NCBI RefSeq assembly: GCF_018861905.1
Contig: NZ_JAHLDU010000009.1
Span: forward strand, 62,001-126,000
Source of the DNA: Clostridium sp. DSM 17811
Lineage (GTDB): Bacteria > Bacillota > Clostridia > Clostridiales > Clostridiaceae
Reading direction: 5' to 3'
Length of the DNA stretch: 64,000 bases
The position numbers were made by a program, and so were the translations under genes. Positions 1 to 64,000 of this stretch are shown piece after piece (the stretch's first letter is position 1; each line of letters opens with the position of its first letter). Under the pieces are notes generated by a model. It did no database searches. It had not been told where the DNA came from and saw nothing but the letters and a program-made list of their open reading frames with translations.

Positions 1-400
1 TTACGGTATAATCTACCCATGTATTTCTCTTAAACGCCGCAATAATTCCTAAAAATATTCCAAAAACAAGTCCTATTCCTACTGCTTGAAGAGCTAATCT
101 TAATGACACTGGAAATTCTTTTGAAATAATATCATTAACCTTCTGACCTGGATAATGTATTGACATTCCTAAGTCCCCGTGTACTAAATTCTTAATATAT
201 GTACCATATCTTACATACTCTGGTTGATCTAGTTGATATTTTTTCATAATTTGCTCATATACTGTTTTATCAAGAACCTTACCTGCTGAAGCGGATATTG
301 GGTCTCCTGGTATAGCATTTATAAGGACAAATGTAATAGTCGCAACAACCCAAAGTGTAATGATCATATAGCCAATCCTCTTTATTATATATTTAGCCAT
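1..400 (-). CDS. oppB: Oligopeptide ABC transporter permease, OppB-type (partial)
   Basis: This is the N-terminal 133 residues of a peptide transporter permease; the rest lies beyond base 1. It begins MAKYIIKRIGYMIITLWVV, the usual OppB/DppB N-terminus with one membrane helix, followed by the family's conserved stretch around GDPISASAGK. The start at 400 has an AGGAGGAAAG ribosome binding site just upstream. It follows oppA by about 80 bp on the same strand, with a stem-loop in between, so the two are probably one operon with less permease than binding protein. Function, import of short peptides across the membrane, follows from the family; exact specificity is unknown. Confidence 0.88.
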   Translation of the reverse strand, partial: MAKYIIKRIGYMIITLWVVATITFVLINAIPGDPISASAGKVLDKTVYEQIMKKYQLDQPEYVRYGTYIKNLVHGDLGMSIHYPGQKVNDIISKEFPVSLRLALQAVGIGLVFGIFLGIIAAFKRNTWVDYTV

Positions 401-428
401 ACAAATTCTTTCCTCCTATCATAAAATT

Positions 429-461
429 ACTGCAACAAAGCCAAATCGGCTCTGTTGCAGT
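429..461 (-). terminator. Stem-loop between oppA and oppB
   Basis: A 14-bp inverted repeat with one mismatch (ACTGCAACAAAGCC against GGCTCTGTTGCAGT, loop AAATC). It is followed on the minus strand by a short, weak U tract. A partial terminator or mRNA-stabilising hairpin here would give the usual excess of binding protein over permease. Confidence 0.65.
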
Positions 462-481
462 GTTTAATTAAAATCTAATTA

Positions 482-2158
482 CTATTTACCTGAAATATAT
501 GCAGTTTTAAGATCAAACCAAGCACCAAATAATGGTACATATGTTCCCTTTAAATAATTCTGAGTAAATGAATTAGTTGCTTTGTAATAATATGGAGAAA
601 CTCCAGCATCTTTAGCTACAAGAATCTCTTCTGCTTCTTTAAATATAGCTAATCTCTTAGTAGTATCTAATTCCGTTTTTCCTTTTGCAATCAAAGCATC
701 ATATGCTGGATTGTTGTATTTACCATTATTATTACCATTAGTAGATGTAAACACATTAAAGAAAGAAATAACATCATTATAATCAGCACCCCAACCACCA
801 GCACAAATATCGAATTGACCTTTTGTTCTAGCCGCAAAATATGAAGGGGAATCTACTGAATAAGTAATTGAAACATTTATTCCAAGATTTTTTTTGTATT
901 GATTTTGAATAAACTGAGCTTGAGCTGTTGAAAGTGAAGTTGCTTTTGGCATTAATAATTTTAAAGTGATTTTTGATGGATCTGAACTTAAGCCTGCTTC
1001 TTTTAAACCCGCAGCTAAAAGTTTTTTTGGATCATCTTTAACAGTTTTTAATGGTTCTGGTACTACTGTTCTATATTCATCTTTTCCAAGCATTATCTTT
1101 GTAGGGATTAAACCTTCAGCAACATAATGTTGTTTAAATACTGTAGTTATTTGAACTTGTCTGTCATAAGCGAGTGATAAAGCTTTTCTTACACTAGCAT
1201 TTGATAATGCTTTAGTCTTATTATTAAAAATATAGTAATATACTGATGGATCATAACCCTTGAAGTATGAAATCTCACCTGCTGTTGCTTTCTTTTGTAA
1301 TGCAGCAGTGTAATCAGTATCTCCTTTAATCATATCAAGTTCTCCAGCATCAAACATTTTATTGTAAGTAGCTGGCTCATCAATTATCTGAGCGTTAACA
1401 GTTGTTAATTTAACGTTTGCTGCATCCCAATATTTATCGTTCTTTGTGTATACAACTTTAGCACTTTTTACATGGTCTGATACTACGAATGGTCCATTAT
1501 AAACCATGCCCTTGAAATCTTGACCATATTGATCTCCTAATTTTTTCACTATATCTTCTCTTTGTGGAACTAGACCTTTAAAGTTTAATGTACTTTCAAA
1601 ATAAGCACTTGGTGCATTAAGTGTAACCTGGAATGTATTATCATCAATTGCTTTAACTCCTAAATCGCTTGGTTTAGCTACTCCTGTATCAGTTGCACCC
1701 TTAACTCCCATTTCATTTAGCATTCCAAGATAATCTTGGCTTACTTTTGGATTAGCGAGTCTTTGCCATCCGTATACATAATCTTGAGCTCTAATTGCCT
1801 TTCCATCAGACCACTTACTAGCTCTTATATGAAAAGTGTAAACTTTATGGTCAGCACTAACTGTCATCTTATCAGCACCTGCAAGGATACTTATAGTTTT
1901 ACCATCCTTAGATACTTCCCTCATTAGTCCTTCATCAACATTTGTAAGTGTAGTAAATGATTCATGATCACTAACTACTGAAGGATCAAGTGATGTGTAA
2001 TCATATCCTAAAATGTTTGCAGTTTGATCAGCATCAAGCTTAGCCTCTGTTGATTTTGTAGTACCTGCACTATCTCCACTTTTAGCTCCACAACCTACTA
2101 GTGCCACACTTAACACTAAGGCTACAATTAGTACTGAAACGATTTTCTTGCTTTTCAT
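482..2158 (-). CDS. oppA: Oligopeptide ABC transporter substrate-binding lipoprotein, OppA-type
   Basis: A 558-residue family 5 extracellular solute-binding protein. The N-terminus is a lipoprotein signal (MKSKKIVSVLIVALVLSVA, then LVGCG), with Cys23 as the lipidated residue. The body shows OppA features such as the YDYTSLDPSVVSDHES region and an SDGKAIRAQDYVYGWQR segment, and the length is normal. It would capture peptides outside the membrane and deliver them to the OppB-type permease encoded next. The ribosome binding site AAGGGGGA lies before ATG. A promoter is visible at 2396-2424, giving a leader of about 230 nt. OppA has many paralogues in clostridia, so the ligand is not assigned. Confidence 0.93.
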   Translation of the reverse strand: MKSKKIVSVLIVALVLSVALVGCGAKSGDSAGTTKSTEAKLDADQTANILGYDYTSLDPSVVSDHESFTTLTNVDEGLMREVSKDGKTISILAGADKMTVSADHKVYTFHIRASKWSDGKAIRAQDYVYGWQRLANPKVSQDYLGMLNEMGVKGATDTGVAKPSDLGVKAIDDNTFQVTLNAPSAYFESTLNFKGLVPQREDIVKKLGDQYGQDFKGMVYNGPFVVSDHVKSAKVVYTKNDKYWDAANVKLTTVNAQIIDEPATYNKMFDAGELDMIKGDTDYTAALQKKATAGEISYFKGYDPSVYYYIFNNKTKALSNASVRKALSLAYDRQVQITTVFKQHYVAEGLIPTKIMLGKDEYRTVVPEPLKTVKDDPKKLLAAGLKEAGLSSDPSKITLKLLMPKATSLSTAQAQFIQNQYKKNLGINVSITYSVDSPSYFAARTKGQFDICAGGWGADYNDVISFFNVFTSTNGNNNGKYNNPAYDALIAKGKTELDTTKRLAIFKEAEEILVAKDAGVSPYYYKATNSFTQNYLKGTYVPLFGAWFDLKTAYISGK

Positions 2159-2766
2159 TAATAGTCCCCCTTAATTAATAAATAATTACTTCTAAATAAA
2201 TGAAATTCACTCTCAATAAAATCAAAGAAAAATAGTACAAAATTCAGCTTCGCATCCTCTAAGTAAATATACTTACTTTAAAATATTTATTCAAATGTAA
2301 ATTTAGGTTGTCGAGCTTCATATATCCATTCTTTCTACAATTTGAATTGGAAATAGATTAATTATTTAATTTTTGTAATATTTAATATTATTAGAATACT
2401 AGCAAATAAATAAATAAATGTCAATATAATATTTTATAATTAATATCATATTTCTTCACATTATTTATAATTTATTTGTATATTGTTAGTGTTTTATTCA
2501 TATACGTTGTGAATTATGCATAAAAGCATTGTTTAATAATATTTACGTGTATATTTATACATTTTTTTCAGACAATACTAAATTTAATCCTCCTTAATCC
2601 ACATTGTTAATATAAATTAAGTAAAAACTTCATATTTTTTTATTATTGCTAATATCTTTCATAATCTTCAATGTCATGAGCCTTTTTTATTCTTTTTTTT
2701 CAATATTCTTTTTTTGAAAATATTGAATTTTTTCATCCAAGTTTTTCTTACTACAACAAAATAAAA
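2159..2766. other. AT-rich intergenic region upstream of oppA
   Basis: No credible gene on either strand. It holds the oppA promoter and an unassigned leader of about 230 nt. A small AT hairpin (TTCAATATT / AATATTGAA, about 2699-2727) is followed by a T run on the plus strand, but no plus-strand gene precedes it. Confidence 0.6.
2396..2424 (-). promoter_or_regulatory. Probable sigma-A promoter of oppA
   Basis: On the minus strand, TTGACA (2424-2419), a 17-bp spacer, then TAGTAT (2401-2396). The -35 box is perfect and the -10 box partial. Inferred by eye. Confidence 0.6.
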
Positions 2767-2807
2767 AACTATAGAATAGACATCACTTAAATGTCTATTC
2801 TATAGTT
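2767..2807 (-). terminator. Terminator of valS
   Basis: A perfect 17-bp inverted repeat, AACTATAGAATAGACAT / ATGTCTATTCTATAGTT, 60 bp after the valS stop. On the minus strand it is followed by TTTTATTTTG. A typical rho-independent terminator. Confidence 0.88.
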
Positions 2808-2867
2808 AATAATTTGTTCTGTTAAATCATCTCATTCTGAGCTGTGTAAAACTTCGAAAGGAGATTT

Positions 2868-5510
2868 TTACTTCAAATTTTCTATACTTAAAATTACTGA
2901 ATTATACATTTCTTTATATTTTTCACCTTTAGCTTTTTCTTCTTCTACTACCTCAGCTGGTGCTTTAGCTGTGAATCTTTCATTACAAAGCTTTTTCTCT
3001 ACCCTATCTATTTCTTTTTTTAGTTTATCTTTTTCTTTGTTTAATCTTTCCAATTCTTTTTCTAAATCTACAAGCTCGAGTAATGGCATATATATTTCAG
3101 CACCTTTAGTTACTACTGTAACTACATTCTCTGGTGATTGTGATTTAGATTCTAAAAATTCAACTTCACTAGCTGATGCAAGTTTTTGAAAGTATATCAT
3201 TCCTTCTTCAAATGCTTCTTTTGCCTCAATAGCATATATAAATACTTTGGCTTTTCTTGAAGGTGCTACATTCATTCCTACCCTAGCATTTCTTACATCT
3301 TTTATTGCTTCTATTATATAGTTCATTTTTTCTTCTGATTTTTCGTCTTTAAGCGACTCATCAAATTCAGGCCACTTAGCGATTGTTATAGATTCATATT
3401 CATTCTCTAAATGAGTATAAATTTCTTCTGTTATAAATGGCATAACTGGGTGAAGTAATTTAAGCCCTGTTTTTAATACTTTGTTCAATACATTTAATAC
3501 TATGCCTTTGGCTTCACAATCATCTGCATATAATACTGGTTTAACAAGTTCAATATACCAATCACAGAATTCTGTCCACATAAAGTCATGAGTTTTTTGA
3601 AGTGATATTCCTATTTCATATTTCTCAATATTCTCTGTAACTTCTTTTGTCACAGTATTCATTCTTGATAATATCCACTTGTCTGCAACTGTGTAATTTT
3701 TACTATCCTTATATTTCGTCATTAATTCATAATTATTATTCATCATAACAAATCTAGATGCATTCCAAATTTTATTAGCAAAGTTTCTAGCTGCTTCAAC
3801 CCTTGATTCATAAAATCTTATATCACTTCCTGGTGAATTTCCTGTTGCAAGTGAGAATCTTAATGCATCTGCGCCATATTGATCTATTACATCTAATGGA
3901 TCAATACCATTTCCTAACGACTTAGACATTTTTCTTCCTTGCTCATCTCTTACCATACCATGTATAACTACTGTATCAAATGGTACTTCCCCTAAATTAT
4001 AAATTCCTGAAAATATCATTCTTGCAACCCAGAAGAATATAATATCGTACCCAGTTACCAAAACACTTGTTGGATAGAATTGTTTTAAATCCTCGGTGTT
4101 ATTTGGCCAACCAAGTGTTGAGAAAGGCCATAACGCAGAACTGAACCAAGTATCAAGCACATCTTTATCTTGATTAAGATTTGTACTGTTACATTTACTG
4201 CAGTTTGTTGGAGCGTCAACAGAAACTATAACTTCACCACAGTCTTTGCAGTACCATACTGGAATTCTGTGTCCCCACCATAACTGCCTTGATATACACC
4301 AATCTTGGATATTTTCCATCCAATTGAAATACGTTTTATCAAATCTCTCAGGAACAAATTTTGTTTTATTTTCTCTTACTGCATCAATAGCTGGTTTTGC
4401 AAGGGATTCCATTTTCACGTACCACTGCTCAGATAACATTGGCTCTACAGTAGTTTTACATCTATCATGAGTACCTACATTATGAGCATGGTCTTTTATT
4501 TTAACAAGTAATCCAGCCTTTTCTAAATCTTCTACCATTACCTTTCTTGCCTCATATCTATCAAGACCAGAGTATTTTCCATACCCATCGCTTATAGTTG
4601 CATTTTCATTTAAAATTACTATTTGCTCTAAATTATGTCTTTTACCTATTTGATAATCATTAGGATCATGTGCTGGAGTAATTTTAACTGCACCTGTTCC
4701 AAACTCTATATCAACATAATCATCTGCAACTATTGGTATTTCCCTGTTTACTAGTGGAAGCATTATTGTTTTGCCTATTAAATGTGTATAACGAGGATCT
4801 TTAGGATTTACTGCAACAGCGGTATCTCCAAGCATAGTTTCTGGCCTTGTAGTAGCTATTTCTAAAAATTCATCTGTGCCTACTATTGGATATTTTATAT
4901 GCCAGAAATGACCCTCTTGTTCTTCAAACTCTATTTCTGCATCTGAAATTGCTGTCATGCATTTTGGACACCAGTTAGTTATTCTATTTCCCTTATAAAT
5001 AAGTCCATCATTATATAATTTAACAAAAACTTCTCTTACCGCATGATTTAAATTTTCATCCATAGTAAAACTTTCACGGGTAAAATCAACAGAGCATCCC
5101 ATTTTTCTTATTTGGCCCCTTATTTTTGCTCTATACTCATTAGTCCAATCCCAAACTTTTTCAAGGAAAGCTTCTCTTCCCATTTCTTTTTTCTTAAGAC
5201 CTTGTTTTAAAAGTTCATTTTCAACTTTTACCTCTGTTGCAATACTAGCATGGTCTTCACCTGGAAGCCACAACGTGTTATACCCCTGCATTCTTTTTGT
5301 TCTTATTAGGATATCTTGAAGAGTATTATCAAGAGCATGACCTAAATGTAATTTCCCTGTAATGTTTGGTGGAGGCATCATTATTGTGAATGGTTTTTTC
5401 TCTTTATCAACTTTTGGTGTAAAAAAACCTTTTTCTTCCCACCATGCATAAAGTCTTTCTTCAAAATCTTTTGGATTATAATTCTTATCAATATTGTTGT
5501 TTTCTTCCAT
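2868..5510 (-). CDS. valS: Valyl-tRNA synthetase
   Basis: An 880-residue class I aminoacyl-tRNA synthetase charging tRNA-Val in the cytoplasm. The nucleotide-binding HIGH motif appears as HLGH in [15 protein letters not shown] (about residues 46-60) and the second signature as KMSKS in [10 protein letters not shown]. The editing domain lies between them, and a C-terminal coiled coil ([19 protein letters not shown]) is typical of ValRS. Length is normal. The start ATG at 5510 is preceded by an AGGAGTTAATT ribosome binding site. A T-box leader upstream gives regulation by uncharged tRNA, and a strong terminator follows. Confidence 0.98.
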
Positions 5511-5574
5511 AATTAACTCCTCCTAAATGATATTTATTAGATTGATTTTTTTAGCGCCAATTTTTAGACAATAA

Positions 5575-5838
5575 AAAAAGAGCCTTCGTCTGTAAAAGGA
5601 CGAAAAGCTCCGCGGTACCACCTTTTTTCCTGCAAAATTGCAGGCTCTTTATAATTTAACGATTAAGAAAACCGTCTTATACCCTCTATTCATAATACAT
5701 GAATGTGGCAAAGAAGCTCCAAAGCAACCTTCAAGGTTTTTCATATAAAAGATCTTACAGCCTATGGATCTTTCTCTCTTAATACTAATTTTCCCCTACT
5801 CCTCTTTATCTAAGCCTTTATATATAATATGTTTTAAT
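5575..5838 (-). promoter_or_regulatory. T-box leader of valS
   Basis: The minus strand carries the T-box sequence GGTGGTACCGCGGAGC (5622-5607), whose bulge pairs with the tRNA acceptor end. It runs into the terminator stem GAGCcttCGTC / GACGaaaaGCTC (about 5580-5610) and a run of seven Us. The upstream part holds stem-I-like segments (AGAGGAGTA, AGAGAGAAAGATCC, TTTGGAGCTTC). The location makes valine the likely effector, but I could not place the specifier codon with confidence. Uncharged tRNA would stabilise the antiterminator and allow valS transcription. Confidence 0.93.
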
Positions 5839-5881
5839 TGTTATATAACTATACCATATAATATGATTTAATTGTTATATA
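5821..5881. repeat. 34-bp direct duplication at the 5' end of the valS leader
   Basis: ATATAATATG(T/A)TTTAATT followed by GTTATATA occurs at 5822-5847 and again at 5856-5881, a 34-bp period. It lies between the promoter and stem I of the T-box. Confidence 0.75.
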
Positions 5882-5894
5882 TTATTTAATTTCC

Positions 5895-5922
5895 ATTATA
5901 CATGCTAATTTTTATATGTCAA
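5895..5922 (-). promoter_or_regulatory. Promoter of valS
   Basis: On the minus strand, perfect TTGACA (5922-5917) and TATAAT (5900-5895) with a 16-bp spacer. Transcription would start near 5888, giving a T-box leader of about 375 nt. Confidence 0.8.
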
Positions 5923-6029
5923 TGTTATAGATTTTATAACTTACCATAAATATAAAATATATAAAATGTCACACTTATACAATTTTTCATATTATATAAT
6001 CATAACTACTATATAATATGGAGGTATCT

Positions 6030-7055
6030 ATGAAGATTAAAAAGATGTCGATTTTTTCTATACTTCTCTCCCTTGCATTAATAACTACCTTATTTTCTGG
6101 CTGTACACCAAAAACTAAGACTACTCCTCTCGTAAAAGTAAAATTAAATGAAGTGGTCCGTTCCATATTCTACGCTCCAATGTATGCTGCTATTTCTCAG
6201 GGGTTCTTTAAAGAAGAAGGCCTAGATATTGAGCTTTCGACTGGTCAAGGTGCAGATAAAACTATGCAACAAGTCTTAAGCAAAGCTTCCGATATTGGTC
6301 TTGCAGGGCCAGAACAAGTTATTTACATCTATAATCAAAAACGAGAAGACTATCCAGTTCTTTTTGCACAATTAACTCAAAAGGACGGTTCTTTCTTAGT
6401 ATCTAAAAAAGCTGAGGCAAACTTTAAATGGGAATCCTTAAAGGGCAAAACTATAATAGGCGGAAGGCCTGGTGGGGTACCTGAAATGGCTCTTGAATAT
6501 GTTTTAAAAAATCATGGTATAAATCCTGGTGTTGACGTAAATCTTATTACAAACCTTGCATTCACAGCTACTGCTGGTGCTTTTAAAGCCGGCACAGGTG
6601 ATTATGTTGCTCTTTTTGAACCAACCGCTAGTACATTAAACAATAATAATTCTGGAAATATTGTAGCATCAGTCGGCGATTCTGCTGGGATCATACCTTA
6701 TACCTGTTTTTTTGCAACAAAATCTTATATAACAAAAAATCCAGCTGTATTGCAAAAATTCACTAATGCAATATACAAAGGTCAAAAATGGGTTAATAGT
6801 AATTCTGATAAAGATGTAATTACTTCAATAAAATCCTACTTCCCTGGTACAGATGAGGCTGTACTTATTTCATCTATAAAAAACTACAGAAATATAAATG
6901 CCTTCTCAACAAACCCAACATTAGGAGCAGAAAACTTAACAAAACTTATGGATATAATTCAATCCTATAAATCATCACTAATACCTACAAGACCTGACTT
7001 TGATACAATAGTTAACACTACATTTAGTAAGAAAGCAGTAACAACTATAAAATAA
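6030..7055 (+). CDS. ABC transporter substrate-binding lipoprotein, NMT1/SsuA-like
   Basis: A 341-residue periplasmic-binding-type protein with a lipoprotein signal: MKIKKMSIF, a hydrophobic run, then LFSGC. The motif FYAPMYAAISQGFFKEEGL is characteristic of the NMT1/THI5/SsuA/TauA group. I chose ATG 6030 because GGAGG at 6020-6024 is correctly spaced; an in-frame ATG at 6018 overlaps that site. The group binds sulfonates, nitrate, bicarbonate or pyrimidine precursors; the ligand here is unknown. No ATPase or permease follows. The only matching pair in the window is at 16.1-17.7 kb, so the three may form one transporter whose genes have been separated. Confidence 0.85.
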   Translation: MKIKKMSIFSILLSLALITTLFSGCTPKTKTTPLVKVKLNEVVRSIFYAPMYAAISQGFFKEEGLDIELSTGQGADKTMQQVLSKASDIGLAGPEQVIYIYNQKREDYPVLFAQLTQKDGSFLVSKKAEANFKWESLKGKTIIGGRPGGVPEMALEYVLKNHGINPGVDVNLITNLAFTATAGAFKAGTGDYVALFEPTASTLNNNNSGNIVASVGDSAGIIPYTCFFATKSYITKNPAVLQKFTNAIYKGQKWVNSNSDKDVITSIKSYFPGTDEAVLISSIKNYRNINAFSTNPTLGAENLTKLMDIIQSYKSSLIPTRPDFDTIVNTTFSKKAVTTIK

Positions 7056-7061
7056 AAAAAA

Positions 7062-7307
7062 AGCATGAAATTTCTCCGGTTAGCCTTAAAATAAGAGTTT
7101 GAAACGGGAAATTCTATTAAAAAATTCTAGTGCTTTGCAAATATAAAATTCTCTAACACTCACATTCGGCTTTCAGCCGGTTCGCTAGACTTCCTTCTAG
7201 TCAGTCTCACGAGAATTTAATATTGGCAAAACAAGAATTTCTAAATAAAATTTCAATGTTTCGACACTTCTTATTTTAGGCCACTTCCGGAAAAATTTCA
7301 TACTTAT
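7062..7307 (-). repeat. Family A palindromic repeat, copy A1
   Basis: Starts 6 bp after the stop of the binding-protein gene. Ends are inverted repeats (CATGAAATTTCTCC / GGAAAAATTTCATA). The core, reverse-complemented relative to the other copies, keeps CTAACACTCACATTCGGC, GGTTCGCTAG and CTCACGAGAA. Internal hairpins are CGGCT/AGCCG (7167-7179) and AGACT/AGTCT (7187-7207). It is the most diverged copy, and the loops are not AGGAC here. Confidence 0.8.
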
Positions 7308-7407
7308 ATATATATCTGTCACCTAAGGAGACAATCTTGTGTGACATTAAAACAAAGTGATCTAAAAACTAAACATGGATTTTTAAAAAAACTGTGATAT
7401 TGAAATG

Positions 7408-7638
7408 TTTTTCTTGAATTGTGCTAACAAAAGTATATATTGCGTAAAATGCATTTGAACAAGTCGTAATCATTCTTAATTTATTTTAATTACAGATGCG
7501 TCTATAAAAATACATGTTTGAGCATAGCGAGTTTGTATTTTTTAACATCTGTAATTACAATAAATTTTAGAATGACTTGACGATGTGAAAGCATTATAGC
7601 AATATATACCTTTTGTTATAACATAATTCAAGAAAAAA
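7408..7638. repeat. Family B palindromic repeat, copy B1 (long)
   Basis: An almost complete palindrome of about 230 bp. The outer arms are TTTTTCTTGAATT / AATTCAAGAAAAA, then AAAAGTATATATTGC / GCAATATATACCTTTT. The apical loop contains ATGTTTGAGC..AGCGAGTTTG. No coding capacity. Shares ends and apex with copies at 28.2 and 58.9 kb. Confidence 0.82.
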
Positions 7639-7666
7639 CTTTAAATTAATAACTTTCGCAAATAAC

Positions 7667-8488
7667 TCATATCAATCTAGTAGCAAATCTATGTTTAATT
7701 AACCATGTTTTAGCAAAGTCAACTCCATCTTTCATTTCAAATAACGTGCATTCTGCATTACCAAGCATTCCTTTTTGTACATTATAATTATCCTCAAACG
7801 CTTTTCCAATTAGCATGAAATCTTCTGTATCATACTCATAATCCTCAAACCATTTCCAGCACCTATCACCATTCTCAAATATTGCGGCACCCACACGTTC
7901 TTTAGGCATTTCATTTATAAGTGATTCTGAAAGATGAAAACTGGTGCAAGAATTATATCCTACTCCTAGTAAAAGAACTTTTGCTTTTAAATTATACATT
8001 TTGCCAAGAGGTGAATCCATACCAAGCTGTGGAGTCAATGGATGATTTTCAATAATATGCATTGCCTCTTTTCCATTTGCACTAAATGATACATGTGGAT
8101 GATTTGAACGTATTGTGCTAGGAAATGTTCTAAATAATTCCGCAATGCGCCCCATTCCTCGTGTTGGTGAGATTTCGGGGTCAAATGCTGGCATATTATC
8201 ATATATTGTTTGTATCCATTCTTTCGGTACCGGTGGGTTACACCACTGTGCAGGGTCACTCCACTCTCCGCTATGAGCTGGCATAACCAATGTTCCATCA
8301 CTTCCCACTGCATTCATTAATGCAGTTATTACAGTCTGCGCCCCACCACAAACCCATCCTAATTTTGACATTGAAGAATGAACTAATAATATATCACTGT
8401 TATTTATACCAAGTCTCATTAAATCTTGATAAATAGTATTAATAGTATTAGGTTGTCCTGTTTTATTGATTATTTTCTCTTCACTCAT
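7667..8488 (-). CDS. Aminoglycoside N(3)-acetyltransferase family protein
   Basis: A 273-residue member of the AAC(3) superfamily, which transfers acetyl from acetyl-CoA to an amino group. The family signature LLVHSSMSKLGWVCGG lies at about residues 33-48, followed by SDGTLVMPAHS, SPTRGMGRIAE, RSNHPHVSF and LLLGVGYNSCTSFHLSE, all usual for AAC(3)/YokD-like proteins at this length. ATG 8488 has AAAGGAG upstream. It may confer aminoglycoside resistance or act on an unrelated amine; many chromosomal homologues have no known antibiotic substrate. The truncated response regulator just upstream may once have been its regulator. Confidence 0.87.
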   Translation of the reverse strand: MSEEKIINKTGQPNTINTIYQDLMRLGINNSDILLVHSSMSKLGWVCGGAQTVITALMNAVGSDGTLVMPAHSGEWSDPAQWCNPPVPKEWIQTIYDNMPAFDPEISPTRGMGRIAELFRTFPSTIRSNHPHVSFSANGKEAMHIIENHPLTPQLGMDSPLGKMYNLKAKVLLLGVGYNSCTSFHLSESLINEMPKERVGAAIFENGDRCWKWFEDYEYDTEDFMLIGKAFEDNYNVQKGMLGNAECTLFEMKDGVDFAKTWLIKHRFATRLI

Positions 8489-8515
8489 TTATTTTGCTCC
8501 TTTTCTAATTACTCC

Positions 8516-8998
8516 CTATACTTTTGTTTTCATACATATAAAACAATATTTCACTATTAGAAAATAGTATATTTGCTTAATTATACTACTAATCAAAGTT
8601 AATCCGCCAATATTGAAATCTTCAGTAGCAACCACATTATTTGTTCTTCGCAGCATAGCATTTACCTTTGCGAGTAATATTCCCATACCAAAAGGCTTTG
8701 TTATATAATCATCTGCCCCAAGCTCCATCCCTCTAATTTGTTCGCCCTCTTCACTTCTAGCTGAAACAATAATTACTGGAACATTAGATTTATTTCTAAT
8801 GATTTTTAAAAAGTAAAAACCATCAAAGGTTGGAAGGTTAATATCTAATATTATAAGATTAGGCTCTATATGCTGAACATCTTCTAATACATTGTCAAAA
8901 TCATTTAAGAGAATAGTCTTATAATCATAAGCATTTAAATATTCCTGCATATACTTTTTTAATTTTAAATCGTCTTCTATTATTAAAATTTTATTCAT
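8516..8998 (-). pseudogene. Truncated OmpR-family response regulator (receiver domain only)
   Basis: 160 residues. Residues 1-120 are a good receiver domain: acidic pocket IIEDD, phospho-acceptor Asp in ILDINLP (about residue 52) and the conserved Lys in ITKPF. A linker AKVNAMLRRTNN, typical before a winged helix, follows. After FNIGGLTLI the sequence ends in unrelated YYFLIVKYCFICMKTKV, so the roughly 100-residue DNA-binding domain is missing. No partner histidine kinase is nearby. The 3' end lies 27 bp from the AAC(3) gene, so a deletion or rearrangement probably removed the effector domain. It could still act as a single-domain receiver, but I read it as a remnant. Confidence 0.75.
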
Positions 8999-9155
8999 AG
9001 TAAATCTCCTGATTTTATATTTATAATGCTAATTATACCATTTTTTAAAGTGTTGAGATTATATTTGAAATTAAGGATACTCCAATAATTATTCACTAGA
9101 ACACCTTCAAAAAAATAAAAGGCACAAGAAGATTTAAATTTAATGATATAACAAA

Positions 9156-9183
9156 AAGACTGCACTATTTTAAGTACAGTCTT
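9156..9183 (-). terminator. Terminator of the class I aldolase gene
   Basis: Inverted repeat AAGACTG / CAGTCTT (extended by ACT/AGT) with TTTTTG following on the minus strand, about 95 bp after the aldolase stop. Confidence 0.8.
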
Positions 9184-9278
9184 GATTGCCAATATAAGAA
9201 AGTATGAACTATCATTATTCACTTATACTCTTATAGCAGACTAATTTAATAGAGTAACTTCCAGAATAAATACCTACA

Positions 9279-10166
9279 TTATTTGATGGATGCATCATAA
9301 ATTGTTCCAATTGAATTGGATAACATCAAATTGAATTCTTTATCAGTTTGCTTTGCAGTCAATCCTTGCGATAAGGCACGGGAAAAACTAGCTATCAGCC
9401 CGTGATTGTGCGTAAGTTTTTGATTTGCTTCACTTTGAGTGTACCCTCCTGATAAAGCCACAACTCGTACAACATGCGGATTATCCATTAAGTCGTGATA
9501 GAAGTTATCTTCCGTTGGTATTGAAAGTTTAAGCATTACTTTGACGTCTTTATCAAGGAGTGCTAATTGATTAGAAATTTCAGATTTTAATATTTTTTCT
9601 GATTTTCCCTTATCCACGCTGTGGATATCAACCTCTGGTTCGATAATTGGAACCAACCCAGCTTCAAATATTTTCTTGCCAATATCGAACTGTTGCTCAA
9701 CTATTTTTCGAATTCCTTCTGAATTAGCTTCCTTAATGACTGAACGCATTTTCGTCCCAAAAATGTTTTTTTCACTGGCACGTTTTAAAAGGCCTTCCAA
9801 ATTAGGAATCGACTTCATGAGTTGAACGCCATTTTCCATTTCAGCCAGCCCTTTATCGATCTTTAAAAAAGGCACAACACTTTTGTTTTCCCAGAGAAAA
9901 TCAGCAGTAAATTTATCACCAATCTTACGATCCATAGTGTTTTCAAATAAAATAGCACCCAAAATATGCTTTGAATTGAATGTAGGGTTCATTATAATAC
10001 GCGTTCTCATCTCGTGTACTAAATTAAACATCTCTTCGTCATTTGAATAACGGTCTTCCGAAATTCCATACTGCAAAAGCGCCTTAGGAGTACTTCCTCC
10101 ACTTTGGTCTAAAGCAGCAATAAAACCTTTTCCAGCATGCATTTGATTCATTTGTTCCTGATTCAT
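9279..10166 (-). CDS. fda: Class I fructose-bisphosphate aldolase
   Basis: A 295-residue bacterial class I (Schiff-base) aldolase that cleaves fructose 1,6-bisphosphate into two triose phosphates. Visible landmarks are [19 protein letters not shown] near the N-terminus, the [10 protein letters not shown] lysine segment, [11 protein letters not shown], and a C-terminal [21 protein letters not shown] 10166 is preferred over an in-frame ATG at 10184 because AAAGGGGAT precedes it at good spacing. Base composition is visibly richer in G+C than its neighbours, and the family is common in staphylococci and lactobacilli. Acquisition by transfer is plausible. It has its own terminator and is monocistronic. 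Confidence 0.92.
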
Positions 10167-10292
10167 ATAATTATCCCCTTTCATTTTTATTACTAAGTAA
10201 TATCTTTAATTACATTATAACACTTATTAAGTACAGATATACAACTCTATTTCCATCGATAAGGAATTTGAAACACCGTGTTTTTTACTACA

Positions 10293-10664
10293 CTATTCCA
10301 TGCTATTCCATATTGGACATATAAAATAATATAACATTAATGATAATATTATTATAACTACCATATACATAATTGCATTTAATATAAAACTAGCGGAAGT
10401 TATAAAACCTACTACTATTGAAATCAAGCAAGCAGATATATATAAGTACCAGCCTAACTTCTTCCAGCTAAATATTAGTATAAACCCTATAAGTTGAATT
10501 AAAGCTAAAATCATTGTTCTTAATACATAGAAATTAAATAATCCTCCTGGTTGTCTTGAAAAATAATATAAATTATCTTGTATACTTAAACTATATACTA
10601 CTATTAATACCAATAAAATTACTGTTAAACACATTCCCCTTTCTTTGTTTTCCTTGACCACCAT
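10293..10664 (-). CDS. Small integral membrane protein of unknown function
   Basis: 123 residues with about four predicted membrane helices (around residues 11-28, 46-64, 70-88 and 95-113) and a short basic N-terminus. The start has GGAGG seven bases upstream, which supports a real gene. I recognise no family. It lies alone between the aldolase and an empty stretch. Confidence 0.6.
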   Translation of the reverse strand: MVVKENKERGMCLTVILLVLIVVYSLSIQDNLYYFSRQPGGLFNFYVLRTMILALIQLIGFILIFSWKKLGWYLYISACLISIVVGFITSASFILNAIMYMVVIIILSLMLYYFICPIWNSME

Positions 10665-11149
10665 TTATCATCCTCCATAATATTTTGATCAAATATTATT
10701 ATTGATGCCTTTTTTATCTACCTTATAATACTTATGTTACTTTTGTTGATTTTAAACTAAATTATAATAATTTTTTAATTATTATTTAAATAAATATAAA
10801 TTATGTTATCTTTTTATTACCCTATATCCTGCATTAAAGAGGCTTGAAAAAAAACTAGTAGAATCCTATTAGCAAAGTCAAGAAATGCCTAGATTAAAAC
10901 ATAAAAACGTAGAAGCTAAAAAATGCTACTCATTTTTAAATGCTTTAGAATAGAATAAACTCATCCCTCCGGGATTAAAACATATGGAGGGCTAATAGTT
11001 TCAAAATCTACTAATATTCCTAAAAAGGAGAGGACAAAACAACTATTAATTGTTTTGTCCTCTCTTTTAGTCTGATTACAATTTTTTTTCATTACATAAA
11101 CTAAGATTCTGTAACACTCGTTATATACTATCTTTCTCACTACTAAACA
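10665..11149. other. Intergenic stretch with no credible gene
   Basis: Contains a bidirectional terminator at 11028-11064 and then family A copy A2. Short open frames here lack ribosome binding sites and overlap the hairpin or the repeat. Confidence 0.6.
11028..11064. terminator. Bidirectional terminator-like hairpin
   Basis: Perfect 15-bp inverted repeat GAGAGGACAAAACAA / TTGTTTTGTCCTCTC with a loop of seven bases, TTTT on the plus side and TTTTT on the minus side. It could end transcription of the large activase gene beyond repeat A2. Confidence 0.78.
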
Positions 11150-11391
11150 ACAATTTTCTCCGGAGTGACTTGCAACTAGAAATGACAAAACTATTGCAAT
11201 TTCATTTAGTAATTCTTCTTTTGCGAGTGTAAAATTCCCGTAAGACTGCCAGGACGGCAGTCTAGCGAACCCGAGACAGGACGTCGAGTGTGAGCGTTAG
11301 GGGATTTTATACAAGCAAAAGATTAGAATTTCTTAATGCAATTTCTAGTTTCGAGTTCGGTTGCAATTCACACAGGAGAAATTTATACTTT
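11150..11391 (+). repeat. Family A palindromic repeat, copy A2
   Basis: Runs from the degenerate left end TTTTCTCCGGAG to GGAGAAATTTATACTT, ending at the stop codon of the activase gene. The arms AGTAATTCTTCTTTTGC / GCAAAAGATTAGAATT pair. Two internal hairpins have identical AGGAC loops: AGACTGCC/GGCAGTCT (11243-11263) and GAC/GTC (11275-11285). Confidence 0.85.
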
Positions 11392-14300
11392 TTAGTCTAC
11401 TCTTTTGTCACTAGCTGCCTCATCATAAGCAGTTTTTATTTCTTCTTCACTCTTAAGATTTTTAAAAGCAATAGACATCATAAGTTTAATCCTATTAATT
11501 TGATTTACCTCACTTGCACCTGGATCATAATCTATAGCCGTGATATTAGCTCCTTTATTTCTTCTCTTTAATTCCTTAATCATTCCTTTACCTGATACAT
11601 GATTAGGTAGACAAGCAAAAGGTTGTACACAAACTATATTTTTTGTGCCACTTTCAATAAGTTCAACCATTTCAGCTGTTAAAAACCATCCTTCTCCTGA
11701 TTGATTACCTAAAGATATAATAGGAGATGCTATATCCGCTAATTCCTGTATTGTTTTTGGAGGAGTAAATCTTTTACTCTTTTCAAGAACTAATTTCATA
11801 TGTTTTCTATAACTTTCTATATATTGAATAGCCACATTATTTATTATTTTATCAGTTCTACTTTTACCTAAATACTTATATTTAAAGTCAGCATCATAAG
11901 CACAGTATAAGAAAAAGTCAATTAAATCTGGCATAACTGCCTCTCCACCTTCTTTTTCAATAACATCTATAATATTATTGTTAGCTATGGGATCGAATTT
12001 AACTAAAATTTCTCCAACTAGTCCTACCTTAGGTTTAACAATATTTTTGATTTCTAAAAGATCAAATTCAGAGACAATACCAGTTATATTGTTTTTAAAC
12101 TCTTTCTTGTTTCCTTCTGCTACTGCTATCTTGCATACTTTTACCCATTTTTCATAAAGCAAATTAGCCGAACCTTCTACAACTTCATACGGCCTAACTT
12201 TGTATAGTACTCGCATAAGCAAATCACCATAAACTAAAGCCATAAATGATTTCTTAATTATTGGATAACTAAATTTAAAACCTGGGTTTTTCTCAAGTCC
12301 AGCAGCATTTAAAGATATAACTGGTACCTGTGGAAAACCTGCGTCCTTAATTCCTTTTCTAAGGAATCCAATGTAATTTGTTGCCCTACATCCCCCACAT
12401 GTTTGAGAGATTATAACAGATGTATTTTCTACATCATATTTGCCTGACTTAAGAGCAGCAATTAGTTGCCCAACAACTATTATTGTAGGATAACAAGCAT
12501 CATTGTTTACATATTTTAAACCTTCATCTACAGCTTTAGTATCCACTGATGGCAATATTTGTAGATTATATCCTGATGAATTAAATGCTTCCTGTAAAAA
12601 TTGAAAATGTATAGGCGACATTTGTGGGCATAAAATTGTATGTTTCTTTCTCATTTCTTTTGTAAATATAATTTTTTTATCAGGCTCTTGTACTTTGCTT
12701 GGCAATACACCATTCTTATCTCTTTCATAAAGTGCAGCTTTTAAAGATCTAATTCTAATTCTTGCTGCTCCCAAATTATTACCCTCATCAATTTTTAAAG
12801 TTGTATATATTTTACCGTTATCTTCGAGTATTTGAGCAACCTGATCTGAAGTTACTGCATCAAGTCCACATCCAAAAGAATTTAGTTGAATAAGTTCAAT
12901 ATTTGACTCTTTTGATACAAAACTTGCTGCTGCATATAACCTAGAATGATAAACCCACTGATCCACTACTCTTAAAGGCCCTTCAATAATGCCTAAATGA
13001 GCCACAGAATCTTCCGTAAGTACAGGCATATCAAAGTCAGTAATAACGCTTGGAATCCCGTGATTAATTTCTGGGTCTATATGATAAGGTCTGCCAGCGA
13101 GTACTATACCCCTTTTTCCCGTTCTCCTAATATATTCTACAACTTCTTCACCCTTATTTCTAATATCTAATTTAACCTTTTCAGTTTCAGTCCATGCTAG
13201 CTCAGCTGCTATAACAACTTCCTTTTTGCTAATTCCAAAACTAACTAATTCATCTGCTAATCTCTTATCTAGTGCCTTCTTATTATCTAGAGAAATAAAT
13301 GGATTAAGGAACCTAACATTTCTTTCTTTTAATATATCCATATTGTTTTTTATTACCTCAGGATATGAAGTTACTATGGGACAATTATAATGATCATCAG
13401 CATTTTTTCGTTCTTTTTTTTCATATGGAATACAAGGATAAAATATTAAATCTATTCCCTTATTTATAAGGCTCATTATATGTCCATGTGCAATTTTAGC
13501 AGGGTAACAAGCAGACTCTGATGGAATTGTTTCTATTCCCATTTCGTATACCTTTTTAGATGATCTTTGGGATAACTCTACTCTAAATCCTAAATTCGTA
13601 AAGAAAGTAAACCAAAATGGATAATTTTCATATAAATTAAGCACTCTTGGAATTCCTATTGTTCCTCTTTTCGCTTCTTCTTTTTTTAGTGGAATATAAT
13701 TAAATATTCTTTTATATTTATAATCATAGACATTAGGTATTTCCTCTTTTTTGTTACTAAGTCCTAGTGCTTTTTCACAGCGATTACCAGATATAAATTC
13801 CCGATCATTATCAAATTTATTAATTGTAAGAACGCATTGATTAGCACACTGCTTGCATCTTCCCATGGTCGTCTCGATAGCTAAATTGTCCAATTGTTCT
13901 AAGGATAATAATGTAGAAACGCTGCCTTCTTCATCTCTTTCTTTTGCAATAAGTGATGCACCAAATGCGCCCATTAGACCTGCAATATCTGGTCTTACAG
14001 CCTCTCTTCCTGAAATAATCTCAAAAGCTCGAAGTACAGCACCGTTATAAAAAGTTCCTCCTTGAACTATTATCTTTTTGCCCATGTCTTTTGGATCTCT
14101 TATTTTAATAACCTTTTGAAGTGCATTTTTTATTACCGAATAAGAAAGCCCTGCAGATATATCGCCTATAGAAGCCCCTTCCTTCTGTGCCTGCTTAACT
14201 CTAGAATTCATAAACACAGTGCACCTTGAACCTAAGTCAACTGGACTTTTAGCCTTTAATGCCACCTCTGCAAACTCTGCTACTCCCATGTTTAAAGAGT

Positions 14301-15678
14301 GAGCAAATGTTTCTATGAAAGAACCGCAACCAGATGAACAAGCTTCATTTAACATTATACTATCGATTACGCCATTTTTTACTTTTAGACATTTCATATC
14401 TTGTCCACCAATATCTAGTATAAAATCTACTCCAGGCATAAAAAAATCTGCTGCCTTATAATGAGCTATGGTTTCAATCTCCCCAATGTCCACCTTTAAT
14501 GCTGCCATTATTAGTTTTTCGCCATAACCTGTCACTGCCGAATTTTTAATAGTAACACCTTTAGGTATTATAGAATATATATGTTTTAGTGCTTTTCTAA
14601 CTGAAGTTAATGGATTGCCTTCATTACTACCATAAAAAGAGTGCAAAATTGCCCCTTCTTCATCTATAAGTGTAACTTTAGTTGTTGTAGAACCAGCATC
14701 TATCCCCAAATAACAATTTCCAGTATACCCTTCAAGTTCACGTCTTTTAGCCTTATACTTGCTTTGCCTTTCATTAAAAACCTGTAGCTCATTGTCATCT
14801 GCAAAAAGTGGCCTAAATCTACGAACATCATTACTTTTCGCCTCCATCAATTTTGGAAGCTGATTTTTTAAATGTTCAAATGAAATAGTACTATTATCCT
14901 TTGAAGACATTGCAGCACCTACGGCTACAAATAGCTGAGAATCCTTTGGAAAAATAACTTGATCCTCTGTAAGTTTTAAAGTTTCGATAAACCTTTGTCT
15001 AAGTTCAGACAAGAAAAACAATGGTCCACCTAAAAATGCAACATTACCTCTAATTGGCCTACCACATGCAAGTCCGCTAATGGTTTGATTAACTACTGAC
15101 TGAAAAACTGACACAGCTATATCTTCTTTTGCAGCACCTTCATTTAACAAGGGCTGAATATCTGTTTTTGCAAAAACTCCGCACCTAGCAGCTATTGGAT
15201 ATATAGTCTTATAGTCTTTCGCAAGTTCATTAAGTCCAGTTGCATCCGTTTGGAGAAGGGATGCCATTTGATCAATAAATGCCCCAGTACCTCCAGCACA
15301 AGATCCATTCATCCTTTGATCTATCCCTCCATCAAAATAAATTATTTTTGCATCTTCTCCACCCAGTTCTATTGCTACATTAGTTCTTGGTATAATTTTC
15401 TCTATTGCATAAGTACTTGCTATTACTTCTTGAATAAAAGGTATATTCATCCATTTAGCTAATGCTAGTCCACCAGATCCCGTTACAACTATAGTAATAT
15501 CGGCCTCTGGAAAATTATTATAAGCTTCATTTAAAAGCTCTGCGATTGTACTTTTAATATCTGAAAAATGTCTCTGATACTTGCTATAAATCGTTTTTTC
15601 TTGCTCATCTAACACTACTATCTTAACAGTAGTAGATCCTACGTCTAACCCAACGTGTAATATATTTCTCATAATCAT
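11392..15678 (-). CDS. 2-Hydroxyacyl-CoA dehydratase activase-related protein (BadF/HgdC type, DUF2229)
   Basis: A 1428-residue protein with two ASKHA ATPase modules of the BadF/BadG/BcrA/BcrD family. Module 1 (about 1-270) has [10 protein letters not shown] and [14 protein letters not shown]; module 2 (about 320-590) has [10 protein letters not shown] and [14 protein letters not shown]. The Cys residues in these loops hold the shared [4Fe-4S] cluster in HgdC dimers, so this chain may form that dimer internally. A Cys cluster (CKQCANQC), a DUF2229 region (about 660-900) and a dehydratase-D-like C-terminal part follow. Family members of this size are common in anaerobes. Known HgdC proteins use ATP to drive electron transfer into 2-hydroxyacyl-CoA dehydratases; the target here is unknown and no dehydratase gene is adjacent. 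Confidence 0.85.
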
Positions 15679-16130
15679 CTTCTCTTTCCTCGCAAGTTCG
15701 ATTTATTTTTGTTTCTAAAATCTATTATATATATTTATGCGTCTTGATATAAACCCATTATTTTTGAAAATTTTTCTTTCATATATCCTATTTTTAGTTT
15801 ATATATTTTTATTCTTCAAAAACATAATTTATTCTCAAAATCGCAACTTATTAGCATATTCTTTCCATTAATTATATCATTCTAATATTTATTTTACATA
15901 TCAACAAGGTTTAAAAAAAATTATTAGACTAGTATATAACATTATAACTCAATAAATATGATATTTTCAACCTATTTTTACTTAATTACTTTAGAAACTA
16001 ATGTCAATTATCTTTTATTCCTATAAGAATATCTAATAACCACAATTTTGATTTAATAGTATTTATCGTCATCTTATAAAATGTTCATTAACAATACAAT
16101 ATGAGCTCTCATATACTAAACTATAACTTT
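15679..16130. other. Intergenic region between divergent activase and ABC genes
   Basis: AT-rich, no gene seen. It must contain promoters for both divergent genes, but I cannot single out convincing boxes. Confidence 0.5.
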
Positions 16131-16144
16131 GAGGGGATGATAAA

Positions 16145-16921
16145 GTGATTAAAGTAGAAATTAATAATATATGTATGAATTACCACTCCTTAACTGCAGA
16201 AACTCATGCTTTAGCAGATATCTCCTTTGGTGTACAAGAAGGTCACTTTTTAAGTATTGTAGGACCTTCTGGTTGCGGAAAATCTACGCTATTAAATATA
16301 ATAGCAGGCTTAATTTCTCCGTCATCTGGGGAAATTAAAATTAATAGTAGCGCTGATAGCGTAAGTTTTTTAAAAATCGGATATATGTTTCAAAAGGATC
16401 AATTGTTCGACTGGCTAACTATATGGGACAATGTACTGCTAGGCCTTAAAATTAACCATTCTATTACAGTTGCCAATAAGGAATTAGTAAAAAGACTTCT
16501 AATAAGTTATAATCTCTGGGAATTTAGAGACCATCATCCTAGAGAATTATCTGGAGGCATGAGGCAAAGGGTTGCTTTAATTAGAACCTTAGCTTTAAGT
16601 CCTGAATTACTTCTTTTAGATGAACCTTTTTCAGCTTTAGACTATCAAACTAGATTAAACATTAGTGATGAGGTTTCTGAAATTATAAAAAAAGAGAAAA
16701 AGACCACAATAATGGTAACACATGACATTGCAGAAGCCATCGCTATGTCAGATGAAATTATTATCCTTTCTAAACGACCTGCTGTAATTGTTAAACACAT
16801 GACACTAGAATTTGGTGAAAACTTTTCTTATCCATTAAAACGTAGAGAAGCTCCAAATTTCAGTATTTACTTCAATGAAATTTGGAAGGAGTTGAATAAT
16901 AATGCTGATTCAAAGCGATGA
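16145..16921 (+). CDS. ABC transporter ATP-binding protein, SsuB/TauB-like
   Basis: A 258-residue ABC ATPase. Walker A is GPSGCGKST (about residues 40-48), the Q-loop FQKDQL, signature LSGGMRQR, Walker B LLLLDEPFSALD, and the switch His in VTHDIAEA. The EPFSALDYQTR stretch and C-terminus place it with nitrate/sulfonate/taurine-type transporters. Start is GTG 16145 with GAGGGG eight bases upstream. It overlaps the permease gene by 20 bp. Its most likely binding-protein partner is the solitary NMT1-like lipoprotein at 6.0 kb. Substrate unknown. Confidence 0.92.
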   Translation: MIKVEINNICMNYHSLTAETHALADISFGVQEGHFLSIVGPSGCGKSTLLNIIAGLISPSSGEIKINSSADSVSFLKIGYMFQKDQLFDWLTIWDNVLLGLKINHSITVANKELVKRLLISYNLWEFRDHHPRELSGGMRQRVALIRTLALSPELLLLDEPFSALDYQTRLNISDEVSEIIKKEKKTTIMVTHDIAEAIAMSDEIIILSKRPAVIVKHMTLEFGENFSYPLKRREAPNFSIYFNEIWKELNNNADSKR

Positions 16922-17702
16922 ACAGAAAAAATATATTAAAGACGTAAAAAGAAAAAAATACATTATTATTTTTACAAGGATAATAATATTAATAACATTT
17001 TTTAGTCTTTGGGAAATAGCCGGCAGACTCAAATGGATAGATTCATTTCTAACAAGTACACCCTCGAAAATGTTTACATCGTTTATACAAGTATATAATG
17101 AAGGAACACTTTTAACTCATATCTCTGTAACATGTTTTGAAACCATAACAGGTTTTTTACTTGGAACAATTTTAGGCGCCCTTATCGCAGTATTATTGTG
17201 GTGGTCCGATTTTGTATCCAAAGTTTTAGACCCATATTTAATTGTATTGAACGCTTTGCCTAAAGTAGCCCTTGCACCTATTATTATATTTTGGGTAGGC
17301 AATGGTATAAAAGCAATAATAGTAATTGCTCTTTTAATATCAATAGTTGTAACTATAATAAGTATCCTAGGTGGTTTTAGAGAAGTTGATGAAGATAAGA
17401 TAAAACTTTTAAAGACATTTGGTGCCTCGAAACTTCAAATATTAATTACTCTAATTATTCCTGCTTCTATTCCTACTCTCATTTCTGCACTTAAAATAAA
17501 CGTAGGGCTATCATGGGTTGGTGTAATTATGGGTGAATTCTTAGTAGCTAAAGAAGGTTTAGGTTTTTTAATAATTTATGGTGGTCAAGTTTCCGAGCTA
17601 GATATGGTAATGATGAGTATAGTAATACTCGCAATATTAGCTTACCTTATGTATGAGGTGGTAGCATTTATTGAAAGAAAAGTGGTTTTTAAAAACAAAT
17701 GA
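16902..17702 (+). CDS. ABC transporter permease, SsuC/TauC-like
   Basis: A 266-residue inner-membrane permease with about six helices. The coupling helix that contacts the ATPase is LKTFGASKLQILITLIIPASIP (EAA-type loop, about residues 170-190). PKVALAPIIIFWVGNGIKA is typical of the nitrate/sulfonate/thiamine-precursor group. The start lies inside the ATPase gene with GGAAGGAG upstream, so the two are translationally coupled. No binding-protein gene follows. Confidence 0.92.
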   Translation: MLIQSDEQKKYIKDVKRKKYIIIFTRIIILITFFSLWEIAGRLKWIDSFLTSTPSKMFTSFIQVYNEGTLLTHISVTCFETITGFLLGTILGALIAVLLWWSDFVSKVLDPYLIVLNALPKVALAPIIIFWVGNGIKAIIVIALLISIVVTIISILGGFREVDEDKIKLLKTFGASKLQILITLIIPASIPTLISALKINVGLSWVGVIMGEFLVAKEGLGFLIIYGGQVSELDMVMMSIVILAILAYLMYEVVAFIERKVVFKNK

Positions 17703-17737
17703 AATTTTACTTATAATGAATATAAATTAAAACCCTT

Positions 17738-17832
17738 GGACAGTATTTATATTGAATAACCAATTCAATGAAGTACTGTCCATATTAGTCTCATTTAAAT
17801 TAATAGTGATCTAATATTAAATTTAAATGAGA
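17738..17832. repeat. Two tandem long hairpins after the permease
   Basis: First hairpin: GGACAGTA (17738-17745) with TACTGTCC (17774-17781), extended by ATTGAAT/ATTCAAT. Second: perfect 13-bp TCTCATTTAAATT (17789-17801) with AATTTAAATGAGA (17820-17832). Neither is followed by a proper U tract, so neither is a classical terminator. Confidence 0.65.
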
Positions 17833-17882
17833 TTTAGGATAACTAATTTGTAATTCTTTTATGAATCATAAGGAGGGTAATA

Positions 17883-18239
17883 ATGGAATACTTTCAAAAG
17901 GCTAACGATATTTACAATACTAAAGATTATAATAGAGCAATATCTCTATATAAGAAAGCTGCTGAGATGAAAGATAATGAGGCTGGCGCGCTTTATAATA
18001 GTGCAGTATGTTTTATTCACTTAAAAAAATATGAAGATGCAATCCCTTTATTCCATGCTGCTATATCACTGCGCCGTGAAAGCAAATACTTTTTCAACTT
18101 AGCTTACTGTTATGCGATGTGTTTTAACAAACCAAAAGCATTATATTATTTCAATACCGCTTGGTCACTAAATAATGATGATGAAGATTGTGAAAAGGCT
18201 ATTAATTTATTATTAAAAAGTTATAAAAAAACCCCCTAA
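17883..18239 (+). CDS. Tetratricopeptide-repeat protein
   Basis: 118 residues forming three consecutive TPR-like helical hairpins (about 1-32, 35-66, 69-100), for example AISLYKKAAEMKDNEAGALYN and AIPLFHAAISLRRESKYFFN. No signal peptide or membrane segment, so it is cytoplasmic and probably a protein-interaction module. The ribosome binding site GGAGGGTAAT precedes ATG 17883. It stands alone and ends at a terminator shared with the convergent gene. Partner unknown. Confidence 0.8.
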   Translation: MEYFQKANDIYNTKDYNRAISLYKKAAEMKDNEAGALYNSAVCFIHLKKYEDAIPLFHAAISLRRESKYFFNLAYCYAMCFNKPKALYYFNTAWSLNNDDEDCEKAINLLLKSYKKTP

Positions 18240-18253
18240 TTTCAGAGAAAACT

Positions 18254-18276
18254 CCCTGATTTCAGGGTTTTTTTTT
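18254..18276 (+). terminator. Terminator of the TPR gene
   Basis: CCCTGA-TT-TCAGGG followed by nine Ts. The T run abuts the stop of the convergent transglutaminase-like gene. Confidence 0.85.
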
Positions 18277-19453
18277 ACCACTCTCCAGCTATGCTCTCTT
18301 GCTTATGATCTATAGTAAATCTCTTAGTATCAAAATAGTCTCCTCCTATTAAAAATGTAGGATCTACATTAATCCATTTATTCTCTCCTGCTATATATAC
18401 TTGATTCCAAGCATGACTGACCCAATTACTTCCATTAAAGCCTTGACCAGTTATAATTCTAACCTTTATATTGTTAGCTCTGCACATAGCGACGTATAGA
18501 CATGCATAATCGAAACATATCCCACTTTTAGAATTAAAAGTTGGAATGGCCCCCGATGTCATTTGTGTATCATTATTTAATACTCTATTTGCTTTTTCAT
18601 CGCTATAAACTATTTCACTACCTACCCATTTATATATAGCCCTCGCTTTATCCTTTGTTCCACTTTTACTTTGAACCAAGTTAATTGCGAACTTGTTTAT
18701 CTCATCATTAGACTTAACTCCTTGCTCTAGTGTAATACCATTGTAATAAATTATGCCCTTATGCTTGTTGTTTTGTACATTAGTCTCAGATGTAGAAGGA
18801 TCTTTCACAACTATGGTAAAGGAATTATTAACAATATTAGGAAGTTTTTTCGCAAGTTTCGAATTAGTAAGAGGAATGACTACTTCCTTTGATATATAAT
18901 TATATGCTTGTGATTCTTCCAGATATTTATTGTATGTATCCGCTACATTGAGAAGTGACATAAAATTCAATACAAAAGTAATAACAATTACATAAGAAAT
19001 TGCCTTAGGAACTTGAAATATTGCACCAACAATTCTATTAAATAAAATACTCTTTTTCTTTAGCTTATTCTCTATAGTATCAAATAAAGGATAAATAGTA
19101 ATATGAGCAATAATATTAACAACAAAAGTTATGATGCTGTAAATTATCATTATCAAAAGTGGCATAAGTAATATATAAATTACCAATGGATTACTATTAA
19201 TAAATTCTATAGCCTTTGGCGGTATATTTTTATATATATTTGCATAAATACCTTCATCATGTTGAATAAATATTTTTTTAGTGTAATAAATACCTAGACA
19301 CAAAGAAAACAAAAAAGAGAAGCTTTGAAACACGCCTTCAATAGATCCTTTTAAATATTCCGATGAAAACTTAGATATAAAACCTCTAATTATTGGGTAT
19401 ATAAATAATAATAGCAAAATCATACTTACGGGTTGCCTAAACAATACTATCAC
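18275..19453 (-). CDS. Membrane protein with C-terminal transglutaminase-like domain
   Basis: 392 residues. The N-terminal half has about five membrane helices resembling the CvpA/colicin V production arrangement (to about residue 185). The C-terminal half is a transglutaminase-core domain, with catalytic Cys in SKSGICFDYACLY, His in WVSHAWNQVY and Asp in NKWINVDPTF. The catalytic part probably faces outside and may act on wall or surface peptides; the substrate is unknown. GTG 19453 overlaps its own weak ribosome binding site; TTG 19444, six bases after AGGTG, is a better initiation site. It is the last gene of the minus-strand group with recX and the M16 peptidase. Confidence 0.82.
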   Translation of the reverse strand: MIVLFRQPVSMILLLLFIYPIIRGFISKFSSEYLKGSIEGVFQSFSFLFSLCLGIYYTKKIFIQHDEGIYANIYKNIPPKAIEFINSNPLVIYILLMPLLIMIIYSIITFVVNIIAHITIYPLFDTIENKLKKKSILFNRIVGAIFQVPKAISYVIVITFVLNFMSLLNVADTYNKYLEESQAYNYISKEVVIPLTNSKLAKKLPNIVNNSFTIVVKDPSTSETNVQNNKHKGIIYYNGITLEQGVKSNDEINKFAINLVQSKSGTKDKARAIYKWVGSEIVYSDEKANRVLNNDTQMTSGAIPTFNSKSGICFDYACLYVAMCRANNIKVRIITGQGFNGSNWVSHAWNQVYIAGENKWINVDPTFLIGGDYFDTKRFTIDHKQESIAGEW

Positions 19454-19536
19454 CTGCTTTAATTCGTATCATCTTTTTCCTCCGACTTATTATATTTTGA
19501 GGATGAGATAAACTAAAGTTATAATTCACCTCATAT

Positions 19537-20412
19537 CTATTCATCTTCCACACCGTTAATCAAATTTCTTAATACTTTTTTGATTTGTTCCCACCTAAAA
19601 CCACGCCTTAAAAGATAATCGTAAAGCCTTTTGTATATTTTTCTCTTATCAGTCTCTGACTTAATTAATATATTGTACCTTTTACTAGCTAGTTCATACA
19701 ATTTATTATAATCTTGCGCGGATGTATCTTCATAGTTCTCACCTTTGGACAAAGGTATCCCTTCTACAAGGTCATCATCCTTGTCATCACTCGCGATTTC
19801 ATCCATAACTTTTCTGATTAGTTCGTAATCATATCCACTACGGGCTAAATAATCTGATGTTTTTTTGTATAGTTTTTGGTGGTCTTTTTCACTCTTAGCT
19901 AATGTTACAATCTTTTTATTTGCTAACTTCAAAGCTGTTTCCATTAGCTGTTCACTAGTTATTTTATTAAGTTCTTCATTAATCAATTCTTTTGGTAGAA
20001 ATTTTTTTAATAAGGCAAATTTAATCTTATTTTTACCACAAGATCTAATTTTCTCTTTTATATATAACTTAATAAATAGACTATCATCAATAAAATCATA
20101 CTGCCTTAAAAAGTCCATTACCCGTTCTATGGTTTTAACATCAAATTCTTTCATCGTTAATTTATCTATTACTTGCTTTGTTGACTTAAAACTTCTTTCT
20201 AAAAAGTGAAGTGCACAAGTTTTTCCTTTTATATAATTATCTTCATTAACTATATTTTCAAGGCTCTTCTTGTCCATGTCTCTACCCTTACTTATATTAT
20301 GAATATAAACAAGCTGAGCATCACATGCAAAAGCATACTCCCCATCCATATAGATGTTAACTCTAGCCTTGTTCTTCTTTTGGAATTCAATTTTTGTAAT
20401 AAGACTACTCAA
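19537..20412 (-). CDS. recX: RecX family regulatory protein
   Basis: 291 residues, long for RecX because the C-terminus carries an additional RecX-type three-helix repeat (KRYNILIKSETDKRKIYKRLYDYLLRRGFRWEQIKKVL). Typical RecX segments are AFACDAQLVYIHNISKG, CALHFLERSFKSTKQVIDKL and MDFLRQYDFIDDSLFIKLYI. Family role: binds RecA filaments and limits recombinase activity. It starts with TTG at 20412, preceded by GAGAGG inside the end of the M16 peptidase gene, only 2 bp from its stop. Translational coupling is likely. Confidence 0.88.
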   Translation of the reverse strand: MSSLITKIEFQKKNKARVNIYMDGEYAFACDAQLVYIHNISKGRDMDKKSLENIVNEDNYIKGKTCALHFLERSFKSTKQVIDKLTMKEFDVKTIERVMDFLRQYDFIDDSLFIKLYIKEKIRSCGKNKIKFALLKKFLPKELINEELNKITSEQLMETALKLANKKIVTLAKSEKDHQKLYKKTSDYLARSGYDYELIRKVMDEIASDDKDDDLVEGIPLSKGENYEDTSAQDYNKLYELASKRYNILIKSETDKRKIYKRLYDYLLRRGFRWEQIKKVLRNLINGVEDE

Positions 20413-20414
20413 TA

Positions 20415-21668
20415 TTAGCCTCTCTTTTCTGGCAAAAATATGTGAATAGTTGGTTTTTGTAATACTTTTCTAGAAACATTATATAAATCCTCACTTTTAA
20501 TATTTCCCATATTTTTCATATCGTCAGTAAATTGATATATATCTTCATTATCCATAGCCTGATGAAGTACATAATTCGAAAGATCCGTAGAATCCTCAAG
20601 TGTTGATGCAATGGCAGTTTTCATTATTTTTTTCATTAAAGATATTGTATTATCATCAAAAATTATTTTCTCAGTTTCGATGTCTTTAATTACAGTATCA
20701 ATTACATTGATTGCCTCATCAACATTTTTTTCTGATACCGAGGTATAAATATAAAGTGTTTTAACATTATTGGAAGTATCTAAATGAGTATAAACATCAT
20801 AAGACAATCCTCTTTTCTCGCGAAGTTCTCTAAATAATATGGAATTAGAACTTTCACCAAACTTAAAATTTAATATTCTAAGTGCTAGTTCCTCGTCTTT
20901 AGATAATCCATTAAATGTATACAAATAAAGTATTGTACTTTGCTCAATTTCTTTTTTATATGATATTTTTTTTATAAATTGTTGTTTTTCAGTCACTATT
21001 TTTTTCTTTTCAAATTTGTTCTTAGTCCATTTACCAAAACACTTACTTACAATATTTATTATGTCCTCATGTTCAAATGGGGATACAATAGATATAAAAG
21101 AATTGTTCGGCAAATAATATTTATTATAAAACTTAACAAGTTGCTCCCTGGTAACATTTTTTATAATATCTTCATTTCCAATAGTATCTTCCCTAAGCGG
21201 ACTATATTTAAACGCAATTTCATTAACTTTTTGAAAACTTAAGTCTTCAATGTCATCATTAATTGTTCTAATTTCAGATAATATAACGCCTCGTTCCTTT
21301 TCAATCTCACCAATTGGAAAAGTAGAGTTTAAAAGCATATCCCCCATGAGTGTTATAGCATTCTCTAATTCCTCATTTAAAATCGTAGCACTATATACTG
21401 TAGAATTAAAATCAGTATAAGCATTATATTCTCCACCTAAATTTTCTAAATCACTGTTTAGCTTCTCATTTGTTCTAACCTGCGTACCTTTGAACAGCAT
21501 ATGTTCAATAAAGTGCGCTATTCCTTTTTCATCTTTTTCTTCAAAAAGCGAACCTATATTTACTCCAGCATGAACTGCTGATATTTGACTGTCCTTTTTA
21601 ATAGTAATAAGTTTTATACCATTGATTAGCTCTGTTTGTTTTGTGTTGAAAATTTCTTTAATCATCAT
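20415..21668 (-). CDS. M16 family zinc metallopeptidase
   Basis: 417 residues, about the size of one M16B two-domain subunit. The inverted zinc motif is HFIEH (about residues 47-51), and the third ligand is in ERGVILSEI roughly 75 residues later. R/Y substrate-site features lie in the C-terminal half (REKRGLSYDVY). Homologues process peptides or act as mitochondrial-processing-like enzymes; the bacterial role is uncertain. AAAGGAG precedes a double ATG; the first (21668) is given. Upstream is an intergenic region divergent with queT. Confidence 0.9.
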   Translation of the reverse strand: MMIKEIFNTKQTELINGIKLITIKKDSQISAVHAGVNIGSLFEEKDEKGIAHFIEHMLFKGTQVRTNEKLNSDLENLGGEYNAYTDFNSTVYSATILNEELENAITLMGDMLLNSTFPIGEIEKERGVILSEIRTINDDIEDLSFQKVNEIAFKYSPLREDTIGNEDIIKNVTREQLVKFYNKYYLPNNSFISIVSPFEHEDIINIVSKCFGKWTKNKFEKKKIVTEKQQFIKKISYKKEIEQSTILYLYTFNGLSKDEELALRILNFKFGESSNSILFRELREKRGLSYDVYTHLDTSNNVKTLYIYTSVSEKNVDEAINVIDTVIKDIETEKIIFDDNTISLMKKIMKTAIASTLEDSTDLSNYVLHQAMDNEDIYQFTDDMKNMGNIKSEDLYNVSRKVLQKPTIHIFLPEKRG

Positions 21669-21933
21669 ATTCTCCTTTAACCGAAAACTATATTATTAAT
21701 TATCATCTTAAAATACAATATTAATACATTCAAGAGGTAATTTACACCTTAACTTTCAAAATAATTTACTTACATTTAAGTAAAACGTATATGTTGTTTA
21801 ACTATATCATACTTTTAACTACTTTAAACTATATTCTTAACCAATTTAGAGCACATTTTTTTGTGAATTATAGCAAAAGCTATTGACTAATTAGGATTTA
21901 TATACTAGAATTAAAGTTCGAGTCAAATACTCA
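21669..21933. other. Divergent intergenic region between M16 peptidase and queT
   Basis: AT-rich, no gene. It should hold promoters for both directions; the right end is the preQ1 riboswitch. Confidence 0.5.
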
Positions 21934-21977
21934 TAGACAGTTCGCAACCATCCTGTCTTAAACTAAAACTATGGAGG
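21934..21977 (+). promoter_or_regulatory. PreQ1-I riboswitch of queT
   Basis: P1 stem GACAG (21936-21940) and CTGTC (21953-21957), loop TTCGCAACCATC, then the A-rich tail TTAAACTAAAACT that folds back into the class I pseudoknot. The tail runs directly into the ribosome binding site GGAGG (21973-21977). PreQ1 binding should therefore block translation of queT rather than end transcription. Confidence 0.88.
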
Positions 21978-21984
21978 CACAAAA

Positions 21985-22509
21985 TTGAATATTAAATTAA
22001 ATGAAGGAACTATGTCTGTAAAAATAAGAAAAATCGTTTTTGCAGCAATGGTGGCTGCTATTTATGCGGCTTTAACTCTAAGCTTATCGTTTTTCAGCTT
22101 TGGAGTTATTCAATATCGCGTAGCTGAAGGGCTTACTATCCTACCTTACTTCGCATCCTTTTCTATTCCAGGATTGCTAATAGGTTGTATAGTTTCTAAT
22201 ATTATAAGTCCACTAGGTATTATGGATATGGTTTTCGGTTCCCTTGCAACACTTATATCCGCAATTTTAACTTACTATATTGGTAAGAGCAAACTAAAGT
22301 TTAAAAAAATACTTGCTCCATTACCAGCTGTGCTAGTAAATGCCTTTGTTATAGGCATACTGTTAAAGCTTTTATATGTCAAGGACATGCCCCTTTTACT
22401 TTGTATGCTGCAAGTTGCATGGGGAGAATTAGTCTGCTGTTATGGAATTGGATTACCTCTTATTTATATTATTGAAAAGAACTCAATTTTGAGGAGTTTT
22501 TTAAAGTAA
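21985..22509 (+). CDS. queT: QueT-family queuosine precursor transporter (ECF S component)
   Basis: 174-residue membrane protein with five or six helices, matching the QueT family: AAMVAAIYAALTLSL, VIQYRVAEGLTILPYF, NIISPLGIMDMVFGSL and LGEL-like AWGELVCCYGIGLPL. It is thought to be the substrate-specific subunit of an energy-coupling-factor transporter for queuosine precursors. The preQ1 riboswitch in front supports this. TTG 21985 is chosen because GGAGG lies seven bases upstream; an alternative is ATG 22012. The general ECF subunits are elsewhere. Confidence 0.93.
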   Translation: MNIKLNEGTMSVKIRKIVFAAMVAAIYAALTLSLSFFSFGVIQYRVAEGLTILPYFASFSIPGLLIGCIVSNIISPLGIMDMVFGSLATLISAILTYYIGKSKLKFKKILAPLPAVLVNAFVIGILLKLLYVKDMPLLLCMLQVAWGELVCCYGIGLPLIYIIEKNSILRSFLK

Positions 22510-22623
22510 TAATGAAAAGCAATTTAATTTTGTTTTTTTAGTTTAATATTTATTGTTTTGTATAGAAAATTGTAATAATAGATGTATTTGATACTTTATG
22601 AGAAGAAAGAGGAATTTTAATTA

Positions 22624-24195
22624 ATGGAAAAAATTAAATTTGATGAATTAGGACTAAACGAATCTGTACTACACGCTATACAGGATTTAAAATTTGAATA
22701 CCCATCTGATATCCAAGAAAAAGCTATTCCAGTAGTACTTGCTGGCTTTGATATCATAGGTCAGGCTCAAACAGGAACTGGTAAAACATTAGCATTTGGT
22801 GCACCCATTTTAAGTAGAATGGAAAAATCAAATGGTAAAGTTCAAGCAATAATAATGTCTCCAACAAGAGAACTTGCTGTTCAAGTTGCTGAAGAACTTT
22901 CTCGAATTGCAAAACATGAAAGAATTAAGATATTACCAATCTATGGTGGTCAATCTATCGATAGACAAATATCCGCTCTAAAAAGAGGAGTAGATATTGT
23001 AGTTGGAACTCCAGGAAGATTACTAGACCATATTAGAAAAGGCACTTTAAAACTTGCAAATGCTAAGTTTCTTGTTTTAGATGAAGCTGACGAAATGTTA
23101 AACATGGGCTTTATTGAAGATATTGAAAGTATTATAAGTAATTTAAGTTCAGATAGACAGACTTTACTTTTCTCAGCTACTATGCCAAGAGCTATTAAAA
23201 TATTGTCAAAGAAATATATGCATCCAGAAACAAAAATTATTGCTATAGAAAAGAAATCTTTAACAGTTTCTACTATAAAGCAATTTTATTATGAAGTAAA
23301 TAATAAAAACAAATTTGAATCATTATGTAGAATTCTTGATGTTGATGCTCCTAAAACTTGTATACTATTCTGTAAAACTAAAAAAGGTGTAGATGAGTTA
23401 GTTGATGCATTACAACCTAGAGGTTATACTGTAGAAGGTATGCACGGAGACATGAAACAAAGCCAAAGAATGAACACTCTTAAGAAATTCAAAGAAGGTA
23501 ATTTAAACTTCTTAATTGCAACTGATGTAGCTGCAAGAGGAATCGATGTTGAGGATGTTACTCATGTAATAAATTATGATTTACCACAAGATAGCGAATC
23601 ATATATACATAGAATTGGTAGAACTGGTAGAGCAGGTAAAGAAGGTACAGCATATAATCTTATAACAAGACGTGAATTATCAGCTATAAGACAAATTGAA
23701 CGTGATACTAAAAGTGTAATTAACAAAAAAACTGTACCTACTATAACAGATATTTTTGCTGCTAAATCAGATACTATTATAGATCAAATAAAATTAGTTC
23801 TAAAAGAAAATTTGTATGAAAACTTTCTTCCACTAGGACAAAATCTTATTTCAGAATTTGGTGATGAAGATGTAGCTGCTTCTTTAATAAAAATTATTTT
23901 TGATAAAGAAGTTAACTATAACTATGCAGATGATTCTACAACAACAACATCTGATACTGTTAGACTATTCTTATCTATAGGAAGAATGGATGAAGTTATG
24001 ACTAAGGATATTATCGCTTTCTTATGTGAAACTGCTAATATTAACAAAACTGAACTTGGCCGTATTGACATCTTAGATAAATTTTCTTTCTTAGATGTAC
24101 CTTCAAACTTAGTTGATGCTATTTTAAATAATAGTTCAGGTAAGAGATTAAATAGCAGAAAAGTAAATATTGAAGTTGCTAAATCTAGAAGATAA
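22624..24195 (+). CDS. deaD: DEAD-box ATP-dependent RNA helicase (DeaD/CshA type)
   Basis: 523 residues with the full motif set: Q-motif, AQTGTGKT (I), PTRELA (Ia), TPGR (Ib), DEAD (II), SAT (III), ATDVAARGID (V) and HRIGRTGR (VI). The C-terminal part (about 450-523) resembles the DbpA-type RNA-binding fold (VRLFLSIGRMDEVMTKDIIAF). It unwinds short RNA duplexes, as in ribosome assembly and cold adaptation. The gene stands alone, with a strong terminator directly behind it. Confidence 0.95.
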   Translation: MEKIKFDELGLNESVLHAIQDLKFEYPSDIQEKAIPVVLAGFDIIGQAQTGTGKTLAFGAPILSRMEKSNGKVQAIIMSPTRELAVQVAEELSRIAKHERIKILPIYGGQSIDRQISALKRGVDIVVGTPGRLLDHIRKGTLKLANAKFLVLDEADEMLNMGFIEDIESIISNLSSDRQTLLFSATMPRAIKILSKKYMHPETKIIAIEKKSLTVSTIKQFYYEVNNKNKFESLCRILDVDAPKTCILFCKTKKGVDELVDALQPRGYTVEGMHGDMKQSQRMNTLKKFKEGNLNFLIATDVAARGIDVEDVTHVINYDLPQDSESYIHRIGRTGRAGKEGTAYNLITRRELSAIRQIERDTKSVINKKTVPTITDIFAAKSDTIIDQIKLVLKENLYENFLPLGQNLISEFGDEDVAASLIKIIFDKEVNYNYADDSTTTTSDTVRLFLSIGRMDEVMTKDIIAFLCETANINKTELGRIDILDKFSFLDVPSNLVDAILNNSSGKRLNSRKVNIEVAKSRR

Positions 24196-24200
24196 TTCTA

Positions 24201-24245
24201 ACAAAACAAAAAGAGTACCTATTATGGGTACTCTTTTTGTTTTGT
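24201..24245 (+). terminator. Terminator of the DEAD-box helicase gene
   Basis: Inverted repeat of 18 or more base pairs: CAAAAAGAGTACC against GGTACTCTTTTTG, flanked by ACAAAA and TTTTGT. Starts 5 bp after the stop codon. Confidence 0.92.
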
Positions 24246-24266
24246 TAATTTTATACACAATATTTT

Positions 24267-24315
24267 TATATATTGTATGTTACCCCCCTCTCTAACATAC
24301 AATATATAAGGGGTG
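24267..24315 (+). promoter_or_regulatory. Long hairpin with C-rich loop in front of a tiny gene
   Basis: Perfect 16-bp stem TATATATTGTATGTTA (24267-24282) and its complement (24293-24308). The ten-base loop begins CCCCCC (24283-24288). The Shine-Dalgarno AAGGGGTG (24308-24315) abuts the stem, and its GGGG is complementary to the loop. Such a layout could control translation in cis or expose a C-rich anti-SD sequence. Confidence 0.65.
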
Positions 24316-24321
24316 ATAACT

Positions 24322-24405
24322 ATGAACAAATTCAAAAAACTACTTTTTACTTTAACCTATATCTTATTGATTGAGATATGTCTAATATATTTTATTTATA
24401 AATGA
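24322..24405 (+). CDS. 27-residue hydrophobic membrane peptide
   Basis: Encodes MNKFKKLLFTLTYILLIEIC followed by LIYFIYK: a basic N-terminus, one membrane helix and a basic end. ATG 24322 has AAGGGGTG six bases upstream, a strong site that supports translation. It ends 18 bp from the convergent mgtC stop. Possible roles, by analogy only, are a regulator of MgtC such as the Salmonella peptide MgtR, or a type I toxin-like peptide. No sequence similarity to either can be claimed. Confidence 0.6.
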   Translation: MNKFKKLLFTLTYILLIEICLIYFIYK

Positions 24406-24423
24406 AAATATTAAAATCCTTAT

Positions 24424-25134
24424 TTACATTATTTCAGCTTTATAGATTTCCTCAAAAGCACATAATTTTTGCACAATACCACTACTCTTAATATATCTTG
24501 GCGCTAAAATTGTATACATCGTTGTACTGTACTTTGAAGTTTCATTTTCATCTTCTTCATCATCAATCACAAATTCTATATTCTTAACCTTTATGCTAAC
24601 ACTGTCAAAATATTTTTCTAACTTTTCCACCATGTCTTTTTTATTAACATATTGAATTTCCAATTTTAGAACATTAGTATTTTTAAAAAGCTTAGTTTCG
24701 AAAGTCTTAAGAAATACTAATACTATAAAAACACATACAGTTGATAATATCGTTAAAGTATAATACCCCAGTCCAATTGCAAGGCCTATACAAGCAACTG
24801 TCCATATGCTTGCTGCCGTAGTAAGTCCTTTTATTGATCCCTTATCATGTATAATAGTACCTGCCCCTAAAAAGCCTACCCCTGTTATAACTTGTGCTCC
24901 CAGTCTTCCAATATCTACTTTCATAGCCGATTGGAGCTCTGGATGTTGCAAAATCATATTCGTTGTTTCTTGAATAGAGTATAATTGTATCATTGAAGTA
25001 ATTGCCGCACCTAGACATACTAATATATGTGTTCTAAACCCAGCTGGTCTATTTTTAAACTCTCTCTCATACCCAATTAAACCACCGACTAAAACTGCAA
25101 GCGCAAGCCTTATTGCTACTTGATATACTAACAT
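24424..25134 (-). CDS. MgtC/SapB family membrane protein
   Basis: 236 residues. The N-terminal half has four or five helices with the MgtC signature GGLIGYEREFKNRPAGFRTH (about residues 18-37) and LGAQVITGVGFLGAGTII. The C-terminal cytoplasmic domain (about 145-236) is ACT-like. MgtC proteins help growth at low magnesium and modulate F-type ATP synthase in pathogens; the role in clostridia is not established. It follows the UPF0158 gene by 37 bp and may be co-transcribed. Confidence 0.92.
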   Translation of the reverse strand: MLVYQVAIRLALAVLVGGLIGYEREFKNRPAGFRTHILVCLGAAITSMIQLYSIQETTNMILQHPELQSAMKVDIGRLGAQVITGVGFLGAGTIIHDKGSIKGLTTAASIWTVACIGLAIGLGYYTLTILSTVCVFIVLVFLKTFETKLFKNTNVLKLEIQYVNKKDMVEKLEKYFDSVSIKVKNIEFVIDDEEDENETSKYSTTMYTILAPRYIKSSGIVQKLCAFEEIYKAEIM

Positions 25135-25171
25135 GTACCTACCCCCATAAATCCATTGATAACATTATAAT

Positions 25172-25693
25172 TCAACTCAAATATTTTAATTCAATACGAT
25201 TTGATTTTAACCACTCTATAACAAATTCATTTATACAATGGTCCTCATATTTATAATACTCATCTGTAGTGCATTCATCGTCTTCGCATCCATCAATTGT
25301 ATTTTGTTTATCCATTAGAATATGTTTAAATTTTTTTGTAGGCTCATTGCTTTTTAATGCCTCCGTTAATTCTAATTTCAAATCAGAATTACTGATTTTA
25401 GTTTTAACATATTCCTTCATAGCTTTTATATAAAAATCCTCATCTATTAGTGGAGTAATTAAATACCTATTTGCCTTATCCTCATTAATAAGTATTGCAA
25501 CACTAACAAATTCTTTTAACCAATTATCAAAGGTATTTTCCTCTAATGTCCCATTTTCTAACGCTAAACTTACTTCTGTGGGAATATATATAACCTCACC
25601 AGTAACCGAATCTAGATAACTTTTCCCTAAATTATCATCAACATGCGAAATTGTTTCTATAAGTGCTTCCATATCAACCGCAACGTAATTCAA
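25172..25693 (-). CDS. UPF0158-like protein of unknown function
   Basis: 173 acidic residues without signal peptide or membrane segments. The pattern (MEALIETISHVDDNLGKSYLDSVTGEVIYI near the start, KFKHIL and a final FVIEWLKSNRIEL) matches UPF0158, whose members end in an EIALEWLEENGI-like motif. Function unknown. GAGGAAAAG serves as ribosome binding site. It lies between mgtC and a DUF1292 gene. Confidence 0.65.
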   Translation of the reverse strand: MNYVAVDMEALIETISHVDDNLGKSYLDSVTGEVIYIPTEVSLALENGTLEENTFDNWLKEFVSVAILINEDKANRYLITPLIDEDFYIKAMKEYVKTKISNSDLKLELTEALKSNEPTKKFKHILMDKQNTIDGCEDDECTTDEYYKYEDHCINEFVIEWLKSNRIELKYLS

Positions 25694-25744
25694 AACTTTT
25701 CCTCCTCGAATTGTACAATAATTATTTAATGTTTACAATAAAAA

Positions 25745-25771
25745 GCCAATAAACCCAAATGGTCTATTGGC
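25745..25771 (-). terminator. Terminator of the first DUF1292 gene
   Basis: GCCAATA / TATTGGC with TTTTTATTG following on the minus strand. Confidence 0.8.
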
Positions 25772-25779
25772 CTATTTAC

Positions 25780-26022
25780 TTATTCTTCAAATGTTGATTC
25801 ATATTCTTCTAATACTTTTGCGAATTCTTCCTCATCTTCTACTGCAATATATTGTTCTTTATCGTCTACTAATTCTATTTTATAGACGAAAGCATCATCT
25901 TCTTCTCCTACTGGAGCGAGCAGTGCATATTTATTTTCATCTAATTCAATAATTTCAATTATTTCAAAATCAACCTTTTCTCCATCTTCATCTAGCATTG
26001 TAATAACTTTATTTTCTTCCAT
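25780..26022 (-). CDS. DUF1292 family protein
   Basis: 80 strongly acidic residues beginning MEENKVITMLDEDGEKVDFE and containing YALLAPVGEEDDAFVYKIE, the DUF1292 pattern. A longer in-frame start at 26052 is rejected because AAAGGGGAA stands before ATG 26022. Small cytoplasmic proteins of this family are widespread in Firmicutes with no known function. A paralogue sits at 29.5 kb. Confidence 0.87.
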   Translation of the reverse strand: MEENKVITMLDEDGEKVDFEIIEIIELDENKYALLAPVGEEDDAFVYKIELVDDKEQYIAVEDEEEFAKVLEEYESTFEE

Positions 26023-26107
26023 GACAATTCCCCTTTCAAACTTAATAAACACATTATACCGTTAACCTCGCCAACATGTCCATATAAAAATATAGATTTA
26101 AATTATT

Positions 26108-27097
26108 TTAATCACTATATCCATCCATTCCTCTAATAGATACTTCTCCTGATACAATATACTCAACATTGCCACTAGAATTCTCAACAACTAATTCACC
26201 TTTATCACTTATATCAATTGCTTTAGCTATCGTTACTTTCCCTCTATTTATTAATTGAATTTCTTTACCTATAAGTACAGAATTTTTTCTACATATCTCT
26301 AAAGTTTCTTTTATACTATCATTTTCTACAAAATCATTATATAACTCTTCAAATATATTTAAAATGCTAGCAAGAAGTAGCTTCCTATCCATAAGTTTAC
26401 CACTTTCAATCTTAATTGACGTAGCCACATCTTTTAAATCAGTTGTAATATCTTCTTTTTCTAGATTTACATTGATTCCAATTCCCATAACTAAGTAATT
26501 TACATGATCTATTTCTCCGCTCATTTCTGTTAATATACCACATACCTTTTTACTATTAAGAATTATATCATTAGGCCATTTAATACTTGTTTTAACCCCC
26601 ATTTCCATAATAGCTTTTTGAACAGCAGCTGCTCCAAGAAGAGTTATCTTTGATATATTTTCCGTAAGTATATCAGGTCTAAGTATAATTGACATCCATA
26701 TACCCTTATACTTTGGTGATAAAAAATTTCGGCCTAGCCTTCCACGTCCTAATGTTTGTTCTTCGCTTATAATAACTGAGCCATGTTCTTGTCCCATTTC
26801 CGCAAGCTCTTTGGCCTTAGTGTTTGTCGACCCTATAGAATTACAGTAAATAATATTTTTGCCTATACACTCTGTATTTAGATGATTTTTAATTTCCTCA
26901 AAGGTTAGTATATCAGGTGATGAGATTATTCTATAACCCTTCCTTGAAATAGCTTCAACTTCGTAACCATCCTCTTTAATAACCTTTATATGTTTCCAAA
27001 TAGCCGCACGACTGACTCCTAAAACCTCACTAATTTTTTGACCCGACACAAAATTATTTCCACTGGCCTTAAGTAATTCAAGAATTTTTTCTTTCAT
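26108..27097 (-). CDS. birA: Bifunctional biotin-protein ligase / biotin operon repressor
   Basis: 329 residues. An N-terminal winged helix (about 1-60; FVSGQKISEVLGVSRAAIWKHI) precedes the ligase domain with GRGRLGRNF (biotinyl-adenylate loop), IKWPNDI and GIGINVN, then a C-terminal SH3-like domain. It attaches biotin to carboxylase subunits and, through the HTH, represses biotin genes. Complete length. No biotin genes are adjacent. Confidence 0.95.
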   Translation of the reverse strand: MKEKILELLKASGNNFVSGQKISEVLGVSRAAIWKHIKVIKEDGYEVEAISRKGYRIISSPDILTFEEIKNHLNTECIGKNIIYCNSIGSTNTKAKELAEMGQEHGSVIISEEQTLGRGRLGRNFLSPKYKGIWMSIILRPDILTENISKITLLGAAAVQKAIMEMGVKTSIKWPNDIILNSKKVCGILTEMSGEIDHVNYLVMGIGINVNLEKEDITTDLKDVATSIKIESGKLMDRKLLLASILNIFEELYNDFVENDSIKETLEICRKNSVLIGKEIQLINRGKVTIAKAIDISDKGELVVENSSGNVEYIVSGEVSIRGMDGYSD

Positions 27098-27151
27098 AAT
27101 ATCAACACCTTTTTTATTTTGTAATATAGCTAGGAATGTGCTTTCAGTTTA

Positions 27152-28045
27152 TTATAATCTCCTATATTCCTCTTGTTTATATCCATGTTTACCTTTAAGT
27201 GTTATATCAATATCCGAAAGTAACTTATCTTTATCAACTGGTAACGTTCCAGAAAGTGATACATAATTTGAAGCATGATTACTTCTAAAAATACAATTAG
27301 TAACTTCTACATTTTCAAGAAATTCTCTTAACTCCTGAACTACTTCTTCCGAAGTTAATACATGGAAGATATCATTTTGTATATCTTTATAAATAGATGT
27401 TCCGCTTTCTAACATTAAAGTCAAAAACCCAACATAATCTGGGTTTATAGCACTTATAAGTTTCGCCGACTCTATAGCATTCTCACTGATTTTTTCTCTT
27501 CCACCTATACCCGAAATCAGAGTAGTTGATAATTTTATACCGCTTTCCTTAACCTTTCTACCTGCCATAATCAAATTTTGGGCAGTTACACCTTTGTTTA
27601 TACTCTTTAATATTTCATTACTTCCAGATTCAACTCCAAGATACAAAATACCAATTCCCAGAGCCTTAAGCAAACTAAGATCCTCTACTGACTTTGCTAA
27701 AATATCATTAGGCGTAGCATAAACCCCCACTCTCTCACATCCTGGAAACAACTCTTTAATCTTTAATAAAATTATTTTTAATTCACTAGTTTTAAGAACT
27801 AAAGCATCCCCATCTGCTAGAAATATTCTTTTAACCACACCATAATCTAACTTAGCCTGCTCAAGATCAGCCATAATCTCTTTTAATTCACGTACCCTAA
27901 ACCTCTTATCTTTATACATCCCGCAAAAAGTACATCCATTATGTGAACACCCAATAGTAACCTGTACAATAAGACTATAAGCCTCACTAGGCGGTCTATA
28001 CACTATCCCCTCATACTCCACTAAACTCATCTCCCAATCTTTCAA
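27152..28045 (-). CDS. Radical SAM protein
   Basis: 297 residues with the cluster motif C-x4-C-x2-C in TIGCSHNGCTFCGMYKD (about residues 31-47), a spacing found in a recognised clade of COG1032-like radical SAM proteins. The rest shows the barrel pattern (IFLADGDALVL, LYLGVESGSNEILKSINKG, STTLISGIGG). Reaction unknown. The start appears to be TTG 28045 with GGGGG four bases upstream; the G run directly abuts a hairpin at 28054-28074. The gene precedes birA and may be in the same transcript. Confidence 0.87.
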   Translation of the reverse strand: MKDWEMSLVEYEGIVYRPPSEAYSLIVQVTIGCSHNGCTFCGMYKDKRFRVRELKEIMADLEQAKLDYGVVKRIFLADGDALVLKTSELKIILLKIKELFPGCERVGVYATPNDILAKSVEDLSLLKALGIGILYLGVESGSNEILKSINKGVTAQNLIMAGRKVKESGIKLSTTLISGIGGREKISENAIESAKLISAINPDYVGFLTLMLESGTSIYKDIQNDIFHVLTSEEVVQELREFLENVEVTNCIFRSNHASNYVSLSGTLPVDKDKLLSDIDITLKGKHGYKQEEYRRL

Positions 28046-28050
28046 ATTAC

Positions 28051-28190
28051 CCCCTATAGCCTAAAAGGCTATAGTTCTTTTAAAATATCCTGATAATTCC
28101 CTTCCATTCTCTCATACCCAAAGCATCCATTTCTTCCACAACTATCCCCATAGCCTAAAAGGCTATGGTTCTTTTGAAGCATCCTGATAA
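28051..28190 (-). repeat. 94-bp imperfect repeat with a conserved hairpin
   Basis: Two copies. On the plus strand CTATAGCC-TAAAA-GGCTATAG (28054-28074) and CCATAGCC-TAAAA-GGCTATGG (28148-28168), each followed by GTTCTTTT and ATCCTGATAAT. The stem pair T-A in one copy is C-G in the other. On the minus strand each hairpin is followed directly by GGGG, which in the proximal copy is the radical SAM ribosome binding site. Confidence 0.75.
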
Positions 28191-28234
28191 TCTTGTTAAT
28201 TCCAATAGTATACTAATAACATAATACTTCGGCA

Positions 28235-28423
28235 ATAAGTGTATATATTGTGTAAACAGCAATTGAACAAACCTTAGTAATTCTTAATTTATTTTATTTA
28301 TATCTGCGTAAGAAAATCGCATGTTTGAGCGAAGCGAGTTTGCGGTTTTTAGCAGATTTAAATAAAATAAATTTTAGAATTACAAGGTGAAGCGAATGCT
28401 GTTCTAACAATATATACACTTAT
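28235..28423. repeat. Family B palindromic repeat, copy B2 (long)
   Basis: Ends ATAAGTGTATATATTG / CAATATATACACTTAT. Long inner arms AATTCTTAATTTATTTTA / TAAATTTTAGAATT pair almost perfectly. Apex CGCATGTTTGAGCGAAGCGA with GTTTGCG. Lies 46 bp after the HD-domain gene. No coding capacity. Confidence 0.85.
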
Positions 28424-28468
28424 GGTAGAAGGCACCATATCCTAGGAAGCTATAGAAACTTATGTAGA

Positions 28469-29098
28469 TTACTTAGAAGACAACAACTGCGCTTCACACT
28501 TTTTAATGAAAGATTTGATGTTCTCTTTTTCCTCGGAGATTTTAGTGTCATTCATCTCACCTCTGCCAAGTCTATCACACTCCGATAACAAAGCAATTTC
28601 TTTAATAGATATATCTGCAGCCATTTCTTTAATATTTCCAAATGGTAAGTTTTTTGTTACAAAAAGAGTTTGCATATGCCATCTAACTAAAGCTGTCACC
28701 TGATTAATTAGTGCTTCATTATTTGTAAGTGCACAAAGGAACTCTCTGCTAAGATTCGCACCAACTTTATCATGATCATATGATGTTATCTTTCCTTTTT
28801 TAACTTTTGTAGTAGGTGCTTTCCCTAAATCATGTAATAAAGCAGCCCACATAAAAGCAATAGGATTCTCACTAATTTCTTTTCTCTTTGCAGCATTATC
28901 TATAACTAACATTGTATGTTTCCATACATTTCCTTCAGGATGGTGAACTGGTGATTGTGGAGTCTCAATCAGATTTCTCAATAATGTATACGGATATAGT
29001 GTGTAAATATCTTTATTATTTATAATTTCATCAAAATATAAAGACGGATTTTTATCCTCCATTAGATGTTTTTGAAATTCTTCAAACATTTTAACCAT
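28469..29098 (-). CDS. HD-domain phosphohydrolase-like protein
   Basis: 209 residues with the metal-binding HD signature: His in GNVWKHTMLV, His-Asp in ALLHDLGKAPTT, and a later Asp in DHDKVGANLSREFL. It resembles the HD domain found alone or fused to tRNA nucleotidyltransferases. Substrate unknown; a nucleotide or RNA 3' end is plausible. Cytoplasmic. AAAGGA lies upstream of ATG 29098. A tRNA CCA-adding enzyme gene, itself with an HD domain, lies nearby on the same strand. Confidence 0.85.
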   Translation of the reverse strand: MVKMFEEFQKHLMEDKNPSLYFDEIINNKDIYTLYPYTLLRNLIETPQSPVHHPEGNVWKHTMLVIDNAAKRKEISENPIAFMWAALLHDLGKAPTTKVKKGKITSYDHDKVGANLSREFLCALTNNEALINQVTALVRWHMQTLFVTKNLPFGNIKEMAADISIKEIALLSECDRLGRGEMNDTKISEEKENIKSFIKKCEAQLLSSK

Positions 29099-29152
29099 AC
29101 ACTAATTCCTTTCTGTTTATTATTTTATTTCATAATTTTTTATTGTTATAAC

Positions 29153-29219
29153 AAAAGAGCAAGTTATCTTATCTAAACTATATACTATTTTAGTTTAGAT
29201 AACAAACGCTTGCTCTTTT
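29153..29219. terminator. Strong bidirectional terminator
   Basis: AAAAGAGCAAG / CTTGCTCTTTT enclosing TTATCTAAACTA / TAGTTTAGATAA. It ends transcription of the 58-residue gene on the minus strand. Confidence 0.85.
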
Positions 29220-29239
29220 TATTAATATCACTTTATTAG

Positions 29240-29416
29240 TTATTCTGACTTGTTTCCGCCATACTCACTTTTATTAGTTGTAAAAACACTATCATTGTAT
29301 GCACTTTCCTCAATGGATTGAATAATTTGATTTTTAGAATGCGGATTTTTGGATTTTGTGTCTTTGTTAATATAATTACGGGAATTATCCTTACTAACTT
29401 GTTCACGACTCTTCAT
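29240..29416 (-). CDS. 58-residue hydrophilic protein of unknown function
   Basis: Begins MKSREQVSKDNSRNYINKDT, is rich in Lys, Asn and Ser, and ends NKSEYGGNKSE. No membrane helix and no cysteine. AGGAGGTTCT stands immediately upstream of ATG 29416 and a strong terminator follows the stop, so it looks like a real small gene. I recognise no family. Composition would suit a disordered or spore-core protein, but that is a guess. Confidence 0.65.
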   Translation of the reverse strand: MKSREQVSKDNSRNYINKDTKSKNPHSKNQIIQSIEESAYNDSVFTTNKSEYGGNKSE

Positions 29417-29484
29417 ACAGAACCTCCTAATTACTTATTATTATAGATTTAAAAAACACAAATCATCCCTTATATACTGCGATA

Positions 29485-29715
29485 TTAATGCTCGCTATAC
29501 TTCTTTAATACTTTTTTAAACTCATCACCCTGACCTATTGATTTATATTCTACTTCGCCATTAACTACAACTGACTTATAAGCATATGCCTCATCTGAAT
29601 CTTTAGGTCCAACTATTACATAATCAGTTCCATCCATTTTAATAGCATCAATTAGTTCTAAATCAACTTTTTCTCCATTTTCATTTAGCACAGTAATTAT
29701 TTCATTAGTTTTCAT
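29485..29715 (-). CDS. DUF1292 family protein, second copy
   Basis: 76 residues, MKTNEIITVLNENGEKVDLE, with YVIVGPKDSDEAYAYK, clearly paralogous to the protein at 25.8 kb. ATG 29715 is chosen over 29745 because GAGAAGG precedes it. Function unknown. Confidence 0.83.
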   Translation of the reverse strand: MKTNEIITVLNENGEKVDLELIDAIKMDGTDYVIVGPKDSDEAYAYKSVVVNGEVEYKSIGQGDEFKKVLKKYSEH

Positions 29716-29808
29716 AAACAAACCTTCTCTCATGTAATTAAACATTTATTTCTACGTGCAATCTTATTTTGTTCCTAATTTAATGTTTTATACCATCTAT
29801 TTTTGCGC

Positions 29809-29858
29809 AAAAAAGTATATATTACTCGTATTGCAATACGCGTAATATATACTTTTTT
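29809..29858. repeat. Family B solo palindrome, copy B4 (50 bp)
   Basis: AAAAAAGTATATATTAC, then TCGTATTGCAATACGC, then GTAATATATACTTTTTT: a 50-bp near-perfect palindrome made only of family B end sequences. It sits 6 bp after the cca stop and has U runs both ways, so it can serve as its terminator. Confidence 0.82.
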
Positions 29859-29863
29859 CATTT

Positions 29864-31198
29864 TTATTTTATATACTTATCATAAATTATAGATAAAAGT
29901 TTATCTTTAGTATTAAGCTCCGAATTTTCTAATACTATGTTTAAAAGAAATTTTAGCATAACACCTATTTGAGTTCCTGGCTTAATAGAAAATTCACTCA
30001 TTAAATCTTTACCGTTTACTGCTAGTTCTTTTATAGATAATGGAGCCTTAGATTCTATTATAGCTATAGTTTGTTTCTCCACTTCATTAATTTCATCTAA
30101 TCTAATTTGAGGAAACCGCGACCCTAAAGCATCTGCTCTTTGAAGCGTAAAGAGGTCAAATACTATTTTAGTGCTAACTCTATTAATAAGACGTTTTACA
30201 GAAATCTCTGTTGGCTTTGTAAGTACATTCATATGCTCTTTCACTAAAATTTCAATTTCAGTTATACTCTCATTATCAAATTTAAATCTTCTAAGTATTT
30301 GACCTGCTATTTTAACTCCCTTTCTATCATGGTCATAAAAATGTCCTATCCCACTCACATCAATAGTAAAGCAATCTGGTTTAGCGATATCATGAAGTAA
30401 TCCTGCCATTCTTATGTTAAGAACTGGTGGGCATTTTTCTACAACTACTAATATGTGTGAAAATATATCTTTGTCATGGTGAGGATTTCGCTGATTAAAT
30501 CCTACTGTTAATTGAAGTTCTGGCAATATAATCTGCAATAATTTAGTTTCTTCAAGTAATTTAAAAGCTTTTGTAGTGTTATTAGATACTAACATTTTAC
30601 ATAGTTCATCTCTAATTCTTTCAGTACTTACATTTGATATAAGGTTACAATTCATTTTTATAGCAATCATGGTTTTTTCTTCTATATCAAAATCTAGTGA
30701 AGCTGCAAAACGAATAGCCCTAAGCATTCTTAGAGCATCTTCCTTAAATCTTTTATTAGGTTCTCCTACAGCTCTAATTATTTTGTTTTTCAAATCGGAA
30801 ATACCGTCAAAACAATCTATAAGACCATCTTTCTCGTTGAACGCTAAAGCATTTATAGTAAAATCACGCCTTGCTAAATCTTCTTCTAAATTTGAAACAA
30901 AAGTAACACCACTCGGTCTTCTATTATCTAGATATTCACCATCTATTCTGTAAGTTGTAACCTCGTAGCCCTCTCCATTTACCATAACAGTAATAGTCCC
31001 ATGTTTTAATCCCGTCGGAACAGTCTTATCAAAAATTTTAATTATCTCTTCTGGCAGGGCATTAGTAGTTATATCATAATCCTTAGGAACAGCTTTTCCG
31101 ATTGTAGCATCACGTACACTACCCCCCACTATATAAGATTCATATCCATTATTTTTTAAAGTATCCAAAATTATTTTTACATCATTTGGTATAAACAT
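29864..31198 (-). CDS. cca: CCA tRNA nucleotidyltransferase
   Basis: 444 residues. Class II nucleotidyltransferase head with YIVGGSVRDATIG (GGSVRD) and the catalytic DYDITTNA (about residues 20-55), RRDFTINALAF, the RMLRAIRFAASL neck, then an HD domain (GLLHDIAKPDCF). It adds or repairs the 3' CCA end of tRNAs. ATG 31198 has GGAGG four bases before it; an in-frame ATG at 31222 lies upstream of that site and is rejected. Confidence 0.95.
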   Translation of the reverse strand: MFIPNDVKIILDTLKNNGYESYIVGGSVRDATIGKAVPKDYDITTNALPEEIIKIFDKTVPTGLKHGTITVMVNGEGYEVTTYRIDGEYLDNRRPSGVTFVSNLEEDLARRDFTINALAFNEKDGLIDCFDGISDLKNKIIRAVGEPNKRFKEDALRMLRAIRFAASLDFDIEEKTMIAIKMNCNLISNVSTERIRDELCKMLVSNNTTKAFKLLEETKLLQIILPELQLTVGFNQRNPHHDKDIFSHILVVVEKCPPVLNIRMAGLLHDIAKPDCFTIDVSGIGHFYDHDRKGVKIAGQILRRFKFDNESITEIEILVKEHMNVLTKPTEISVKRLINRVSTKIVFDLFTLQRADALGSRFPQIRLDEINEVEKQTIAIIESKAPLSIKELAVNGKDLMSEFSIKPGTQIGVMLKFLLNIVLENSELNTKDKLLSIIYDKYIK

Positions 31199-31236
31199 AA
31201 GTCCTCCAATATTATTTCCCATTTATTTATTACAAT

Positions 31237-32106
31237 TTAAATATACATTGCTATTGGTATAATCTCAATTACAGGTCCATCAATTACTAGATTGTTTGAA
31301 TCATAATCGTTAATTAAAGTTGTATCTTTTAGAAACCTGTTTTTAAATTCTTTAAAATACTCCTCATTTAAATAATCAAAATAAGTTCCACTAAGCAAAT
31401 CATTGTTATTTATTTCAGTTTTATTTTTATTTGGAATTCTTACCACCTTACCAAGAACAGTAATTTTCGCACCTTCAATATAATCTAAATTATCTGCCAT
31501 ATGTTTTATCTCCAGGGGCACTATAACCTTTGTATTACTATCACCAATATTACTACTAATAAACTTTATACATTTTTCAGTTTTGCAGACTTCCATATCA
31601 TCTTTTAGAATTTTTAAGACTTGCCTTTTAACTTTATGTTCTTGACTTTCATCACCATTTTCTAGTGGCTCCGGTGAAAATGCTAACTGCATTTCCATAA
31701 CTCTAATTATATCTTCTATATATTCTAATACTGGATTTTTATATAATTCGCAAGTGAACTGAACAAAATCAAATTCCTTAATATTTGCCACATCGCTCCC
31801 ACTCGTGATGACCTTTAACATATTTTGCTCATTTAACATATTCTTTAATCTTGACAAAATCGTTATTACAATTGAAACTCTTTCTTCAATTTTCTGAGAT
31901 GTAAATTCATTTAAAAATTGAACATTTAAGTCACCTTCCATTATTTTACCACAGGTAGCTTCATATAATGGTGTATTTGTACTAATCGTTAATAGCTTCC
32001 TTGTACTTTCACTTTTTATTTCAGCAAATTCCTCAATTACAACTGTATATAAATTATTTATCATATCTCCATTAGTATATAAAGGTATTAGTGCTCTGTT
32101 ATCCAT
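31237..32106 (-). CDS. Conserved hypothetical protein (DUF6414-like)
   Basis: 289 residues, no signal peptide or membrane helices. It opens MDNRALIPLYTNGDMINNLY, then LSRLKNMLNEQNMLKVITSG, and a C-terminal half with KITVLGKVVRIPNKNKTEI. The opening and overall plan fit DUF6414, but I place it there from memory only. Function unknown. It ends 38 bp from cca and may be co-transcribed. Confidence 0.6.
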   Translation of the reverse strand: MDNRALIPLYTNGDMINNLYTVVIEEFAEIKSESTRKLLTISTNTPLYEATCGKIMEGDLNVQFLNEFTSQKIEERVSIVITILSRLKNMLNEQNMLKVITSGSDVANIKEFDFVQFTCELYKNPVLEYIEDIIRVMEMQLAFSPEPLENGDESQEHKVKRQVLKILKDDMEVCKTEKCIKFISSNIGDSNTKVIVPLEIKHMADNLDYIEGAKITVLGKVVRIPNKNKTEINNNDLLSGTYFDYLNEEYFKEFKNRFLKDTTLINDYDSNNLVIDGPVIEIIPIAMYI

Positions 32107-32253
32107 ATTTTCATACCCCCATAAGTCATTGTTTTCAACACTGCAAAACTTTCAGTAATGCACTATAAAACAATACTCATAACTATTTTATATTACTTTT
32201 TACAATTTAGAACAATAACTTGTAATGGGATTCTTTATTTACAACTAAGTATA

Positions 32254-33459
32254 CTATTTTTTCTTTAGTAATATTGATTTCATAACTGCAGTTTCGCCAT
32301 ATTTATTGCGCAAACTATCTATAGTTTTATCTATAACTCTTTTCTTTTCATCATTAGTATTATCAAGATCAAAAATTGATATTTGTTTAAAATTATCATC
32401 ACATAAATTATTAAGAGAAACCCCCAGTAATCTTATGGGCTCACCTTTCCATAATTCATCAAAAAGAGTCCTTACTGTTTTTAGTATCTCCTGAGTTACA
32501 TCCGTAGAGCTTTTTAAAGTAGTACTACGTGAATAATCAATGAATTCATTATTTCTTATAGTTACTGAAATAGAATAACAACACTTTTTTATATTTCTTA
32601 ATCTACTAGCCGTGTGTTCAACTAATTCTAGCAATACTATATATGCTTCATTTTTATTTTTAATATCATTTGCCAGGGTTGTTGAATTATTTATTCCTTT
32701 TAACTCCTGCTTATTTGATCTTACCTCTCTATTATCTATGCCATTGGCATACTCCCACATCATTCTACCACTACTTTTAAAATGGTATTTCAAAAATTGA
32801 ACATCGTACTTCGCTAAATCTCCTATAGTAAATATATTTAAATTATTAAGCCTTGGAACACTTCTACGCCCAACCATAAAAAGCTCTCCAACTGGAAGAT
32901 GCCACAATTTTTTTTCTACTTCATTTTTATAAAGCGTATGCACTTTATCCGGTTTTTCAAAATCAGATGCCATTTTTGCTAGTAGCTTAACATCTGACAT
33001 ACCTATATTCACTGTAAACCCTAACTCTTTTTTTATCCTATCTTTAATATCATATGCAAGTCTTAGTGCTGCTTCTTTAGACGTATTATAACTTGTTACA
33101 TCTAAATAACACTCATCTATAGAAAATTTCTCAATAAGTGGTGTATAGTCACCAAATATTTTTCTCATAGCCTTACTACAGCTTTCATATAACATAAAGT
33201 CAGGTGATACAACTACAAGGTTTATACATTTCTTTCTTGCAGTAAATAAGCTCTCCCCCGTTACTATTCCACTCCTTTTAGCTATCATAGATTTTGCAAG
33301 AACTACCCCCCTTCGCGACTGTTCATCTCCACCTATTACAGCAGCGATATCCCTCAGGTCTATCTTTCCTCCTTGCTTTAACTTATCTGTAGCACTCCAA
33401 GAAAGAAATGCCGAATTAACATCTATATGAAATATAAGTTTTTCGTTAAATTTAGTCAT
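32254..33459 (-). CDS. dinB: Y-family DNA polymerase, DinB/Pol IV-like
   Basis: 401 residues. Catalytic motifs are FHIDVNSAFLSW (first Asp) and the Asp-Glu pair of FSIDECYLDVT (about residues 105-110). Helix-hairpin-helix elements (VGRRSVPRLNNLNIFTIGDL) and a little-finger domain follow. It copies damaged DNA with low fidelity. Length is a little above typical Pol IV. The N-terminal DVNSAFLSWSA pattern also occurs in UmuC/YqjW-like members, so a Pol V-like role is not excluded. Monocistronic. Confidence 0.9.
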   Translation of the reverse strand: MTKFNEKLIFHIDVNSAFLSWSATDKLKQGGKIDLRDIAAVIGGDEQSRRGVVLAKSMIAKRSGIVTGESLFTARKKCINLVVVSPDFMLYESCSKAMRKIFGDYTPLIEKFSIDECYLDVTSYNTSKEAALRLAYDIKDRIKKELGFTVNIGMSDVKLLAKMASDFEKPDKVHTLYKNEVEKKLWHLPVGELFMVGRRSVPRLNNLNIFTIGDLAKYDVQFLKYHFKSSGRMMWEYANGIDNREVRSNKQELKGINNSTTLANDIKNKNEAYIVLLELVEHTASRLRNIKKCCYSISVTIRNNEFIDYSRSTTLKSSTDVTQEILKTVRTLFDELWKGEPIRLLGVSLNNLCDDNFKQISIFDLDNTNDEKKRVIDKTIDSLRNKYGETAVMKSILLKKK

Positions 33460-33519
33460 ATAATCTCACCCTTTTTATAAAACTTCTATAAGAGATATTA
33501 TATATATTTTTCATATAAA

Positions 33520-33555
33520 AAAGCAACCTATCCTTAATAAAGAATAGGTTGCTTT
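33520..33555 (-). terminator. Terminator of ptsH-ptsI
   Basis: AAAGCAACCTAT / ATAGGTTGCTTT with TTTTTTATATG following on the minus strand, 22 bp after the ptsI stop. Confidence 0.88.
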
Positions 33556-33576
33556 AGAATAATTAGTTAATATATC

Positions 33577-35286
33577 TTATGCTTTTATATTAGCCTTTAT
33601 ATAATCCTTTATTTCATCTGCATCACCAAATGTAAGTACTGGTTCTGATAGTTTTTCACATTCTTTAAAGCTAGAATTTGTAATAGTTTTACGTGCTCTT
33701 AATATTGAAGCTGCACTCATACTAAATTCATCTAGTCCAAATCCAAGAAGTACAGGAATAAGATTTGCGTCTCCTGCCATCTCACCACACATATTTACCG
33801 TTATTCCGGCTTTATGTCCATTATCTATTACTATTTTAATAAGTCTTAAAACAGCTGGATGATAAAAATCATATAAATATGATATTTTCTCGTTCATTCT
33901 ATCTACTGCCAAAGTATATTGAATCAAATCATTAGTACCAATGCTGAAGAAATCTACTTCTTTAGCTAATACATCTGATATTATTGCAGCAGATGGTATT
34001 TCTATCATGATACCAACTTCAATCTTCTCATCAAAAGTTACTCCCTCAGACTTAAGCTCTTTTGTGCACTCCTCAAGTAATTTCTTAGCTGCTCTAAGCT
34101 CTTGAATATTACATATCATAGGGAACATGATTTTAAGCTTACCGAAGGCAGATGCTCTTACTAAAGCTCTTAATTGAGTTTTAAATATATCTGTTCTATC
34201 AAGGCAAAGTCTTATAGCTCTATATCCTAAGAATGGATTCATTTCCTCGTCCATAGGTAAGTAATCTAATTTTTTATCCCCACCTATATCTAATGTTCTT
34301 ATAATAACAGGTTTTCCATTCATCTTTTCAAGAACTGATTTATATTCTACAAATTGTTCTTCTTCAGTTGGTAGAGCATCGTTTGCCATATATAAAAACT
34401 CAGTTCTAAATAATCCTATAGCTTCTGCTCCATTTTTAAGAACAGCTCCTAAATCTGCTGCTGACCCTATATTTGCAGCTATTTCAACTTTTTTGCCATC
34501 AGTTGTTATAGATGACATTGTCGCATATTTAAGTAATTGATGTTTAGATTCAATAAATTCTTCTCTTTTGATTTTATATTCATTCAAAGTTTTCTCGTCT
34601 GGTTTAATAATAACTAAACCTTCTTCTCCGTCTACGATAATTAAATCACCATCTTTAATTTGATGTATATCACTACCTGCACCCACAACTGCTGGTAATT
34701 CTAAAGAACGTGCAATAATAGATGTATGAGCAGTTCTTCCTCCTATTTCAGTTACAAAAGCTAAAACCTTTTCTTTATCAATCTGCGCCGTATCTGATGG
34801 AGTAAGGTCTCTTGCAACTAATATACATTCATCTTGAATGTCTGCAATAGACGCAACTTTTATTCCCATTAATATATTCATCACTCTTTTACTTACATCC
34901 CTAATATCTACTGCTCTTTCTTTCATATATTCATTATCCATATTTTCAAAAACAGCAGCTGTTTCTGTAGATACGGTTTGTAGTGAGTATTCAGCACTTA
35001 CCATCTCATCATCAATTTTCTTTTGAATAGCACCTATAAATTCTGGATCTTCAAGCATACATAAATGTGCTTCGAATATTTCTGCTTTTTCATTTCCTAA
35101 TTTTTCTTTTACACCTTCAACCATTTTTTCAAGCTCTGAAATTGCTTCTTTCAATGCATTATCAAACCTAGCGACCTCTCCCTTTGAATCGGAAACCTTG
35201 CTTTTCTTTACTTCGACTACTTCATCGCTAATAACTAATGCTTTTCCTATAGCTATTCCAAATGATACACCTACTGCTTTTAACAT
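33577..35286 (-). CDS. ptsI: PTS system enzyme I (PEP-protein phosphotransferase)
   Basis: 569 residues, normal for EI. It takes phosphate from PEP on the His of GGRTAHTSIIARSLELPAVV (about residue 186) and passes it to HPr. PEP-binding signatures are GLFRTEFLYM, DIGGDKKL, EIPSAA and the C-terminal NMCGEMAGD. Located in the cytoplasm and general to all PTS sugars. ptsH lies 54 bp upstream in the same transcript. ATG 35286 has GGAGGGTAAAAT upstream. Confidence 0.96.
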   Translation of the reverse strand: MLKAVGVSFGIAIGKALVISDEVVEVKKSKVSDSKGEVARFDNALKEAISELEKMVEGVKEKLGNEKAEIFEAHLCMLEDPEFIGAIQKKIDDEMVSAEYSLQTVSTETAAVFENMDNEYMKERAVDIRDVSKRVMNILMGIKVASIADIQDECILVARDLTPSDTAQIDKEKVLAFVTEIGGRTAHTSIIARSLELPAVVGAGSDIHQIKDGDLIIVDGEEGLVIIKPDEKTLNEYKIKREEFIESKHQLLKYATMSSITTDGKKVEIAANIGSAADLGAVLKNGAEAIGLFRTEFLYMANDALPTEEEQFVEYKSVLEKMNGKPVIIRTLDIGGDKKLDYLPMDEEMNPFLGYRAIRLCLDRTDIFKTQLRALVRASAFGKLKIMFPMICNIQELRAAKKLLEECTKELKSEGVTFDEKIEVGIMIEIPSAAIISDVLAKEVDFFSIGTNDLIQYTLAVDRMNEKISYLYDFYHPAVLRLIKIVIDNGHKAGITVNMCGEMAGDANLIPVLLGFGLDEFSMSAASILRARKTITNSSFKECEKLSEPVLTFGDADEIKDYIKANIKA

Positions 35287-35340
35287 AATTTTACCCTCCA
35301 GTTATTCCTGTTTTATAATTTCAATTATAATTTTTTTCTA

Positions 35341-35604
35341 CTAATTTGTAAGCCCTTGCTCGATAAGTTTCACCATAGCAACTGCAGCAGCTTCTTCATC
35401 CGCCCCACTTGCTTTTATTATAACTTCATCATCTTTAGCGGCTGCCATACACATTATAGCTACTATACTTTTTGCATTATACTCATTACCATCTTTTACT
35501 ATAAGAACTTCTGATTTAAATTTTGAAGCCTCTTTAACTACTGATAATGCTGGTCTTGCATGTATTCCAGTTTCATTTTTTACCGTCGCCTTCTTTTCTA
35601 TCAT
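35341..35604 (-). CDS. ptsH: Phosphocarrier protein HPr
   Basis: 87 residues. The phosphorylated His is in NETGIHARPAL (about residue 16) and the regulatory Ser in NAKSIVAIMCMAA (about residue 47), the site used by HPr kinase in Firmicutes. AAAGGTGG precedes ATG 35604. It donates phosphate to sugar-specific EIIA proteins and, as HPr-Ser-P, co-activates CcpA. Confidence 0.96.
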   Translation of the reverse strand: MIEKKATVKNETGIHARPALSVVKEASKFKSEVLIVKDGNEYNAKSIVAIMCMAAAKDDEVIIKASGADEEAAAVAMVKLIEQGLTN

Positions 35605-35617
35605 AATGTAACCACCT

Positions 35618-35762
35618 TTAACTTTTTAATTTTATTATCATAATTTCATTGTTTTTATCTACATTTCCTAAAGCAAATTCTACAGATTCCACTTCTGCAT
35701 TTTCAGTAATGATTAAAACACATAAACTACTCTCAGCTTTTGCTTTAATTAATTTCTAACAT
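35618..35762 (-). pseudogene. Frameshifted small gene upstream of ptsH
   Basis: GAAAGG followed by ATG 35762 opens MLEIN and stops. Removing one base joins it to an open frame reading KAKAESSLCVLIITENAEV, then FALGNVDKNNEIMIIKLKS, and ending at 35618, 13 bp before ptsH. About 47 residues in all, with no ATG/GTG/TTG of its own in the downstream frame before Met42. Family not recognised. Either a decayed short gene or a sequencing error in the A/T run. Confidence 0.45.
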
Positions 35763-36250
35763 TTTAGAATTGCCTTTCTATAAGATAAGTAACAATTATT
35801 AATAAATCATTTAAATATTAGTTTGCTCATTGCTACATATTTTAAATACATTTATTATAATCTATTAAAGTAACCAAATCTACAAAAATAGCTTAATAAC
35901 TCTCTTTTTTTATATTTTTAAAATAAAAGACATAAACTAATAAGATGCCTTATTAGCATTTTATTTGGTTCATGCCTGATCTAATCAGCAACATACCTAA
36001 TAATATAAGGATCAAAAGTTTATATGGAGATAATTAAAACCGATTTCAAGTTTTATCTAACCATTTATATATTTTAAAATATATTCTACAATTATTCAAT
36101 AGTTTTTTTAAATATTACTAAAGTTCAGCATATTAGCACTTAATTTGTAATATTTTGTTTGATAAAAATTAACTTTTAAAACTCTTGTATACATTATAAC
36201 ATTACTATATATAATATTGTAAAAATATTAAGAAACTTCTCTAAATAAAT
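35763..36250. other. Intergenic stretch between hcp terminator and ptsH leader
   Basis: Very AT-rich; no gene, repeat family or riboswitch recognised. The promoter for ptsHI should lie toward the right end. Confidence 0.5.
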
Positions 36251-36251
36251 A

Positions 36252-36281
36252 CAAACACCCTAAAACACTTTAGGATGTTTG
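36252..36281 (-). terminator. Terminator of hcp
   Basis: CAAACAcCCTAAA / TTTAGGaTGTTTG with TATTTATTTAG after it on the minus strand. Confidence 0.75.
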
Positions 36282-36290
36282 CTTAAATCT

Positions 36291-37934
36291 TTAAGCCATA
36301 AACATTTTTATATCATCTTCTACATTTCCTATTCCAGCTATTCCAAAATTTTCAACTAATACATTAACAACATTTGGAGATAAGAATGCAGGTAGTGTTG
36401 GTCCTAAATGAATATTTTTAACACCTAAGTGAAGTAATGCTAATAATACTATTACAGCTTTTTGTTCGTACCATGCAATATTATATGTTATTGGTAATTC
36501 ATTTATATCAGATAATCCAAATACTTCTTGCAGTTTCATTGCAATAACTACTAATGAGTATGAATCGTTACATTGCCCAGCATCTAAAACTCTAGGAATT
36601 CCACCAATATCTCCTAGTTCTAATTTGTTATACCTATATTTAGCACAACCTGCAGTTAAAATAACTGTATCTGTTGGTAACTCTTTTGCAAAGTCAGTAT
36701 AATATTCGCGGCCTTTCATACGTCCATCACAACCAGCCATTACGAAGAATCTCTTAATTGCTCCTGTTTTTACAGCATCTACGACTTTATCAGCAAGTGC
36801 TATTACTTGATTATGAGCAAATCCTCCAACTATTTCTCCTCTTTCAATTTCAGTTGGTGCACTACATTTTTTAGCATGCGCGATTATTGCTGAAAAATCT
36901 TTAGCTGCTCCGAAAGCTCCATCAGCTATATGGTTCATTCCGTCGAATCCAGATGCTCCAGTAGTATAAACTCTCTCTTTATAAGAATCTTTTGGAGGAG
37001 TAATACAGTTTGTTGTCATAAGTATTGGTCCATTAAAACTTTCAAATTCTGAATTTTGTTTCCACCATGCATTTCCGTAATTACCTACTAGGTGAGTGTA
37101 TTTTTTGAACGCTGGGTAATAATTTGCTGGCAACATTTCACTATGAGTATATACATCTACGCCAGTGCCCTCTGTTTGTTTTAATAATTCTTCCATATCC
37201 TTTAAATCATGTCCACTAATTAATATTCCTGGGTTATTACGAACTCCGATGTTTACCTTTGTAATTTCTGGGTTACCATAAGTAGTAGTATTTGCGTTAT
37301 CAAGTAATGCCATAGCATCTACTCCATATTTACCACACTCAAGTGTCAATGCTACTAATTCATCAACCGATAAAGTGTCATCAGTAATTTGAGCTAAGCC
37401 TTTTTGCATAAATGCATATAAATCACTATTTTCATATCCTAAGTTGAATGCGTGGTCAGCATAAGCTGCCATTCCTTTGATACCATAAGTCACTAGTTCT
37501 CTTAAAGATCTTATATCTTCGTTTTCTGTTTTAAGAACGGAAGCATCTATAGATTTACTCTCATATTCTGCAGGTGTTCCTGTCCATGTTGCACATTCAG
37601 GTAAGTTAGCATCTATCACTCCACCAGCATTTACAAGTTCAGTTTTAATTGTTTCACGTAATTTTAATGCCTTAGTTATTGCTTCTACAAATCTAGCTTT
37701 ACTAAAATTAGCATTTGTTATAGTCATAAACAAACCAGTTACTACAAATTTGTTTACTTCTTTATTTTCTACTCCGAGTTCTCTTGCTCTTGTAGCATAA
37801 ATTGATATTCCTTTTAAAATGTAGATTAACAAATCCTGCATTTTAGCTACATCATCTGTTTTACCACAAACCCCTTTTATTGTACAGCCTGTACCCTTTG
37901 AAGCTTCTTGACATTGATAACAAAACATACCCAT
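36291..37934 (-). CDS. hcp: Hydroxylamine reductase / hybrid cluster protein
   Basis: 547 residues. The N-terminal Cys motif [20 protein letters not shown] with C-x2-C-x8-C-x5-C spacing is the class found in strict anaerobes. Ligands of the hybrid 4Fe-2O-2S cluster lie in [43 protein letters not shown] and AGQCNDSYS. It reduces hydroxylamine in vitro and works as an NO reductase in nitrosative defence in other bacteria. The start has AGGAGG upstream. A CRP/FNR-type palindrome sits at an ideal activator position before its promoter. Confidence 0.95.
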
Positions 37935-38060
37935 TGTAAATTCCTCCTGTTTTTTTGGATAGACAACAATCTTATATAATCATCTTCCATATATTAAAAT
38001 TTATAATTTGACTATTTAACATCAGCATAAGTAATTTAACCACCCCGCTGAACTACCTTT

Positions 38061-38102
38061 ATTATACTTTGGGATACATTGAAAGTCGGTAACAAATGTT
38101 AC
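38061..38102 (-). promoter_or_regulatory. hcp promoter with HcpR-like (CRP/FNR-type) operator
   Basis: Palindrome GTAACAAATGTTAC (38089-38102) is centred at 38095.5. The minus strand has TATAAT at 38066-38061, centred at 38063.5. The 32-bp distance puts the operator at -41.5, the class II activator position, and the -35 region lacks a good consensus as expected for an activated promoter. HcpR, a CRP/FNR-type regulator of hcp, is the likely protein; its gene is not in this window. Confidence 0.72.
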
Positions 38103-38241
38103 AATAATAAGACTTTATATATATTATTCTTATTCTTCCATCGTTTTTTTTGAATACCTTCATTAATAGTAGATTAATTACATTAAAATTTATTGCATAT
38201 TATGGTATAATTAATTTGTAAAACAATTAGGAGTGGATATT

Positions 38242-38778
38242 ATGAAACATAGAAATGTTAATGATTTAATAAAATCAAGCCTTTTTCTTGCGCTTGCTAT
38301 AGTATTTCAAGTAGTTGGAAAAAGCTTTCCAGGGATAAGCCAGTTTTTTGTTGGTCCAGCCGTTAATGCTATCCTTATACTCACAGCTATAATTTGTGGT
38401 TGTACTTATGGAATACTAGTAGGTTCTTTGACCCCTCTACTAGCCTATCTAACAGGTCAACTTGCTAGTGCTTTAGGACCTTTCATTCCCTTTATAATTA
38501 CTTCCAACATATTATTTGTACTTAGTTTTATAATTTTAAGTAATCGAGGTAAATATGGACAATATTTAGGAGTTATAATTGGATCATTTGTAAAATACAT
38601 ATTCTTATCTATTTCAGCCTCAAAACTTATCCCATTATTTGAACTAAACATACCTACGAAAATAGTTAACAAACTAGTAATTACTATGGGAATACCTCAG
38701 CTTATAACTGCACTTATTGGAGGATGTTTCGCATTAATCATAATCGGTGTTTTAAGGAAACGAAAAGTTTTTATATAA
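38242..38778 (+). CDS. ECF-transporter S-component-like membrane protein
   Basis: 178 residues with about six membrane helices and the small, Gly-rich loops usual in ECF substrate-binding subunits (LFLALAIVFQVVGKSFPG, FVGPAVNAILILTAIICG, GILVGSLTPLLAYLTG). The pattern resembles ThiW-like or related vitamin S components; the vitamin cannot be named. ATG 38242 with AGGAG nine bases upstream is preferred to GTG 38233, which overlaps that site. No riboswitch was found. Confidence 0.7.
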   Translation: MKHRNVNDLIKSSLFLALAIVFQVVGKSFPGISQFFVGPAVNAILILTAIICGCTYGILVGSLTPLLAYLTGQLASALGPFIPFIITSNILFVLSFIILSNRGKYGQYLGVIIGSFVKYIFLSISASKLIPLFELNIPTKIVNKLVITMGIPQLITALIGGCFALIIIGVLRKRKVFI

Positions 38779-38898
38779 GTACTATAGCGACGCACACAAA
38801 AATATTATTATATTTTTTTAATAATATTTATATTCCAAAATATATTTTTTCTATAATTTGCTTGTTAATATTATTTTTCTACATTTTTCTTTGTAATA

Positions 38899-38927
38899 TT
38901 GACATTAATTCGCATATAATGTATAAT
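38899..38927 (+). promoter_or_regulatory. Promoter of the YtxH-domain gene
   Basis: Perfect TTGACA (38899-38904), 17-bp spacer, perfect TATAAT (38922-38927). Transcription would start near 38934, about 40 nt before the start codon. Confidence 0.8.
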
Positions 38928-38973
38928 ATATAACATGTACATAAGATTTTTAACTTTAAAGGAGGAAAAAATT

Positions 38974-39399
38974 ATGATGTTTTCAAATTGGTTTAAAGCC
39001 CGCAAAAAAGAAATACAAAGAAAAGAAAAAATAAGAACAGCGAAAAAGGTAATTTTTGGTGCCGCAGCTGGAAGTCTTAGCGGTATAATCGGAGGTTTAC
39101 TTTTTTCACCTAAATCTGGTAAAGAAACTAGAAAAGATATTGCCAATTCATCAAAAGAACTTAAAAACAATATCAAAGAAAAAAGTATAGTACTTAAAGG
39201 AACTATTGACAATAAAGTTAGTGATGCTAAAGACGGTATAGTTGATGCTAAAGCAAAAATTTCAGAATATTTGAATGAAAAAAAAGCAACAACTCAAGAT
39301 AAAGTTTCAGATGTAATTACTGAAACAAAAGATACTATAGAAGATATATCTGAAATCATTGAAAAAGCTGATGTATCTGATAAGAAAAATAAGAAATAA
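38974..39399 (+). CDS. YtxH domain-containing protein
   Basis: 141 residues. After a basic N-terminus comes a Gly-rich membrane helix (VIFGAAAGSLSGIIGGLLFSPKSGKETR), the YtxH signature. A long charged, probably helical tail with repeated KxKI/KDxI elements follows. GGAGG is well placed before ATG 38974 (a second ATG follows directly). Family members are general-stress or cell-envelope proteins. It pairs with the next gene, as YtxH often does with DUF948-type proteins. Confidence 0.85.
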   Translation: MMFSNWFKARKKEIQRKEKIRTAKKVIFGAAAGSLSGIIGGLLFSPKSGKETRKDIANSSKELKNNIKEKSIVLKGTIDNKVSDAKDGIVDAKAKISEYLNEKKATTQDKVSDVITETKDTIEDISEIIEKADVSDKKNKK

Positions 39400-39429
39400 C
39401 CAAATTTAATAAGGAATAGTGGTGCTATT

Positions 39430-39771
39430 ATGTATGTGGATTTTTTTAAATTAGGTGAAGGTTTATTAATTTTTCTTGGTATAATAATTTTAATTATACT
39501 TATAGTAGGATTATTAAAGCTTATTAAAACTATAACAAGTGTAAATTCAATTATTAAGAGGAATGAAGATGATATTGAAGAGATAATATCAGTACTTCCA
39601 AAAACATTTAAAAATTGGTTTGAGATAACTGACAATGTAAAAGATGTTACTGAAGTAGTCGTTGAGAAAACCGCCAGTGCACTTAAGTCAACAGAATCTT
39701 TTCAAAAATATTTAGTATACATAGTAGATATTTTAACTATTGCAAAAAATGTTTTTTCAAGTAAAAAGTAG
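39430..39771 (+). CDS. DUF948-like single-pass membrane protein
   Basis: 113 residues. One N-terminal helix (about 10-30; LLIFLGIIILIILIVGLLKL) is followed by a heptad-like helical region (IKTITSVNSIIKRNEDDIEEI) and a VTEVVVEKTASALKS segment, the plan of DUF948 proteins. It lies 30 bp after the YtxH gene and ends at a terminator, so the two are probably one operon acting together at the membrane. Function unknown. Confidence 0.65.
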   Translation: MYVDFFKLGEGLLIFLGIIILIILIVGLLKLIKTITSVNSIIKRNEDDIEEIISVLPKTFKNWFEITDNVKDVTEVVVEKTASALKSTESFQKYLVYIVDILTIAKNVFSSKK

Positions 39772-39791
39772 GATAACTCCTGCTTTTTTTT
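39763..39791 (+). terminator. Terminator of the YtxH operon
   Basis: AGTAGG / CCTGCT (one G-T pair) followed by nine Ts; overlaps the stop codon region. Confidence 0.72.
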
Positions 39792-39909
39792 TAACCTTAT
39801 TTTTCGGTCATATACTAAAATAAATATCCATTTTGCTCTTGGATATTTATTTTACAAACTGTGATATAATATATTTCATATACAAAACTATGTAACTGGA
39901 GGAATTGAT

Positions 39910-41679
39910 ATGGATATGAACTGGAGTTTAAACGAGCTCTACACGTCATTTAAGAGCAAAAAATTTAAGGACGATATGGTTTCTTTTGAAAATTCTATAG
40001 AATATATAAAAAAATGGACACTAGAAAATTGTAAAACTTCAAACAATCCTAAAGAAAAAATTGAAACTTATATTAATTTTGAAAATGAATTTAATGACCT
40101 TGTTAATAAACTTTATAATTATGCAGAGTTATCCACAAGTGTGGATACAAAAAATGAAGTTGCAAACAAGATATCAGAAAGAATAGCTTTTAAAATGTCT
40201 GAGCTAGCTAAACCCTCTACTATATTTTCAAAATGGTTAAATTCAATAGAAGATTTGGATTCTTTAATTGAAGATTCCCCTCTTTTAAAATCACATAATT
40301 ATTATTTAAAAAACTTAGCTAAAAACGCCAAGTTTTTGCTTAGTGATGTTGAAGAACAACTCATGGCTAAAATGAAAAATAGTGGATCGGACGCCTGGTC
40401 TAGACTTCAAAACGTATTATCCTCAAATCTAATAGTTGATATTAATATAAACGGTGAAGCTAAAAAACTTCCGCTATCTATGGTTAGAAATATGGCCTAT
40501 GATAATGATAAAAGTATACGCAAAAATGCCTATGAATCAGAACTTAGAGCTTATGATAAAATAGCAGAATCCTCAGCTTCCGCCTTAAACTCCATTAAAG
40601 GTGAAGTTATTACATTAAGTTATGCTCGTGGATATGAATCAGTTCTCCAAAATACACTTGAAGATTCTAGAATGGATAAGGAAACTTTAGACGTTATGCT
40701 AAGCGTTATGATGGAAAGCATTCCTTCGTTTCAAAAATATTTTAAAAAGAAAGCCGAACTATTAGGACATTCGAATGGTCTTCCTTTTTATGAATTATTT
40801 GCACCAGTCGGAAACGTAAATATGCACTTTACCTTAGACGAGGCAAGAGTGTTCATAGTTAAAAACTTTAGAGCCTTTAGTGATAAGCTGGCAAATTATG
40901 CTGACAATGCCTTTGAGCATAACTGGATTGACTCTACTCCAAAGGAAGGTAAAGTAGGTGGTGCATTTTGTGAAAATTTACATAGCATTAAAGAGAGCAG
41001 AATTTTGTCTAACTTCACAGGGAGTTTTAACGACGTTTCAACTCTTGCTCATGAACTCGGTCACGGCTATCACGGTTTATGTTTATCTAATGAATCAGCA
41101 TTAAACAGTGATTATCCTATGCCGATTGCTGAGACTGCCTCAATATTTTGTGAAACAATTATAAGTAATGCGGCAATCGAGAGTGCCACGAGTGAAGAAT
41201 CATTTGTAATACTAGAAAATGATATATCTAGTAATGCGCAAGTTATTGTAGATATTTTAAGTCGTTATTTATTTGAAAGTGAACTTTTTAAACGTCGCGA
41301 GCATAGTTCGCTCTCTGTAAATGAATTAAAAGACATTATGATTAAAGCTCAAAAGGATGCTTATGGCTCGAGTCTTGATGAAAACTTTTTACATCCATAT
41401 ATGTGGATATGTAAACCTCACTATTACGATGCTTCCAGTAATTTCTACAACTTTCCTTATGCCTTTGGTTTATTGTTCTCAAAAGGTTTATATGCAAAGT
41501 ATCTAAAAGCAGGAGACTCATTTATTCATGATTACGATGCTTTACTTTCAGCTACTGGGAAAAACGATTTAGTAGACGTGGCAAAAATAATGAATATAGA
41601 TCTTCATTCTATTGATTTTTGGAGAAGTTCTCTAAAACTTATTGAGTTAGATATAGAAAAATTTATTAATATGAAGTAA
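39910..41679 (+). CDS. M3 family oligoendopeptidase (PepF-like)
   Basis: 589 residues, normal for clostridial oligoendopeptidase F. The zinc motif HELGHGYH (about residue 383) and the downstream Glu in PIAETASIFCE are present, as are the N-terminal helical domain and HPYMWICKPHYYDASSNFYNF near the C-terminus. It cleaves short peptides in the cytoplasm, for example those imported by Opp systems. GGAGG precedes ATG 39910. The stop codon touches the solo palindrome B5. Confidence 0.93.
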   Translation: MDMNWSLNELYTSFKSKKFKDDMVSFENSIEYIKKWTLENCKTSNNPKEKIETYINFENEFNDLVNKLYNYAELSTSVDTKNEVANKISERIAFKMSELAKPSTIFSKWLNSIEDLDSLIEDSPLLKSHNYYLKNLAKNAKFLLSDVEEQLMAKMKNSGSDAWSRLQNVLSSNLIVDININGEAKKLPLSMVRNMAYDNDKSIRKNAYESELRAYDKIAESSASALNSIKGEVITLSYARGYESVLQNTLEDSRMDKETLDVMLSVMMESIPSFQKYFKKKAELLGHSNGLPFYELFAPVGNVNMHFTLDEARVFIVKNFRAFSDKLANYADNAFEHNWIDSTPKEGKVGGAFCENLHSIKESRILSNFTGSFNDVSTLAHELGHGYHGLCLSNESALNSDYPMPIAETASIFCETIISNAAIESATSEESFVILENDISSNAQVIVDILSRYLFESELFKRREHSSLSVNELKDIMIKAQKDAYGSSLDENFLHPYMWICKPHYYDASSNFYNFPYAFGLLFSKGLYAKYLKAGDSFIHDYDALLSATGKNDLVDVAKIMNIDLHSIDFWRSSLKLIELDIEKFINMK

Positions 41680-41728
41680 AAAAATATATATTACGCGTAT
41701 TGCAATACGCGTAATATATACTTTTTTT
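41678..41728. repeat. Family B solo palindrome, copy B5 (about 50 bp)
   Basis: AAAAAAATATATATTACGCG, then TATTGCAATA, then CGCGTAATATATACTTTTTT. Nearly identical to B4 at 29.8 kb. It starts in the pepF stop codon and lies 37 bp from the convergent rarA stop, with U runs in both directions, so it can terminate both genes. Confidence 0.84.
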
Positions 41729-41764
41729 GTGTGTAAAAACATTTTTTAAACAACTATTTACCTA

Positions 41765-43090
41765 TTAATTTTCTCTATTTTTTAACATAATAAGTCGATC
41801 TTTAATTTTTTTCTCATGTCCATTTTCAGAAGGCTTATAATAGCAGGTCTCAAGTAGCTCATCCGGCAAATATTGCTGTTTTACATAATTTCCTTCATAG
41901 GAATGTGGATACAGATATCCTACTCCAGCCCCCAGCTTCTTTGCCCCCTTATAGTTTTGGTCCCTTAAATAAGAAGGTATACTTCCTATGTTTTTCTCTC
42001 CTATATCCTTAAGCGCATTATTAATAGCCATATAAGAGGCATTACTCTTCGGCGCTGATGCTACATATATTGCAGCTTGTGCAAGTATTATTCTAGCTTC
42101 TGGCATTCCTACAAACTGAACTGCCTGCGCTGCATTATTTGCAACTACCATAGCAATTGGATCTGCATTCCCAACATCCTCAGATGCAGCTATTACAATT
42201 CTCCTTGCAATGAATTTAGGATCTTCTCCGGCATATATCATTCTAGCAAGATAATGCACGGCAGCATCTGGATCAGAACCCCTCATACTTTTGATAAAAG
42301 CAGATATTACATCGTAATGTTCATCTCTATTCTTATCATATTGTATATGTTTCTTTTGCATACATTCCTCTGCAACCTCAAGTGTTATGTTTATAATTCC
42401 ATCAATATCTCTATCCGTTGTTAGTACCGATAATTCCAGGGCATTAAGTGCACGTCTTGCATCACCATTCGCCATGCTAGCAATGTAATTTATAGCATCT
42501 TCTTTCAAACAAATATTAGTATTCCCAAAGCCTGACTGTTTATCAACAAGCGCCCTTGAGATAATACATTTAATATTCTTTTCATTTAATGGTTCTAGTT
42601 TAAACAACATAGACCTAGATATTAATGCATTATTAACTTCATAGTATGGATTCTCTGTGGTCGCTCCAATTAAAATTAATGTACCCTTCTCAACGAACGG
42701 CAATAACGCATCCTGTTGTGCTTTATTAAATCTATGAATCTCATCTATAAATAATATTGTTTTAACATTATACATTCCTAAATTATTCTTAGCCTGAGTT
42801 ACCACTTCTCTTAATTCCTTTAATCCATCCGTTACTGCATTAAGTCTAACAAAATTAGATTTTGTAGAATTTGCAATAACCTTAGCTAAACTAGTTTTAC
42901 CAGTACCTGGTGGCCCATAAAGTAGTAAAGAGGTTATTTTATCAGCTTTTATAGCTCTCCATAAAAGTTTTCCCTTACCTAAAATATGCTCTTGACCAAC
43001 ATAATCTTCTAATTTGCCAGGTTTTAACCTTTCTGCAAGGGGTGCTTCTTTTAATAAGTTTTTTTCTGCTTGTAATTCAAACAAGTCCAC
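41765..43090 (-). CDS. rarA: Replication-associated recombination protein RarA (MgsA)
   Basis: 441-residue AAA+ ATPase of the clamp-loader clade. Walker A is GPPGTGKTS (about residues 60-68), Walker B LFIDEIHRFNKAQQ, sensor 1 LIGATTENPYYEV, and the C-terminal MgsA domain ends ARRIVIAASEDVGNADP and YLYPHSYEGNYVKQQYLPD. It acts at stalled replication forks. Start is GTG 43090 with AAGGTGAT upstream. Complete. Confidence 0.94.
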   Translation of the reverse strand: MDLFELQAEKNLLKEAPLAERLKPGKLEDYVGQEHILGKGKLLWRAIKADKITSLLLYGPPGTGKTSLAKVIANSTKSNFVRLNAVTDGLKELREVVTQAKNNLGMYNVKTILFIDEIHRFNKAQQDALLPFVEKGTLILIGATTENPYYEVNNALISRSMLFKLEPLNEKNIKCIISRALVDKQSGFGNTNICLKEDAINYIASMANGDARRALNALELSVLTTDRDIDGIINITLEVAEECMQKKHIQYDKNRDEHYDVISAFIKSMRGSDPDAAVHYLARMIYAGEDPKFIARRIVIAASEDVGNADPIAMVVANNAAQAVQFVGMPEARIILAQAAIYVASAPKSNASYMAINNALKDIGEKNIGSIPSYLRDQNYKGAKKLGAGVGYLYPHSYEGNYVKQQYLPDELLETCYYKPSENGHEKKIKDRLIMLKNREN

Positions 43091-43146
43091 ATAATCACCT
43101 TCAAATTTTTCGTCTTGTGTGTCTTACTTCCCTATATTTCATACCC

Positions 43147-44247
43147 TTAACTTAAGGATTTCTGTTTTATTTTTTCTGTCATCTCATGTATTTTTACTAT
43201 TCCAACTTCTCTTAATTTTTTATTTTCATCTTCAATGCTCTTTGTTTCCTCAATACCCTGCATAATAGTATTCCAAGTTTTCTCGAGTGTTTCAATTTTT
43301 ACGCTTGTTCCTCCTGCAAGTTTTGCTATATCAACACTTTGCATTCTTATATTTTCAGCATTTTTCATTAATAATTCATTAGTAGTTCTATCAAGCTCTG
43401 CAAGTGAATCTGATACCAATCTTTGCTTTTTTAGAGCAATAGCTTGAATTATTCCATTTTTAAATACAGGGATAGTTATTATAAAAGCAGAATGTACTTT
43501 TGATATCAATTTATAATTTCCCCTTTGAATCATTTTAATTTGAGGAGCAGTCTGTAGTGACACCATCTTGGCCATTTCCAAATCATATATCCTTTGTTTT
43601 AACATTTCAACAGTTTCTTTAGCATTTTGATAATTTATCACATTTATTTGTTCACCATTTGCAGCTAGTGATTCAAGTTTTGGAATATCCTCGCTCTCAT
43701 ACTTTTGGACGACCATATTACCTGCAGTGATATATTTCTCTAATTCTCCATAATACTCAAAGTTTTGATTATACAAGTTTTCAAGCAATAAATTAGAACT
43801 ATTTATTTCCTTCTTATATACACTAAGCTGAGTATAAATCTTGTCTATCTCTCCACCAATGGTTTTATATTTTCCCATCATTTTGTCAATTGCCTGACTT
43901 GGTTTACTAAATAACTTAGCAAAAAATCCAGTTTTTTCTTCCTCAAAATCTTGTTTATCAAACTTTTTCATTATACTTGTAAGTTCCTTTATCATAACAC
44001 CCGAATTTTCAATGCTATTGGTCTTGATAGAATTTAATATTTGATCGGCAAATTTTGATATTTGAAGTGCTGGTTCATTACCAAATTCTAATACAGCATT
44101 TGCATCTTTAATATTAATTTTAGATGCAATTTGAATCACTTCTGGCGATGTTTTAAGCTGTTCACTTATACTCATGGTCCTTTTCTCTATTAAATCATTT
44201 CCAATGCTCTCATCCTCTATTGTAAGTATTTGATCAACTTTTTCCAT
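43147..44247 (-). CDS. telA: Toxic anion resistance protein, TelA/KlaA family
   Basis: 366 residues, soluble and mostly helical, with TelA features: FFAKLFSKPSQAIDKMMGKYK, LENLYNQNFEYYGELEKYI, and SAFIITIPVFKNGIIQAIALKKQ, ending in LEKTWNTIMQGIEETKSIE. Family members are linked to tellurite or colicin tolerance and general stress. AAAGGAG precedes ATG 44247. The yceG-like gene lies 77 bp upstream on the same strand, the same pairing as in Bacillus yceGH. Confidence 0.9.
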   Translation of the reverse strand: MEKVDQILTIEDESIGNDLIEKRTMSISEQLKTSPEVIQIASKINIKDANAVLEFGNEPALQISKFADQILNSIKTNSIENSGVMIKELTSIMKKFDKQDFEEEKTGFFAKLFSKPSQAIDKMMGKYKTIGGEIDKIYTQLSVYKKEINSSNLLLENLYNQNFEYYGELEKYITAGNMVVQKYESEDIPKLESLAANGEQINVINYQNAKETVEMLKQRIYDLEMAKMVSLQTAPQIKMIQRGNYKLISKVHSAFIITIPVFKNGIIQAIALKKQRLVSDSLAELDRTTNELLMKNAENIRMQSVDIAKLAGGTSVKIETLEKTWNTIMQGIEETKSIEDENKKLREVGIVKIHEMTEKIKQKSLS

Positions 44248-44324
44248 AATTTCACTCCTTTTATATATTGGGACTTATTTTTATACCATATATCTTACTT
44301 AAAGATTTAATTTTATAAATAAAT

Positions 44325-45980
44325 CTATAAATTATTGAATAAATTTTTAAAAAATCCTTTTTTCTTATCAACATTTTTTTTAAAATACAACTTAAAACTA
44401 ACATTCTCAAGCCGATGAATGTCGTACTGCTCAGGATCAATAAAATTTTCTATGTCATTATATCCTGAAGGATTATAAATAATAATATCTACCCCCATAG
44501 AATCCATAAAAGAAAGCATAATACAGTCTTCAAAAGATAAATTCCCATCTTCTTCATTATTATAAATTACAATCTTTGGAACCTCTTCTGGGTAATCAAA
44601 TGATTGCAAGAGTTCTAAAATTTTCTTATCTAAGTTTATTAAGACTGAAAAAATATCTACTTGTAAATCCCTTAAGTCTTCATGTTCAACATTTTTTATT
44701 ATAGGATTAAGGCACAAATCTTTAATTTTTTCTGCCATATTCCTCTGAAGTCCAGACCTAAGATCCTTATATTTCCACCAAGATGAATTAATCATTTCCG
44801 TAGTATTAAACTTTGAAAAAACATTATTGGGATATACTTGATCAAACTTTCCATATTCTAAATGTACAGCATCCATTATAGGTAATTCATTATAGAATTT
44901 AGTAAACTTCTGGGTTATTACCCCGTTAATCTCTTTCCAATAGATATCAATGTTTTCATGTATGCCACAAATTTTAGAGAAAATATTTGGTATAACCACA
45001 GTTGACCCTTTAACATTAAACCCTTCCCTTATGTTTGCTTTTTCCTTAATCCATATATATATTTCCTCATAGGTAGTATTAAGGGTAACTGCCTCCACAT
45101 TATAATCTGCAAACTGCCAAGGTCTGTAAAACCCAGAATCATCTGTATATAAAGTCTTATCAAGCTCCTCCCTCGCACTAAATGCAGTTGTCTTAATTCT
45201 ATCCTCACTATTACTCGGGAAAGGTTTTATTTCCGCCTTAAAATTATAAACAATCTCCCTGGAAAAAGAATTAAATTTATCAATTTCCTTAAATAATCCA
45301 GAATTTTTCGGATTAAAATATAAAATATCACAACCGAGTGTTGATAATAATATTAAATAAAATACCTCTGCTTTTGAAATATCACCATAAAAAATTATCT
45401 TTGGATTAATCCTAGTATAATCGAAATTTTCGAATAACTCTTTAGAATAAGTGTATAACCAATGCATATTATAATTTACAATTAATTTAATATCATCATT
45501 ATCAATTAACTCATTACTCTTAATATAATATTCTATAAGACCCTTTAAATTATTCTTAATTTGCTGGAGCATTACTTTATTAGAAAGCTGAGGGAAAAAT
45601 CCATTATCACTTATTAAATTTATAATTAAAGAAACATCTAAAACTTGCGTCGAAAATACCTTTACCCAGATATCATTCAATACATTTTGCAACCTTATAC
45701 TAATGTCTTTATCCAAGCCTTCACTAAATTTAATATAAGATGACCCAACCTGCCTTAACTCCTTGTCTAACCTATATAGATTTTCATAATACTCTTTCTC
45801 ACTATTTTTTATACCAATAAACCTATAAAAGTAATTAGGGACAGTAACAACATTAGAATTATATTTAAAACCATCCCTTTTATATATTTCTGTTTTTAAA
45901 CTGCTTATTATATCTTCATTAATCTCCAAATTTACGTTATTAATTTCTAAATTATTCAAACTATTCTTTTCCATATTCAC
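44325..45980 (-). CDS. YceG-like protein, partner of TelA
   Basis: 551 residues, soluble. Recognisable YceG segments are SSYIKFSEGLDKDI, YINLISDNGFFPQL-like LIINLISDNGFFPQ, STLGCDILYFNPKN, SWWKYKDLRSGLQRNM and the C-terminal GVDIIIYNPSGYNDIENFI. In Bacillus the yceG-yceH pair belongs to the general stress/tellurite-type cluster; no biochemical activity is known. It is transcribed with telA. Confidence 0.8.
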   Translation of the reverse strand: MNMEKNSLNNLEINNVNLEINEDIISSLKTEIYKRDGFKYNSNVVTVPNYFYRFIGIKNSEKEYYENLYRLDKELRQVGSSYIKFSEGLDKDISIRLQNVLNDIWVKVFSTQVLDVSLIINLISDNGFFPQLSNKVMLQQIKNNLKGLIEYYIKSNELIDNDDIKLIVNYNMHWLYTYSKELFENFDYTRINPKIIFYGDISKAEVFYLILLSTLGCDILYFNPKNSGLFKEIDKFNSFSREIVYNFKAEIKPFPSNSEDRIKTTAFSAREELDKTLYTDDSGFYRPWQFADYNVEAVTLNTTYEEIYIWIKEKANIREGFNVKGSTVVIPNIFSKICGIHENIDIYWKEINGVITQKFTKFYNELPIMDAVHLEYGKFDQVYPNNVFSKFNTTEMINSSWWKYKDLRSGLQRNMAEKIKDLCLNPIIKNVEHEDLRDLQVDIFSVLINLDKKILELLQSFDYPEEVPKIVIYNNEEDGNLSFEDCIMLSFMDSMGVDIIIYNPSGYNDIENFIDPEQYDIHRLENVSFKLYFKKNVDKKKGFFKNLFNNL

Positions 45981-46140
45981 CTAACCTTTTCAATTGTATT
46001 TCCTTGTAAATATAGTTTATTCATCAATAATAATTATACCATATTAAGCCCAAGATTTTTCAATCAAATATATTGGTATGGGAAGTAATATACATATTAA
46101 CATAAATAAACTTATAAAAGAAATCATTAAAATATATTTA

Positions 46141-46180
46141 ACAAAAGAGATACTAAAATTTAATTTAGTATCTCTTTTGT
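46141..46180. terminator. Bidirectional terminator-like hairpin
   Basis: Perfect ACAAAAGAGATACTAAA / TTTAGTATCTCTTTTGT with a six-base loop, U-rich on both sides. Lies between repeat A3 and the start of the yceG-telA operon. Apart from this and repeat A3, 45981-46525 holds no gene. Confidence 0.8.
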
Positions 46181-46268
46181 TGAATACAAATTGAAACATA
46201 ACAAATAATAATTGTTGTATTCTCCTAACACAATCCGCTACGAAATTTTATCATAATAGATTTATTGT

Positions 46269-46516
46269 AAGTATTATATTTCTCAGTAGTGACTTGCAAT
46301 AAGAAATGAAAAAACAATTAAAATTCTGTTTAGTAATTCTTCTTTTGCAGATATAAAATTCTCGTAAGACTGCCAGGACGGCAGTCTAGTGAACCCGAAG
46401 CAGGACGCTGAGTGTTCGCGTTAGAGAATTTTATATAAGCAAAAGATTAGAATTTCTTAATAGAATTTTTTGTTTTGAATTCTTATTGATAGGCACACAT
46501 GAGAAATTTCATACTT
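46269..46516 (+). repeat. Family A palindromic repeat, copy A3
   Basis: Ends AAGTATTATATTTCTC / GAGAAATTTCATACTT; the right end lies 9 bp from the Gx-transporter stop. Hairpins with AGGAC loops: AGACTGCC/GGCAGTCT (46367-46387) and AGC/GCT (46399-46409). Confidence 0.87.
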
Positions 46517-46525
46517 TATCAACAT

Positions 46526-47029
46526 TTATAAACGCGGCAATATTTTTTCTAATCTACTTATTAATATACTAGATAAAATCCCAATAAAGTATCCTGTAAC
46601 AATCGCTGCAATTAATAACACCGGTAAATACACATATATTCTTAAGTCATTAATTATAAATCCTGCTACTAGTAACTGGCCTATATTATGAAATACAGCC
46701 CCACAAACACTAATTGTAGGTATACTTATGTATTTTTTTAGATACTTATAAAGTAGTATCATTATTATATTACTAAGTATTCCTCCAGCAAGACTAAACA
46801 TAAATGCTGGCATACCTCCTCCAAATATAGAACCTAATAAGGTTCTTAAAAACATTATTAGAAATGCCTCTCTCCATCCAAGTAAAATCAATGCAACTAA
46901 GGATATTGAATTAGCAAGACCTAATTTTATACCTGGAAATAACACCGGTATCTGAGCCTCTATTAAATAAATAACTAAAGCTATTGCAACTAATGTACTA
47001 AGCAAAACCATTCTTTTTGTCTTTGTCAT
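46526..47029 (-). CDS. Gx transporter family membrane protein
   Basis: 167 residues with five or six helices: LVAIALVIYLIEAQIP, GIKLGLANSISLVALILLGW and FLRTLLGSIFGGGMPAFMFSL. This is the family once named heptaprenyl diphosphate synthase component I and now called Gx transporter. It lies third after apbE and a NusG-domain-II gene, a common clostridial arrangement. The substrate is unknown; a role with flavin- or quinone-linked membrane redox proteins is inferred from context. Confidence 0.87.
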   Translation of the reverse strand: MTKTKRMVLLSTLVAIALVIYLIEAQIPVLFPGIKLGLANSISLVALILLGWREAFLIMFLRTLLGSIFGGGMPAFMFSLAGGILSNIIMILLYKYLKKYISIPTISVCGAVFHNIGQLLVAGFIINDLRIYVYLPVLLIAAIVTGYFIGILSSILISRLEKILPRL

Positions 47030-47053
47030 ATTTACACCTACATCTTTTTAATT

Positions 47054-47440
47054 TTAAAATGTCCCACCATCTATGCCATCATTTTTTTCTGCCTGAATAT
47101 TAATTATAAGTTTATAAGGTAAACATACAATTATCTCACCCGGCTTTGAAATCCAACCACTTTTTACACATTCCTTGTGAGGACAATCGGCATCTTTTAC
47201 ACTAATACTATTATGCTTAACTGCTATAACATTATAATGACCATTATCCGTTTTTAAAGTGAACTCTTGTGGCTCTACTACCTTACTTAAATCAATAGTT
47301 TTAATTACCGTGCCTGCACGCTTAATAACTGCAATATTTTCTGAACCTTTAATTGAGTTTTTGTATATTAAAGTAGCACCTATTGTTATTAACACAATAA
47401 TCAAAAGTATTATTCCAACTATCTTATCGCCCTTTTTCAT
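47054..47440 (-). CDS. NusG domain II-containing protein
   Basis: 128 residues. One N-terminal membrane helix (about 5-25) anchors a small extracellular beta domain with the conserved DADCPHKECVKSGWISKPGE, followed by IIVCLPYKLIINI. Its Cys residues could bind a metal or form a disulfide. The start overlaps the end of apbE by 17 bp, with AAGGAG inside apbE, so it is coupled. Function unknown; regularly found beside ApbE and Gx transporters. Confidence 0.88.
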   Translation of the reverse strand: MKKGDKIVGIILLIIVLITIGATLIYKNSIKGSENIAVIKRAGTVIKTIDLSKVVEPQEFTLKTDNGHYNVIAVKHNSISVKDADCPHKECVKSGWISKPGEIIVCLPYKLIINIQAEKNDGIDGGTF

Positions 47441-48434
47441 AAGTAAACTCCTTACTTGTTAATTTAAAATTGTCTTTAAGTCCTGGAGTAATGTATACTT
47501 TTTTATCCTTTGTTACAAAAATAGCCTCTACACCTTTAATAGACTCTACCAATTTAAGACCTTTATCGAGCCCCATGATATAAGTACTTGTAGACAGTGC
47601 ATCTCCATCCACTGACTTATCTGATACTATAGTTGTACTTATAAGACTTTGCTGAGCTGGATATCCAGTCTTTGGATCAAATATGTGATGATACCTTATG
47701 CCATCCTTTATAAAAAATCTTTCATAGTTACCTGATGTAACTATTGATTTATCAGTAACACTAATCGTTCCCAAGTATTCACCACGTGTACTTAATGGAT
47801 TTTGTATCCCCACATTCCAATCTTTACCATCGGGATTGCTTCCTATAGTATAAACATTACCACCTAAATTTATAATAGCACTACTAATTTTATTGTTTAA
47901 TAAAACCTTTTTAACCTCATCAGCAGTATATCCCTTTGCTATAGCGCCGAGGTCTATAGCTTGATTCTTTCGTTTTAATTTAACCGTCAAATTTTTCTTA
48001 TCTAAAACAATGTCTTTATAATTAACTAACTTTAATTTATCATCAATTTCAGTTTTCGAAGGTACTCTCTCCTTATCTGTTCCTATACCCCAAAGCCCTA
48101 CAATTGGCTCTATTGTTACATCAAGGGCACCACCAGTTAATTTACTGTATTGAACTGATTTTTCTATTACCGAATATGTGTCTTCACTAAGTTTTTGTCC
48201 TGAAATTCCAGCTTTCGCATTTAATTTAGAAATTTCAGAAGTTTTAACGTTAACAGACATTTTACTTTCTATATTACTTATTCTTTTTAAAACCAATGCT
48301 GTTGCTGTTTCCGCATTTTTACCATATATCTTAAAGTTCATAATTGTCCCCATCATATATGTTTCTTTTTCAACCGGTTCATCATTTGTTGCACAAGATA
48401 TTAAGAATGTTGGAATAATTAATAGTAAAAGCAA
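47424..48434 (-). CDS. apbE: FAD:protein FMN transferase (lipoprotein)
   Basis: 336 residues from TTG 48434. It covalently attaches FMN to Thr/Ser of exported flavoproteins such as Rnf or Nqr subunits. Landmarks are MGTIMNFKIYGKNA, the AIDLGAIAKGYTADEV flavin site and the metal-binding DGDALSTSTYIMG. The lipobox is LISC. As called, the signal peptide lacks its basic N-region. The same frame continues upstream to KKLHKISC, and the natural start position (48461) is ATA preceded by GGTGA. A non-standard AUA start is therefore likely. First gene of the apbE-NusGII-Gx operon. Confidence 0.92.
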   Translation of the reverse strand: MLLLLIIPTFLISCATNDEPVEKETYMMGTIMNFKIYGKNAETATALVLKRISNIESKMSVNVKTSEISKLNAKAGISGQKLSEDTYSVIEKSVQYSKLTGGALDVTIEPIVGLWGIGTDKERVPSKTEIDDKLKLVNYKDIVLDKKNLTVKLKRKNQAIDLGAIAKGYTADEVKKVLLNNKISSAIINLGGNVYTIGSNPDGKDWNVGIQNPLSTRGEYLGTISVTDKSIVTSGNYERFFIKDGIRYHHIFDPKTGYPAQQSLISTTIVSDKSVDGDALSTSTYIMGLDKGLKLVESIKGVEAIFVTKDKKVYITPGLKDNFKLTSKEFTYEKGR

Positions 48435-48751
48435 ACAACTAATTTTATGTAATTTTTTTATGTTAACTCACCGCCTCAAACTTGTCTTTAAATATATTAT
48501 ACCATAAACATAATTCAAATAAACTCCCCACCTTAGCTTGTAATATATGGATTTAACACTAAGTATTATATTAAATTTTCCTTTACTATTTCTAATATCC
48601 TTATACTGTTTAATCCTTTCACTGCCATAAGATGTTATAAATTGCATATATAAAAAACATGTGTTATACTGATAAAAAATTTACAGAATTTAAGTTTTTT
48701 TGAAGTATCATTTTTCTATATATATAATGTACTAATTTATGGGAGGTACTT

Positions 48752-49333
48752 ATGAAAGATACCCTTAAGAATAATTTAAGAAAAAATATGCTCATTATAA
48801 GAAAAAATATGACTGATCAAAGTGTATCCGCTTTTAGTTTGAAAATTATGGACACAATTATCAGCTTACCGCAATTTATAAATTGCAAAAATATAATGTT
48901 GTACATGAGTTTTAATAATGAAGTGGATACATACAATCTTGCTACGTGGTGTCTTAACAATAATAAAACGGTGATTGCACCATATTGCATAAAATCCAGT
49001 CATAAAATAGTACCTTTTATAATAAATAACCTTACAAATGATCTTTCTAAATCTACCTTTGGTATTATGGAGCCAAAATATGATATATTAATGAAGGCAA
49101 ATATTGAAAATATAGATTTAATAATAGTTCCTGGTGTAGTATTTGACGAAGATTGCAATAGAATTGGTTTCGGTGCTGGTTATTATGATAGATTTCTATC
49201 TATGAAAGCAAAGGACACGATTGCTATTGGCATAGCTTATGACTATCAAATAATTGATAAAGTTCCAACTGATGAGTATGATGTGCCGCTTAATTTGATA
49301 ATAACTGAAAAAAGAATAATATCTTTGAAATAG
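48752..49333 (+). CDS. 5-Formyltetrahydrofolate cyclo-ligase
   Basis: 193 residues, the usual size. It converts 5-formyl-THF to methenyl-THF with ATP. The signature GFGAGYYDRFLS is at about residues 146-157, with LRKNMLIIRKNM near the start and NIDLIIVPGVVFDEDCNRIG before the signature. GGGAGG precedes ATG 48752. The HAD hydrolase gene follows after 66 bp on the same strand and may share the transcript. Confidence 0.94.
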   Translation: MKDTLKNNLRKNMLIIRKNMTDQSVSAFSLKIMDTIISLPQFINCKNIMLYMSFNNEVDTYNLATWCLNNNKTVIAPYCIKSSHKIVPFIINNLTNDLSKSTFGIMEPKYDILMKANIENIDLIIVPGVVFDEDCNRIGFGAGYYDRFLSMKAKDTIAIGIAYDYQIIDKVPTDEYDVPLNLIITEKRIISLK

Positions 49334-49399
49334 AAAATTATAAGCATTCTTGTAACATAATTACTATATTTTATTATACTGATGTTGGAGGTGATCCCT

Positions 49400-50128
49400 T
49401 TGGAAAAGAAAATAGCTGCTTTTTTTGATATTGATGGCACCCTTTATAGGGAAAGTTTAATGACAGAGGTATTCAAAAAATTAATTAAAAGCGAACTAAT
49501 AGAAAATGATAAATGGTACAAAGAAGTAAAACCCTATTATGTTAAATGGGATAAACGAATAGGAAATTATGATAATTACCTACTTAAAATGGCTGATATT
49601 TATACCGAGGCTATAATTGGACTTCATAGGTCTCAAATTGAGTTTATCGCTAGTCAAATTATAAAACAAAAAGGAGACAGGGTTTATACCTATACTCGTG
49701 ATAGAATTAAGTGGCATAAGAGTCAAGGCCATATAATTATCACCATATCAGGTAGTCCCATCGAGCTTGTACGTGAAATGTCTATAAAATATGGATTTGA
49801 TGATTACGTAGGAACAAAATATGAATTGAACGAACATAATATGTATACTGGTGGCATTGTTCCTATGTGGGACAGCGTTAGTAAAAAAGCTTCAATAGAA
49901 TACTTTGTGGATAAATATAATATTGATTTGAATAAAAGTTATGCTTACGGAGATACTTCAGGAGATTTCACCATGTTAAAATTAATTCGTCACCCTGTAG
50001 CTGTAAACCCTACCAAAGAACTTCTAATAAATATTCTAGACAATAAGGAGTTAAAAGAGAAGATTAATATAATGGTAGAAAGAAAAGATGTTGTTTATAG
50101 GCTGCTTCCAGAACATATCCACATATAA
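49400..50128 (+). CDS. HAD-IB family hydrolase
   Basis: 242 residues. Motif I is AAFFDIDGTLY (nucleophile Asp and acid-base Asp), motif II TISGSP, motif III Lys in the VSKKAS region and motif IV YAYGDTSGDFTML. This resembles SerB-like subfamily IB phosphatases. TTG 49400 is chosen because GGAGGTGAT lies four bases upstream; the in-frame ATG at 49382 lies before that site. Substrate unknown. Confidence 0.9.
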   Translation: MEKKIAAFFDIDGTLYRESLMTEVFKKLIKSELIENDKWYKEVKPYYVKWDKRIGNYDNYLLKMADIYTEAIIGLHRSQIEFIASQIIKQKGDRVYTYTRDRIKWHKSQGHIIITISGSPIELVREMSIKYGFDDYVGTKYELNEHNMYTGGIVPMWDSVSKKASIEYFVDKYNIDLNKSYAYGDTSGDFTMLKLIRHPVAVNPTKELLINILDNKELKEKINIMVERKDVVYRLLPEHIHI

Positions 50129-50169
50129 CTTTTTCTTTATTTTCGATAAAATATACTTTATTTCACCAA

Positions 50170-50201
50170 AATACTACTATATAATATTATATAGTAGTAT
50201 T
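50170..50201 (+). terminator. Terminator of the HAD hydrolase gene
   Basis: Perfect 32-bp palindrome AATACTACTATATAAT / ATTATATAGTAGTATT followed by TTATTTTTT. Confidence 0.85.
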
Positions 50202-50251
50202 TTATTTTTTGGAATTATCAAACTATATTTTATTTTAAAAGGAGTTATATT

Positions 50252-51331
50252 ATGTTAAAAGATTTATTTATTAATTCGACAATACTAATCTCTTTTATTT
50301 TTATAATTAGCCAAATATTTAAAAATGAAATTTTAAGCTTATCAATATCATATAAATACAAATTTTTATTTGGACTAACTCAAGGAGTCCTAGGTATTAT
50401 ATTAATGTTATTTACCATCCACATTAACCCTAAAGTTATTATGGATCTTCGACATATTCCAATACTACTTGCAGCTTTTTATGGTGGTGGATTTGCCTCA
50501 ATTATTGCTGGCATCACCATTGCACTATTTAGGATTAGCTACTTTGGCGTTAGTACCCCCGCTATAATAGCATCTATTAATATGCTTAATGTTGCAATTG
50601 CTTGTGCTATTATATCAAGGATGAATTTAAAAGGATTTAGAAAATGGATGTATATGAACATTATAAGCTCCTTATTTATTACTTCTACATTCTTATTAAT
50701 TATTAAAAATTCAATAATACTTCGCAATACTCTTATTTATTTTTGGATAGCTTCTATAATTATTGGAACTCTAGCATATTATATTTCAAACTACATGAAT
50801 ATTTCAATCAAATTACTTGATAGATTAGAACATGAGTCAACTATAGATTTTCTTACTGGCTTAAGTAACGTTAGACAATATGATAATGCCCTAAATACAT
50901 CTTTTTTAAATGTTAGAAATAGAAACGAACACTTATCTATTCTTATAATAGACATAGATTTTTTTAAAAAAGTAAATGACACTTATGGTCATTTGGCTGG
51001 TGATGCCGTATTAAAACAATTAGGGATTGTATTATCTACCTCTTCTAGAAGTTTTGATGTTGTATCTAGAATAGGAGGCGAAGAATTTTCTGTTATATTA
51101 CATGATTGTCCAACCAATCAATCCATGGAAGTTGCAGAGCGCCTAAGATCAGACGTTGAACTCAATGAATTTATTCTCCCAGATGAAACTAAAATTAATA
51201 TATGTGTTTCCATAGGCTCTGCCACCTACCCCGATAACGTAAACAATTTAGAAAACCTAGTTCATGAGGCTGATACTGCATTATACGCTGCTAAACATTC
51301 TGGAAGAAACAAAGTATGTCATCCAGAATAA
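50252..51331 (+). CDS. Membrane diguanylate cyclase (5TM-LYT sensor and GGDEF)
   Basis: 359 residues. The N-terminal half has about six helices of the LytS-type 5TM sensor (PKVIMDLRHIPILLAAFYGG, followed by GGFASIIAGITIALFRISYFG). Residues about 195-359 are a GGDEF domain with RIGGEEFSV, an active variant of the motif, and TDFLTGLSNVRQYDNAL at its start. It should make cyclic di-GMP in response to an unknown membrane or extracellular signal. No RxxD inhibitory site is evident just before GGEEF. Own terminator at both ends. Confidence 0.92.
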   Translation: MLKDLFINSTILISFIFIISQIFKNEILSLSISYKYKFLFGLTQGVLGIILMLFTIHINPKVIMDLRHIPILLAAFYGGGFASIIAGITIALFRISYFGVSTPAIIASINMLNVAIACAIISRMNLKGFRKWMYMNIISSLFITSTFLLIIKNSIILRNTLIYFWIASIIIGTLAYYISNYMNISIKLLDRLEHESTIDFLTGLSNVRQYDNALNTSFLNVRNRNEHLSILIIDIDFFKKVNDTYGHLAGDAVLKQLGIVLSTSSRSFDVVSRIGGEEFSVILHDCPTNQSMEVAERLRSDVELNEFILPDETKINICVSIGSATYPDNVNNLENLVHEADTALYAAKHSGRNKVCHPE

Positions 51332-51378
51332 CTTTGCAATGAAAGTTCACTAATACGTTGCTAAACAATTAATAATTT

Positions 51379-51406
51379 TTAAGAGAAGCTAAATGACTTC
51401 TCTTAA
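51379..51406. terminator. Bidirectional terminator between convergent genes
   Basis: TTAAGAGAAG / CTTCTCTTAA, loop of eight, U-rich on the minus side (TTAAAAATTATT). Separates the GGDEF gene from the convergent lipoprotein gene. Confidence 0.75.
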
Positions 51407-51414
51407 TTCATAAG

Positions 51415-51900
51415 TTATTTTCTCATCATAAATACTTCCTTATAATTTATATCCTTGTATACTCTCTCCAATTCATTAATAAGTTTTGCGTCTTTATAGT
51501 CGTACACAGATATAGCAGTGTCTGTACCCCTTTCATACAAACATAACTGATTTTTAGATACTTGAATTGAATATATATATTTACCCGTGTCATCTCTTAA
51601 CCGAATATCATAATCACCATTATTTACTTCTTGATTACCTTCTGTACAACTTAGTGTCTTAATATACTTCACTATACTTTCCATATCTTGTTTTTTTGTA
51701 ACTGTTTTTATTCTACCTAATTCTTTATTTTCACTTCTTATAGTGTAATTTGAAAATTCAATACTTTTAGCTGAGGCTATTGGAATATTCTCAAATGGCG
51801 TTACCATTTGTTTACTCTCTTGTTTTGCACATGCAGTAAGTAAAAAAATTAACCAAACACTAATTACAATAAGTATAAACCTCTTTTTCAAAACAGCCAC
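51415..51900 (-). CDS. Putative lipoprotein of unknown function
   Basis: 161 residues. The signal peptide ends in LLTACAKQ, a lipobox with Cys24. The mature part is a small alpha/beta domain with RLRDDTGKYIYSIQVSKNQLCLYE; no family recognised. It ends at the shared terminator. The ribosome binding site is GGGGGG before ATG 51900 (GGGGGGTGGCTGTTTTG), so TTG 51889 could be the true start. Confidence 0.65.
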   Translation of the reverse strand: MAVLKKRFILIVISVWLIFLLTACAKQESKQMVTPFENIPIASAKSIEFSNYTIRSENKELGRIKTVTKKQDMESIVKYIKTLSCTEGNQEVNNGDYDIRLRDDTGKYIYSIQVSKNQLCLYERGTDTAISVYDYKDAKLINELERVYKDINYKEVFMMRK

Positions 51901-52004
51901 CCCCCCTAAATTTTGTATTTTTGAGTAACCTTATCTAATCATACAGCATATCACTATAATTATTCAATTATTCAACAAAAATATATAAAAATTGCTTCTC
52001 TAAC

Positions 52005-52205
52005 TTAATTCCTTTTTCCCTCTTTAACCTGCACATAAAAAGATACTACTGTCGCTACGAGTATAACAAGGCATACTAAGTCATAAAGAATAGAAAACAT
52101 TGCAGATTTAGGACTATTATCAAAAATACCCCTAAAAAAAAGCATAAAATTAAGGCATAAACTTAGAATCAAAGCTAAGTTTATAGTATATTTCTTTTTA
52201 ACCAA
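52005..52205 (-). CDS. Small two-helix membrane protein
   Basis: 66 residues with two membrane helices (NLALILSLCLNFMLFFRGIF and LYDLVCLVILVATVVSFYV). TTG 52205 is preferred because GGAGGTG stands just upstream; an in-frame ATG at 52220 overlaps that site. No family recognised. Confidence 0.55.
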   Translation of the reverse strand: MVKKKYTINLALILSLCLNFMLFFRGIFDNSPKSAMFSILYDLVCLVILVATVVSFYVQVKEGKRN

Positions 52206-52348
52206 AAGTCGCACCTCCATATATATTAGTTAAATTATATCATTATTGGGAATCTTGTGTATATATTTTTAAAAATGGAATAAATAATTTAAGTCTAATT
52301 TCAAAATTCAAGGTAGTATATTATAGATATACAGATACTTCAAATCAA

Positions 52349-52383
52349 CTTAGGGGTACATAACAATGTTATGTACCCCTAAG
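52349..52383. terminator. Perfect long hairpin, bidirectional terminator-like
   Basis: 16-bp perfect stem CTTAGGGGTACATAAC / GTTATGTACCCCTAAG, loop AAT, followed by AATATTTTT on the plus strand. No gene faces it directly on the plus strand. Confidence 0.7.
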
Positions 52384-52421
52384 AATATTTTTGATACCTG
52401 TTTAAAATCGTATTTATTTCA

Positions 52422-52945
52422 AGTATGTAATTTCTCCGAAGGGCTTGCACTATGAAATATAGAACCTATTGAAATTCAATTTAGAAATTCTTTTTTTACG
52501 AATATAAAATTCTCGTAATCTTTCCAGCGATACAAGCAATGACTGAAAATTTCAGTATGTATTTTCTCCAAGTGACTTGCAATAGAAGTGCAGTAACTAT
52601 TAAATTTTCATTTAGAAATTCTTCTTTTACGTATATGAAATTCTCGTGAGACTCACAGGGATACAAACAATGACTGATAATTTAGTATGTAATTTCTCCG
52701 AAGAACTTGCTATACGAGACGCAGAAGCTATTGAAATTTGATTTAGTAATTCTTCATTTGCGAATGTAAAATCCTCGTAATCTTTCCAGCGATACAACCA
52801 CTGACTGAGAATTTAGCATGTAATTTCTCCAAAAGACTTGCACTATGAAATGTAGAAGCTATTGAAATTCAATTTAGAAATTCTTTTTTTACGAATATAA
52901 AATTCTCGTAAGACTCACCGGGATACAAACAGTGACTGATAATTT
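52422..52945 (+). repeat. Tandem array of four 131-bp units derived from family A
   Basis: Units start at 52422, 52554, 52684 and 52815, each opening AGYATGTAWTTTCTCC, followed by GAAATT..ATTTAG.AATTCTT, TCTCGT and a GATACAA....TGACTG tail. A fifth start at 52946 leads into the complete element. Units 1 and 4 resemble each other, as do unit 3 and the fifth start, suggesting stepwise duplication. Confidence 0.9.
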
Positions 52946-53191
52946 AGTATGTAATTTCTCCGAAGAACTTGCTATACGAGACGCAGAAGCTATTGAAATT
53001 TGATTTAGTAATTCTTCATTTGCCTATATAAAATTATCGTAAGCTTGCCAGGACGGCAAGCTAGCGAACCTGAGGCAGGACGCCGAATGTGAGCGTTAGA
53101 TAATATTATATTTGCAAATGATTAGAATTACTTAACCAAATTTCCTAGTTTCAAGTTCGTTTGCAAGGTCATAGGAGAAATTTCATACTTT
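52946..53191 (+). repeat. Family A palindromic repeat, copy A4 (complete element after the array)
   Basis: Ends AGTATGTAATTTCTCC / GGAGAAATTTCATACT. Hairpins with AGGAC loops: AGCTTGCC/GGCAAGCT (53042-53062) and GGC/GCC (53074-53084). The right end is 4 bp from the ribH stop codon. Confidence 0.9.
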
Positions 53192-53195
53192 TACC

Positions 53196-53657
53196 TTATA
53201 TTTCTTTTAATAAATTCGCCATTTCTATTGCAGTTACTGCAGCATCATAACCTTTGTTACCTGCCTTAGTGCCAGCTCTTTCAATAGCCTGCTCAATATT
53301 TTCAGTAGTAAGTACACCAAAAATAACTGGAACTCCAGTCTCAAGTGTTACACTTGCAATTCCCTTAGTAACCTCACCAGATACATATTCATAATGAGAT
53401 GTAGCTCCCCTTATTACTGCTCCTAAACATATTACAGCATCATACTTACCAGACTTAGCCATTTTTTTTGCAACTAAAGGAATTTCAAAAGCACCAGGAA
53501 CCCATGCAATTTCAACTTCTTCTTCCTCTACGCCATGACGTTTTAAGCCATCTAATGCACCTGATAATAATTTTCCACCTATGAATTCATTAAATCTTGC
53601 TACGATAATTCCGAATTTCAAACCTTGTGCTACTAATTTACCTTCATATACTTTCAT
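53196..53657 (-). CDS. ribH: 6,7-Dimethyl-8-ribityllumazine synthase
   Basis: 153 residues, the standard lumazine synthase subunit. It condenses ribitylaminouracil with dihydroxybutanone phosphate. Landmarks: [50 protein letters not shown], and [19 protein letters not shown]. Last gene of the rib operon, with AGGAG before ATG 53657. Repeat A4 follows the stop directly. Confidence 0.97.
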
Positions 53658-53738
53658 CTTTATTCCTCCGATTAATTTATTATTTTATATATTATGTTTT
53701 AACTTATTTCTTATTTTAATATTATATTTATTTAACTC

Positions 53739-54932
53739 CTAATATAAATGACCCATTTTTTCTTTTTTAGTTCTTAAATAAAATTCATCTTTTTCATTAT
53801 GATTCATAACAATAGGTACTCTTTCAACTATATCAATACCATAACCTGAAATACCAGTTATTTTCTTAGGATTATTAGTCATAAGTCTTATCTTTGTAGC
53901 ACCTAAAAGTTCCAATATTTGTGTTCCAATTCCATAATCTCTCATATCAACTGGGAATCCTAAAGCTAAATTCGCTTCTGCAGTATCCATTCCTTTATCT
54001 TGAAGATTATATGCCCTTAACTTATTTATTAATCCTATTCCACGTCCTTCTTGCCTCATGTAAAGCATGATTCCATTATCCTCTTTTGATATAGCTTTCA
54101 TTGCTGCATCATATTGTTCCCCGCAATCACATCTCATAGATCCTAATGCATCACCAGTAAGACATTCAGAATGTACCCTAACAAGTACTGATTCACTGCT
54201 TTTTACGTCGCCTTTAACTAATGCTACATGATGTTCTCCATTTATCTTATTTACAAATCCATAAATAGTGAATTGTCCATATCTAGTTGGCATTTCTGCC
54301 TGCGTAACCATTTCTACAAGGCATTCAGTTTTTCTTCTATAAGCAATTAAGTCAACTATAGTAATTATCTTTAAATCATGTATTTTCACATAATCCATAA
54401 GCTGTGGAACCCTAGCCATTGATCCATCTTCATTCATTATTTCGCAAATTACGCCTGCAGGATATAAGCCAGCCATTCTTGCTAAATCCACTGCCGCTTC
54501 TGTATGACCACCTCTCTCTAGTACTCCACCCTTTTTAGATGCTAATGGAAATACATGACCTGGGCTATTAAAATCTTTTGCTGTTGAATCGGGGTCTATT
54601 ACCTTTAATATAGTAGTTGCTCTTTCTGCTGCAGATATACCAGTAGTCGCAGTTGTAATATCAATTGACACAGAAAAAGCTGTTCCATGTACATCAGTAT
54701 TGTTTACTACCATAGGATTTATATTAAGTTTATCTAATCTTTCTTTAACTATAGGCATACATATAAGTCCACGTGCATATTTTGCCATAAAGTTTATATT
54801 TGCCTGAGTAGCTTTTTCGGCAGCTATTATTATATCTCCTTCATTTTCTCTGTCCTCATCATCTACAACAACAACCATTTTTCCATTTTTAATATCCTCT
54901 AAAGCTTCTTCAATAGTACTAAATTTATACAT
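53739..54932 (-). CDS. ribBA: Bifunctional DHBP synthase / GTP cyclohydrolase II
   Basis: 397 residues. Residues 1-200 form DHBP synthase ([35 protein letters not shown]), making the four-carbon unit from ribulose 5-phosphate. The rest is GTP cyclohydrolase II ([20 protein letters not shown] with the zinc Cys residues, and [11 protein letters not shown]). Both activities feed riboflavin synthesis. GGGGTGGAG precedes ATG 54932. An 18-bp minisatellite separates it from ribE. Confidence 0.97.
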
Positions 54933-54950
54933 TTCTCCACCCCTTATTCA

Positions 54951-55076
54951 TCATTTTCAATGCTGCTATCATTTTCAATGCTGCTATCATTTTCAATGCT
55001 GCTATCATTTTCAATGCTGCTATCATTTTCAATGCTGCTATCATTTTCAATGCTGCTATCATTTTCAATACTGTAA
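54951..55076. repeat. 18-bp minisatellite, seven units, between ribE and ribBA
   Basis: TCATTTTCAATGCTGCTA repeated from 54951: six perfect units and a seventh degenerate one (TCATTTTCAATACTGTAA). It fills most of the 172-bp gap between ribE and ribBA. The unit length is a multiple of three, but no frame has a start linked to a ribosome binding site. Confidence 0.96.
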
Positions 55077-55104
55077 TATTAACTATCTCTATCCTAATAA
55101 AATT

Positions 55105-55758
55105 TTAAACAAATCCATTTTTCTCAAGGAAATCCATACCAATAGATTTCTTTTCTTTTGGAGTTTCTCTATATTGTAATAATTTTTCAACATATTTTGC
55201 CATCATATCACTTTCTAAATTAACCACTTCCCCTATCTTCTTTGTTACTAAAGTAGTTTCACCCTTTGTATGAGGTATAATTGATACTTTAAAAATGTTT
55301 TCATCTACATATGCTACAGTTAAGCTAATACCATCAATTGCTATTGATCCTTTATGTACAATATACTTTAATATATCACTAGAAGTTTCCACAGACACCC
55401 ATGTTGCATTTTCCTCAATTGATAAATCTACAACGGTTCCGAGTCCATCAATATGACCACTTACTATATGACCTCCCAGTCTATCGCTAGCCCTAAGTGC
55501 CCTTTCTAAATTAACGCCTGACCCTTGTTTTAGTCTTCCTAGATTACTGCATCTCATAGTCTCTGCCATTACATCTACGCTAAAGCTATTTTGATTAAAT
55601 TCTGTTACGGTAAGGCACACTCCATTAGTGCAAACACTATCACCAATTTTCATGCCACTCATAATCTCTGTTGCATTTACAGTAATTCTTGCAGACTTAG
55701 TCCCCTTTGCTATAGATTTTATCTCACCAATTTCCTCGATTAAACCTGTAAACATCAT
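55105..55758 (-). CDS. ribE: Riboflavin synthase alpha subunit
   Basis: 217 residues made of two homologous lumazine-binding beta-barrels (about 1-95 and 96-190), as in all trimeric riboflavin synthases. Start MFTGLIEEIGEI; GDSVCTNGVCLTV in the first barrel and GSIAIDGISLTV in the second are the matching segments. It dismutates two lumazine molecules to riboflavin. GGAGGTG precedes a double ATG; the second (55755) has the better spacing. The roughly 20-residue C-terminal tail is ordinary. Confidence 0.96.
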   Translation of the reverse strand: MMFTGLIEEIGEIKSIAKGTKSARITVNATEIMSGMKIGDSVCTNGVCLTVTEFNQNSFSVDVMAETMRCSNLGRLKQGSGVNLERALRASDRLGGHIVSGHIDGLGTVVDLSIEENATWVSVETSSDILKYIVHKGSIAIDGISLTVAYVDENIFKVSIIPHTKGETTLVTKKIGEVVNLESDMMAKYVEKLLQYRETPKEKKSIGMDFLEKNGFV

Positions 55759-55789
55759 TTCACCTCCCTTGTAACCATTAATTAATGAT

Positions 55790-56884
55790 TTACTTTTTGA
55801 CGTAAGCTTCTATCATAATGTCTTCGTCGAATCTAGTAACCTTCGTATCTTGCAGCAAAATAGAATCTTTTACAAAATTGATTCCCTTTCCACCTACTGT
55901 AGTTTTACCCGAAGTTCCTCCAAATATTTTAGGGGAAATAAAAGTAATAACTTTATCAACAATACCCTCATCTAATGCAGAATAATTTAATGTACTTCCA
56001 CCCTCAAGTAGAATACTATCTATTCCCATCTCACCAAGTACTTTCATCAAATAGTTTAAATTAACCCATTTATTTTCACTAGGAGTTACGATAACTTCAG
56101 CTCCCTTTTGTTTAATAGCGCAGATTTTAGTATCACTTGCAAACTTTGTTGTAACAATAATAGTTTTCGTTTTTTCATCACATTTTAATACCTTCGAATC
56201 TAGAGGCACTTTTGCTGTGCTGTCTATAATTATTCTTATTGGGTTTGTGCTTATTTTACCTTCTCTTCTTGTGGTAAGCTCTGGATTGTCACTTAAAACA
56301 GTCCCAATTCCCACCATAATTCCACTTACTCTATTCCTTAATTCATGCACAGATGCTCTAGATTTTTCATTACTTATCCACTTTGAATCCCCAATTGTTG
56401 TTGCTATCTTACCATCTAATGTCATTGCAGTTTTCATAATACAAAATGGTTTTTTCGTTGTTATATATTTTATAAATATTTCATTTGTTTTTCTTATTTC
56501 ATTCTCAATTATTCCTGTAATAACCTCTATACCCGCTTTTCTAAGGATTTCTACTCCTTTACCTGCAACTAGTGGATTAGGATCTATCATCCCGACTATA
56601 ACTTTAGCTATTTTATTTTTAACAATAGCCTCTGCGCAAGGTGGTGTTTTACCATAGTGTGCACAAGGTTCTAGTGTTACATACATTGTTGCACCTTCCA
56701 CATCCTCTTTTGCATTTGCAAAAGCATTTACTTCAGCATGTGGCCCACCAAAATGTTCATGGTATCCTTCACCAATTATTCTATTATCTTTTACAATAAC
56801 TGCACCAACCAGTGGATTAGGGTTTACGAATCCTAATGCTTTCTTAGATAACTCAAGTGCTCTGCTCATATAATAACTATCCAA
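55790..56884 (-). CDS. ribD: Bifunctional riboflavin deaminase/reductase
   Basis: 364 residues. The N-terminal deaminase has the zinc motifs HAEVNAF and PCAHYGKTPPC (about residues 49-86). The C-terminal reductase (about 145-364) shows TLDGKIATTIGDSKWIS and DSILLEGGSTLNYSAL. Together they carry out the second and third steps of the pathway. First gene of ribD-ribE-ribBA-ribH, directly behind the FMN riboswitch. Confidence 0.97.
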   Translation of the reverse strand: MDSYYMSRALELSKKALGFVNPNPLVGAVIVKDNRIIGEGYHEHFGGPHAEVNAFANAKEDVEGATMYVTLEPCAHYGKTPPCAEAIVKNKIAKVIVGMIDPNPLVAGKGVEILRKAGIEVITGIIENEIRKTNEIFIKYITTKKPFCIMKTAMTLDGKIATTIGDSKWISNEKSRASVHELRNRVSGIMVGIGTVLSDNPELTTRREGKISTNPIRIIIDSTAKVPLDSKVLKCDEKTKTIIVTTKFASDTKICAIKQKGAEVIVTPSENKWVNLNYLMKVLGEMGIDSILLEGGSTLNYSALDEGIVDKVITFISPKIFGGTSGKTTVGGKGINFVKDSILLQDTKVTRFDEDIMIEAYVKK

Positions 56885-56986
56885 ATTATCACCTTCCTAA
56901 TTATATAATTATGACATCTCTCTTCATAAATATTTCTTTTCTTAGTATGTATAACTTTAGTCAAATAAAAACATATAAAATAATAA

Positions 56987-57015
56987 AAGCCCTGAAAACA
57001 ATGTTTTCAGGGCTT
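56987..57015 (-). terminator. Terminator of the FMN riboswitch (expression platform)
   Basis: Perfect 13-bp stem AAGCCCTGAAAAC / GTTTTCAGGGCTT with TTTTATTATTTTAT after it on the minus strand, between the aptamer and ribD. FMN binding should favour this hairpin and stop transcription of the rib operon. Confidence 0.92.
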
Positions 57016-57149
57016 AATAAGCTAATTATATATCTAATCAAACATCATAAAATGCTGCTTACTAAATATATTAGAATTAAAATACAAAAGTGTTTTTATA
57101 ACTACCTTATATAGTTTATAAATAAAAATCTTTTATATCTATCATCGTT

Positions 57150-57258
57150 CTCCTTCTCTCATCCAGACTTTACTGTCGGCTCTGGAATTTTACCAGATCT
57201 ACCTTTCGGCTCGCGGGCTATACCGCCGGTGGGGAAATTAACCCTACCCTGAAGGATC
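57150..57258 (-). promoter_or_regulatory. FMN riboswitch (RFN element)
   Basis: The minus strand shows the conserved core: CTTCAGGGTAGGGT, TTCCCCACCGGCGGTATAGC, CCGCGAGCC, GGTAAAATTCC, GCCGACAGTAAAGTCTGGAT and GAGAGAAGGA. The order and spacing match the six-helix FMN aptamer. Located between the rib promoter and the terminator. Confidence 0.98.
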
Positions 57259-57276
57259 TATTCAATTTTCAATTTT

Positions 57277-57305
57277 AGAATAACACTTTGCTATTTTAGT
57301 GTCAA
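57277..57305 (-). promoter_or_regulatory. Promoter of the riboflavin operon
   Basis: TTGACA (57305-57300), 17-bp spacer, TATTCT (57282-57277) on the minus strand. It places transcription start about 12 nt before the FMN aptamer. Confidence 0.82.
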
Positions 57306-57338
57306 GTAAATATTTACACAACTATTTTCAATTTTCGC

Positions 57339-57367
57339 TTTACAATGTTAACGTGATAAAGTAAAAT
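57339..57367 (+). promoter_or_regulatory. Promoter of the amino acid ABC operon
   Basis: TTTACA (57339-57344), 17-bp spacer, TAAAAT (57362-57367), 34 bp before the start codon. Divergent from the rib promoter about 35 bp away. Confidence 0.65.
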
Positions 57368-57400
57368 GATATTAATAGGAATCATAAAGGAGTGTTCAAA

Positions 57401-58204
57401 ATGAAAATTAAATTTAAATTATTAACGATGGCAATACTTTCAACTGTTATTTTAACTGCATGTGGAAACACCCCTACAACTGATAATTCACTTACAGATA
57501 TAAAAGCTAAAAAAGAACTAGTGGTTGGTCTTGATGATAATTTTCCACCAATGGGATTTAGAGATAAAAGTGGTCAAATAGTAGGTTTTGATATTGACAT
57601 TGCAAAAGAAGTCGGCAAACGAATGGGTGTTAAAGTTACCTTTAAACCTGTAGAATGGGACGGCATTATATTGAGTTTAAACAATAAAGATATTGATCTT
57701 ATATGGAATGGATTAACCATAACAGATAAAAGAAAAGAACAAATTGCTTTTTCTAACGTATATGTTCAAAACAAACAAATAATTATTGTAAATAGTAAAT
57801 CAACGATATCCAAAAAAAGTACTTTGACTGATAAAACTGTAGGATTACAACTTGGAAGTAGCAGTGAAACTGCACTTGCTAAGGATACTACTCTTTCTAA
57901 ATCAGTAAAAGAAATTAAAAAATATTCAAACAATACAGAGGCACTACTCGATTTAAAAGCTGGGCGTATCGATGCTGTTGTAGTAGATGAGGTAGTCGGA
58001 AGATACTATGTTAGCAAAAAACCTGGCATGTATAAAGTGCTTAATGAAAATCTAGGCGTGGAAGATTATGGAGTAGGTATCAGGAAAAATGATACAGCTC
58101 TTACTACAGAAATAAATAAACAACTAGAAGCAATAAAAAAAGATGGCACTTCCAATACTATTTCAAAAAAATGGTTTGGTAAAGACATTATTTACAAAAA
58201 ATAA
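57401..58204 (+). CDS. Amino acid ABC transporter substrate-binding lipoprotein (family 3)
   Basis: 267 residues. Lipoprotein signal MKIKFKLLTMAILSTVILTA with Cys21 next. Family 3 features: VVGLDDNFPPMGFRDKSG, GFDIDIAKEVGKRMGV, DLIWNGLTITDKRKEQI and VGLQLGSSSETAL. ATG 57401 follows AAAGGAG; a GTG at 57392 overlaps that site. It binds a polar amino acid, possibly cystine-like, but specificity is not readable. A stem-loop separates it from the permease. Confidence 0.92.
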   Translation: MKIKFKLLTMAILSTVILTACGNTPTTDNSLTDIKAKKELVVGLDDNFPPMGFRDKSGQIVGFDIDIAKEVGKRMGVKVTFKPVEWDGIILSLNNKDIDLIWNGLTITDKRKEQIAFSNVYVQNKQIIIVNSKSTISKKSTLTDKTVGLQLGSSSETALAKDTTLSKSVKEIKKYSNNTEALLDLKAGRIDAVVVDEVVGRYYVSKKPGMYKVLNENLGVEDYGVGIRKNDTALTTEINKQLEAIKKDGTSNTISKKWFGKDIIYKK

Positions 58205-58211
58205 ATTACTA

Positions 58212-58243
58212 CTCAAGCATTCTTTCTTTAGGATGCTTGAGTT
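58212..58243 (+). terminator. Stem-loop between binding protein and permease genes
   Basis: ACTCAAGCAT / ATGCTTGAGT with a 12-base loop and no U tract. More likely an RNA-stabilising hairpin protecting the binding-protein mRNA than a full terminator. Confidence 0.6.
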
Positions 58244-58282
58244 ACTAACAATAATATTGATTATTTTAAAGGAGTGTTATAT

Positions 58283-58924
58283 TTGGCTAATTATATAGAC
58301 ATTACATCTTATATTCTAAAAGGGGGTCTCCTTACAATTGAGGTATATGTTGCAACAATAATATTTTCTATACCTCTTGGAATACTAGGTGCATTAATTA
58401 AAGTTTCAAGTTTAAAATTACTTAACAAAGCTGTGGACATTTACACTTGGTTATTTAGGGGAACCCCATTACTTCTTCAACTTTTTTTCACATATTTTGG
58501 ACTACCCATTATCGGAATAAAACTTTCCCCTTTCGTTGCCGCCGCTCTTACCTTTTCTTTGAATTACGGAGCTTATTTTACTGAAATATTTAGATCCGGC
58601 ATTCAATCTATAGATAAAGGACAATATGAAGCCGCCAAAGTATTAGGCATGAGTTATAGACAAACTATGACAAAAATAATACTACCCCAAGCTTTTAAAC
58701 GAATAATTCCACCTATGTGTAATGAGGGAATTACTCTAATAAAAGATACAGCTTTACTCGCTGCAATTGGACTTCAAGATATACTAAGAGCTGCTAGAGA
58801 AATTGTAACTCGAGATTTTACAATTACCCCTTTTATTATTGCCGCAATAATATATTTAATATTTACTTCTGTAGTTGTAATGGCTTTTAAAAAGCTTGAA
58901 AAGAAATACTCAGTTTACGAATAA
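58283..58924 (+). CDS. Amino acid ABC transporter permease (HisM/GlnP type)
   Basis: 213 residues with about five helices. The family motif YEAAKVLGMSYRQTMTKIIL (EAA loop) and WLFRGTPLLLQLFFTYFGLP are present. TTG 58283 is chosen since AAAGGAG lies eight bases before it; GTG 58274 overlaps that site. It belongs with the binding protein before it and the ATPase after it, although a family B repeat splits it from the ATPase. Confidence 0.93.
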   Translation: MANYIDITSYILKGGLLTIEVYVATIIFSIPLGILGALIKVSSLKLLNKAVDIYTWLFRGTPLLLQLFFTYFGLPIIGIKLSPFVAAALTFSLNYGAYFTEIFRSGIQSIDKGQYEAAKVLGMSYRQTMTKIILPQAFKRIIPPMCNEGITLIKDTALLAAIGLQDILRAAREIVTRDFTITPFIIAAIIYLIFTSVVVMAFKKLEKKYSVYE

Positions 58925-58927
58925 AAG

Positions 58928-59115
58928 AAAAAAGTATATATTACTAGTAATACTTTCATTTCACTAAGAACTACTAATTATATTTTAATTAAGCTACTAA
59001 AAAACATAAACTCGCTATCGCTCAAACATATGTTTTTCTTAACGTAGCCTAATTAAAATATAATAAGAAGTTCTAAAGCTTATTCAAATGCATTATACGT
59101 AATATATACTTTTTT
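58928..59115. repeat. Family B palindromic repeat, copy B3 (long)
   Basis: Ends AAAAAAGTATATATTAC / GTAATATATACTTTTTT, inner arms AGAACT..TATATTTTAATTA / TAATTAAAATATA..AGTTCT, apex (minus strand) ATGTTTGAGCGATAGCGAGT. Lies between the permease and ATPase genes of one transporter. Confidence 0.87.
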
Positions 59116-59177
59116 TGCGTTTAAAAATAATTGTCAGCAAAGAAGAATCTAAAACGGAATTGAAGGATGGTGCTAAT

Positions 59178-59918
59178 ATGGATTTTCTTAAGATATCTAA
59201 TATAAATAAAAGTTACGGTGAGAACCAGGTTTTAAAAAATGTATCCCTAAATCTAAAAAAAGGCGAGGTAATATCAATTATCGGCCCCTCTGGTTCTGGA
59301 AAAAGTACACTACTTAGATGCATAAGCTCCCTTGAACATATGGATGGTGGACTTATAGAATTCAATGGTGTTACTATTGCCAAGGCTCAAGAGAAAATTA
59401 ATAATGTCGAAGTTATTAATGCTTATAAAAAAATAGGTATGGTATTTCAAAACTTTAATTTATTCCCTCACAAAACTGTGCTAGATAATATAATTGAAGC
59501 TCCTATTATAGTAAATCATATAGACAAAAAATCTGCTATAGAAATTGCAAAAAAACTACTTGTAAAAGTTGATTTATTGGATAAAATTGATGCTTATCCT
59601 TGCACCCTCTCTGGTGGTCAAAAACAGAGAATTGCTATCGCTAGGTGCCTTGCTATGAATCCTGATTTAATTCTATTTGATGAGCCAACCTCTGCATTAG
59701 ACCCTAAACTTGTAAGCGAAGTATTAAAGGTAATAAGGTCTCTTGCAGTGGATAAAATATCTTTAATAGTAGTTACTCACGAAATGCAATTTGCTAGAGA
59801 AATATCAGATAAAATTATATTTATGGAAAATGGAGAGATATTAGAAAACTCCACTCCGGAAGTTTTATTTACTAATCCTAACAACGAGAGAATAAAACAT
59901 TTTTTGAGTTTGTCATAA
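59178..59918 (+). CDS. Amino acid ABC transporter ATP-binding protein
   Basis: 246 residues, typical of polar amino acid importers. Walker A GPSGSGKST (about residues 33-41), Q-loop FQNFNLFPH, signature LSGGQKQR, Walker B LILFDEPTSALD, switch His in VTHEMQFA. ATG 59178 follows AAGGATGG; a longer in-frame ATG at 59115 would begin inside the family B repeat and is rejected. Confidence 0.94.
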   Translation: MDFLKISNINKSYGENQVLKNVSLNLKKGEVISIIGPSGSGKSTLLRCISSLEHMDGGLIEFNGVTIAKAQEKINNVEVINAYKKIGMVFQNFNLFPHKTVLDNIIEAPIIVNHIDKKSAIEIAKKLLVKVDLLDKIDAYPCTLSGGQKQRIAIARCLAMNPDLILFDEPTSALDPKLVSEVLKVIRSLAVDKISLIVVTHEMQFAREISDKIIFMENGEILENSTPEVLFTNPNNERIKHFLSLS

Positions 59919-59934
59919 AAAAGCATATAAAGAA

Positions 59935-59966
59935 AACAGTAAGTCTAATTAATAAGGCTTACTGTT
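59935..59966 (+). terminator. Terminator of the amino acid ABC operon
   Basis: AACAGTAAG / CTTACTGTT followed by TTTTTC, shortly after the ATPase stop. Confidence 0.85.
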
Positions 59967-60127
59967 TTTTTCGCTAAAAATATGTGGTTATAACTTTAAA
60001 TTCCCGGGAAATATCCTTTTTTCATTATTATTTTACAAACTTAAAATAAAATGACATACCTATTTTTTAGCATCAATTGATTATAAAGTAAGAGGTTTTA
60101 AATTGTAAAAATTAACTAAAAATCATG

Positions 60128-60193
60128 TTGATTTTGTGAACAAGTGGTGATATAGTTATTTTATATAAATATAAAACGTTTTATATTTATATA
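60128..60193 (+). promoter_or_regulatory. Arabinanase promoter with start-site palindrome (repressor operator)
   Basis: TTGATT (60128-60133), 17-bp spacer, TATAGT (60151-60156). A perfect 32-bp palindrome, TATATAAATATAAAAC / GTTTTATATTTATATA, covers 60162-60193 and so begins at the transcription start. The AAAACGTTTT centre is like LacI/GalR-family operators. A sugar-responsive repressor is inferred; its gene is not in the window. The rest of 59970-60242 holds no gene. Confidence 0.65.
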
Positions 60194-60242
60194 GACTTAT
60201 TAGTCTTGATACAATTATATAATAAAAGTAGGGGGGTTTTTA

Positions 60243-62900
60243 ATGAAATGTAAACGATTTAAAAAAATGTTCTCATGTTTTATGACAATGAGCATGATGG
60301 CCGCCATGTTAACTTCACCAAGCGATGTGTTAGCATCTGAGACAAATAATATAGGGACATTAAAAGAAGCTAAAACCAGGGTGTCTGTCCATGATCCTTC
60401 TATTGTAAAAGATGGCAACAAATATTATGTTTTCGGTTCTCATATTGAGGCAGCAAAATCAACAGATTTAAAAAATTGGACTAAATTCACTAATGGCTAC
60501 ACTACTCCGAGTAATGTGTTATTTGGAGATTTATCAAAAAATTTAACTGGTTCTTTTGCTTGGGCTGGTGAAAACGATGGTGACTGTTTAGGCGGACATT
60601 CCGTATGGGCTCCATTTGTTTTCAAAAACGAGAACTATGTAAACAGCAATGGAACAAAAGGCGCGTATATGATGTATTATTGTACATCTTCTACGTATAA
60701 ACGTTCAGCTATAGGATATGCTGTATCCCAAAAGATTGAAGGGCCATATACTTACGTGGATACCATTATGTATTCTGGTTTTACTAAAAAAACTGCCCAT
60801 GATACTAATAGTGTAATTGATACAAAATATACTAATACAAATATTCAAAAACTTATAAATAATGGCAAATTAGTAGGTCCTAGTCCTAATTGGTTTACAA
60901 GTGATGGGTCCTACAATACTAGTAATTCTCCAAATGCAATAGATCCTGCTTTGTTTTATGATGCTAATGGAAAACTTCATATGGTATACGGTTCTTGGTC
61001 TGGTGGAATTTTTGAACTTGATATGGATGACACCACCGGTAAGGCAATTTATCCTGGTAAGGAAGGAACTTCGTCAGGCGGAAACACTATTGACAGATAT
61101 TTTGGAACAAAAATAGCTGGTGGATATACAAATTCAGGTGAAGGGCCATTTGTTGTATATGATAATAGTACAGGATATTATTATTTATATGTAACTTATG
61201 CAGGGTTAAGTGCAACAGGTGGTTATAATATAAGAATGTTTAGATCAAAAAGTCCAGACGGTCCTTTTATAGATGCCGCAGGAAATAATGCTGCATTAAA
61301 GAGTCAAATGGATAATTCCTCAGTTGGAATTAAACTTATGGGCAATTACAAATTTAGTTGTTTAGATGTTGGATACAGATCTTGTGGTCATAATTCTTCA
61401 TTCATTGATTCAGATAAGCAAATGTACCTTATTTATCACACAAGATTCGATAATGGTACAGAAGACCATGAAGTAAGAGTACATCAAATGTTCAAAAATG
61501 AAGATGGATGGCCTGTAGAAGCACCTTATGAATATAATGGTGATATTATTTCTAAAAATGGGTATTCAATGGATGAAATGTCTGGTACTTATGAATTTAT
61601 TAATCATGGTACTTCTAATAGCGGGGCTTCAATGCTCAGTACATTATCAGTAAATTTAAAAAATAATAATACTATAGCTGGTGATGTAACAGGAACTTGG
61701 AGTAGTAATAATGGCTCATATTACATGAAGATGCTTATTGGTGGAGTAACTTATAAAGGGGTATTCTTTAAACAAAATGATGAATCTAAATCTAACTCAA
61801 AGATAATTACATTCAGCGCTATTGGTAGCAATAACCAATCTATTTGGGGTAGTAAGATGGAAACGGATAATCAAACAGTTAAGTATGAAGCTAGTCGTTT
61901 ACAAGATAAGATTCCAAGTAGCACGAAATTAGATATAACATTACCTAAATCAGGTGTTTATGATACAAAAATTTCATGGACTTCAACTAATCCTAGTGTT
62001 CTTGATAATACAGGAACAGTAAATGTGCTTGATAATGATGTTGATGTTACACTAACAGCTCAAATATCTAAAGGAAAAGTCGTAACTACTAAAAAATTTA
62101 AGGTGAAGGTAAAGGGGAGAATTAATAAACTTAATGTGACACCGACTTATAAATATGACTTTAATATATCAAGTGGAGGCACTGAAGTTTTAAATAGTGG
62201 AAGTAAAACAGGAAATTCAACATTAGTTGGTTCTGCATCAATTTTCGAAGATAATCAGAGGGGTAAAGTACTTCAGATAAAAAATGTTGATAAAGCAGTA
62301 AAAACTAATTATTTAGCTTTGCCAAGTGATACTTTTAAGGGAATAACAACGGACGGTTATACAGTAGGTATGTGGGTAAATGTAGATACTACGGACCCTA
62401 ATTACTTAGAGCATAGTGCCTTGTTTGAAGGAAACGCAGGAGGTCAAAATAAATTTCCTATTACAAGAATAAGTGCAAACTTATTTGGCAGAATTAATTC
62501 TAATGGAACATGGGCAGATGCCACAAATATTACAACAGGATTAACAGCAAATACATGGCAATATGTAACTTATACAGTTAACTCAGCAGGTATTCATGTA
62601 TATTTAAATGGTAATGAAGTTGGCTCTTCATTAAAGGATTTAACAAAATGTTTTGAATCAGATTTCCTTTCAAATATTACAGATGTTAGAGTGGGTAGTG
62701 GTAATATTTGGGGCGATAGAGATATATCTTCTGCTAAATTTGACGATGTATCTATATATAATACTGCATTAACTGCTGATAACGTAGAAGCACTTTACTC
62801 TATGGAATCTGAAACAGCAACATCAGTAGCATCAGGAATAGTAAGTAGTCTGCTTTCACTATTAGGCATAGCCCTTAGCTGTCTTAGGCCTAGCTTGTAA
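60243..62900 (+). CDS. Secreted GH43 arabinanase with LamG-type domain
   Basis: 885 residues. A signal peptide (about 1-31, ending DVLAS) precedes a five-bladed GH43 catalytic domain (about 48-425). The catalytic base is Asp in SVHDPSIVKDG, the modulator Asp in AIDPALFYD, the acid Glu in SGEGPFVVYD, and the central metal His lies in SCGHNSSFID. A GH43 C-terminal beta domain (about 440-540), an atrophied Ig-like domain (about 560-640; KISWTSTNPSVLDNTGTV) and a LamG/concanavalin-like domain (about 655-865) follow. It should cleave alpha-1,5-arabinan outside the cell. The hydrophobic end (IVSSLLSLLGIALSCL) may anchor it. GGGGGG precedes ATG 60243. Confidence 0.93.
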   Translation: MKCKRFKKMFSCFMTMSMMAAMLTSPSDVLASETNNIGTLKEAKTRVSVHDPSIVKDGNKYYVFGSHIEAAKSTDLKNWTKFTNGYTTPSNVLFGDLSKNLTGSFAWAGENDGDCLGGHSVWAPFVFKNENYVNSNGTKGAYMMYYCTSSTYKRSAIGYAVSQKIEGPYTYVDTIMYSGFTKKTAHDTNSVIDTKYTNTNIQKLINNGKLVGPSPNWFTSDGSYNTSNSPNAIDPALFYDANGKLHMVYGSWSGGIFELDMDDTTGKAIYPGKEGTSSGGNTIDRYFGTKIAGGYTNSGEGPFVVYDNSTGYYYLYVTYAGLSATGGYNIRMFRSKSPDGPFIDAAGNNAALKSQMDNSSVGIKLMGNYKFSCLDVGYRSCGHNSSFIDSDKQMYLIYHTRFDNGTEDHEVRVHQMFKNEDGWPVEAPYEYNGDIISKNGYSMDEMSGTYEFINHGTSNSGASMLSTLSVNLKNNNTIAGDVTGTWSSNNGSYYMKMLIGGVTYKGVFFKQNDESKSNSKIITFSAIGSNNQSIWGSKMETDNQTVKYEASRLQDKIPSSTKLDITLPKSGVYDTKISWTSTNPSVLDNTGTVNVLDNDVDVTLTAQISKGKVVTTKKFKVKVKGRINKLNVTPTYKYDFNISSGGTEVLNSGSKTGNSTLVGSASIFEDNQRGKVLQIKNVDKAVKTNYLALPSDTFKGITTDGYTVGMWVNVDTTDPNYLEHSALFEGNAGGQNKFPITRISANLFGRINSNGTWADATNITTGLTANTWQYVTYTVNSAGIHVYLNGNEVGSSLKDLTKCFESDFLSNITDVRVGSGNIWGDRDISSAKFDDVSIYNTALTADNVEALYSMESETATSVASGIVSSLLSLLGIALSCLRPSL

Positions 62901-62910
62901 ATATAATTCA

Positions 62911-62949
62911 ACATATCCAGGGGTTACTATTTGGGCCTCTGGATATGCT
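62911..62949. terminator. Hairpin after the arabinanase gene
   Basis: CATATCCAG / CTGGATATG with inner GGG/CCT pairing; no clear U tract on the plus strand. Probably the 3' end structure of the arabinanase mRNA. Confidence 0.5.
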
Positions 62950-62969
62950 GTAACCTCCAAATTTTTTTA

Positions 62970-63365
62970 TTATCTTGTAAATGCAGCTCTGCACAAACAT
63001 AGTTGAATTATACTTAAAATCAAAAATTCAACCGTCGCCACATACCATTCCCCAAGAACTATCACTTGAGCAATAATGCTTATTAATAATAATCCACCCA
63101 TTATAGCTGAGACAACCCAAAACTTACTATTACCTTTTTTAAAACTTAAGATAGCGGCTATAATATTACCCAGTCCAAATAATACAATTGTTATAATACC
63201 CGGAGCAATCCAATTTTCAAAAGGAACTCTAGATAACCACTCTTTAGGATACTCAGTAAAAATTCCACTGCTTGAACTTATCATCATTCCTCCAATATAA
63301 ATAGCACCTAATGCTAAAACTAAGTCATAAAAACCCAGCAGATTTATTTTTATTTTTTCTTTCAT
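62970..63365 (-). CDS. Small membrane protein, unknown function
   Basis: 131 residues with four membrane helices (about 8-28, 50-72, 80-100, 104-124) and a KEKIKINLLGFYDLVLALGA start. GGGGAGG lies upstream of ATG 63365. No family recognised. Convergent with the arabinanase gene. Confidence 0.6.
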   Translation of the reverse strand: MKEKIKINLLGFYDLVLALGAIYIGGMMISSSSGIFTEYPKEWLSRVPFENWIAPGIITIVLFGLGNIIAAILSFKKGNSKFWVVSAIMGGLLLISIIAQVIVLGEWYVATVEFLILSIIQLCLCRAAFTR

Positions 63366-63452
63366 TATACATTTCCTCCCCTAAAACAATCGCCTACATA
63401 ACATCGAAATAATATAATCCTACAATGAAATTTATTAATAAAACAAAATATA

Positions 63453-63992
63453 TTAATTTATACTCTTTCTAGCTTTAAATTTAGAATAATTAAATTCATA
63501 CCAAGAGCGCTTCTGTGATAAATCCTTCTTAACATTTTTTAAATAATTATTAACTTCACTTCCAACTTTAATATTAGGATCATTTTTAAGTCTTACTATT
63601 TCTGGAATAGCGTCATAGGATAAAGTTTCCAAATAAAGAACATCAATCCTCTGAGTTTTATAATATATATCTATATTCTTTCCAGCAATGATTTTATCCA
63701 CATTTACAAAGTTTAATAAGACATACATAATCAAAACAACTACTATTAAAACCTTATTTAGTTTCATTTTTCTATTCCAAATACCAATTAGCGCTACTAT
63801 AAATAACATAAACAGCATAAGCATAAATATATGCACAAAAATCCTTAAATATGTGAATCCATAAATTTGTTCATATAAAGACATCTTAAAATGAGCTGAA
63901 AATAACATATTAACTGTAAAGCCCACAAGTAAAGTTAATAATACATTAGATATTATATTTGTAACCTTGTTATAAATTTTGATATATTTCAT
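63453..63992 (-). CDS. Membrane protein of unknown function
   Basis: 179 residues. Three or four helices in the first 100 residues (NIISNVLLTLLVGFTVNMLF, IFVHIFMLMLFMLFIVALIG, VLIVVVLIMYVLLNFVN), then a hydrophilic C-terminal part (about 110-179) rich in Lys. The start lies 8 bp from the window edge, so the ribosome binding site cannot be fully judged and an earlier start cannot be excluded. No family recognised. Confidence 0.5.
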   Translation of the reverse strand: MKYIKIYNKVTNIISNVLLTLLVGFTVNMLFSAHFKMSLYEQIYGFTYLRIFVHIFMLMLFMLFIVALIGIWNRKMKLNKVLIVVVLIMYVLLNFVNVDKIIAGKNIDIYYKTQRIDVLYLETLSYDAIPEIVRLKNDPNIKVGSEVNNYLKNVKKDLSQKRSWYEFNYSKFKARKSIN

Positions 63993-64000
63993 ACTACAGA

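Follow-up and report, generated by a model that had tools for sequence, protein, structure and literature searches.

The TwoAYGGAY RNA (RF01731; Weinberg et al. 2010, PMC2864571) is built of a long outer stem and a pair of hairpins with GGA in their loops, and has tandem G-A pairs, all features shared by the repeat analysed here. Rfam places the family in clan CL00106 (Csr-Rsm protein binding), a CsrA-binding role was proposed in the RMfam paper (PMC4333381, accessible part), and the accessible parts of the literature from 2010 to 2025 record no established function. A second point of comparison is offered by the REP sequences, which according to the accessible sections of PMC3733652 lie predominantly 3' of coding regions, and some of the RAYT genes have other flanks in the same account. 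The window, by which we mean the whole 64,000-nucleotide stretch of Clostridium sp. DSM 17811 that was analysed, contains four full copies of a palindromic repeat, and in copy 4 the TwoAYGGAY RNA is recognized at 52993..53146 on the plus strand with 68.1 bits, the Rfam gathering score being 43. The initial annotation knew of no described element that fits and had itself named an Rfam match as the outcome that would speak against this; since copy 4 matches RF01731, the element is not undescribed. What looks new is the setting, with TwoAYGGAY as the apex of a palindromic repeat of roughly 246-311 bp. We propose, with a probability of about two in three, that this repeat is a non-autonomous mobile element, MITE- or REP-like, that spreads within clostridial genomes and whose folded strand is kept by a putative binding factor.

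Structure and abundance of the repeat

All four window copies lie 0-9 nt from a stop codon. Copy 1 (7062..7307, minus strand) is a member of a second subfamily, the GGC subfamily, and starts 6 nt past the stop codon of a plus-strand gene (6018..7055) for an NMT1-like protein (PF09084). Copy 2 (11150..11391, plus strand) adjoins the stop codon of a minus-strand gene (11392..15678) encoding a BcrAD/BadF ATPase with DUF2229 of 1428 aa, and copy 3 (46269..46516, plus strand) lies 9 nt from that of a minus-strand gene (46526..47029) of the heptaprenyl diphosphate synthase component I family (PF07456). Copy 4 (52946..53191, plus strand) is separated by 4 nt from the stop codon of the lumazine synthase gene, ribH (53196..53657, minus strand; PF00885), which has another riboflavin gene beside it and an FMN riboswitch (57147-57260) nearby. 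The positions, ends, stems and loops initially annotated for the four copies all check out, including AGGAC in both loops of copies 2-4. Hairpin 1 of copy 4 (53042..53062, plus strand) reads AGCTTGCC-AGGAC-GGCAAGCT with CGTA just before it, and hairpin 2 (53064..53094, plus strand) has an AGGAC loop on a stem with two tandem G-A sites, one such site in copy 3 now being Watson-Crick. The hallmark of RF01731, two A-GGA-loop hairpins of which one has tandem G-A pairs in its stem, is present, with the exception of the copy 1 subfamily, where hairpin 2 reads GGC-TGAAA-GCC and is without AGGA. Copies 1-3 gave no match at E 1 in the RF01731 search; in the initial set of 27 own copies, six score above the gathering threshold (L003, L004, L007, L008, L011, and L014). 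Copy 4 has a folding energy of -95.4 kcal/mol, where shuffled sequences average -48.6 (z -11.0), and its opposite strand folds equally well (z -11.5), and the window palindrome is therefore far from chance.

The repeat occupies at least 32 places in the window's genome (150 of 5,799 first-look candidates scored) and has matches in 17 of 17 genomes of the genus, the own genome included. In a sample of 391 genomes of the class, with only seven candidates scored per genome, at least 35 contained RF01731, and 26 of these 35 had two or more matches. A tandem array of left half-elements and spacers with a unit of 131 bp (52422..52945, plus strand) runs into copy 4. This array, the 32 genome places, the Rfam match and the adjacency to stop codons had all been overlooked in the first reading of the window.

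Paired changes and signs of mobility

A model made from the 27 own copies gave 66 matches, one of them itself a model member. Across these matches 97.7% of cells are standard pairs, a value that drops to 34-52% when the columns are slid by 1-3, and two-sided changes occur at 31 of the 40 pairs. The compensatory stem changes first noticed in the window thus hold in a larger set, and with its many copies in the own genome the repeat is indeed a dispersed element with a conserved structure. An AGGAN loop is found in hairpin 1 in 58/66 and in hairpin 2 in 55/66 of the matches while the stem pairs switch type, and tandem GA/GA is found in 63/66. Instead of selection on structure, a mutational process could have made the paired changes, namely template-switch correction inside the DNA palindrome. 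Two observations look like such events, namely the hairpin 1 of L009 that is longer on both sides and the Watson-Crick site of copy 3. Of the inferred origins that bear on RNA versus single-stranded DNA, the hairpins have 17 of G-U against 6 of A-C and the arms 15 against 13 (overall p = 0.09), the small excess in the arms being in keeping with template switching. However, such correction alone would be expected to erase mismatches, yet the G-A mismatches persist, and the AGGA loops are kept in most copies though the stems change, so that template switching alone is disfavored and we consider it an unlikely source of the paired changes.

The signs of mobility come from relatives. In Clostridium sp. 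KNHs214, of a related genus, a 311-bp version is present in at least 40 copies that share 95-100% identity and have inverted ends, GATTAWCCCACAA (40 of 358 candidates scored), and short direct repeats, as transposition leaves them, flank 27 of the 30 copies examined. Their lengths are 7 bp in 13 cases and 8 bp in 11, with one each of 6, 9, and 11 bp; shifts of up to 4 nt were allowed without a shuffled control, the register being nearly always identical. For the window type no target duplication was seen by eye, and its outer ends are therefore not firmly fixed and we infer its transposition from relatives with different outer ends. A joined-flank search for pre-insertion sites, covering 4 of 16 prepared copies, gave no clean site for the window type. 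The ribH, L007, and L009 sites in relatives contained remnants or unrelated downstream DNA. The repeat is short, has terminal inverted repeats and many copies and is without a transposase gene of its own, all of which are MITE traits, and no parent or autonomous transposon was seen among the 40 of 358 KNHs214 candidates scored.

No transposase was linked to the repeat in the genomes searched. The initial annotation suggested a Y1/RAYT-type enzyme, in which case the repeat would resemble REP/REPIN elements and move as a folded single strand of DNA. Besides the 3' position shared with REPs, several features fit: each of the nine genomes checked has Y1 ORFs of about 305-335 aa, the two of these that were scanned score 50.2 and 46.6 bits with NF047646 REP_Tyr_transpos and so stay under its cut-off of 80, CGT stands ahead of hairpin 1 in 27/27 and 63/66 copies, and a RAYT-like gene at 4.12 Mb in one genome (G074) sits among 14 of its 15 copies (3.82-4.45 Mb). 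Nevertheless, none of 13 RAYT-like loci, which come from all of the nine genomes except G174, has a copy in flanks of up to 1.5 kb, the sole flank match adjoins a Y1 ORF of 146 aa, and the tag at the hairpin foot, CGTRA in most copies, is neither GTAG nor CGTC. In addition, flanking direct repeats are not expected from Y1 transposition, and those in KNHs214 would point to another kind of transposase. RAYT-driven movement thus appears quite improbable.

Placement after stop codons

In 26/27 and 58/65 copies from the window's genus, the TwoAYGGAY strand has its 3' end no more than 45 nt from the stop codon of a gene converging on it, against 8.1% of 24,196 random non-ORF points. In this comparison ORFs were called mechanically (≥80 aa; a few short ones of 82-109 aa may be spurious), an overlap of up to 60 nt with the gene end was tolerated for elements but not for random points, and copies at orthologous sites enter more than once. 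The second count uses 65 of the 66 rows, L094:1908-2029 being dropped as the L008 copy, and a further count of 22/25 shares ten places with it and is not added. Among distant RF01731 loci a convergent right neighbor is present in 12/16, near the 64% of random points, so that the stop-codon rule is shown for the window's genus and not for the family as a whole. The preference is absent from KNHs214 (3/30), so that the two types may have different ways of spreading.

Two other origins of this arrangement were rejected. The elements are not parts of gene-plus-element cassettes, as the host of copy 4, ribH, is a normal riboflavin gene and, grouped by sequence, the 87 convergent right-hand genes give 52 clusters with 33 singletons (many of the protein sequences are truncated where the segment retrieved around the copy ends). 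Nor is orientation set by replication, because in G074, whose contig starts with dnaA (recognized by eye), the copies are in one half of the chromosome on both strands, ten plus and five minus, and 14 of the 15 face a gene end.

A doubtful but possible explanation of the position is domestication, in which random insertions in the window's genus were kept only past stop codons and in one orientation, as 3' UTR modules that stabilize or terminate the mRNA. Position and orientation are nearly fixed, homologous host genes bear a copy in more than one genome, and by eye the far end meets a T-tract, resembling an intrinsic terminator, in most of 12 copies from G143 and G139. Against this, the ribH site in 16 genomes (by eye) has the full element in seven, only remnants in four (two with arms only, two partial) and none in five. 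Furthermore, it is the strand opposite the mRNA that has the conserved loops and G-A pairs, no U-tract was seen by eye directly past window-type copies, and several loci have separate terminator-like hairpins further downstream.

Our preferred reading remains that of a mobile repeat with a TwoAYGGAY apex, which is also supported by the ribH site, occupied, degraded or empty depending on the genome. Remnants at several sites, on the other hand, suggest weak upkeep. The enzyme that moves it would act in trans, and a trans-acting protein would recognize the folded TwoAYGGAY strand via the AGGA loops and G-A pairs. In the window's genus, insertion or retention would favor the site right after a stop codon, so that in the host mRNA the reverse complement would form a long hairpin within the 3' UTR. 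We tentatively put forward a more specific form, which may apply but is not the one we would favor, in which some feature of translation or transcription termination (stop codon, terminator, or mRNA end) is recognized and directs insertion of the palindrome to gene 3' ends in a single orientation, with the structured strand antisense and TwoAYGGAY serving as a recognition hairpin pair and not as a CsrA-titrating sRNA.

CsrA and comparison with known systems

If the AGGA hairpin loops were to bind CsrA, the copies would be regulatory RNAs, acting as sponges or regulators. In addition to the clan assignment and the proposal cited above, the AGGA loops are conserved, CsrA is encoded in the own genome (G000:C2:436358), and a CsrA match is present in 19/19 family genomes with RF01731 against 172/206 overall (Fisher p = 0.048, kinship ignored). 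Yet the strand with TwoAYGGAY runs antisense to the host gene. No promoter beyond chance was detected near copy 4, with 5 promoter-like matches on both strands against 4.4 in shuffles. One genome without a CsrA match (G076, 99% complete) still has ten places with the element, the subfamily without AGGA in hairpin 2 has spread too, and the flanking direct repeats are not explained by an sRNA gene. AGGA is found in hairpin 2 of 2/9 full copies in G076 against 12/15 in G074, a count confounded by subfamily make-up in which identical rows are merged and L383, which is without hairpins, is left out of G076. From the sequence evidence the copies are unlikely to be CsrA-binding regulators as such, though CsrA binding and mobility could both be true, and CsrA is a candidate binding factor even though G076 keeps its repeats without a CsrA match.

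The implication of copies that form the apices of apparently mobile repeats is that RF01731 matches are to be read differently, and the CsrA proposal is thereby opened to a direct test. From the strict bias in orientation and in placement at stop codons it would follow that DNA at gene ends is subject either to some rule of targeting or to strong selective filtering.

Repeated palindromes right after stop codons are also known from integrons, whose attC sites share the fixed orientation and the folding of one strand. A similar placement is found for the DNA-uptake repeats in terminators (PMC1852404, accessible part). Unlike in those systems, there is no cassette array at the loci read here and the host of copy 4 is the ordinary gene noted above. 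Bacterial MITEs are likewise non-autonomous, with inverted ends, flanking direct repeats and many near-identical copies, as in KNHs214; here, however, the parent transposon was not found among the candidates scored, window-type copies show no visible target duplications and the apex has a conserved RNA-like structure. Like REP/REPIN sequences and their RAYTs (PMC3733652; PMC3116915, accessible parts), the repeats are multi-copy extragenic palindromes, mostly 3' of genes, that possibly move in trans, but they are far longer, have two hairpins in series and a nearly uniform orientation to the host gene, are without the GTAG/CGTC tag, and are unlinked to the RAYT-like genes searched. TwoAYGGAY is listed by Rfam as a cis-regulatory family of the Csr-Rsm clan, whereas here it has loops that are mostly AGGAN, of five bases, and sits at the tip of a dispersed palindrome that is longer, has inverted ends and, in one genus, is flanked by direct repeats.

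Structure and identity of the repeat

The coordinates, ends, stems and loops that the initial annotation gave for four dispersed copies of Family A were all borne out when re-read from the sequence (copy 1, 7062-7307, minus strand; copies 2 to 4, 11150-11391, 46269-46516 and 52946-53191, plus strand), and a genome-wide covariance-model search, within the best 150 of 5,799 candidates, found no other full copy in the window, which spans 62001-126000 of contig C9. The proposal that no described element fits is not supported, as copy 4 matches Rfam family RF01731 (TwoAYGGAY) at 68.1 bits, over the gathering score of 43. Copies 1-3 gave no RF01731 match in the family scan of the window, and the Rfam model therefore detects only part of the family. 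An RF01731 search of the whole genome found at least two places (L003, which is copy 4, and L004), and when 20 of its loci were scanned at E up to 1 the gathering score was passed by L008, L011, L007, L004 and L014, the passing matches at L018 and L022 being the L011 and L007 copies met again and not counted separately. Six of the 27 copies first collected reach or exceed that score.

The conserved structure of the repeat is shown by an alignment of 66 matches, in which the standard pairing holds in 97.7% of cells compared with 34-52% when the pairing is slid, although the alignment was fitted to the covariance model and these figures are thereby favored. The paired substitutions first noticed in the hairpin stems hold up in this larger set, with 31 of 40 pairs changed on both sides and the AGGAN loops mostly kept (58/66 in hairpin 1, 55/66 in hairpin 2). 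The GA/GA site of the inner stem is retained in 63/66 while the stems vary. Some of the double changes could be template-switch corrections. Inferred origins through G-U rather than A-C number 17 to 6 in the hairpins and 15 to 13 in the arms (overall p = 0.09), which hints at, but does not prove, folding of the TwoAYGGAY strand.

Rfam places RF01731 in the clan Csr-Rsm protein binding. In the accessible parts of the literature TwoAYGGAY is a table entry (PMC2864571), is proposed to bind CsrA (PMC4333381) and receives structural remarks (PMC11661157, PMC7657543, PMC11701678), and those parts of the five papers give no established function. Of 206 family genomes, 172 have a CsrA match, the window's genome and all 19 that carry RF01731 among them, yet genome G076 has the element in ten places and no CsrA match.

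Distribution and associated modules

A DNA search of the window's genome gave at least 53 matches (among the best 40 of 83 candidates), and R1, a covariance model made from 27 of its copies, matched at least 32 places (better strand, E <1e-13, among the best 150 of 5,799 candidates). R1 matches occur in all 17 genus genomes, this one included. Among the named hosts found with an exact pattern are C. frigoris, C. lacusfryxellense, C. tagluense, C. algoriphilum, C. psychrophilum and C. bowmanii, and also Clostridium sp. KNHs214 and Haloimpatiens lingqiaonensis. The window itself probably derives from the cold-living C. estertheticum/tagluense group. At E 0.001, RF01731 was found in at least 19/206 family genomes and at least 35/391 class genomes (two or more matches in 26 of these 35); both counts are lower bounds because few candidates were scored per genome, and the window's own genome scored zero in both surveys.

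Seven of the 27 own copies carry, nested after hairpin 2, a module of 48-50 nt made up of CCTCTGGGTAGTTCTCTGGGGG and an AACAATT/AATTGTT hairpin. It is present in L018, L020, L022, L023, L029, L031 and L032, among others, as well as in the ribH element of G074 (L166), and some copies in relatives hold it within the hairpin 1 loop as well. Solitary palindromes similar to the module's hairpin are found outside three of the four copies in the window (52349-52383, 11035-11057 and 46197-46219). Upstream of copy 4 is a tandem array of left half-elements (52422-52945, 131-bp unit) that break off near hairpin 1; comparable half-elements lie downstream of ribH in G077 and G078. The window also holds a T-box leader (5593-5821) and an FMN riboswitch (57147-57260), both on the minus strand. 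On the 4.76-Mb chromosome of G074, 14 of 15 listed copies lie to one side of the origin, within 3.82-4.45 Mb, a stretch picked after the data were seen that also holds a RAYT-like gene at 4.12 Mb.

Placement at convergent stop codons

In 26/27 own copies the element's right end falls between -34 and +30 nt of the stop codon that closes a convergent ORF (at least 80 aa), and in 58/65 copies of a second set between -10 and +44 nt; 8.1% of random non-ORF points lie near such a stop. Adjacency is 84/92 in the window's genus versus 3/30 (within 45 nt) in KNHs214, where gene context has no stop-codon bias. Three of the eight exceptions (L018, the first L135 copy and L094) are second members of inverted pairs behind another copy, and a fourth (the second L162 copy) sits behind a copy of like orientation. 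Among the family's other genera the right-hand neighbor is convergent at 17 of the 18 loci having one, and in G143 and G139, judged by eye, the stop codon is 65-81 nt from the core in 9/12 copies, where the element's own edge supplies stops in at least two frames. Among more distant RF01731 matches the bias is not significant. At L389-L395 in G143 and G139 the common unit extends to 600-720 nt in five locus pairs, and several of these units end close to where a second, convergent ORF stops, resembling a repeat mosaic that fills the gap. The placement rule is strong and may reflect either targeting or selective retention.

Mobility

Movement of the element in KNHs214 is well supported. Its 311-bp version is present in at least 40 copies of 95-100% identity, and 27 of 30 examined are flanked by direct repeats (7 bp in 13, 8 bp in 11, and 6, 9 and 11 bp in one each; none in three). 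No target duplication was seen around the window-type element. At the ribH site, with the gene recovered from 16/17 genus genomes and states judged by eye, the element is full in G000 (the window's genome), G074, G077, G078, G079, G082 and G083, reduced to arms in G076 and G081 and to partial remnants in G073 and G080, and absent from G072, G075, G084, G086 and G087. At L008, G077, G074 and G078 carry the element and G079 lacks it; L007 and L009 have remnants in G074 and G077.

Y1 ORFs of about 305-335 aa occur in 9/9 genomes checked, and two that were scanned match the REP_Tyr_transpos model under its cut-off; the flanks of 13 such loci in eight genomes hold no copy of the element. RAYT-like genes lie near a cobalamin riboswitch at five loci (L405, L411, L421, L422 and L423) in four or more genomes, which suggests vertical inheritance at one site.

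A description of TwoAYGGAY as mobile was not recognised in the accessible literature on this motif, on clostridial MITEs, dispersed repeats and palindromes, or on RAYT in clostridia, most of it judged at listing level. The repeat holds a known RNA motif in what seems to be an unrecognised mobile setting, and the window-type element differs from the KNHs214 version in being without the outer ends, GATTAWCCCACAA / TTGTGGGTTAATC, that bound the latter.
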